Virus record (IMG/VR): IMGVR_UViG_3300027896_000209 | Span: 1-24,502 of that record | Reading direction: 5' to 3' (one strand) | Length of the DNA: 24,502 nt | Source of the DNA: a virus | Part shown: piece by piece, positions 1 through 24,502 of the stretch | Layout of the letters: each line of letters opens with the position of its first letter | Position numbering within the stretch: position 1 is the stretch's first letter | Notes under the pieces: model-generated | What the model saw: the letters and a program-made list of their open reading frames with translations, nothing else | Databases searched by the model: none | What the model was told of the DNA's origin: nothing | Translations under genes and position numbers: made by a program

Positions 1-23
1 CCTTTGTTTCAATGAAACAAAGG
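1..23 (+). promoter_or_regulatory. Perfect hairpin covering the ribosome site of the AAA+ ATPase gene
   Basis: Bases 1-10 (CCTTTGTTTC) and 14-23 (GAAACAAAGG) are exact reverse complements around a 3-base loop AAT. The right arm contains most of the Shine-Dalgarno sequence AAAGGAG (19-25), 7 bases before the ATG at 33. In RNA the hairpin would hide the ribosome site. No T-run follows, so it is not a typical intrinsic terminator. Whether it regulates translation, marks a processing point or protects the mRNA end is inference; the upstream gene and promoter are outside the window. Confidence 0.7.
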
Positions 24-32
24 AGCTAACTC

Positions 33-1052
33 ATGTCTAAGATCGTAATCAAGTTCGGTGAGTATCGCAATCAGGCTGTCATTAATCAGCCCTTCACTAT
101 GGTTAAGGGTATGCAGACTGGTAAGAAGGGAAACTACGTTACGGTTAAGAATGACGGGTTTTCTCCCCTCGCAATCGAAAACATCAAAATTAAGGTAAAC
201 AGTGTGAATGATATTCAGTTTGTAGACGGTGATTACGTCGAAGCAATTGTTAAGAAGGTGACCGTGACTGAAACTGACGAACAGGCAATGGATCGTATTT
301 CCACTCGCTTTAAGATCCTCGATGAAATGGCATCGGCATGTATTCGCGGCGATGTTCGTGCGATGATCGTTTCGGGTCCTCCGGGCGTTGGTAAGTCGTT
401 CGGTGTCGAACAGCAGCTTGAAAAGTCTGCGATGTTCGATCAGATTGCTGGCAACCGTCTTCGTCACAATGTTGTTAAGGGCGCAATGACTGCTCTGGGT
501 CTGTATGCCCAGCTTTACAAGTACAGCGACAAGAAGAATGTTCTGGTGTTCGATGACTGCGATAGCGTCTTTGCTGATGAACTGTCGCTGAACATTCTCA
601 AGGCTGCTCTCGACAGCGGCAAGCGTCGGCGCATTTGCTGGAACTCGGATTCGCGTCTTCTGCGTGACGAGGGTATCCCGAACAGCTTCAACTTCAACGG
701 TTCGGCTATTTTTATCACGAACCTCAAGTTCGAAAACGTCAAGAGCAAAAAGCTGCAAGATCACCTTGAGGCTCTGGAATCGCGTTGTCACTTCGTTGAT
801 CTGACCATTGACAGTGAGCGTGACAAGATGCTGCGTATTCGGCAAGTTGATCGTGACGCTGAGAATGGTCTGTTCGGTGATTACAATTTCACCAACAATG
901 AAGGTCAAGAAGTGCTTGACTTCATGCAGGCTAACTCGACTAAGCTTCGTGAGCTTTCTATTCGTACTGCTCTCAAGATCGCTGATCTGGTGAAGGTCTC
1001 GCCCAACAACTGGAAGATGCTCGCTGAAACTACTGTGATGCGTCGGCGCTAA
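33..1052 (+). CDS. AAA+ family ATPase, conserved phage type
   Basis: A 339-residue ATPase with Walker A GPPGVGKS (115-122), Walker B VLVFDDCD (170-177), a sensor-1-like strand ending in N230 (IFITN), R251 as a possible arginine finger and an RELSIRT segment (306-312) in the sensor-2 position. The first 90 residues are a beta-rich region without a recognised motif. It is not the T4 clamp-loader subunit gp44 in sequence style. I recall similar ATPases of unknown role in aquatic T4-like phages. Start: ATG with AAAGGAG at 7-base spacing. Codons are richer in C/G endings than in the genes after it (many TTC, AAC, CGT, GTC), which suggests high expression or a different origin. It probably forms a unit with the next gene, ending at the terminator at 1275-1301. 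The ATPase call is firm; substrate and role are unknown. Confidence 0.9.
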   Translation: MSKIVIKFGEYRNQAVINQPFTMVKGMQTGKKGNYVTVKNDGFSPLAIENIKIKVNSVNDIQFVDGDYVEAIVKKVTVTETDEQAMDRISTRFKILDEMASACIRGDVRAMIVSGPPGVGKSFGVEQQLEKSAMFDQIAGNRLRHNVVKGAMTALGLYAQLYKYSDKKNVLVFDDCDSVFADELSLNILKAALDSGKRRRICWNSDSRLLRDEGIPNSFNFNGSAIFITNLKFENVKSKKLQDHLEALESRCHFVDLTIDSERDKMLRIRQVDRDAENGLFGDYNFTNNEGQEVLDFMQANSTKLRELSIRTALKIADLVKVSPNNWKMLAETTVMRRR

Positions 1053-1063
1053 GGGGAAATGAA

Positions 1064-1240
1064 ATGAAAGACGATATTATCAAGTATTTTACTGCATGGT
1101 TCTGGACTACTTGGCAACTTGCTATCCTGGAAGTAGTCATCAGGATTTTTAGCGGTGAATGGGGAAGCATGGATCGTTTGGGATTCTGTCTCGCTCTTAT
1201 TGCATTCTTCGAAACGGTACGCATTCGTCAAAAACTCTAA
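1064..1240 (+). CDS. Small hypothetical protein, membrane-like
   Basis: A 58-residue ORF that starts 11 bases after the ATPase stop, with AAGGGG (1051-1056) 7 bases before the ATG. Residues 8-29 are aromatic and hydrophobic (WFWTTWQ core), and 39-52 form a second hydrophobic stretch, so a small membrane-associated protein with one or two segments is plausible. It is followed by an intrinsic terminator, which makes it the last gene of the ATPase unit. The earlier ATG at 1059 gives only two codons. I recognise no family. The ribosome site and position are the main support that it is real. Confidence 0.65.
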   Translation: MKDDIIKYFTAWFWTTWQLAILEVVIRIFSGEWGSMDRLGFCLALIAFFETVRIRQKL

Positions 1241-1274
1241 ATTTCTCTCCACTAGCGCAGTTGGTGGTAAACTC

Positions 1275-1301
1275 AGGGGAGGCTTAGGTCTCCCCTTTTT
1301 T
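1275..1301 (+). terminator. Intrinsic terminator after the ATPase unit
   Basis: AGGGGAG (1275-1281) pairs with CTCCCCT (1290-1296); the stem can extend inward by a G-U and a C-G pair to a TTAG loop. A run of six T (1296-1301) follows. It separates the ATPase unit from the promoter at 1303-1330. Confidence 0.85.
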
Positions 1302-1302
1302 C

Positions 1303-1330
1303 TTGATTTTTTTACAGATTATGATATAGT
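1303..1330 (+). promoter_or_regulatory. Sigma-70-like promoter giving a predicted leaderless mRNA
   Basis: TTGATT (1303-1308), 16-base spacer, TATAGT (1325-1330), then six bases to the ATG at 1337. The expected start of transcription, about 7 bases after the -10 box, is the A of the ATG. No Shine-Dalgarno sequence is present. An alternative TATGAT at 1320-1325 would leave an 11-base spacer, which is too short. Confidence 0.6.
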
Positions 1331-1336
1331 GATACA

Positions 1337-2329
1337 ATGGAAACGAAAGAACAACTGCTCTACTTCTTCCTGCAGGGGAAGATTAGTCTAAGCCAATATG
1401 ACTACAAGTTTCTTGCAAACTTGCAGACGATGGTCCATAATGATAGCAGGGTTACATCTAATCAGTCAGACCTGTTTGATAGGCTTATCTCTAAATACAA
1501 CAAGCAATTGGTTAAGCAAGGGATCGACGGAGAGACAGCTATTGCTCTTCCCTGGAAGTCTGTGATTGTTCAGAGTACGCCAGAATATACCGGGGCAACC
1601 GTGATGATTGTAGATGACGATATCACTATTCGAGTTCCGTTTAACAAAACCTTTATCTCAAAATTCAAAGAAATTCCCAACAACACTTTCCATTGGGATA
1701 AGGAACGTAAGAGGTATATAGCAAAGTTTTCTACTACTGCATTGAAGATTGCAGTAACATCTTTGGACAAGTACTTTCCCTCTGTACATTTTTGTGAAAA
1801 CATACAATCTATTTTGGCTGACTTGAAGCAGTACGACTCCGCATTATTTTGGAATCCTACGCTTACACTGGTAAATGACAAACTCATGATTGTTGCAATG
1901 TCATCTGTGCTTGCAGATGTGATTGGTGATATGGAAATAAATCTTGAGCCAATGACATTGTATAACCTTAGTCAGTTGGGTATTGCAATCGATCCTGCAT
2001 TAGTTGAACACGATCCGTTTCTAAAGTTCGCATCAGAACGTGTGACATATGTTGAGGCTTCTGAGGTCGCATCGATAATACCCATGATTCTAGGTCTTGG
2101 TACTAACAAGATACTGTGGGGCAGAGGTCTCGCGCATGGAACGATCGGCAAAGAAATCAAAGAACTGCTGTCTTCAAATGGAATCACCATTGCTGGAAAT
2201 CCCCGCATTTCATCACCCACTGATGATGAACTATGCATGTGCATATCTATCTATGATAGTGGTCCTCTTGCTTCATTCGTTTGCAAGATGATCATCATCA
2301 AGGATTCACGACCAATAGAGGTAAAATGA
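1337..2329 (+). CDS. Unknown protein with a HARP-like segment, coupled to UvsW
   Basis: A 330-residue protein of unknown function. Residues 1-75 are helical, with an LxxGKISLSQYDxKF-type segment. Residues about 100-145 read FNKTFISKF, FHWDKERKRYIAKF and TTALKIA; this pattern of a basic strand, a W-D-x-x-x-x-x-W/Y turn and a helix resembles HARP-type DNA-binding modules of annealing helicases such as SMARCAL1, though that is my reading and is unverified. I see no Walker motifs. Its stop overlaps the UvsW start as ATGA (2326-2329), so the two are translationally coupled. It begins directly after an early-type promoter with no leader. I infer a partner of UvsW in fork or branch processing. Confidence 0.8.
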   Translation: METKEQLLYFFLQGKISLSQYDYKFLANLQTMVHNDSRVTSNQSDLFDRLISKYNKQLVKQGIDGETAIALPWKSVIVQSTPEYTGATVMIVDDDITIRVPFNKTFISKFKEIPNNTFHWDKERKRYIAKFSTTALKIAVTSLDKYFPSVHFCENIQSILADLKQYDSALFWNPTLTLVNDKLMIVAMSSVLADVIGDMEINLEPMTLYNLSQLGIAIDPALVEHDPFLKFASERVTYVEASEVASIIPMILGLGTNKILWGRGLAHGTIGKEIKELLSSNGITIAGNPRISSPTDDELCMCISIYDSGPLASFVCKMIIIKDSRPIEVK

Positions 2330-3786
2330 GAGAAGCAAAAATAATAATCAAAGATGAGGTGAATGTGAAAATCGAGGGTCTTGAATTAGACACTCGAAGA
2401 GCATTGATGAAAAAGTTTGAGTTTGAAAAACCGGGTGCAAGGTATCTTCCTTCTGTTCGACTGGGTAGATGGAATGGTAAGATAAGCTATTTCTCTCTTG
2501 CAGGCAGTACCTTTCTTAATCTGTTGGATCAAATCATTCCATATCTTATGGAACATGACTATGATATTGAAATAGATGATCGTAGACAACCTCATCCTGA
2601 ACTTAAATTCGATGTGGTTAATGAAGACACATTTGCCGATACGTTATGGCCAAAAGGTCATGAACGCGAAGGTCAACCAGTTGTGTTGCGCGATTATCAG
2701 GTAGAGATTGTCAACAACTTCCTAGCTAATCCGCAATCATTGCAAGAAGTAGCAACAGGTGCAGGCAAGACGTTGATGACGGCTGCTCTAGCAAAGAGCG
2801 TAGAGCAATACGGTCGTTCTCTAGTCATTGTGCCCAACACCTCTCTTGTTGTACAGACAGAAGCAGACTTCATCAATCTAGGTTTGGATGTAGGAGTGTA
2901 CTTCGGTGCTCGTAAAGAATACGGAAAGACACACACTATCTGCACTTGGCAATCTCTGAACATTCTATTGAAGAAAATATCAGGGGAAGAAGATCGAGAC
3001 CCTGAAATGGAAGAGTTCTTCTTTGATGACATCGCCTGTGTAATTGTTGACGAAGTTCATATGGCTAAAGCTGATGTACTAAAGACAATGCTTACTGGAG
3101 TTTTTTCTAACATTCCTATTCGATGGGGACTTACAGGAACTATTCCAAAAGCAGCAATGGATAAAGTCTCGCTGCTAGTGTCTCTTGGTCCTGTAATCGG
3201 AAAGCTCTCTGCAAGTGAACTACAAGATCGCGGTGTTTTAGCTAACTGTCACGTTAACATTGTGCAGCTAAAGGACAAAGTGGAGTTCACGAACTATCAG
3301 TCAGAACTTAAACATCTGCTAGAAGATGAAAACCGTCTAGATAAAATGGCTGATCTAATCAGAGAGGTCAATAAAACCGGTAACACTTTGGTCCTAGTAG
3401 ACCGAGTGAATGCAGGTAAAGAGTTAGTGAGCCGATTAGACAACGCGGTGTTCGTTAACGGTGGCACTAAACTCACAGAACGAAAGGAAGAATATGATGA
3501 AGTGGCCACGAGTGATGACAAGATTATTGTCGCCACGTATGGCGTTGCGGCTGTCGGTATCAATATTCCTCGTATCTTTAACTTGGTACTTATTGAGCCT
3601 GGTAAGTCGTTTGTACGTGTTATTCAAAGTATTGGGCGCGGCATAAGAAAAGCAGAAGACAAGGACTTCGTGCAGATTTGGGATATCACAAGCTCATGTA
3701 AGTTTGCGAAAAGACATCTTACCCAGCGCAAGGTCTTTTATAAAGAAGCCCATTACCCCTTTACAATAGAGAAATTGGATTATTAA
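2326..3786 (+). CDS. uvsW: UvsW-like superfamily 2 DNA/RNA helicase
   Basis: A 486-residue SF2 helicase of the T4 UvsW type, which unwinds branched DNA and R-loops and helps switch from origin- to recombination-dependent replication. Motifs: Q-like RDYQ (122-125), Walker A ATGAGKT (143-149), DEVH box (242-245), motif III LTGT (269-272), and motif VI QSIGRGIRK (434-442). The first 110 residues contain the small N-terminal domain (LGRWNGKISYF, 46-56) seen in UvsW. Length is close to T4 UvsW (about 500-590 by annotation). I choose the ATG at 2326, preceded by AGAGG and overlapping the upstream stop, rather than an in-frame ATG at 2281 that lies inside the preceding gene. All catalytic motifs look intact. 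Confidence 0.93.
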   Translation: MREAKIIIKDEVNVKIEGLELDTRRALMKKFEFEKPGARYLPSVRLGRWNGKISYFSLAGSTFLNLLDQIIPYLMEHDYDIEIDDRRQPHPELKFDVVNEDTFADTLWPKGHEREGQPVVLRDYQVEIVNNFLANPQSLQEVATGAGKTLMTAALAKSVEQYGRSLVIVPNTSLVVQTEADFINLGLDVGVYFGARKEYGKTHTICTWQSLNILLKKISGEEDRDPEMEEFFFDDIACVIVDEVHMAKADVLKTMLTGVFSNIPIRWGLTGTIPKAAMDKVSLLVSLGPVIGKLSASELQDRGVLANCHVNIVQLKDKVEFTNYQSELKHLLEDENRLDKMADLIREVNKTGNTLVLVDRVNAGKELVSRLDNAVFVNGGTKLTERKEEYDEVATSDDKIIVATYGVAAVGINIPRIFNLVLIEPGKSFVRVIQSIGRGIRKAEDKDFVQIWDITSSCKFAKRHLTQRKVFYKEAHYPFTIEKLDY

Positions 3787-3790
3787 CATG

Positions 3791-3819
3791 TTGACTTTGA
3801 GCCAATTGTTTGATAGTAT
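3791..3819 (+). promoter_or_regulatory. Sigma-70-like promoter giving a predicted leaderless mRNA
   Basis: TTGACT (3791-3796), 17-base spacer, TAGTAT (3814-3819, matching TAnnnT), then six bases to the ATG at 3826. Predicted transcription start is the A of the ATG; no Shine-Dalgarno sequence is present. A TATAAC at 3817-3822 is an alternative -10 box but gives a 20-base spacer. Confidence 0.5.
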
Positions 3820-3825
3820 AACATT

Positions 3826-4329
3826 ATGAGAATACTCACTTTAGAAGAAAATCGCTACTTTAACTTGGAACAACTTCCAGAAGAAGTAGATGATATACGT
3901 TTTGCCATCTTAGATAATTCAACTCCATCTAATGTTGACTATCATTTTATTCCATTGATCTTTCTGGAATCATTCAACTCTCCTGCTCTTGTTCTTAAGA
4001 TCGGAGACAAAGTAATTAGAATGCCAGTTGATTGGCAAGTATTGATAGGAGAACAAGAACATGGTGATTTAGAAACTCTACCACTCTCAAGTCTCAATGA
4101 CAGAGGGTTTCATGCATTTGAGTTTAATCCATTGACTTCGTTTTCTCCTTCTTTCTTACCGATAGAAATTTTGGACATCTATCCAGACGTAACTTGGTAT
4201 GCACCGAGAATGAGAAACGGTCAATTTCTCTGTGTCCCTATCGATGATGGAGAAAAACCAAGATGCGTGTATTTTGTAAAAGAAATCAGTCGTAATTGTG
4301 AAGTAGTTGACTACAGCCAGGTATTTTAA
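3826..4329 (+). CDS. Conserved hypothetical protein behind an early-type promoter
   Basis: A 167-residue soluble protein with a mixed alpha/beta look and no motif I can assign. Notable stretches are PLIFLESFNSPAL (43-55), a KIGDKVIRMPVDWQVLIGEQE block (58-78) and a C-terminal FLCVPIDDGEKPR segment. There are no membrane segments, cysteine clusters or nucleotide-binding loops. The start is fixed by the promoter six bases upstream and by the absence of any other ATG between promoter and ORF. Expression is probably early, in the same class as primase and UvsW. I recall no assigned function. Confidence 0.8.
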   Translation: MRILTLEENRYFNLEQLPEEVDDIRFAILDNSTPSNVDYHFIPLIFLESFNSPALVLKIGDKVIRMPVDWQVLIGEQEHGDLETLPLSSLNDRGFHAFEFNPLTSFSPSFLPIEILDIYPDVTWYAPRMRNGQFLCVPIDDGEKPRCVYFVKEISRNCEVVDYSQVF

Positions 4330-4339
4330 AGGAGTAAGT

Positions 4340-4471
4340 ATGATCAAGGAATCGTTAATTCAAGAGTTTCAGAAGAACAACAAAGAATCTGACATCATGG
4401 GTGTCGTTCGCACTCTATATCCAAATATTGAAGTGTCGATTCCGACGGCAAAGAAGAGCAAGAAGAAATGA
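4340..4471 (+). CDS. Small basic hypothetical protein
   Basis: A 43-residue ORF with a strong ribosome site (AAAGGAG at 4328-4334, five bases before the ATG). It begins 10 bases after the preceding stop, so it belongs to that transcript. The N-terminal half is amphipathic helix (ESLIQEFQKNN) and the C-terminal tail is a lysine cluster (AKKSKKKK-like, 38-43), which suits nucleic-acid or acidic-protein binding. No family recognised. Confidence 0.65.
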   Translation: MIKESLIQEFQKNNKESDIMGVVRTLYPNIEVSIPTAKKSKKK

Positions 4472-4498
4472 TGCTTAGTATTGCAGGGTAGGACTGAT

Positions 4499-4858
4499 AT
4501 GTCAAATGGGCCAGCAAGTAGTTATATCTCGGCTAATTATATTCCAGTTGAGCCGCCGCGTAAAAGAAAGGTAAAGAAGATGAATTGGTTTAAGAGAAAG
4601 TTTGCACAGTGGTCACGTGAAGCATGGGAATATGCTCACAATAGTACAGAGCTTAAGGCAGTAGATCGTAATAGCCCTGATGCTAGAACCAGCATGAGGT
4701 TCACTGTTTATCCAGCTTCGGGAGGATATGTTATTGAGCATTATCGTTATGAGCGCCACAAGGATGGTGACGGTCCTAGCTTGACTATCGTTAACAACGG
4801 TGAAAGTCTTGGTACCGCAGTTGAACACATTCTTGCAATTGAGGCGTTGAAGTTATGA
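4499..4858 (+). CDS. Conserved hypothetical protein, basic N-terminus
   Basis: A 119-residue protein. Residues 19-27 are very basic (PPRKRKVKK), followed by MNWFKRKFAQW, and the C-terminal half (66-119) is a beta-rich domain beginning MRFTVYPASGGYVIEHYRY and ending in a helix. I place the start at the ATG at 4499, with GGTAGGA just upstream. A second in-frame ATG at 4580 (residue 28) follows a purine-rich GGTAAAGAAG and could start a 92-residue form. A TTG at 4481 is less likely. Function unknown; its last codon overlaps the next small ORF. Confidence 0.7.
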   Translation: MSNGPASSYISANYIPVEPPRKRKVKKMNWFKRKFAQWSREAWEYAHNSTELKAVDRNSPDARTSMRFTVYPASGGYVIEHYRYERHKDGDGPSLTIVNNGESLGTAVEHILAIEALKL

Positions 4859-4911
4859 AGTTTGAAATCAATAAAGAAGCTGTTCAATGTATAAAGGAAA
4901 CAAAGGAATGA
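4855..4911 (+). CDS. Possible 18-residue linking peptide
   Basis: An 18-codon ORF (begins MKFEINKEAV) whose ATG overlaps the upstream stop (ATGA, 4855-4858) and whose stop overlaps the next start (ATGA, 4908-4911). The double overlap would let ribosomes pass between its neighbours. It may be a remnant of a longer gene or only a re-initiation bridge. It has no ribosome site of its own. Confidence 0.35.
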   Translation: MKFEINKEAVQCIKETKE

Positions 4912-5189
4912 GCGATATTAAAGTAGCTCGTATCAATATAGAACCTACTGGTGATAGCCCTAATTTCTACTTCCACATGCTGCGCCGCACTGCCGGCGGA
5001 ACTGAAATTCTCAAGCAACCATTCAAGCTCGCAGACTTAAAGATTCCTGATTATGATTTGGACGAAGCCATCAAAAAGGCATATGATGAATGCTTGAATA
5101 AGTGGTACAACAGTGATATGGATGCATCTGTCTTTGTAATCTCTTACAATGGTAAAAACCTAGTATATCAAAACCCGCAGGCAATTTAA
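4908..5189 (+). CDS. Hypothetical protein
   Basis: A 93-residue protein with an N-terminal strand pair (KVARINIEP, FYFHMLRR), a helix DLDEAIKKAYDECLNKWY (52-69) and a final strand pair (ASVFVISYNGKNLVY). I start it at the ATG at 4908, 9 bases after AAGGA (4894-4898). An in-frame ATG at 4887 lacks a ribosome site. It shares one base with the following WGR-like gene. No function can be assigned. Confidence 0.7.
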   Translation: MSDIKVARINIEPTGDSPNFYFHMLRRTAGGTEILKQPFKLADLKIPDYDLDEAIKKAYDECLNKWYNSDMDASVFVISYNGKNLVYQNPQAI

Positions 5190-5488
5190 TGAAGTACGAA
5201 TTTATCGGCTGGTGCCATGAAGGCATTCACGATAAAATATGGGGAGTTATACCTCTTAGGGAAAGTGCAGTAGTTTTTGGCGGATCCTATCTTATCTTTT
5301 GGGGCCGTCGGGGCCGTAAGTTGCAGACAAAAATCATTGAGGATGCTGCTTGGGGCATCAATGATAAAATTTTATCCAAGAAAGAACGCGGATATATTGA
5401 AGTTGACCCTGATAAGCTTGATGAATTGTACCCTGAGTTCAAAAGCGATCTAAGTAAAACAGCAATGTGGGCATTGTTAAAGGTGTAA
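5189..5488 (+). CDS. WGR-like domain protein
   Basis: A 99-residue single-domain protein. IGWCHEGIHDKIWGVI (6-21) is followed by YLIFWGRRGRKLQTKI (34-49), which contains the Trp-Gly-Arg signature at W38-G39-R40. Then comes a KILSKKERGYIEVD segment (60-73), which fits the helix and KxxKGY part of the WGR fold. In PARP1 the WGR domain contacts DNA ends; in bacteria WGR proteins are often stand-alone or fused to other domains. A nucleic-acid contact role here is inference. The ATG shares a base with the previous stop (TAATG). The assignment rests on motif order, not on a search. Confidence 0.7.
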   Translation: MKYEFIGWCHEGIHDKIWGVIPLRESAVVFGGSYLIFWGRRGRKLQTKIIEDAAWGINDKILSKKERGYIEVDPDKLDELYPEFKSDLSKTAMWALLKV

Positions 5489-5489
5489 T

Positions 5490-6077
5490 ATGGCTAAAGA
5501 AAAACTCTCAGCAGACGAAAAGTTTGAAAAGGTTGACTTTGACTTGTTTGATGCACTGACTGCCATAGACAAGAAGGACTACTCGTATTACGATAGATTG
5601 ACAGTTGAACAGCAGAAGAAGTTCATTCCGTTCATGATGATTCATTGGATAAGTACAGTAAAGGCAAACTCTGATATTCAGTCCTACTATCTACAAAGCA
5701 CTGAATATCATGCTAACAGGTATCTGTTCAATGAAAACGTACAGAAGCATCCCAAGCTACAATGGTTGATGTTGTGTGCTGCATCGCCGGGACTTGGAAA
5801 GCAATTTCATCAATGGATACCGCACATCAAAGAGCGAGTCAGTAAGCTAAAAGAATCTCCGAAGTACAAAGACATTAAGGAGTACTTCAAGAAAATCTAC
5901 CCCAAATCGAATGACGGCGACCTTTCCCTTTTGAGTGAGGTTTATGTTGACAATCATAAGCGTAGAATGTATCTTGCAAGTAAGTTCCCTAACATAAAAT
6001 ATGACGAAATCGAGTTATTAAGTGACCTTATCACAGACGAAGATATTAAGCAATATGAAGAAGACTGGGGTAACTAA
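5490..6077 (+). CDS. Candidate clamp-loader small subunit (gp62-like)
   Basis: A 195-residue, largely helical protein. The N-terminal pattern DLFDALTAIDKKDYSYYD (18-35), the segment KKFIPFMMIHW and a central QKHPKLQWLMLCAASPGLGKQ block recall the gp62-type small subunits of sliding-clamp loaders in marine T4-like phages. These pair with an ATPase subunit (gp44) to load gp45. I see no Walker A motif: PGLGKQ lacks the final G-K-S/T. No gp44 or gp45 gene is in the window, so the usual neighbours are missing. AAAGG lies before the start. It overlaps the next gene by 23 bases. The call is from remembered family patterns and is tentative; the gene itself is secure. Confidence 0.6.
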   Translation: MAKEKLSADEKFEKVDFDLFDALTAIDKKDYSYYDRLTVEQQKKFIPFMMIHWISTVKANSDIQSYYLQSTEYHANRYLFNENVQKHPKLQWLMLCAASPGLGKQFHQWIPHIKERVSKLKESPKYKDIKEYFKKIYPKSNDGDLSLLSEVYVDNHKRRMYLASKFPNIKYDEIELLSDLITDEDIKQYEEDWGN

Positions 6078-6750
6078 AACAGAATTCCAGTGTGAGTTCT
6101 GTAGTAGGTATTTCCAAAAGGAAACTACATGGATGAATCATCTGTGTGAAAGCAAGCGCAGATGGCAAGATCGTGATTTGGCTGGAAACCGCATCGGGTT
6201 TCAATCATGGCTTCGATTCTACAAGAAGAACACCAACAAGAAACAACTGACCTACGTAGATTTTGCGAAGTCGGCATACTACATTGCCTTTGTGAAGTTT
6301 GGTCATTACTGCGTTAATGTCAAAGTGATCAACGTAAATCGTTATGCTGACTGGTTGCTTGACAATAAGCTAAAGATTGACAACTGGTGCAGTGACGTAA
6401 ACTACAATAAGTTCTTGATTCAGTATCTAAAAGACGAAGATCCGCTAGATGCAATAGCCCGTAGTATCGAGACTACGATTGATATTGCTAAGGAAGCAGG
6501 AGTACAGAGCAAAGATTGCTTACGGTATGTGAATCGAAATCGACTAGCACAGATGGTGTCAAATGGAAAGATTAGCCCATGGATGCTCTATCACAGTGAG
6601 AGTGGTATTGCGTTTCTTGAAGCTCTAGACGAGGTGCAACAGAAATATATTCTGGAGTACATCAATCCCGAACAGTGGGCAGTAAAGTTCAAGCGTGATC
6701 CAGAAATGGTAACACAAGTCAAGCAACTTTTGGCAGCAGGAGGCTACTGA
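6055..6750 (+). CDS. Conserved phage protein with an N-terminal zinc-finger-like motif
   Basis: A 231-residue protein. The N-terminus has C13-x2-C16, an aromatic pair and then H29-x-C31 (FQCEFCSRYF, NHLCESKRR), a compact Cys/His site that probably binds zinc. The rest is helical and ends QLLAAGGY. I take the ATG at 6055 because the zinc site begins 12 residues in; the ORF is open upstream to 6022 inside the previous gene. It overlaps that gene by 23 bases and shares one base with the next. I recall homologues next to replication genes in marine T4-like phages, all of unknown function. DNA or RNA binding is inference. Confidence 0.75.
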   Translation: MKKTGVTKTEFQCEFCSRYFQKETTWMNHLCESKRRWQDRDLAGNRIGFQSWLRFYKKNTNKKQLTYVDFAKSAYYIAFVKFGHYCVNVKVINVNRYADWLLDNKLKIDNWCSDVNYNKFLIQYLKDEDPLDAIARSIETTIDIAKEAGVQSKDCLRYVNRNRLAQMVSNGKISPWMLYHSESGIAFLEALDEVQQKYILEYINPEQWAVKFKRDPEMVTQVKQLLAAGGY

Positions 6751-6968
6751 TGGATAGCAGAATCGTCCAAGTCAATATCGACTATGAAAATAGACGGGAT
6801 GATGAAGAAGATTTAGAAAAATGGGCCCTTCGTAACTGTGATGGTTTTCTCGGTACGTACAGTAACTGGCAGCAGTATCAACCGGTAAGAAATGATCATG
6901 TCTCAGTCAGGACATTCTATTTTAACAACGAAAAATCAGCGATGATATTTTTGTTGCGATGGTTATGA
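6750..6968 (+). CDS. Small phage protein, tandem family member 1
   Basis: A 72-residue acidic protein. A helix EDLEKWALRNC (20-30) is followed by an aromatic loop and a terminal pair of strands with FYFNNEKSAMIFLLRWL (56-72). The ending F-x-F-x-x-E/D-x-A-x-x-F-x-L-R-W is one I recognise from many short phage ORFans. Start overlaps the previous stop as TGATG. The next three genes have the same plan (see the tandem finding). Function unknown. Confidence 0.7.
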   Translation: MDSRIVQVNIDYENRRDDEEDLEKWALRNCDGFLGTYSNWQQYQPVRNDHVSVRTFYFNNEKSAMIFLLRWL

Positions 6969-6969
6969 T

Positions 6970-7203
6970 ATGTTAGACCATTATGACCGAGAACGTGGAT
7001 GGGAAAACACCAAGCCGGGATGGTATGAAGTATCAGTGAATATTTATGGTACTATCGGGAAATATACAGAGGTTTTACTCTGGCTCAAAGAACACATTGA
7101 CATGCATGAACGTCACTGTCGCTGGATATATCAGGGTGACACAATGGATGTTAAATTTAGATATCAGAAGGATTACGTATGGTTCAATCTAACATGGGGA
7201 TAA
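6970..7203 (+). CDS. Small phage protein, tandem family member 2
   Basis: A 77-residue protein, starting two bases after the preceding stop. Plan: strand YEVSVNIYG (19-27), helix TEVLLWLKEHI (33-43), aromatic RWIYQG, and a final strand pair VKFRYQKDYVWFNLTWG (61-77). The ending again matches a hydrophobic F-R-[YF]-x-K/N-D-x-x-x-F-x-L-x-W rule. It overlaps the next gene by 25 bases, so translation of the two is probably linked. Function unknown. Confidence 0.7.
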   Translation: MLDHYDRERGWENTKPGWYEVSVNIYGTIGKYTEVLLWLKEHIDMHERHCRWIYQGDTMDVKFRYQKDYVWFNLTWG

Positions 7204-7460
7204 GAGCACCATTTGATTACGACATTCCTAAAGAACACAAGATTAAAAAGAAAATCCAAATAAATGGCAACTGGGAAGATATGCAGTTCATCAGAATGCC
7301 TGTTGCTGGTACCGATAGGCTAACTAAAGGAAAATCTGATCTAGAGAAATGGTGTTACGAACACTATGGTGAACCTAAATATTTGGGAAGATGGTGCAAA
7401 GTTTCAGGATATATCATTTTAGATGAGAGAACCTATGTTCACTGGAAGTTGTGTGAATAA
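7179..7460 (+). CDS. Small phage protein, tandem family member 3
   Basis: A 93-residue protein with AGAAGGA (7166-7172) six bases before the ATG, inside the previous gene. The first 45 residues are basic (HKIKKKIQING). A helix DLEKWCYEHYG (54-64) and a final strand pair, GYIILDERTYVHWKLCE (77-93), repeat the plan of its neighbours. The stop shares one base with the next start. Function unknown. Confidence 0.7.
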   Translation: MVQSNMGIRAPFDYDIPKEHKIKKKIQINGNWEDMQFIRMPVAGTDRLTKGKSDLEKWCYEHYGEPKYLGRWCKVSGYIILDERTYVHWKLCE

Positions 7461-7747
7461 TGGTTAAAGTTCCACTCGGTAACGGCTTTGAGGACTATGA
7501 CCCAGATGATCCCGACATTGAGTTTCGAAAGAAGCGTTGGGACTACTGGGGAGCATTAAAGAAGATTCGCATTGAGTATATGGCAACTCTGGACCAGCTT
7601 CAAGGTCAGTTTGATGCTTACGAGTTTGAAGAATACGTAGAAAAGAATTACGGCATCAAAATGAATCTGATTGATGGAAGAATTACCGATAAGTTTGAAA
7701 TAGTAAACGAAAAGTTGTATACTTATTACATACTGAAATTTGAATAA
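7460..7747 (+). CDS. Small phage protein, tandem family member 4
   Basis: A 95-residue acidic protein. After an Asp/Glu-rich N-terminus (DYDPDDPDIEF, 12-22) and a helix, residues 54-95 align by eye with member 3: FEEYVEKNYG corresponds to LEKWCYEHYG, and EIVNEKLYTYYILKFE to IILDERTYVHWKLCE. Start shares one base with the previous stop. A sigma-70-like promoter for the next unit lies in its last codons. Function unknown. Confidence 0.7.
   Translation: MVKVPLGNGFEDYDPDDPDIEFRKKRWDYWGALKKIRIEYMATLDQLQGQFDAYEFEEYVEKNYGIKMNLIDGRITDKFEIVNEKLYTYYILKFE
7695..7723 (+). promoter_or_regulatory. Sigma-70-like promoter for the exonuclease / mini-DnaE unit
   Basis: TTGAAA (7695-7700), 17-base spacer, TATACT (7718-7723), inside the 3' end of the preceding gene. 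Predicted start near 7730 leaves a leader of about 41 bases with a purine-rich ribosome site (AGAAAGAAG) before the ATG at 7771. Unlike the other early-type promoters here, it gives a normal leader. Confidence 0.55.
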
Positions 7748-7770
7748 TTATAGAAAGAAGAAAAATAATA

Positions 7771-8322
7771 ATGGCTGATCATATTATGATAGATTTTGAA
7801 ACCCTTGATACAGCAGTTTCCACTGTTATCCTTACAATCGGTGCTGTGCGTTTTGATCCACGTGGGGTCGGCGTTATTGAGAAGTTAGAGCTTCGTCCCA
7901 CTATGGAGGAACAAACAGACTTGTTCAACCGTACTATCAGTGAAGACACCCTTCGCTGGTGGGGAGAGCAGAGTCCCGAAGCGATTGAAGAAGCAATGGG
8001 CGACCGTGATCGCATTTCATACAAGGAATGCATGGAAAAGCTCTACAAGTTCTGTTGGAATCGTGACAAGGTTTGGTCTAACGGCTCTGGATTCGACATC
8101 GTTATTGCTGAATCTGCTTTCCGCGATAATGGCATGAAGTATCCCTGGAATTTCTGGAACGTTCGTGATTGTCGTACTATCTATGACCTTGCCGGAGTTT
8201 CGCTTAAGGACGGCGGACACGTTACAAGTCACAAAGCAGTAGAAGACGCTGAGCGACAGGCTATTGTCGTACAGAAGGCGTATCAGAAGCTAATCAAGGC
8301 TGGGTTAACTCATATCAAATGA
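7771..8322 (+). CDS. DEDDh 3'-5' exonuclease (DexA/DnaQ type)
   Basis: A 183-residue DnaQ-fold exonuclease that would remove nucleotides from 3' ends of DNA with two metal ions. Motif I is IDFET (D8, E10), motif II is NGSGFDIVI (D109), and motif III is H154 with D159 in SHKAVEDAERQA, which gives the full DEDDh set. It resembles T4 DexA (227 residues) but is shorter. It also carries the WWGEQSPEA segment (63-71) common in this phage exonuclease group. ATG with AGAAAGAAG upstream. Its stop overlaps the next start (ATGA, 8319-8322), coupling it to a DnaE-palm-like protein, which suggests a proofreading or trimming role with that partner (inference). Confidence 0.9.
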   Translation: MADHIMIDFETLDTAVSTVILTIGAVRFDPRGVGVIEKLELRPTMEEQTDLFNRTISEDTLRWWGEQSPEAIEEAMGDRDRISYKECMEKLYKFCWNRDKVWSNGSGFDIVIAESAFRDNGMKYPWNFWNVRDCRTIYDLAGVSLKDGGHVTSHKAVEDAERQAIVVQKAYQKLIKAGLTHIK

Positions 8323-8936
8323 TTATTGATAGTGATATTGACATTGACTTAGGTGACCGCGAAAATCTACTAGCGGTCATCAAGCATATCCCTGCAGGTA
8401 TGCGAAATGCAAAGGTCAATGAAAAATATATCCATCAAAACTCTCCTATACGCAAACATGCTACCGGTGTTTACATCACTGAGATTCCTTACGATCCTGT
8501 CTATGACATGGCTGCTTTAGATTACAAGGAAGCAGACAGGCGTGGATATTTTAAGCTTGACTTGCTCAACGTCCATGTGTATAACTATGTTAAGAATGAA
8601 GAACACCTCGTTGAGTTGATGCGAGATCCGGACTGGTCTAAGCTTAAAGATCGTTCGTTTGTGAAAAAGCTAATTCACCTCAACAACAGTTACGACTTCA
8701 TTCAGAGGATGCCCGAGCCGATTGACTCTATTCCTCGTCTTGCTATGTTTCTTGCAGCGATTCGACCTGCAAAGAGACATCTATTGGGCAAGACTTGGAA
8801 AGAGATTAGTCAAACAGTTTGGGACAAAGACGATACTGGATACAGCTTTAAGAAAGCACATGGTATCGCCTATGCACAGCTTGTGGTAGTACATATGAAC
8901 TTAATAACGGAAGGTGGAATAAGTGAACCTAGTTGA
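8319..8936 (+). CDS. Miniature DnaE-like (C-family polymerase palm) protein
   Basis: A 205-residue protein that matches, in order, the palm landmarks of bacterial Pol III alpha (DnaE). DSDIDIDLGDR (4-14) corresponds to the PDxDxDF strand with the first two catalytic Asp. RKHATGVYIT (45-54) corresponds to the conserved HAGGVVI block. LDYKEADRRGYFKLDLLNV (67-85) corresponds to the FD...GLVKFDFLGL block, which carries the third catalytic Asp (here D81). AAIRP (146-150) corresponds to the YRPG region, and YSFKKAHGIAYA (175-186) to the FNKSHAAAYA motif. PHP, most of the fingers, beta-binding and OB regions are absent; full DnaE has about 1160 residues. Whether it polymerises DNA is unknown. I recall unannotated relatives in marine T4-like phages. 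It is coupled to the exonuclease gene. Confidence 0.8.
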   Translation: MIIDSDIDIDLGDRENLLAVIKHIPAGMRNAKVNEKYIHQNSPIRKHATGVYITEIPYDPVYDMAALDYKEADRRGYFKLDLLNVHVYNYVKNEEHLVELMRDPDWSKLKDRSFVKKLIHLNNSYDFIQRMPEPIDSIPRLAMFLAAIRPAKRHLLGKTWKEISQTVWDKDDTGYSFKKAHGIAYAQLVVVHMNLITEGGISEPS

Positions 8937-9258
8937 ACTCAAAACAGTGATTGATAATATTGTATCTCGGCACCGCTATCCAGAAGAAGTGCAGGTTGCT
9001 ATTCCTGTATTTCGTGTTGGTCAAATGGGTCCACAAAGCACAGTTCCGGTGGAACATATTCATCTTGGAATTGACTGGGACAGCAATACCCTGTTTATTA
9101 CTCCAAAAGGAGACGAATTGCGCGAAATCAATGTAGACGAGATTTCAGCTATCATGAAAAAGTATGACGAACTTTGCTGGACTGAATACAAGATTTCCAA
9201 GATCAAGCGTGAAAACGAAGCTCTAAAGAAGAAGTTGAAGGAACTTGAAAATGATTAA
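8923..9258 (+). CDS. Hypothetical protein with a C-terminal coiled coil
   Basis: A 111-residue protein starting with GTG at 8923, preceded by GGAAGGTGG at 5-base spacing, and overlapping the previous gene by 14 bases. The first 65 residues are alpha/beta (VQVAIPVFRV, HIHLGIDWDSNTLFIT). Residues 85-111 are a charged heptad-like helix (IKRENEALKKKLKELEND) that should form a coiled coil. Cytoplasmic. Function unknown. Confidence 0.75.
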   Translation: MNLVELKTVIDNIVSRHRYPEEVQVAIPVFRVGQMGPQSTVPVEHIHLGIDWDSNTLFITPKGDELREINVDEISAIMKKYDELCWTEYKISKIKRENEALKKKLKELEND

Positions 9259-9505
9259 GTTTGATATTCTTGGTAAGGCTATTAAAGATGTTGCCGGGTA
9301 TGCTGCAATTGGAGTTGGAGCCGCTTTGGCAGGGATCACATTTGGTGGTTTGCTTATATACCTTGCAAGCAAATTTGGATTTATAGTTTTCCCAATCATT
9401 TGTTGTTTGTTTTTTCTTGGGATGGGCATCGTCTCTCGTTACGAACATCATACTAGATTGGATCAGGAATCCAAGAAAAAGATGATGGAAGTTTTGACAC
9501 GATGA
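9251..9505 (+). CDS. Small membrane protein with two transmembrane segments
   Basis: An 84-residue protein with hydrophobic segments at about 16-39 (Gly/Ala-rich) and 44-62 (IVFPIICCLFFLGMGIV), and a charged cytoplasmic-looking tail (YEHHTRLDQESKKKMMEV). The short linker KFG between segments indicates a hairpin in the inner membrane. Start at the ATG at 9251, which overlaps the preceding stop region, with AAGGA about 9 bases upstream; a TTG at 9245 is also in frame. It could be a superinfection or host-envelope protein, but nothing in the sequence proves that; it is not recognisable as a holin by length and context. Confidence 0.7.
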   Translation: MIKFDILGKAIKDVAGYAAIGVGAALAGITFGGLLIYLASKFGFIVFPIICCLFFLGMGIVSRYEHHTRLDQESKKKMMEVLTR

Positions 9506-9675
9506 GTTTCCAGCTTCCGCCCGTAAGATGGGAACCTGTAAAAATACCGAACGGTGGAAAAACCACGTTTGATGAAATGCGTGAGGGACTGAGTGAGGAA
9601 CTTTACCGTCAAGGTGATGCCATTCTTGTTTGGGTAAACGAGGGAGACATACTATGGCATACGCTTGCAAAATGA
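9502..9675 (+). CDS. Small hypothetical protein
   Basis: A 57-residue ORF. Its ATG overlaps the preceding stop (ATGA, 9502-9505), with GGAAG about 10 bases upstream. Sequence includes LPPVRWEPVKIPNGGKTTFDE and an ILVWVNEGDILWH strand pair. The open frame, overlap and ribosome site support it; no family recognised. Confidence 0.6.
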   Translation: MSFQLPPVRWEPVKIPNGGKTTFDEMREGLSEELYRQGDAILVWVNEGDILWHTLAK

Positions 9676-9688
9676 CTAAGGATTAACA

Positions 9689-10192
9689 ATGGAACTACTT
9701 AAAGAAAACAGCCCCGAACTATCAGAAGTCTCAGCAGAATGGGACTTTGAGGTTGACGGTTCGCCGGAAGAACTCGTCAAGGAAATGATGAAGTTCATGA
9801 TCAACAATGGTGGAGTTGGTCTCGCTGCACCGCAAGTCGGAATCAGCAAGCGCATCTTTATCATGGGCAACTTTACTAAGATGGTTGCTTGCATCAATCC
9901 TAAGGTTGTTTCTCTGTCAGAAGATAGAATCGCTGATTTGGAAGGATGTCTATCATTCCCTGACTTGTTCATGAAGGTTAAGCGCCCAGTGTCATGCACT
10001 GTGCAGTATCAAAATATAGCAGGTGAAGTCATTGAGCGAGAACTTGTTGGGTTGGAATCTCGTGTGTTCTTACACGAATATGATCACTTGATCGGAATCA
10101 CGTTTGATCAGAGAGTCGGTGATTTGACTTTTAAAATGGCTAAAGAACGAAGAGCCAAAGAAGCAAAGAAGAAGTCTAGGGCAACCGTTTGA
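9689..10192 (+). CDS. def: Peptide deformylase
   Basis: A 167-residue metal-dependent deformylase that removes the formyl group from the N-terminal methionine of new proteins. All three family motifs are present: motif 1 GVGLAAPQVG (42-51), motif 2 EGCLSFP (85-91, metal-binding C87) and motif 3 HEYDH (129-133, the HExxH metal site). It lacks the longer C-terminal helix of many bacterial enzymes and ends in a basic tail (KERRAKEAKKKSR), as known phage deformylases tend to. ATG with AAGGA six bases upstream. In marine phages such enzymes are thought to sustain host, especially photosystem or phage, protein output late in infection. Its 3' end overlaps the minus-strand gene by 17 bases. Confidence 0.95.
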   Translation: MELLKENSPELSEVSAEWDFEVDGSPEELVKEMMKFMINNGGVGLAAPQVGISKRIFIMGNFTKMVACINPKVVSLSEDRIADLEGCLSFPDLFMKVKRPVSCTVQYQNIAGEVIERELVGLESRVFLHEYDHLIGITFDQRVGDLTFKMAKERRAKEAKKKSRATV

Positions 10193-10556
10193 CCATAGTA
10201 ATTGAGCGTCTTTTGGTTCTCTTCTTTAGAAAATCATTGATGCTCACTATTGGTCCATGAAGTATAACTAGACTTTTATTATTAAAAGTCTTTACATATG
10301 GCTTAAAAATATTCCAATCTTGTTTCAGAAACAAATTAATGGGAATCGTTCTATTCGATTCCCACCACCATATGTCACCTAATTCTAAGAATTTCGCTTT
10401 CAATTCAGGTTCTACAATTGACCCGTAGTCATATATTGTTGTCACCATATCGTCTCTATTTTGAATGATGCCCACGTAGTCCTGCGATGCGTAGGAACAA
10501 ACCGTTATAAACGGATGATTCTCAGTCAGCTTCTTGAAAAAGTCATTACTATCCAT
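10176..10556 (-). CDS. Conserved hypothetical protein, only minus-strand gene
   Basis: A 126-residue protein read leftward. Sequence features: FFKKLTENHPFITVCSY (6-22), a GIIQNRDDMVTTIYDYGSI strand pair, DIWWWESNRTIPINLFL (61-77) and a basic C-terminus (FLKKRTKRRSITMVKR). I recall relatives in marine T4-like phages, function unknown. Upstream on the minus strand is a late-promoter core ACTAAATA (10567-10574) that predicts a leader of only five bases and no Shine-Dalgarno sequence. The 3' end is antisense to the deformylase 3' end. The open frame and tidy promoter argue that it is real rather than a shadow of anything on the + strand, where no gene lies opposite. Confidence 0.8.
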   Translation of the reverse strand: MDSNDFFKKLTENHPFITVCSYASQDYVGIIQNRDDMVTTIYDYGSIVEPELKAKFLELGDIWWWESNRTIPINLFLKQDWNIFKPYVKTFNNKSLVILHGPIVSINDFLKKRTKRRSITMVKRLP

Positions 10557-10566
10557 ACGCTAAGTT

Positions 10567-10574
10567 TATTTAGT
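10567..10574 (-). promoter_or_regulatory. Late promoter core, minus strand
   Basis: ACTAAATA on the minus strand, matching T4-type TATAAATA at six of eight positions and identical to the + strand copy at 10612-10619. Using T4 spacing, transcription starts at about 10561, five bases before the ATG of the minus-strand gene. Confidence 0.5.
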
Positions 10575-10588
10575 TTGGGTAACCCAAA
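10574..10588. promoter_or_regulatory. Palindrome between divergent late promoters
   Basis: TTTGGGTAACCCAAA: 7-base arms around one central base. The centre is too tight for a good RNA hairpin, so a DNA-level protein site is more likely. It touches the minus-strand promoter core and lies 24 bases from the + strand core. Its role is inference. Confidence 0.4.
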
Positions 10589-10611
10589 GTTAATATTTTC
10601 ATATTTGCTAG

Positions 10612-10619
10612 ACTAAATA
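10612..10619 (+). promoter_or_regulatory. Late promoter core
   Basis: ACTAAATA, identical to the divergent copy on the minus strand. Predicted start near 10625, giving a leader of about 21 bases with AAAAGGA (10627-10633) before the ATG at 10646. Confidence 0.55.
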
Positions 10620-10645
10620 CTCGATGAAAAGGATTCTAGTATAAC

Positions 10646-11434
10646 ATGTCTTATGCCACCTCAGTTTTTGTCTACACGCAAAGACAGTATGTTATCATCC
10701 AATCAGGATTTTCACCGAGGGTCTATATGCCGCAGTATGCAAAAACACTAACTTTAAACAAAGGGGTTGATAATCAGATTCAGTTCCAGTTTCTGAATCA
10801 AGAACAGAAGCCTGTGGACATCACTGGATTGGCAATCACTTGCAACATCATCAGTTATGATGGCAGTCAAATATTGCTGTCTTCCACTCTCAACTTGCAG
10901 TTACCTGCGAATGGTATCGCTACTCTTGATCTTAGCTCATCTGATTTGGTAGACATTGACGCACAGAAAGCTTACTACTCATTGATCTTCCCGGTCAACG
11001 ATCTAAAGTACCCAGTGTTTGTCGATCAGAATGCAGGTGCTCGTGGTGACATTAACATCGTCAACTCAGTTCTTCCATATTTTGTCCCTTCAAGTCAAGT
11101 TACTATCCCTACTGGACAGCCGTTCCCGAATACCAATCAAACTTATTCTAACGGACAACCTATTAGTAACGCTAACGCCAACATATACTATACCAGTGTC
11201 ATTTATACGGACAACAATCCAGTTCTTACCATTCAAGCATCGTTGTTAGGATATGTCGGTAACGTAACTATTCAAGGTTCTACCCAAGTAGATGCAGATT
11301 GGTATCCGATCACTAATACTGTGTACTCGAATGTAACTGACACGTATGGCTACGTGGTCAAAGGATATCATCCATATGTTCGCGTCATGTTTACTAGCAA
11401 TGCCGGTGCAGTAACTAACGTTCTATCTCGCTGA
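10646..11434 (+). CDS. Virion structural protein with a BppU-like N-terminal domain
   Basis: A 262-residue protein. Residues about 31-140 read as an Ig-like baseplate/fibre domain of the BppU N-terminal type: KGVDNQIQFQFLNQEQKPVDITG (39-61), then paired strands around a YDGS turn and an ALDLSSSDL-type segment. A Pro/Gln/Asn-rich linker (151-175) leads to a second beta domain ending VRVMFTSNAG. There is no signal peptide or enzyme motif. Similar proteins are annotated as virion structural in aquatic T4-like phages (from memory). Late promoter at 10612; ribosome site AAAAGGA at a long 12-base spacing. A baseplate or fibre-attachment role is inference. Confidence 0.8.
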   Translation: MSYATSVFVYTQRQYVIIQSGFSPRVYMPQYAKTLTLNKGVDNQIQFQFLNQEQKPVDITGLAITCNIISYDGSQILLSSTLNLQLPANGIATLDLSSSDLVDIDAQKAYYSLIFPVNDLKYPVFVDQNAGARGDINIVNSVLPYFVPSSQVTIPTGQPFPNTNQTYSNGQPISNANANIYYTSVIYTDNNPVLTIQASLLGYVGNVTIQGSTQVDADWYPITNTVYSNVTDTYGYVVKGYHPYVRVMFTSNAGAVTNVLSR

Positions 11435-11447
11435 GTTACCGTAATAC

Positions 11448-11475
11448 TTGATTTTTGTATCAGGTATGTTACAAT
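11448..11475 (+). promoter_or_regulatory. Sigma-70-like promoter giving a predicted leaderless mRNA
   Basis: TTGATT (11448-11453), 16-base spacer, TACAAT (11470-11475), then six bases to the ATG at 11482. The predicted transcription start is the A of the ATG and no Shine-Dalgarno sequence is present. Confidence 0.6.
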
Positions 11476-11481
11476 ACATTT

Positions 11482-12456
11482 ATGTTTGACATTCTATCTT
11501 TGCTTCCAGGAAAGAAGAAAAGGACCTCTAGCGGTTGGACAAGTGTTAACGCACCTTGCTGTCATCATCGCGGACACAAGCCTGATCGGCGTATGCGCGG
11601 CGGCATTAAATTTAGTGACGGGACAAACTGGTCGTATCACTGTTTCAACTGCGGGTTCAAGTGTGGATTCACACTAGGTAAACAGTTTAGTAGCAATACC
11701 AAATTGATGCTGCATTGGTTGGGTATCGATGATACTCAGGTTACTCAATGGAACCTAGAAAGTCTAAAGCATCGCCATCTGCTTGACATTCTTTTACCTA
11801 CTGTAAAGAAAAAGAAAATCAAATTTGATGAGGTAGAGCTACCCGAAGCAGAACTCATAAACGAGAATAATCCAAAGCATAAAGTGTTTATAGATTATCT
11901 AGCTAAGCGAGGACTCAACCACACTGAGTATCCATATATGGTAACTCCTGATGCTGAAAACAGAAATGCAAATCGTATAATTATTCCCTATACCTTTGGC
12001 AATAAGATAGTAGGTCATGTCAGTCGTTACATCGATGATAGACATCCAAAATATATCAAGCAACAGCAAGCTGGTTATTTGTTTGGTTACGATTTCCAAA
12101 AGCCAGACTGGCAATGCTGTATCGTGGTAGAGGGTGTATTCGATGCTCTCAGTATCAATGGCTGTGCATTGACTTCTAACACGATAAATCCCATACAGAT
12201 AGACTTACTGCGAAATTTAAATAGACCAGTGATTGTGGTTCCGGATCAAGACAGTGCGGGTCTTGAACTCTGTGATCATGCTTTAGAATTGGGCTACAAG
12301 ATCAGCATTCCTGACTGGGGTGACGATGTTAAAGACGTAAATGACGCTGTAGTAAAATACGGCAGACTACCGACTTTGCTAAGTATAATGCAAAACGCAA
12401 CTAATAGCAAAATCAAGATTCAGATAGCGAGAAGAAGAATTGATAACCGAACATAA
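11482..12456 (+). CDS. DNA primase, gp61 type
   Basis: A 324-residue primase that would lay RNA primers for lagging-strand synthesis together with the helicase encoded next. N-terminal zinc site: C26-C27-H28-H29 and C54-x2-C57 in HCFNCGFKCG, typical of DnaG-family zinc ribbons. The RNA polymerase/TOPRIM core has VVEGVFDAL (215-223, catalytic E217) and VPDQDSAG (253-260, D255 and D257). T4 gp61 has 342 residues, so it is full length. I choose the ATG at 11482, exactly at the predicted transcription start; the frame is open to a TTG at 11455 that lies inside the promoter. The 3' end overlaps the helicase start by 17 bases. Confidence 0.92.
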   Translation: MFDILSLLPGKKKRTSSGWTSVNAPCCHHRGHKPDRRMRGGIKFSDGTNWSYHCFNCGFKCGFTLGKQFSSNTKLMLHWLGIDDTQVTQWNLESLKHRHLLDILLPTVKKKKIKFDEVELPEAELINENNPKHKVFIDYLAKRGLNHTEYPYMVTPDAENRNANRIIIPYTFGNKIVGHVSRYIDDRHPKYIKQQQAGYLFGYDFQKPDWQCCIVVEGVFDALSINGCALTSNTINPIQIDLLRNLNRPVIVVPDQDSAGLELCDHALELGYKISIPDWGDDVKDVNDAVVKYGRLPTLLSIMQNATNSKIKIQIARRRIDNRT

Positions 12457-13846
12457 TTTAGATGTACAAACACTTTTTCTAAGGATGATGATTACCAACG
12501 CAGAGCTTTACACTCGCGTTATGAATATCATGAATGCAGAAAACTTTGATCGTTCGCTAAGACCAGTAGCTACATTCTTATCGGAACATACCGCCAAGTA
12601 CAGTGTGATGCCTGATCCCATTCAGGTAAAAGCTATGACCGGTGTTGATCTGGAAATCATTGAGGGTCTAGATGATGGACATTATGATTGGTTTCTTGAA
12701 GAGTTTGAATCATTCACCAAGCGCAAAGAACTTGAAAGAGCGATTCTTAAAGCAGCAGACTTGCTTGAGAAGGGCGACTTTAATCCAGTTGAAAAGCTAG
12801 TAAAAGATGCGGTTCAAATCTCGCTACAGAGAGACATGGGCACAGACTACTTTGCCGATCCTAAGGCTCGTCTAAACAAGTACTTCAACGCAGGCGGACA
12901 GGTATCTACTGGTTGGCCACAGCTTGATCGTGTCATGTATGGTGGCATGTCTCGTGGCGAATTGAATATCTTCGCAGGTGGTTCTGGTTCTGGTAAGTCA
13001 CTCGTCATGATGAACATCGCACTAAATTGGCTACAAGCTGGTTTGAGTGGCGTTTACATCACACTTGAACTTAGTGAAGAATTGACTTCGCTTCGTACTG
13101 ACGCCATGCTTACAAGTATGAGTACCAAAGATATTCGTAGAGATATGGATACTGCGGAACTCAAGGTTAAGATGGTAGCAAAGAAGTCTGGACAGTATCG
13201 TGTTAAAGGACTTCCAGCACAGAGCAACGTCAATGATATCCGAGCATATCTGAAAGAAGTTCAGATTCAGACGGGCATTAAGGTAGACTTTGTGATGATT
13301 GACTATCTCGACTTGGTTATGCCAGTGTCAGTTAAGGTCAATCCAAACGATCAGTTCATCAAGGACAAATATGTATCAGAAGAATTGCGTAACCTAGCCA
13401 AAGAGTTAGGAATTCTGATGGTAACTGCATCACAGTTGAATCGTAGTGCAGTCGAAGAAATCGAATTTGATCACAGTCACATCGCAGGTGGTATCTCGAA
13501 GATCAATACTGCGGACTATGTGTTTGGTATCTTCACCAGCAGAAGTATGCGTGAACGTGGAAAGTATCAGATTCAGTGTATGAAGTCTCGTAGTTCTACG
13601 GGTGTTGGGCAAAAGATTGACTTGGAGTACAACATCGAAACAATGCGTATCACCGATGAAGACCCGGAAGTAGATGAGAGACCTCAGCAGAGTGCAACTC
13701 AACTCTTAAGTCAGATAAAAACTACAAGCCAACTTGGTTCTACTAATCAAGTAGTGCATGAACAAATACAGGATCCAAATAAGAAAGTTACAGGCGATGT
13801 GCAGAGTGCAAAACTCAAAGCAATGCTAAACTCTCTTAAGAAGTAA
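12440..13846 (+). CDS. Replicative DNA helicase, gp41/DnaB type
   Basis: A 468-residue hexameric 5'-3' helicase of the RecA-fold DnaB family, which unwinds the fork and stimulates the primase. N-terminal helical domain (1-130) with LRPVATFLSEH; Walker A GGSGSGKS (180-187), H1a glutamate E210 in ITLELSEE, Walker B MIDYLDL (286-292), sensor-like TASQLNR, and a late MKSRSSTG segment fitting the arginine-finger region. T4 gp41 is 475 residues. The start appears to be TTG at 12440, inside the primase gene after GAGAAGAAG; the first in-frame ATG (12485, residue 16) would cut into the N-terminal domain. The tail (420-468) is Gln/Ser-rich and likely flexible, as in gp41. Confidence 0.93.
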   Translation: MITEHNLDVQTLFLRMMITNAELYTRVMNIMNAENFDRSLRPVATFLSEHTAKYSVMPDPIQVKAMTGVDLEIIEGLDDGHYDWFLEEFESFTKRKELERAILKAADLLEKGDFNPVEKLVKDAVQISLQRDMGTDYFADPKARLNKYFNAGGQVSTGWPQLDRVMYGGMSRGELNIFAGGSGSGKSLVMMNIALNWLQAGLSGVYITLELSEELTSLRTDAMLTSMSTKDIRRDMDTAELKVKMVAKKSGQYRVKGLPAQSNVNDIRAYLKEVQIQTGIKVDFVMIDYLDLVMPVSVKVNPNDQFIKDKYVSEELRNLAKELGILMVTASQLNRSAVEEIEFDHSHIAGGISKINTADYVFGIFTSRSMRERGKYQIQCMKSRSSTGVGQKIDLEYNIETMRITDEDPEVDERPQQSATQLLSQIKTTSQLGSTNQVVHEQIQDPNKKVTGDVQSAKLKAMLNSLKK

Positions 13847-13859
13847 AATCAGTTGATTG

Positions 13860-13867
13860 AATAAATA
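13860..13867 (+). promoter_or_regulatory. Late promoter core
   Basis: AATAAATA, followed by a predicted start near 13873 and AGGA about 13 bases before the ATG at 13890. It begins the late unit of three overlapping genes at 13890-16199. Confidence 0.6.
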
Positions 13868-13889
13868 CATTATAGGATCTTTACAAATC

Positions 13890-14138
13890 ATGCAAAAGAA
13901 AACCAAAAGCCTTTTAGAAGAACTCCAGTCATATGGTGAAACTCGTGACATGAATCACATCATTGAGTCACGAGCTTCTAATATCATAACCAGTGCAATC
14001 AACCTTATTGAATTGATGCAAAAGCATTATTCTTCCGAAAAGGCCGAGTTACTTGAAAAGAAATTGATCAGTGCAATCAAGGGTAAAGATCAATCAAGAT
14101 TCTCGAAGTCTATAAGGAAGAAAAATGAAGATCAATGA
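13890..14138 (+). CDS. Small helical late protein
   Basis: An 82-residue, almost fully helical protein: KTKSLLEELQ, then ESRASNIITSAINLIELMQKHY (27-48) and AELLEKKLISAIKGKD. The tail is basic (FSKSIRKK). I recall short relatives in marine T4-like phages beginning with K-T-K-S-L-L-E-E-L, without a known function. Start is the ATG at 13890; the frame is open to a TTG at 13857 that is upstream of the promoter core and so is excluded. It is the first gene of the late unit and overlaps the next by 14 bases. Small assembly or virion-associated protein is inference. Confidence 0.75.
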   Translation: MQKKTKSLLEELQSYGETRDMNHIIESRASNIITSAINLIELMQKHYSSEKAELLEKKLISAIKGKDQSRFSKSIRKKNEDQ

Positions 14139-15057
14139 GTTTAAAAAACCAAAACAAATAGACGAAGGAATGGCTGATAACCTTTTCGGAGCCTATAATG
14201 TACCTGAAAAACTCAGAAACATGTTTTCCGGACAGGATGCAGTGGCTAATCCGGCAAAAGCACAAAAAATCTTCATTAACGATTTCTATTCTAAGATTAA
14301 GTTGGCATTGGACAACGCTGTAAAGAGTGGGCTAGTCAATCCTTCTATTACACAATTTATTCAGCCTCAACCTGGCCAAAAAGAACCATCTACCACTCCA
14401 ACGGCGCCAACAACATCAGCCCCTAAAGCTAGTCCTGCACCTGCTGCTCCAATTACACCTAAACCACCAAAGCCAGCAGGGCCATCTAGCGCACAGCAAA
14501 CAGTGGATGCAGCGAAGCAGCATAGACAAGAAGTAGCAAAGGCTCAGCAAATTCAAGCAGCAGGCAAAGCAGCCGCAGCTAAGCCGGGATATCAAAGAAC
14601 AGCAGCAGACAAGATTGCTATGAAGGCAGCAGGATTGTCCGAAGATGCATATGACAGACTCAATGCTATCTTTGAAAGTATCATGGAAGCCGGCGAGGAA
14701 CCTCAGCAGCAAGGAATTTATCAATTCGTTAGAAATTGGTACGCTGATTATATGGGTAGCCTAAATTGGAAAGCACACGAGCCGCAGATCAATAAACTCT
14801 TGCAAAATGTTCAAACATCGTATAAGACAGATGGAGGAAAAGCAGCATTGTCGCAACTAGCACAAGCAACTTATTCTTTAGCTAGTGCTGCGACCGCAGG
14901 AAAGAATGGAAGTAGACCTTCGTATGATGATTATGAATATTCTGCACCGCAGCCTATACAAAATTTGCCACCTCAGCAAATTAAAAAAGCTATGATATCA
15001 TTGCATAATAGAAACCCATATGAGTATGACCAAATAAAGAAGACTCTTCCAGAATGA
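14125..15057 (+). CDS. Late protein with a Pro/Ala/Gln-rich linker
   Basis: A 310-residue protein in three parts. Residues 1-80 are folded, with NVPEKLRNMFSGQDAV and a helix QKIFINDFYSKIKLALD. Residues 80-165 are low complexity, rich in Pro, Ala, Thr and Gln (APAAPITPKPPKPAG), and flexible. Residues 172-310 form a helical C-terminal domain with AYDRLNAIFESIMEAGE (175-191) and a VRNWYADYMGSLNW block. AAGGAAG precedes the ATG. The stop overlaps the next start as ATGA. Position in a late unit suggests a virion or assembly protein; no specific function recognised. Confidence 0.75.
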   Translation: MKINEFKKPKQIDEGMADNLFGAYNVPEKLRNMFSGQDAVANPAKAQKIFINDFYSKIKLALDNAVKSGLVNPSITQFIQPQPGQKEPSTTPTAPTTSAPKASPAPAAPITPKPPKPAGPSSAQQTVDAAKQHRQEVAKAQQIQAAGKAAAAKPGYQRTAADKIAMKAAGLSEDAYDRLNAIFESIMEAGEEPQQQGIYQFVRNWYADYMGSLNWKAHEPQINKLLQNVQTSYKTDGGKAALSQLAQATYSLASAATAGKNGSRPSYDDYEYSAPQPIQNLPPQQIKKAMISLHNRNPYEYDQIKKTLPE

Positions 15058-16199
15058 GTGATATCAGAGACCTAATCAACAAGATGGAAACTATCAACAA
15101 GGTTATTGTTGAGGGTAAGAGCCACCTCGATCATCCTGAGGATTTGGTGTTCTTGCAGGATGAGGCAGGTGCCAGAAAGGCCATTGATTCGATTAAAACT
15201 GTAGTATCGAATCCAGACAAAATTACGGTCAAGTACGATGGCTATCCTGCTCTAGTATTTGGAAAAGGCTCTGATGGCAAGTTCTCCATCATGGACAAGC
15301 ACATGTTCAACAAGAAAGATGGTTCGGGCCGCAGAGTGTATAGCCCTGAACAATTTGCTCAATACGATGCAGCGCGCGGAGTAGACCGAAGCGACTTGCA
15401 TGAAGTGATTGCTCGTATTTGGCCCGGTCTCGAAAAAGATGATCGCGCCGGCACTGGGTACTACTGGGGTGATTTGCTTTTCAGTCATCCACTTGAAAAT
15501 CACAATGGCGAATATCGTTTCAAAGCAAATCCAAATGGGATATCGTATTCAGTAGATGTGGACAGTGAAGTAGGTAAACTCCTTCAAGGAAAAGATGCAG
15601 CCATCGCAGTGCATCAGTTCATCCCGGCCGATGCTTCATCCACTGAGGAAGCTGTGTCACTGGATGGTACTATTGGAAATCTACAGAATGCATCTAACGT
15701 TGCAATCGTGCCTAGTAAACTTCCAATGACACCTAAGCTTAAGCTTAATAACAGTCTAGTAAAAGTCGCAGAAAAAGAACTTGCACAGTATGGAAGTGCA
15801 GTGCGTGAAATGATGACTACTGCTCCTCAGGCGCGTAATACTTTCAACCAGCTATTCACTGTCTTTGTTAACAAAAAGATTATGTCAGGTAGTCTGACCA
15901 ATCTAGCACGAGATTTTATGGATTTTGTGGAATCTAGACCAATGTCTGAAAAGATGAAAGCTAAGATTTCAGAACACCTGAATCAGCACAAGCAAGGCAT
16001 TATTGGTGCCTTTAAGATTTGGGCTGCAATTTACAATTTGAAGCTTGACGTAGTGAATCAGCTTAACAAGGCAGCAGAGTCAAGTCCTGTCAGAGGACAT
16101 CTAGCAGACGGCAAGCAGACCCAAGAAGGCTTCGTTGCTCAGGGTCTAAAGTTCGTTGATCGTCTAGGATTTAGTCGCCAAAACTTCGCTGGCCGTTGA
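15054..16199 (+). CDS. KxDG nucleotidyltransferase/ligase-like protein (DUF6267-like)
   Basis: A 381-residue protein. ITVKYDGYPALVFG (57-70) matches motif I of covalent nucleotidyltransferases (DNA/RNA ligases, capping enzymes), with K60 as the would-be AMP-binding lysine. GYYWGDLLFS (135-144) fits the motif III position and YRFKANPNGISYS (154-166) lies where motif IV would be, but I cannot find a clear motif V (KxK). The first 55 residues include HLDHPEDLVF, which I associate with a phage family I remember as DUF6267. The helical half from about 230 has no match. Late unit, ATGA overlap with the previous gene. Whether it ligates, adenylates or has lost catalysis is open. Confidence 0.75.
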   Translation: MSDIRDLINKMETINKVIVEGKSHLDHPEDLVFLQDEAGARKAIDSIKTVVSNPDKITVKYDGYPALVFGKGSDGKFSIMDKHMFNKKDGSGRRVYSPEQFAQYDAARGVDRSDLHEVIARIWPGLEKDDRAGTGYYWGDLLFSHPLENHNGEYRFKANPNGISYSVDVDSEVGKLLQGKDAAIAVHQFIPADASSTEEAVSLDGTIGNLQNASNVAIVPSKLPMTPKLKLNNSLVKVAEKELAQYGSAVREMMTTAPQARNTFNQLFTVFVNKKIMSGSLTNLARDFMDFVESRPMSEKMKAKISEHLNQHKQGIIGAFKIWAAIYNLKLDVVNQLNKAAESSPVRGHLADGKQTQEGFVAQGLKFVDRLGFSRQNFAGR

Positions 16200-16227
16200 C
16201 CCAAAACCGACTTTTTTTTCTTCCTGG

Positions 16228-16235
16228 CATAAATA
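16228..16235 (+). promoter_or_regulatory. Late promoter core
   Basis: CATAAATA. T4 spacing places the transcription start at A16241, directly at the foot of the hairpin at 16242-16255. It serves only the gene at 16277-16669. Confidence 0.7.
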
Positions 16236-16241
16236 AATGTA

Positions 16242-16255
16242 TGAGCTTATGCTCA
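16242..16255 (+). promoter_or_regulatory. 5'-terminal mRNA hairpin of the abundant late gene
   Basis: TGAGC (16242-16246), loop TTAT, GCTCA (16251-16255), beginning one base after the predicted transcription start. In read-through RNA it extends by AAATG (16235-16239) pairing with CATTT (16256-16260). The ribosome site AAGGA (16263-16267) stays free. Such 5' hairpins are known to protect mRNA from decay; that role here is inferred. Confidence 0.5.
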
Positions 16256-16276
16256 CATTTATAAGGAAAAATTAAA

Positions 16277-16669
16277 ATGGCACAATTTACAAAGGTCAAT
16301 GGTGACTTTCTACCAGTACTACACTTAGACTATCCAGCATATACCAACTCAGGTATCAACGCTGTAACTCCAAACGTAGCTGTTCAGCCACAGGGTCCAA
16401 AGCTCGACTTCTACACTGCAACTGCTAACGGTTCAGTAACTGGCACTCAGATTCAGGCTGCTTTCCAGACTATCGAACAGCTTTCAACTGTTATGCTTTA
16501 TCAGTATGGTAACGCATCTAACAACACTCTCGCTGTTGGTATTTACCCAGCTGGTGCATGGACTGCTTCTACTCTACAGACTGCACTTCTAAGCACTACT
16601 AACGGTGCTTCATGGCCAACTGGTTCAACTGTTGCTGCTGGTGCATCATTCACTGCTCCAATTGACTAA
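16277..16669 (+). CDS. Probable abundant virion protein
   Basis: A 130-residue protein without charged clusters, rich in Ala, Thr, Asn and Gly. It contains GPKLDFYTATANGSVTGTQ (40-58), then a helix AAFQTIEQLSTVMLYQYG (61-78), and ends ASFTAPID. Codon choice is strongly biased (AAC, GGT, GCT, ACT, CTC), as in very highly expressed genes. It is monocistronic, with its own late promoter, a 5' hairpin and a strong terminator. AAGGA lies nine bases before the ATG. I recall similar short proteins in marine T4-like phages without a fixed name. Capsid decoration or other multi-copy virion part is inference. Confidence 0.75.
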   Translation: MAQFTKVNGDFLPVLHLDYPAYTNSGINAVTPNVAVQPQGPKLDFYTATANGSVTGTQIQAAFQTIEQLSTVMLYQYGNASNNTLAVGIYPAGAWTASTLQTALLSTTNGASWPTGSTVAAGASFTAPID

Positions 16670-16693
16670 TATCAGTTAGACTGACTAAAATAG

Positions 16694-16724
16694 AAAACCC
16701 GGGAATAATCTTCCCGGGTTTTTT
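16694..16724 (+). terminator. Strong intrinsic terminator
   Basis: A stem of 12 base pairs built on AACCCGGGAA (16696-16705) and TTCCCGGGTT (16711-16720), with loop TAATC, extended by flanking A/T pairs and ending in a T-run to 16724. It ends the transcript of the preceding late gene. Confidence 0.95.
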
Positions 16725-16728
16725 GTTG

Positions 16729-16736
16729 AGTAAATA
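16729..16736 (+). promoter_or_regulatory. Late promoter core giving a predicted leaderless mRNA
   Basis: AGTAAATA, directly after the terminator. With T4 spacing (core ends at -6) transcription begins at A16742, which is the A of the next gene's ATG. No Shine-Dalgarno sequence is available. Confidence 0.55.
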
Positions 16737-16741
16737 GATAC

Positions 16742-17188
16742 ATGTCACATCGTATTGTCTGCTATACTCTTTTTGATGTTACCCAGACAGGGGTGATGAC
16801 TCGATCCAAACCAAATGAAGATGATATTCAGGATTGGATGCACAAGCGAAATACTCAGTGTAATTTTGACACACTACTACAAGTCATATCTTTACGTTCA
16901 CAGCCCGAAGTAGTTAAGCTCCCGATAAGACTGGATATGAAAGAAAATGACTTTGCTCGATTTGGTTTTTTGTATGAATACACCGAAGACAGACCTAGCT
17001 ATTGTTGGAAATTTGAATTTGAAGTTCATCATAGCAGTGTCTTCGAAAATGGAATCACTCCTCTAGGATCACTTTACAAAGACTGTGATGGTGTTCCGAT
17101 GTTACACTGCAAAGATCAGGTGAACAAAATGCCTGCTTTTCTAGATGTATCGGATGAGTTGAAAAACGTTTACTTTGAGGTAATATGA
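16742..17188 (+). CDS. Conserved late hypothetical protein
   Basis: A 148-residue protein beginning RIVCYTLFDVTQTGV (4-18), then RNTQCNFDTLLQVISLRSQPEV (36-57), which I recall as the most conserved part of a family found in marine T4-like phages with no assigned role. The rest is mixed alpha/beta with a FGFLYEY strand and WKFEFEV. Single cysteines (C7, C40, C88 area) do not form a clear metal site. The stop overlaps the next start (ATGA, 17185-17188), and the two genes probably act together. The mRNA is predicted to be leaderless. Confidence 0.78.
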   Translation: MSHRIVCYTLFDVTQTGVMTRSKPNEDDIQDWMHKRNTQCNFDTLLQVISLRSQPEVVKLPIRLDMKENDFARFGFLYEYTEDRPSYCWKFEFEVHHSSVFENGITPLGSLYKDCDGVPMLHCKDQVNKMPAFLDVSDELKNVYFEVI

Positions 17189-17670
17189 CAAACGTATCAA
17201 AACTCGATGAATTTTTTGAGCAGGAATTGGCTGTAGTCAAGGAAGTTCTTATAACTCGTGACAAGCAAGGCAAATATTCGTTGTTTGGCAAATACACTAT
17301 TATTCCAACTCCAACAGGCCATTTCAAGACCTTCACTCCTAAACACGCAGAAGAACACGAGTTTTCTACTTTAGTAAATGCAGCATCTTGGTGCACACTG
17401 CACAATGCTGGAAGATTTAAGGAAGCCAGACGTATCGTATCTTTAGACATGCGATTGATCAGCATCAAATCAGACATAGAAAATCACATTAGATTATTAC
17501 AGACAACTACCAATCCATTCTCCAAGCTAACGTACACTATAAAAGCAGAAGAAGACTTGTTGAAGCAAACCAGAATGTTGGAAGAAATGAGTCAACACAT
17601 AAATAGTTCTAAGCGACTCCAGGAAAGAAAATTTCATTCGATGAAACGTCCTGGTTTTATATACCTATGA
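17185..17670 (+). CDS. Conserved late hypothetical protein, coupled partner
   Basis: A 161-residue protein. N-terminal KLDEFFEQELAVVKEV (6-21), strands YSLFGKYTIIP (31-41), then a long charged helical region from about 75 (RRIVSLDMRLISIKSDIENHI, with EEDLLKQTRMLEEMSQHI) likely to form a coiled coil. GAGGT (17176-17180) is four bases before the ATG, within the previous gene. I recall matching gene pairs in marine T4-like phages, function unknown. A late-promoter-like CATAAATA at 17598-17605 lies inside it and may be chance. Confidence 0.78.
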   Translation: MTNVSKLDEFFEQELAVVKEVLITRDKQGKYSLFGKYTIIPTPTGHFKTFTPKHAEEHEFSTLVNAASWCTLHNAGRFKEARRIVSLDMRLISIKSDIENHIRLLQTTTNPFSKLTYTIKAEEDLLKQTRMLEEMSQHINSSKRLQERKFHSMKRPGFIYL

Positions 17671-17676
17671 TAAATA
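17669..17676 (+). promoter_or_regulatory. Late promoter core
   Basis: GATAAATA, with predicted start near 17682 and GGAAG (17689-17693) ten bases before the ATG at 17704. It overlaps the stop codon of the preceding gene. Confidence 0.65.
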
Positions 17677-17703
17677 CTTAACAATACGGAAGAGTTAAAC
17701 ACT

Positions 17704-18444
17704 ATGGAACTTAATGAACTAAACGGAAAGAATGTTGCGCGCAGAGCTTTGAAAGAAAGCTTTTCATACAATTTTGACACATCCAGAATGAACAAGTCTC
17801 AGACTCGTACAATGCTCAGCAAGGTGCGCGGCTTGATTAGTGAATCAAGAATGTCACATGATTTCCATAGAAATCAAACAAACCCAACTCACATGAAGCT
17901 AGTTTTCATGGAGCAGGCATTGTCTTCACACATTAACTATTTGAACTCATTGCCTAAGCCACGTATTGTTGTTGAAAACGAAGAAGTAGAAAAGTCACAG
18001 GTCATTCTTGCAGCACAGGACATGGTTGACTCAGTGCAGAAGATGGTGGAAGAAGTAAGTGACATGTTGGTCAAGGAACTTCCTGCTCTGGCTGACTCAA
18101 TCGAATCAGAAATCGGTGTACAAGAAAGCGAACAGTTTAACTCCCAAGTTTCGCAGGCTCTTGCTTCACTCAATTCTTCACTACAAGAAGCACAAGCTAC
18201 TCTTAAGAGTGCATTGAATAGCATCACTGGAAAGGGTGGTCCTGATTTTGATGCAGATTTAGGTGGCGAAGAAGCTGAATTGGATGCTGACATTGCGGGA
18301 GACGAAGATGCTCTTGGTGCAGATATGGACATGGATGCTGATCTGGATGCAGAACTTCCACCAATGCCGGCCCCAAAGAAGCCGGCTCCTTCAGCAGAAG
18401 AACCAGAAATGAGATTCGGTGGCGCAGGTCGCCCTAAGAGATAA
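17704..18444 (+). CDS. Late virion-associated protein with acidic linker
   Basis: A 246-residue, mainly helical protein. Residues 15-50 (ALKESFSYNFDTSRM, LSKVRGLISESR) and 93-135 (EEVEKSQVILAAQDMVDSVQKM, SDMLVKELPALADSI) are the recognisable blocks. A second helix pair runs to 172. Then 181-218 is a highly acidic Asp/Glu/Ala/Gly stretch (DADLDAELPP end) followed by a Pro/Ala/Lys tail and RPKR. The arrangement suits a scaffold-like or virion core protein, and I recall homologues beside head genes in marine T4-like phages, but the specific role is not known. It shares its transcript with the next gene, which starts 4 bases after its stop. Confidence 0.78.
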   Translation: MELNELNGKNVARRALKESFSYNFDTSRMNKSQTRTMLSKVRGLISESRMSHDFHRNQTNPTHMKLVFMEQALSSHINYLNSLPKPRIVVENEEVEKSQVILAAQDMVDSVQKMVEEVSDMLVKELPALADSIESEIGVQESEQFNSQVSQALASLNSSLQEAQATLKSALNSITGKGGPDFDADLGGEEAELDADIAGDEDALGADMDMDADLDAELPPMPAPKKPAPSAEEPEMRFGGAGRPKR

Positions 18445-18447
18445 TTA

Positions 18448-18786
18448 ATGTATCTCTTTGAATTTGATCAGGATAGCGCACAGGTTGCAAAGATCGTTGC
18501 TTTAACTAGTCAGTTAAAGGATGATGTTGACACGGGCCAAATAAATCCAGATGAATACACAGTAGATGATTTGTTGCATTATTTTCAGGAATATGACGTT
18601 ATTCTTGACAAAACCGATCTCTACAACATGATCAAAGTCAATCCTCTTAAATCAGTAATCAGTAATATTCAGGGTGATAAAGTAGTGTTTAAAGGACACG
18701 ACTCTACCCCTGATACTGAAGAACAACCTGAAGATGATAGCAAGAAAACTGTTGCTAAAATGGCACAGTCAGCAATGAAAAAGTAA
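18448..18786 (+). CDS. Conserved small late protein
   Basis: A 112-residue protein. Residues 8-70 are helical (VAKIVALTSQLKDDVD, TVDDLLHYFQEYDVIL, KTDLYNMIKVNPLKSVI), followed by a strand GDKVVFKG (76-83) and an acidic, flexible tail. The pattern resembles small late proteins of marine T4-like phages located beside the preceding gene, from memory. AAGAG lies seven bases before the ATG. A structural or assembly partner of the preceding product is inference. Confidence 0.75.
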   Translation: MYLFEFDQDSAQVAKIVALTSQLKDDVDTGQINPDEYTVDDLLHYFQEYDVILDKTDLYNMIKVNPLKSVISNIQGDKVVFKGHDSTPDTEEQPEDDSKKTVAKMAQSAMKK

Positions 18787-18793
18787 ATTTTTA

Positions 18794-18821
18794 TTGACTT
18801 TTCTGTAATATAGCGTATAAT
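18794..18821 (+). promoter_or_regulatory. Sigma-70-like promoter giving a predicted leaderless mRNA
   Basis: TTGACT (18794-18799), 16-base spacer, TATAAT (18816-18821, perfect consensus), six bases, then ATG at 18828. Predicted transcription start is the A of the ATG; there is no Shine-Dalgarno sequence. Confidence 0.7.
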
Positions 18822-18827
18822 GCATAT

Positions 18828-19544
18828 ATGGCTATTACTAATAAATTCCCTTATAAAGAAATGAAAAAAGTCAACATTGACGGATCCCGTCGATATTTGA
18901 CTCCGGACGGAGAAAAAGTCCCTAGTGTGACTACTATCCTAGATGCAACTAAATCAGAAGAATCTAAGCAAGCGTTACGTGAATGGCGAAACAGAGTCGG
19001 TCACGCAAAAGCACAAGAGATTACGACTGAGGCAGCGGGTAGAGGTACTCGTATGCACAAATGGATCGAAGATTTTATCAAGCTAGATGTGATCGGTGAG
19101 CCGGGAAGCAATCCATACAGTCAGCAGAGTCATCTGATGGCTCAAGAAATTATCAACAATGGTTTGGTAAAGTGCGATGAATATTGGGGAACAGAAGTCT
19201 CTTTGTTCTTTCCCGAAGTGTACGCAGGAACTACCGACTTGTGCGGTATTCATGATGGCTCAGAAGCTATCATGGATCACAAGCAATCCAACAAAGTCAA
19301 AAAGCGTGAATGGATTGAAGACTATTTTGTTCAGACCGCAGCATACGCATTAGCACACAATGAAGTTTACAACACTAAAATTCGCAAAGGTGTCATCTTC
19401 ATGTGTGTGAAGCCAGAGCTTGTAGATGGTGTATGGGCAAAGCCACAGTACATCGAATTTATCATTGAAGGCAACGAGTTCGACAAGTATACTGATCTTT
19501 GGTACAAGCGACTAGAGAAGTACTACTCAAAGTTTGTGAATTGA
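18828..19544 (+). CDS. PD-(D/E)XK nuclease, Cas4/RecB-like
   Basis: A 238-residue nuclease of the PD-(D/E)XK superfamily. Motifs in order: GRGTRMHKWIE (71-81, the conserved GTxxH helix, H77), E123 in WGTEVSLFF, GTTDL (134-138, D137), MDHKQS (149-154, the DxK catalytic pair D150 and K152), and QTAAYALA (169-176, the QxxxY motif of RecB/Cas4-type enzymes). No four-cysteine iron-sulfur cluster of classical Cas4 is visible. It probably acts on single-stranded DNA or DNA ends in recombination or host DNA degradation. Its own early-type promoter sits among late genes. No terminator follows, so its transcripts may run into the tail-fibre gene. Confidence 0.9.
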   Translation: MAITNKFPYKEMKKVNIDGSRRYLTPDGEKVPSVTTILDATKSEESKQALREWRNRVGHAKAQEITTEAAGRGTRMHKWIEDFIKLDVIGEPGSNPYSQQSHLMAQEIINNGLVKCDEYWGTEVSLFFPEVYAGTTDLCGIHDGSEAIMDHKQSNKVKKREWIEDYFVQTAAYALAHNEVYNTKIRKGVIFMCVKPELVDGVWAKPQYIEFIIEGNEFDKYTDLWYKRLEKYYSKFVN

Positions 19545-19559
19545 TTCCATTCTGTAAAG

Positions 19560-19567
19560 CATAAATA
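19560..19567 (+). promoter_or_regulatory. Late promoter core of the tail-fibre gene
   Basis: CATAAATA. Predicted start at A19573, inside the left arm of the inverted repeat at 19565-19601, so the late transcript would lack most of that arm. Confidence 0.7.
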
Positions 19568-19601
19568 AGAGTATATTCAAATGGGTGAAACATACTCTTA
19601 T
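19565..19601 (+). promoter_or_regulatory. Hairpin enclosing the tail-fibre start codon
   Basis: ATAAGAGTAT (19565-19574) and ATACTCTTAT (19592-19601) are perfect 10-base complements; the right arm includes the A and T of the ATG at 19600. Inside, TTCA (19576-19579) can pair with TGAA (19586-19589). RNA made from upstream would hide the start codon. RNA from the late promoter begins at about 19573 and cannot form the stem. Confidence 0.65.
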
Positions 19602-22600
19602 GTCGATTTTACAGATTTCAAAAATCCAGCAACGCTCAGGTAACCTAGTAGACCTGCCGCAATTAGATGAAGCCGAATTTGGCTGGGCATCTGACAATAG
19701 ACGCCTTTTCATTGGTAAGACTTCACCCAATGAAAATGTAGAGATTTTAACTGCCTACTCAAACATCAATTTTAGCCAAATCTCCGGCAGCTACGGCAAC
19801 CTAAATATTAATCCAGTTAATCTAGGTAACGGAGAAGTTCTAGCATTTGATGGGACGAACTGGGTTAATCGTGGTGGCGCTGCTGGCGGAGAAATCAATC
19901 TCGGCAACATTTCAAACGTAACTATCACCGGCGGTGCAATTGGATATGTGCTGCAAACAGACGGATTAGGAAATCTTTCATGGACTCCTAAATCCACTCT
20001 AGTTTCGTACATCGAAAACGTATCCAGTGCGAATCCCGGTGTTCTTACTACGGTATCAAATCATAATCTCAGCAAGGGCACCTCAGTAACAATAACTGGC
20101 GCTCAAGGTATGACTCAGTTGAACGGTAATGCATACTATGCAAACGTTCTGACTTCAAATACATTTTCATTGTATTCGGATAGTGGTCTGACTACCCCAG
20201 TAAACACTATTCCATATACATCATACGCATTTACATCAGTATCCAATACTACAACTGGAACAAACTATGTAACTGTAGGAAACAGTGCAGTCCTCTCAGT
20301 CAATCAAGCTGTCCAATTCGTTGGAAACATGTCAAACACAGGCATTTCATCGAATACTACATACTATATTAACTCAAAGCCAAATGGCACTAGCATCACG
20401 ATTTCGAACAGCATTTATCCGAACGGTACTGCTGGGCCAATTTTAAGCTTGTCAACCGCTAATGGTCTTACTGCTAATGTCTATCAAACAGGTGGACAAA
20501 TTGTTTCTATCGTTTCGGGTGGTAGCGGCGCTGGCGCTGCTGGTTCAAATACTCAAATTCAGTATAATAACAACGGTATCCTTCAGGCAAGTTCTACTCT
20601 TACTTTTGATTATGCTAACAATATTTTACTTGTCGGAGGCAACGCAAACGTAGCGAATTTAAATTCGACAGGAATAGTCACAGCGGTTACATTGTCATCT
20701 AACGTAACAACAGGTACTGCACCACTGACAGTGAACTCAACTACCAAAGTAGCAAATTTAAATGCTGATTTAGTCGATGGTTACAACACTTCGGCAACTA
20801 CCACTGCAAACACAATAGTAGTACGTGATGCAAACGGAAGTATAAGCAGTAACGTTGTTACTGCAAATAGCGCATCATTGGGAACTCTTGCGGTAACAGG
20901 CACTTCAAATCTAGGTAATGTCGGTAATGTTACTATCACCGGCGGTACCACTGGTCAATATCTGCAAACAAACGGCTCAGGCGGACTAACATGGGCCACT
21001 GTCAGTACCACTATAGCAAATATTTCAAATGGCACATCAAACGTAAACATCAATTCAGTAAATGGTAACGTGGGTGTGTCTGTTGCAGGAACATCTAACG
21101 TTCTTTTGGTAACAGGAACCGGTGCTAATGTCAGTGGCTATGCAAACATAACCGGTAACGTGATTGCAGGAAATGTTTCTGGCACACTATTGACTGGTAC
21201 ATTGACAACTGCGACACAACCAAACATCACTAGTGCAAATGCTCTAGCAAATGTCGGCAATGTAACTGCCGGTACTTGGAACAGCGCAATTGGAGCATCT
21301 GCTACATTTGCGGCCGGATTATCAGGTGCAAACCTAAACTTTATTAATGGTGCTAACGTAAGCACCGTGCCTAGTGCAACAAGTGCAACTAATGCATCTG
21401 CGGTGTTACAGAATACATCATCTGCAACCACTGTGTATCCGAAATTCACTACTTCTTCTGCAAATGGCAATTCATCGGCTGTAATCAATACAAGTATTAG
21501 TGCTAACTTGGCTAATGCAAGTATCACTGCAACTACATTTGTTGGTGCTTTGAGTGGAGCAGCAACTTCTGCTACTACTGCAACCAATGCAATTAATACA
21601 GGTGTTACTACTCAGAGTACAGGCATCTATTATCCTACATTTGCTAGTGGAAATACAACTAGCAATTATGCTCTTGCATCTAATCCTGCATTCAGCGTAA
21701 ATCTATCTAATGGATCTATTATTGCAGCGAACTTTGTCGGTAATCTAATTGGTACTGCAACTTCTGTAAGCACAGCTAACGTAACTCAAATAACAAATAT
21801 ATCTTCTGGAATTTACTATCCTACGTTTGTCGCTAGTAGCGCAAACGGTAACTATTCTATGGGTGCAAGTAGTTCGTTCAGTGCCAACCTGTCAAATGGA
21901 TCCATCACTGCAACTACGTTCGTCGGCGCATTAAGCGGCGCTGCGACTTCAGCAACAACAGCAGGTACAGTAACCACTAATGCTCAGCCTAACATTACAT
22001 CAGTTGGTACGTTGACCGCATTAACTGTAACTGGAAACGTATCTGCCGGAAATGTAAACGCTACTGGTAATGTTTCTGGGCTGTATTTCATAGGTAATGG
22101 TAGCCAGTTGACTGGCATCAATACCGGTTTACCAAATCAGATTGTAAATGGCAATTCAAATGTAAATATTGCTTCTGCGAATGGAAATATTACATTAAGC
22201 GCAACAGGTACATCTAATGTAATTGTAGTCACTAGCACTGGTGTTAATGTTTCAGGAACACTAAACACTGGATCGGGTGTAATAACAGGCAATGGATCCG
22301 GTTTGACTTCTCTGGCTGGTAGTCAGGTAGTAGGGCAAGTAGGAAATGCCCTTATAGCTGGTACTGTCACAACAAACGCACAACCAAACATCACTTCAGT
22401 GGGGATACTTACTTCATTAGCGGTTACCGGAAATATCTCGGGCGCAAATCTAACTGGTAATCACTTCGGTAACGGTTCAGGGCTAACTAACCTCACCGGT
22501 TCGCAAGTTGCAGGTACTGTTGCAAATTCGACTTATGCAACAAGTGCAGGAAGTGCAACAACAGCGACAACTGCCGGTACTGTAACAACTAACGCTCAGC

Positions 22601-23874
22601 CTAACATTACTTCAGTGGGCATACTTACATCACTTTCAGTAACCGGCAACATAACTGGTGCAAACATTACTGCAAACATATTTGGTAATGGCTCTGGGTT
22701 GACAGGTTCAGCATCTGCGTTCACTGCGAATAACGCTAATTATCTAGGTGGATATTCTTGGGCGTCTCCTCCGCAGATCGGCAGCTCAACTGCTAACTAC
22801 GGCACATTCAGCGGTCTAACAGTGACCGGTACATTATCCGGTGCAAGTATAACTGCAACAGGAAATCTGTCTGCTGCTAATGTTATCGCAACTACAGGTG
22901 TCATCTACGGTAACGGATCAGGTATTACTTCAATCAACGGTTCATCTGTAACCGGCACTGTAACAAGTTCCACTAATGCAGCAGCAGTGTTGACCACCAC
23001 TTCATCCGCTACTTCAGCGTATCCTACTTTTGTTACCTCATCGGCTAATGGTAATTCTCAAAATTATATTACTACCGGTATCAGTGCGAATCTAGCTGCC
23101 AATTCGATCACCGCTACTACATTTGTTGGGAATTTGACCGGTGCAGCAAGTACTGCCGGCACTGTAACTGCTAACGCACAGGGTAATATTACATCAGTCG
23201 GCATTCTATCTAATCTCACAGTATCAGGTGGTATTCTTTCAGGTAATGTGACTGCACAAAGTCCGGGATTCTTTGCAGGTAGTGGATTTGGATTAACTAA
23301 TATTCCAGGTGCACAGGTCACTGGAACATTGGGCATTCCTACAACAAGTTATGCTGCTACGGTTTCAGGAAATGCACAAGGTAATATCACTTCGGTCGGC
23401 ACGTTGACCGGATTAGCTGTGAGTGGAAATACTCAAATAGCATCACTGGGCGTAGGCACCTCAGCAACTGGTACTTCTGGACAAATCATAGCAACCAACA
23501 ACATTACTGCATACTATTCAGATGGTAGATTGAAGGATGTATTGGGTACTATCGAATCTCCATTAGAAAAGATCAAACAGATTTCAGGTGTAAGATTCAC
23601 TAGCAACGATACTGCTGCAAAATATGGTTACACGGACAAGAAAGTTCAGATCGGTGTCATTGCACAGGAAATCGAAGCAATTCTTCCTGAAATCGTTGTG
23701 CCGGCTCCATTCGATATGGGCACTGACGACGACGGAAATCCAATCAGTAAGTCAGGTGAAAATTACAAGACTGTTCACTATGACAAGATCATTCCTCTGT
23801 TGATTGAAGCAATCAAAGAGCAGCAAAAGCAAATTGAAGAGTTGCAGAGCAGAATATCTAATGGTAATTCATAA
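19600..23874 (+). CDS. Giant tail fibre with C-terminal peptidase S74 chaperone
   Basis: A 1424-residue host-recognition fibre. Residues 1-50 (ILQISKIQQRSGNLVDLPQLD, GWASDNRRLFIG) match the N-terminal beta module of Mtd-like and other fibre proteins. About 140-210 holds an NHNLSKGTSVTITG-type beta domain, and an ADLVDGYNTS/TIVVRDANGSI motif typical of fibre shafts follows near residue 390. The shaft is built from two repeat families (listed separately). At the C-terminus, SDGRLK (1307-1312) starts the S74 domain (118 residues, IGVIAQEIEAILPE, ending in a coiled coil), which acts as an intramolecular chaperone and is then cut off at the serine. Start: ATG 19600 rather than GTG 19585, because MSILQIS is the family-like beginning. 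Expression is late. Confidence 0.93.
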   Translation: MSILQISKIQQRSGNLVDLPQLDEAEFGWASDNRRLFIGKTSPNENVEILTAYSNINFSQISGSYGNLNINPVNLGNGEVLAFDGTNWVNRGGAAGGEINLGNISNVTITGGAIGYVLQTDGLGNLSWTPKSTLVSYIENVSSANPGVLTTVSNHNLSKGTSVTITGAQGMTQLNGNAYYANVLTSNTFSLYSDSGLTTPVNTIPYTSYAFTSVSNTTTGTNYVTVGNSAVLSVNQAVQFVGNMSNTGISSNTTYYINSKPNGTSITISNSIYPNGTAGPILSLSTANGLTANVYQTGGQIVSIVSGGSGAGAAGSNTQIQYNNNGILQASSTLTFDYANNILLVGGNANVANLNSTGIVTAVTLSSNVTTGTAPLTVNSTTKVANLNADLVDGYNTSATTTANTIVVRDANGSISSNVVTANSASLGTLAVTGTSNLGNVGNVTITGGTTGQYLQTNGSGGLTWATVSTTIANISNGTSNVNINSVNGNVGVSVAGTSNVLLVTGTGANVSGYANITGNVIAGNVSGTLLTGTLTTATQPNITSANALANVGNVTAGTWNSAIGASATFAAGLSGANLNFINGANVSTVPSATSATNASAVLQNTSSATTVYPKFTTSSANGNSSAVINTSISANLANASITATTFVGALSGAATSATTATNAINTGVTTQSTGIYYPTFASGNTTSNYALASNPAFSVNLSNGSIIAANFVGNLIGTATSVSTANVTQITNISSGIYYPTFVASSANGNYSMGASSSFSANLSNGSITATTFVGALSGAATSATTAGTVTTNAQPNITSVGTLTALTVTGNVSAGNVNATGNVSGLYFIGNGSQLTGINTGLPNQIVNGNSNVNIASANGNITLSATGTSNVIVVTSTGVNVSGTLNTGSGVITGNGSGLTSLAGSQVVGQVGNALIAGTVTTNAQPNITSVGILTSLAVTGNISGANLTGNHFGNGSGLTNLTGSQVAGTVANSTYATSAGSATTATTAGTVTTNAQPNITSVGILTSLSVTGNITGANITANIFGNGSGLTGSASAFTANNANYLGGYSWASPPQIGSSTANYGTFSGLTVTGTLSGASITATGNLSAANVIATTGVIYGNGSGITSINGSSVTGTVTSSTNAAAVLTTTSSATSAYPTFVTSSANGNSQNYITTGISANLAANSITATTFVGNLTGAASTAGTVTANAQGNITSVGILSNLTVSGGILSGNVTAQSPGFFAGSGFGLTNIPGAQVTGTLGIPTTSYAATVSGNAQGNITSVGTLTGLAVSGNTQIASLGVGTSATGTSGQIIATNNITAYYSDGRLKDVLGTIESPLEKIKQISGVRFTSNDTAAKYGYTDKKVQIGVIAQEIEAILPEIVVPAPFDMGTDDDGNPISKSGENYKTVHYDKIIPLLIEAIKEQQKQIEELQSRISNGNS
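21436..23157 (+). repeat. Tail-fibre repeat family A, four copies
   Basis: About 50-residue units of the form Y-P-x-F-x-x-S-S-A-N-G-N ... S-I-T-A-T-T-F-V-G ... G-A-A-T-S, beginning near 21436, 21628, 21814 and 23020. Copies 1-3 follow each other with short joins; copy 4 is separated. Copies 3 and 4 run directly into family B units. Confidence 0.8.
21967..23460 (+). repeat. Tail-fibre repeat family B, five copies
   Basis: Units beginning T-V-T-x-N-A-Q-x-N-I-T-S-V-G-x-L-x-x-L-x-V-x-G at 21967, 22363, 22579, 23161 and 23359, most followed by GNGSGLT-type turns. A degenerate copy (TLTTATQPNITS) begins near 21199. Protein repeats are close while their DNA differs mainly at silent positions. Confidence 0.85.
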
Positions 23875-23877
23875 ATA
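23870..23877 (+). promoter_or_regulatory. Late promoter core
   Basis: CATAAATA overlapping the tail-fibre stop codon. Predicted start A23883 puts AAAGAGGA (23882-23889) at the very 5' end of the mRNA, ten bases before the ATG at 23900. Confidence 0.7.
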
Positions 23878-23899
23878 GAACAAAGAGGAATAAACTACA

Positions 23900-24457
23900 A
23901 TGGCATCTTACGTATATACAGCAAACTCAACTGCACAGGCAACTGCTAATATTCAGACCGATAAGGTCAGAATTGCAACTACTAGTTCGCCTATTCAAGT
24001 CGTAGCGAGTTATCCTAACGTTGCTGTAACTGGCACAGTAACTGCTAACACATCCAGCAACATCGTGACCGGATCCGGTTCAGCATTCTTTTCACAGTTG
24101 AATGTCGGCGCATGGATCGGTAATGCTACAGGTGCTACAGTAGGTATTGTTGCTTCCATTGCAAATAACACAAGCTTGACTCTAACAGCAAATGCTAACG
24201 TTGCGATTGCCGGCGCAGCAGCTACGTTCAATCCATATGGCGTTCCATACACTGTTGCTACTGCAAATAGTGAGATTATCCCTGCAAATTCAACTGAGCG
24301 TAGCTTCTATGTAGGTCAGGGCAATATCATTTCTTTCTTGAACGTTTCTGGTGCGACCGCTGCTCCGTTCTCGGTTACTGAGTTGGGTGCTCCTTACGCT
24401 TTCACTGGTACATCAGGTGTTGCGGTTGACCCTGCTAATGGCGGCAGAACCAAATAA
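23900..24457 (+). CDS. Virion surface or fibre-associated protein
   Basis: A 185-residue beta-rich protein with few charges, rich in Ala, Asn, Thr and Val. Residues 45-105 contain a TGTVTANTSSNIVTGSGSAF / VGAWIGN / SIANNTSLTLTANA pattern that I know from phage and bacterial surface proteins. It then has VPYTVATANSEIIPANSTERSFYVGQGN and an ending rich in Gly and Ala. It has no enzyme motif. It follows the tail fibre from its own late promoter with a clear ribosome site, so a fibre tip, baseplate or head-surface role is reasonable, but not shown. Style resembles the N-terminal half of the fibre. Confidence 0.8.
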   Translation: MASYVYTANSTAQATANIQTDKVRIATTSSPIQVVASYPNVAVTGTVTANTSSNIVTGSGSAFFSQLNVGAWIGNATGATVGIVASIANNTSLTLTANANVAIAGAAATFNPYGVPYTVATANSEIIPANSTERSFYVGQGNIISFLNVSGATAAPFSVTELGAPYAFTGTSGVAVDPANGGRTK

Positions 24458-24481
24458 CAGTACTTAATTCTACGCAAAAAG

Positions 24482-24489
24482 TATAAATA
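24482..24489 (+). promoter_or_regulatory. Perfect T4-type late promoter core
   Basis: TATAAATA, the exact T4 gp55-type late core, with a predicted start at A24495. The gene it serves begins beyond the window. Confidence 0.8.
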
Positions 24490-24502
24490 CTTGCATACAC
24501 TC

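Follow-up and report, generated by a model that had tools for sequence, protein, structure and literature searches.

Sigma-70 and late promoters apparently placed for leaderless mRNAs in T4-like jumbo phages

The stretch of DNA analysed here (24.5 kb, referred to as the window) is part of the genome of a T4-like jumbo phage that has Phosso, Atu_ph07 and PA5oct as relatives. It raises the question whether some of its genes are served by promoters so close to the start codon that the mRNA would begin with the AUG itself. To our knowledge, leaderless mRNAs are regarded as rare in most bacteria, and the examples from phages are single genes for the most part, or those of the Thermus phage phiYS40. 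The sequence-only reading had listed four sites with the arrangement TTGA(T/C)T, 16 or 17 bases, TAnnnT, six bases and ATG; their coordinates, boxes and spacings were all confirmed. The putative promoters and the genes behind them are:

1275..1296, + strand: terminator-like hairpin with T run, ending just 5′ of the −35 box of site 1
1303..1336, + strand: site 1, sigma-70-type promoter; TTGATT (1303–1308), 16 bases, TATAGT (1325–1330), gataca, ATG 1337
1337..2329, + strand: gene of unknown family (330 aa), opening an operon with a UvsW-type helicase (2326–3786)
3791..3825, + strand: site 2, sigma-70-type promoter; TTGACT (3791–3796), 17 bases, TAGTAT (3814–3819), aacatt, ATG 3826
3826..4329, + strand: gene of unknown function (167 aa, phrog_11279)
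11448..11481, + strand: site 3, sigma-70-type promoter; TTGATT (11448–11453), 16 bases, TACAAT (11470–11475), acattt, ATG 11482
11482..12456, + strand: DNA primase (phrog_47, E 3e-38)
18794..18827, + strand: site 4, sigma-70-type promoter; TTGACT (18794–18799), 16 bases, TATAAT (18816–18821), gcatat, ATG 18828
18828..19544, + strand: exonuclease (phrog_298, E 1e-50; PD-(D/E)XK-type according to the annotation of relatives)

The boxes were assigned as promoters by consensus match. Their separation falls within the 15–19 bases of sigma-70 promoters, and an extended −10 motif (TGn) is present at sites 1 to 3 and absent from site 4. None of the four sites carries AGGA, GGAG, GAGG or AAGG in the Shine-Dalgarno window (0/4), as had been claimed. 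The naming of the first gene as HARP-like/UvsW held only in part: UvsW is present but comes second in the operon, and gene 1337 itself matched no Pfam or PHROG family. The hairpin and T run in front of site 1 are kept in two relatives (L005 and L007) and appear to insulate gene 1337 from upstream transcription.

The repeated spacing might have arisen by chance, if AT-rich sequence at start codons mimics promoters and the four matches were picked by the reader. In the window this was unlikely from the outset: it has four matches, whereas 300 shuffles by a first-order Markov model had 0.03 on average and never more than one, and the window read backwards contained no match to the exact pattern. 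Since the pattern was derived from the four sites themselves, it had to be tested in other genomes. There the narrow TTGAYT form, in clear excess in the window, showed a slight excess at most (3 versus 0.6 in G001 and in G004, 1 versus 0.65 in G003) because the −35 boxes of the relatives are mostly TTGACA-like. The strict pattern was too narrow for a genome-wide test and was replaced by a general sigma-70 promoter score. With this score we determined the distance d, the number of bases between the promoter box (−10 or late box) and the start codon, here from the −10 box to an ATG that begins an ORF with at least 50 codons. Peaks at d=6 were found over background in G001 (15 versus 1.8), G002 (20 versus 3.4), G003 (8 versus 1.4), G004 (9 versus 1.7), XacN1 (11 versus 0.8) and Phosso (6 versus 1.1). 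Combined, the independent genomes gave 59 cases at exactly d=6 versus 6.7, which refutes the chance explanation; we leave it practically no probability. The E. coli phage 121Q, a similar AT-rich jumbo phage, shows no such peak (1 versus 3.0). In PA5oct, ATG starts show no general excess at d=6; the layout does fit at its primase and its exonuclease, with predicted starts at GTG 145890 and ATG 158242 of MK797984. Genome-wide in seven relatives, with copies collapsed, 50 genes were found at d=6, compared with 3–14 at d=4–5 and 7–8 and 1–3 at d=10–12. Promoters of this class stand in front of replication, recombination and nucleotide genes, and the class coexists with a separate, broad hump of leadered genes at d=20–33.

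Conservation in orthologous genes also speaks against chance. The six bases of site 1 are kept in L005 and L007 and likewise in a G003 relative (89697). For site 2, d=6 was the best distance in 45 of 53 distinct upstream regions of orthologues, and for site 3 it was found in 32 of 38 near orthologous loci. More distant primases were gathered with an alignment query; single queries with the primases of XacN1, 121Q and Phosso gave few relatives. Among 80 highly divergent primase loci obtained, 63 have d=6 and 11 have d=7. The 74 loci with either distance include none with a Shine-Dalgarno sequence, and in a scan that accepted no TTG they start mostly with ATG (69, the other five with GTG). Site 4 is less conserved, with d=6 best in 14/42 distinct upstream regions, d=5 in 7/42 and none in 10/42. 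The conserved positions upstream of the orthologues are the −35 and −10 boxes, most clearly for gene 3826; before the ATG it is the length of the spacer that is conserved, not its sequence. Leadered orthologues have a −10-like box approximately 30 bases upstream together with Shine-Dalgarno sequences, and the N-termini of leadered and leaderless primase orthologues align.

Shine-Dalgarno sequences were counted by core motifs, since an earlier score was misleading and took in TGAT and similar strings. In the sigma-70 class a core was found upstream of only 1 of 63 genes at d=6, compared with 255 of 371 at d=20–33.

The placement extends beyond the early-type promoters listed in the sequence-only reading. 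A second class, absent from that reading, carries T4-late-type boxes (ATAAATA) that peak at d=5. The window contains one candidate:

16694..16722, strand not given: strong GC-rich hairpin with T run, directly 5′ of the late-type box
16731..16741, + strand: T4-late-type box, a late-type leaderless candidate; TAAATA (16731–16736), five bases, ATG 16742
16742..17188, + strand: gene of unknown function (148 aa) behind the late-type box

TAAATA is the shorter core of ATAAATA. The position of the box is kept in G001, G002, G003 and G004, with exactly five bases to the ATG in the first three, and all four have a hairpin-like sequence with a T run at the corresponding place. Genome-wide, with copies collapsed, d=4 accounts for 31 genes and d=5 for 69, virion genes among the latter; G017 also shows the d=5 peak. 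A Shine-Dalgarno core is present in 7/140 genes of the late class versus 153/301 leadered ones. The class may correspond to the late promoters of T4, which are served by gp55, gp33 and gp45 and combine a TATAAATA-type box with the absence of a −35 element: no conservation was seen upstream of its ATAAATA-type box, and matches to a gp55-like sigma factor (E ~1e-5 to 1e-6) were found in five of nine genomes (G001, G002, G004, SCTP-2 and XacN1). The distance differs: over 50 kb of T4 sequence, d=5 shows no peak (two cases) and most boxes lie 26–29 bases before an ATG.

The one-base offset between the two peaks is the one expected from the geometry of the promoters. With a −10 hexamer whose last base is −7, six bases remain before +1. 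With a T4 late box of 8 bp that starts at −13 (PMC2988020), five remain. Host-type sigma-70 promoters (TTGACA, ~17 bases, often TGnTATAAT) exactly six bases 5′ of the ATG and T4-late-type promoters (ATAAATA) exactly five bases 5′ of it would both place +1 at the A of the ATG, the transcription start that we infer; starts shifted by one or two bases would give very short leaders. Two promoter types of differing geometry that predict the same start are strong evidence for leaderless mRNAs. In addition, the terminator-like hairpins directly 5′ of site 1 and of the 16742 box leave little room for another start. We consider it very probable that these jumbo phages have a class of genes with sigma-70 and late promoters set for leaderless mRNAs. 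Such mRNAs would lack both a 5′ leader and a Shine-Dalgarno sequence, and initiation would take place at the 5′-terminal AUG. Translation would most likely take the known leaderless route, by the 70S ribosome or by 30S-IF2 with initiator tRNA; this route and any benefit from it are, like the start, inferred.

The promoters could be real while translation of the genes relies on longer read-through transcripts or on coupling, which would leave leaderless translation irrelevant. The genes upstream of sites 2 to 4 stop 39–47 bases before them and no strong terminator intervenes, which would permit this; site 1 and the 16742 box, however, are preceded by terminator-like hairpins, in relatives too, the starts lack Shine-Dalgarno sequences, and a fixed spacing would be unneeded. 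We regard read-through as highly improbable. A more serious alternative is compaction, in which promoters are squeezed against genes for space and leaderless transcripts are a side effect with no translational gain. Intergenic gaps are indeed short, and translation of leaderless mRNAs may be efficient in the hosts regardless, as it is in Caulobacter (PMC4117421). But the same genomes hold a larger class with leaders of 20–33 bases and Shine-Dalgarno sequences, so compaction is not general; it might possibly account for the layout.

Leaderless mRNAs might instead be favoured under altered initiation (low IF3, extra initiator tRNA or modified 30S subunits), as proposed for phiYS40, a phage reported to increase IF2 and decrease IF3 (PMC3594737). 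Leaderless mRNA profits strongly from extra initiator tRNA (PMC9031893), and initiator-like tRNAs (C1+A72 or T1+C72) are encoded by G001, G002, PA5oct and SCTP-2 and probably by G004, where the predicted gene begins one base in. G003 and XacN1, however, have the d=6 peak without such a tRNA; it was dropped as a general correlate and kept as a lead. Each of the 11 named phages that encode an IF3 has a leadered primase, and the rule that a phage IF3 goes with a leadered primase held in the first 18 informative (named or long) relatives, until G016 and G017 were found to combine IF3 with a leaderless primase. Moreover, the leadered primases form two groups on the primase tree, so that few independent events underlie the correlation. 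Phage ribosomal protein S21 showed no relation to the leaderless state. A translation switch of this kind seems rather unlikely to us. A two-stage, phage-wide programme, with early sigma-70 and late gp55-type promoters tuned to the AUG, by which a defined portion of the proteome would be made leaderless and could be favoured in infection, some members being helped by a phage initiator tRNA, is a tentative idea that we hold with some doubt.

The classical leaderless phage mRNA is that of phage lambda cI from PRM (cited in PMC9031893), a single regulatory gene, whereas the class described here comprises replication and virion genes. Another case is phiYS40, a tailed Thermus phage reported to have many leaderless mRNAs, of middle and late genes; an extended −10 motif (TGnTA) resembling that of sites in the window is cited at leaderless genes of phages (PMC4842269, PMC3594737). 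Leaderless phage mRNAs are thus already known; what appears to be added here is a layout conserved as a fixed distance, late genes included. Unlike phiYS40, whose host belongs to a phylum rich in leaderless genes, these are T4-like jumbo phages with cultured relatives on Proteobacteria, and the boxes of their late class are of the T4 late type. Experiments in Deinococcus showed that a TAnnnT −10 box placed 6–7 bp from the ORF yields leaderless transcripts (PMC12340547). The TAnnnT distance is alike, but the Deinococcus-Thermus cases are bacterial genes, often without a −35, whereas the phage sites mostly carry good −35 boxes at 16–17 bases. Leaderless genes are also found in alpha-proteobacteria (375 in Caulobacter, translated there about as well as others, and 171 in Sinorhizobium; PMC4117421); those are host genes.

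About a hundred phage contigs of diverse kinds, together with cultured phages infecting Pseudomonas, Xanthomonas, Salicola and Stenotrophomonas, share the leaderless layout with its fixed distance at the primase. The host genus alone is not decisive, since among Xanthomonas phages the primase is leadered in XaC1 and XbC2 and leaderless in XacN1. These phages allow the question why leaderless genes persist beside leadered ones to be studied as a natural experiment, with cultured relatives for testing. The annotated primase starts deviate from the predicted leaderless starts by 51 codons in XacN1, 32 in SCTP-2 and two in PA5oct.

The window, a virus record of 24.5 kb, originates from a T4-like jumbo phage. 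Its UvsW helicase shares 50-55% identity with those of Sinorhizobium phage Phosso, Agrobacterium phage Atu_ph07 and the Pseudomonas PA5oct group. Among the window's long relatives, a contig of 360 kb (G001) comes closest. Re-reading the sequence confirmed to the base the four promoter sites proposed in the sequence-only reading; each consists of TTGA(T/C)T, 16 or 17 bases, TAnnnT, six bases and the ATG. The Shine-Dalgarno core is absent in all four, as had been claimed. The genes served are:

ATG 1337, forward strand: unknown gene heading the UvsW operon
ATG 3826, forward strand: unknown gene, phrog_11279 (gene 3826)
ATG 11482, forward strand: primase gene
ATG 18828, forward strand: exonuclease gene

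UvsW follows the unknown gene in the first operon. The exact pattern is found four times forward and never in the backward reading, and Markov shuffles gave a mean of 0.03. As the pattern was derived from the four sites themselves, the shuffle figure alone is little proof, and the argument leans on other genomes. The window also carries a peptide deformylase gene (9689-10192), an enzyme whose substrates are formylmethionine ends.

Orthologues of the window genes conserve the distance between the predicted promoter and the ATG rather than sequence. For gene 3826, six bases is the best fit in 45 of 53 distinct upstream regions; conservation lies mostly at -35 and -10, and the six bases from -10 to ATG are mostly variable. 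An exception is the orthologue in locus L379, with a promoter farther upstream and GGAG ahead of the gene; here (position 1501) ATT replaces the ATG of the others. Near-window primases have the six-base distance in 32 of 38 cases, the remainder having five, seven or eight. The spacing is looser for the exonuclease (six bases in 14/42, five in 7/42, no site in 10/42).

An alignment of 11 divergent primases used as query yielded 80 distant primase loci with approximately 35% identity to the query. The promoter is located six bases from the start codon in 63 and seven bases in 11 (ATG in 69, GTG in 5), and no Shine-Dalgarno sequence was found at these 74 loci. Remaining distances have 0 to 5 loci each, except 15 bases (n = 11), a count that among the loci listed stems from a second start codon nine bases inside the gene. 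Primases of the leaderless type recur in PA5oct (GTG), SCTP-2, XacN1 and Stenotrophomonas phage CM1. Measured from the predicted leaderless start, annotation places the primase start 32 codons downstream in SCTP-2 (L221, 1480), 51 codons downstream in XacN1 (L222, record position 86255) and, with a GTG, 2 codons upstream in PA5oct. Leadered primases, all 11 with a Shine-Dalgarno-like sequence, were found in Phosso, Atu_ph07, 121Q, Vibrio 2.275, XaC1, XbC2, GAP32, RaK2, CBB, Munch and Hallingskeid. Provisionally, the primase tree, which has some long branches, would require two changes for the leadered state.

Scoring sigma-70-type promoters by their distance to ORF-opening ATGs revealed a sharp six-base peak in G001, three further relatives (G002, G003, G004), XacN1 and Phosso. 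No such peak was seen in 121Q, and with ATG starts it was absent or weak in PA5oct and SCTP-2. Summed over seven relatives with similar copies collapsed, there are 50 cases at six bases and 14 at seven; distances of 10-12 have 1-3, and a broad hump spans 20-33. The Shine-Dalgarno core occurs in 1/63 genes at six bases versus 255/371 in the hump. Products of the six-base sigma-70 class are, among others, a DNA polymerase-like protein, a deoxynucleoside monophosphate kinase and several HNH endonucleases. In G001 adjacent HNH endonuclease genes (319444 and 319976) have similar leaderless-type promoters. In G002 near-identical promoters TTGACAATAAAT...TATAAT-N6-ATG precede several short genes (52190, 103645, 103907, 430326, 483222), as if a mobile gene family brought its own leaderless promoter.

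T4-late-type boxes (ATAAATA) show a further, independent peak at exactly five bases (n = 69, summed relatives; 31 at four), distinct from the late-type leadered hump. Shine-Dalgarno cores are found in 7/140 genes at four to five bases versus 153/301 at 18-32. Virion structural proteins are among the products of the late class, and a gp55-like sigma was detected in 5/9 genomes. As in T4 late promoters, -35 conservation is absent. The 8-bp T4 box begins at -13 and thus leaves five bases ahead of +1 (PMC2988020), the same distance as in this class. One window gene belongs here:

Box 16731, ATG 16742: TAAATA, not the full ATAAATA, five bases to the ATG, strong hairpin directly before

The box position is kept in G001, G002, G003 and G004. 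Other late-type boxes in the window, e.g., before 16277 and 23900, have leaders and Shine-Dalgarno sequences. The strongest sequence evidence for leaderless mRNAs by design is judged to be that two promoter types of unlike geometry would both set +1 on the A of the ATG. A giant-phage transcriptome paper mentions in passing that phage transcripts are "often leaderless", with AR9 leaders of 26-491 nt (PMC5312081). The word "leaderless" is absent from a 2026 jumbo-phage review, and in the part of the literature covered no report of this layout in T4-like jumbo phages was found.

Phage IF3 is encoded by all 11 named phages with leadered primases and was absent in the leaderless relatives first examined, which agrees with IF3 being a known inhibitor of leaderless translation (PMC9031893). 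This rule was rejected, because two further phages (G016, G017) combine an IF3 of their own with a primase of the leaderless type, G017 also showing the late peak. IF3 genes are located in W01 (382560), W02 (256), W04 (34184), W07 (31957), G016 (154940) and G017 (292719). Some leaderless phages carry initiator-like tRNAs; others do not. Since neither feature is general, compaction and a translational advantage both remain candidates, each a possible benefit. The phage-encoded initiator-like tRNAs have a CAT anticodon and an unpaired first acceptor position, and are found in G001 (254579-254657), PA5oct (270167), SCTP-2 (298006) and G002 (425551 and 117504, positions in joined pieces).

Follow-up and report, generated by a model that had tools for sequence, protein, structure and literature searches.

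The locus described here raises the question of whether a phage gene of 205 residues, carrying motifs of the catalytic palm of bacterial DNA polymerase III alpha (Pol III alpha, DnaE), is a remnant or a working part of an enzyme, and whether the exonuclease gene that it overlaps is its partner. Within the window, i.e. the whole 24,502-nucleotide stretch of virus record IMGVR_UViG_3300027896_000209 that was analysed, a gene for an Rv2179c/DexA-type DEDDh 3'-5' exonuclease (183 residues; positions 7771..8322, + strand) is followed by the 205-residue gene (8319..8936, +), whose product, predicted to be the C-terminal subunit of a mini Pol III alpha split in trans, comprises the metal-binding half of the palm and a remnant of the fingers and is hereafter called the C piece. 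Both open reading frames are present and meet in an ATGA start-stop overlap (8319..8322, +). The full exonuclease gene and this overlap had been reported in an earlier note on the same DNA and are confirmed here; its further description of the two genes as fused in translation holds as far as the four-base overlap and no further.

The C piece was assigned to phrog_11778, 'DNA polymerase' (E 4.2e-53), and a Pfam search matched no family to it. A profile of ten DnaE palm-fingers sequences, searched against all open reading frames of the window, returned the 205-residue gene as its single match (E 1.6e-6), and when 20 aligned relatives were set against a profile of ten DnaE palm-fingers segments, hhalign returned a probability of 97.8% (E 6.7e-13). 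Controls fell far below this value, at no more than 2.9% for 20 column-shuffled alignments and 1.0% for the reversed alignment, and chance resemblance to DnaE was therefore ruled out. The ten-sequence profile was needed because comparison with the lone E. coli DnaE sequence recovered the KSH motif alone. Among PDB chains, the relatives' profile (hmmsearch) gave weak, colinear segments on E. coli DnaE residues 401-420, 606-641 and 750-767, and a phmmer search with the lone C-piece sequence matched nothing. The AlphaFold model of the protein (mean pLDDT 85.8, with strands at residues 7-11 and 79-84) had Pol III alpha as all 14 of its best Foldseek matches in the PDB, the best of them with a probability of 1.00 and a modest E-value of 4.7e-3. 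The 205-residue protein is homologous to the DnaE catalytic core, and the profile search that the earlier note had proposed as a check on such a relationship bears it out.

The catalytic motifs that the note had read in DnaE order do pair with individual residues of the E. coli enzyme. The DIDID strand (8334..8348, +), corresponding to the modelled strand at 7-11, supplies D6, D8 and D10 for E. coli D401, D403 and D405; it lies outside the significant hhalign segment, and its assignment is based on motif order, on its invariance and on where the break between the two halves of the palm falls. Downstream, the HATG motif (8457..8468, +) carries H47 and G50, equivalent to E. coli H511-A-G-G, and the KLD motif (8553..8561, +), in the strand at 79-84, carries K79 and the third aspartate D81, equivalent to K553 and D555. 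The fingers are represented by RPAK (8763..8774, +), with R149-P150 for R639-P640, and by FKKAHGIAY (8847..8873, +), the counterpart of E. coli FNKSHSAAY, with H181 for H760. Across 101 distinct C pieces, D6, D8, D10, H47, G50, K79 and D81 are invariant, and R149, P150, K152, H181 and Y185 are 99% conserved. With respect to membership of the C family, equivalents of D401, D403 and D555 were found in order in the 205-residue protein, and GRGS is absent from this chain and is supplied in relatives by a second protein. Also missing from the C piece are the GRGS-bearing first palm half, the PHP region and most of the fingers insert. The thumb is gone as well, as judged from the distance between D10 and H47, which is 37 residues in the C piece versus 106 in E. 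coli; the site of the lost domain is 8406..8450 (+), where the window has an insert of approximately ten residues (pLDDT 54) that is common to L001 and partly to L020.

The missing half of the palm was found elsewhere in the genomes of relatives. A PF07733 search of 12 records carrying the C piece recovered a second short open reading frame, aligned to profile positions ~20-97, in 11 of them, the twelfth record being a 108 kb fragment. These N pieces are approximately 170 residues long, have a GVGRGSSVAS-type motif, whose GxGRGS core does not vary across 83 N pieces, and mostly end in EFLK. Their profile matched DnaE chains in the PDB (E 9.4e-6) over E. coli residues 320-393, hhalign against DnaE gave 97.2% with the alignment ending at residue 393, and the AlphaFold model (mean pLDDT 91.2) had Pol III alpha as its best Foldseek matches, with probabilities of up to 0.97 and a weak E-value of 0.24. 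The two pieces are complementary, since E. coli residue 393 marks the end of the N piece and the strand containing D401 opens the C piece. They also co-occur, at least 58 of the 60 GenBank phage records listed with a C piece being listed with an N piece as well. The two genes lie tens to hundreds of kilobases apart in relatives, and the N piece of GAP32, 121Q, PAC2 and Phosso lies near a gene for a gp44-like clamp loader or AAA ATPase. No N piece was found among the open reading frames of the 24.5 kb window, which is itself a fragment. The window's own phage presumably encodes one, judging from relatives such as G001, a 360 kb record that contains an N piece and whose C piece is 80% identical to that of the window (blastp).

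No open reading frame joining the N and C pieces was found among the 203 loci searched. The sole open reading frame outside the family to match in this search was a separate, compact DnaE-like protein of 583 residues, stop to stop, located 1.3 kb upstream of the C piece on the same contig (L057:5964-7712, +) and carrying RGSAGSS, DIDLDF, KHCGG and KIDIL motifs of its own, so that one phage may carry both forms. Alishewanella phage Slicko01 (L032, L040), which at 141 kb is below the 200 kb limit for jumbo phages, encodes both pieces on the same strand and 11 kb apart; its C piece lies on the longest branch of the C-piece tree.

A protein as small as the C piece, stripped of most DnaE domains, would fit an inactive relic, or a decoy that binds the host clamp, a host exonuclease or the primed template. 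However, all metal ligands are invariant across phages whose C pieces are just ~35% identical, dN/dS of the C piece against close relatives is ~0.1, i.e. it is under purifying selection, and the C piece has been retained together with the N piece. A relic or decoy consequently appears very improbable, and the decoy and template-binder roles that the earlier note had offered are disfavoured because the metal ligands do not vary. Its reading of the gene as a stand-alone, single-chain relic was wrong or incomplete, because the GRGS palm half is a separate gene in relatives, detected with PF07733 in every record but the 108 kb fragment. The same note's idea of a pared-down Pol III core made of two genes survives in the number of genes, with the N piece rather than the exonuclease as the universal partner.

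The genomic setting of the C piece is one of replication and recombination genes. In cultured relatives its neighbours are uvsY/uvsW, primase and helicase, and the order runs from uvsW (and a C2H2-type gene, where annotated) through the C piece to a small convergent gene, primase and helicase. This order is kept in the window, with additional genes inserted: a UvsW-type helicase (2281..3786, +; phrog_16, PF21241 UvsW_N), a C2H2-type protein (6022..6750, +; phrog_11058, an annotation also found upstream of the C piece in relatives), the exonuclease and C piece, a small convergent gene (10176..10556, -; phrog_11637), a DNA primase (11455..12456, +; phrog_47, E 4.5e-38) and a DnaB-like replicative helicase of the gp41 type (12440..13846, +; phrog_19, E 2.2e-73, PF03796). 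In relatives a minus-strand gene similar in size to the convergent gene directly follows the C piece, whereas in the window a peptide deformylase gene (9689-10192, +; PF01327, E 3.1e-39) sits between the two. Further along the window are a DUF6267 member to which no function is assigned (15054-16199, +; PF19782, E 5.7e-38), a second nuclease, of the PD-(D/E)XK exonuclease type (18828-19544, +; phrog_298, E 9.8e-51), and a repetitive 1429-residue protein (19585-23874, +) with a C-terminal Peptidase_S74 endosialidase-chaperone domain (residues 1312-1371), which is probably a tail fibre or comparable structural protein.

A family-B polymerase (PF00136) was found in 11 of the 12 relatives' records, the same 11 that carry the N piece, and the window is too short to show one. 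The earlier note was right in placing a DnaE-type core among phages whose usual polymerase is of family B. In four records (W08, W01, W03 and G003) the family-B matches were split over two separate open frames, and a split PolB with an intein has been published for the related phage MIJ3 (PMC6892783).

Alternatively, the two pieces might assemble without acting as a template-dependent polymerase and instead be a nucleotide-binding or nucleotidyl-transferring accessory that serves end tailing, damage sensing or control of the family-B replisome. The absence of all of the thumb, PHP, clamp-binding and tau-binding parts is compatible with this, as is the presence of a complete family-B polymerase, and many members of the polymerase-beta-fold nucleotidyltransferases are not polymerases. 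However, the fingers motifs RPxK and FKKxHxxxY have been retained beside the metal ligands, and the gene lies in a replication cluster, between uvsW and primase/helicase. An accessory role is accordingly considered unlikely, if less so than a relic.

The preferred reading, held with good confidence, is that the product of the 205-residue gene is one of two proteins of a minimal C-family nucleotidyltransferase, namely the subunit that holds the catalytic metal, and that this enzyme most likely carries out short, low-processivity synthesis in phage replication-recombination. What the data establish is the homology, the split, the invariance of the motifs, the co-occurrence of the pieces and purifying selection; assembly of the two pieces, polymerase activity and biological role are what we infer. 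All three catalytic aspartates would come from the C piece, as would the lysine equivalent to K553 and the shortened fingers, and the second protein of ~170 residues, encoded near a gp44-like clamp-loader gene, would supply the GRGS-bearing, nucleotide-binding half of the palm. The predicted junction is non-covalent, at the break that precedes the DxDxD strand, and would give one rebuilt active site. The predicted enzyme, without PHP, thumb, beta-binding or tau-binding parts, would work beside a T4-like family-B polymerase, and its likeliest job would be short, low-processivity synthesis such as gap filling, repair or Okazaki-type fill-in, although loss of the thumb could make it a poor polymerase.

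Whether the overlapping exonuclease belongs to this enzyme is a separate matter. Its DEDDh residues D8, E10, D109, H154 and D159 are each found in 63-64 of the 64 homologues aligned. The best Pfam match is PF16473, Rv2179c-like (121.8 bits, E 3.2e-35; phrog_255), and the score against the RNase_T/DnaQ family PF00929 (E 0.26, 12.3 bits) is below the cut-off of 24, on which grounds a DnaQ identity was rejected. The upstream gene is of the same type as T4 DexA, and members of PF16473 are not known to belong to a polymerase complex. With C-piece open reading frames spanning 136-238 residues, stop to stop, there is also too little length for a fused exonuclease.

Where enough upstream sequence was available, the exonuclease gene was found upstream of the C piece in 65 of 92 distinct loci, with the exact ATGA overlap in 34 of these 65, a distance within 20 bases in five more, and a gap of more than 500 bases in five. 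When mapped on a quickly built tree of 100 C pieces, this adjacency required five changes, versus 23.6 in shuffles, and its occurrences fell within a single clade of uncultured phages, many inner branches of the C-piece tree being weak. It was absent from all eight cultured phages examined and from L003/L004, the near sister of the window, and the 360 kb record of the latter (G001) encodes no PF16473 protein anywhere. Other phages have a different exonuclease (PF00929, in some cultured phages) or none that was detected. The exonuclease as a universal partner was accordingly rejected, and the exonuclease that the earlier note took for the proofreading partner is of the Rv2179c/DexA type rather than DnaQ-like and is linked to the C piece in a single clade. 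It may be a lineage-specific proofreader and is not an essential partner; a proofreading role is possible in the window's clade and is not general.

An extension of the two-protein enzyme, which adds to that reading and is not an alternative to it, is a three-protein core, in which the mini Pol III of the window's clade would have the exonuclease as its proofreading subunit, just as E. coli alpha has epsilon. The frequent upstream position and exact overlap, the clustering of adjacency on the tree and the intact catalytic residues all point towards such a core. However, the cultured phages, L003/L004 and G001, the substitution or absence of the exonuclease elsewhere, the five loci with wide gaps and a family other than DnaQ argue against it, and it is regarded as tentative, somewhat better placed than an accessory role. 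The weakest step of the mechanism is that the exonuclease, translated just ahead of the C piece, may trim its errors. If it did, exonuclease, C piece and distant N piece of the window's clade would conceivably form a three-subunit replicase core of ~560 residues beside the family-B polymerase, and the DexA-type proofreader would, on this same doubtful footing, have been recruited independently of DnaQ.

If the N and C pieces assemble, the result would be a thumbless C-family polymerase of ~375 residues whose active site is shared by two chains. It would allow a direct test of how small a part of Pol III suffices to synthesise DNA, and of a published proposal in which pieces of this kind are likened to an ancestral state. 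A further question is why a phage that already has a family-B replicase should retain a bacterial-type polymerase as well, and the exonuclease link offers a concrete handle on proofreading in trans.

The split enzyme itself was predicted in 2021, a conclusion to which the present searches led independently, and what is new here is the linkage of a proofreading-type nuclease gene to the C piece in one clade of uncultured phages. Group 2.2 jumbo phages were described as having a phage-specific minimal Pol III alpha in two proteins encoded by distant genes, in addition to a family-B polymerase, with an NTP-binding N-terminal protein and a Mg2+- and template-binding C-terminal protein that likely reconstitute an enzyme (Iyer et al. 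2021, PMC7824862). The truncated 172-residue alpha subunit noted in the CBB genome paper (PMC5259590) is an N piece. A literature search, with most subscription journals and all preprints outside its scope, found no assay of the split enzyme and no further paper on it, and a text search of Iyer et al. 2021 for exonuclease found one passage, on group 1 polymerases (PMC7824862).

The window gene is homologous to the C-terminal protein of that system, e.g. of Atu_ph07 in group 2.2 (PMC7824862); the window contains the C-terminal protein with DnaE metal-binding motifs and a fingers remnant alone, and the N-terminal GRGS protein is seen in 11 of 12 relatives' records. Of the family-B polymerase and UvsW-type helicase of the group 2.2 setting, the window shows the helicase, and the polymerase is seen in 11 of 12 relatives. 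A difference is the DEDDh exonuclease gene that lies immediately upstream in the window and its uncultured relatives, often with the ATGA overlap, and the occurrence of the pair in Slicko01 extends the system below jumbo size. Compared with E. coli DnaE (NP_414726.1), the order of catalytic motifs and the equivalents of D401/D403/D405/D555, K553, H511, R639 and H760 are shared, with GRGS in the partner. However, the split enzyme has two chains rather than one and ~375 residues in total rather than 1160, lacks the PHP, thumb and clamp- or tau-binding regions, and has fingers ~90 residues shorter between R639 and H760. Full-length DnaE proteins of other phages, e.g. those of Streptomyces, Mycobacterium and Geobacillus (1,336 records matched in all), share the C-family catalytic core, but those sampled are long single-chain enzymes. 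The upstream gene, finally, is a member of the Rv2179c-like exonucleases (PF16473, phrog_255) with intact DEDDh residues, and differs from them in adjoining a polymerase piece.
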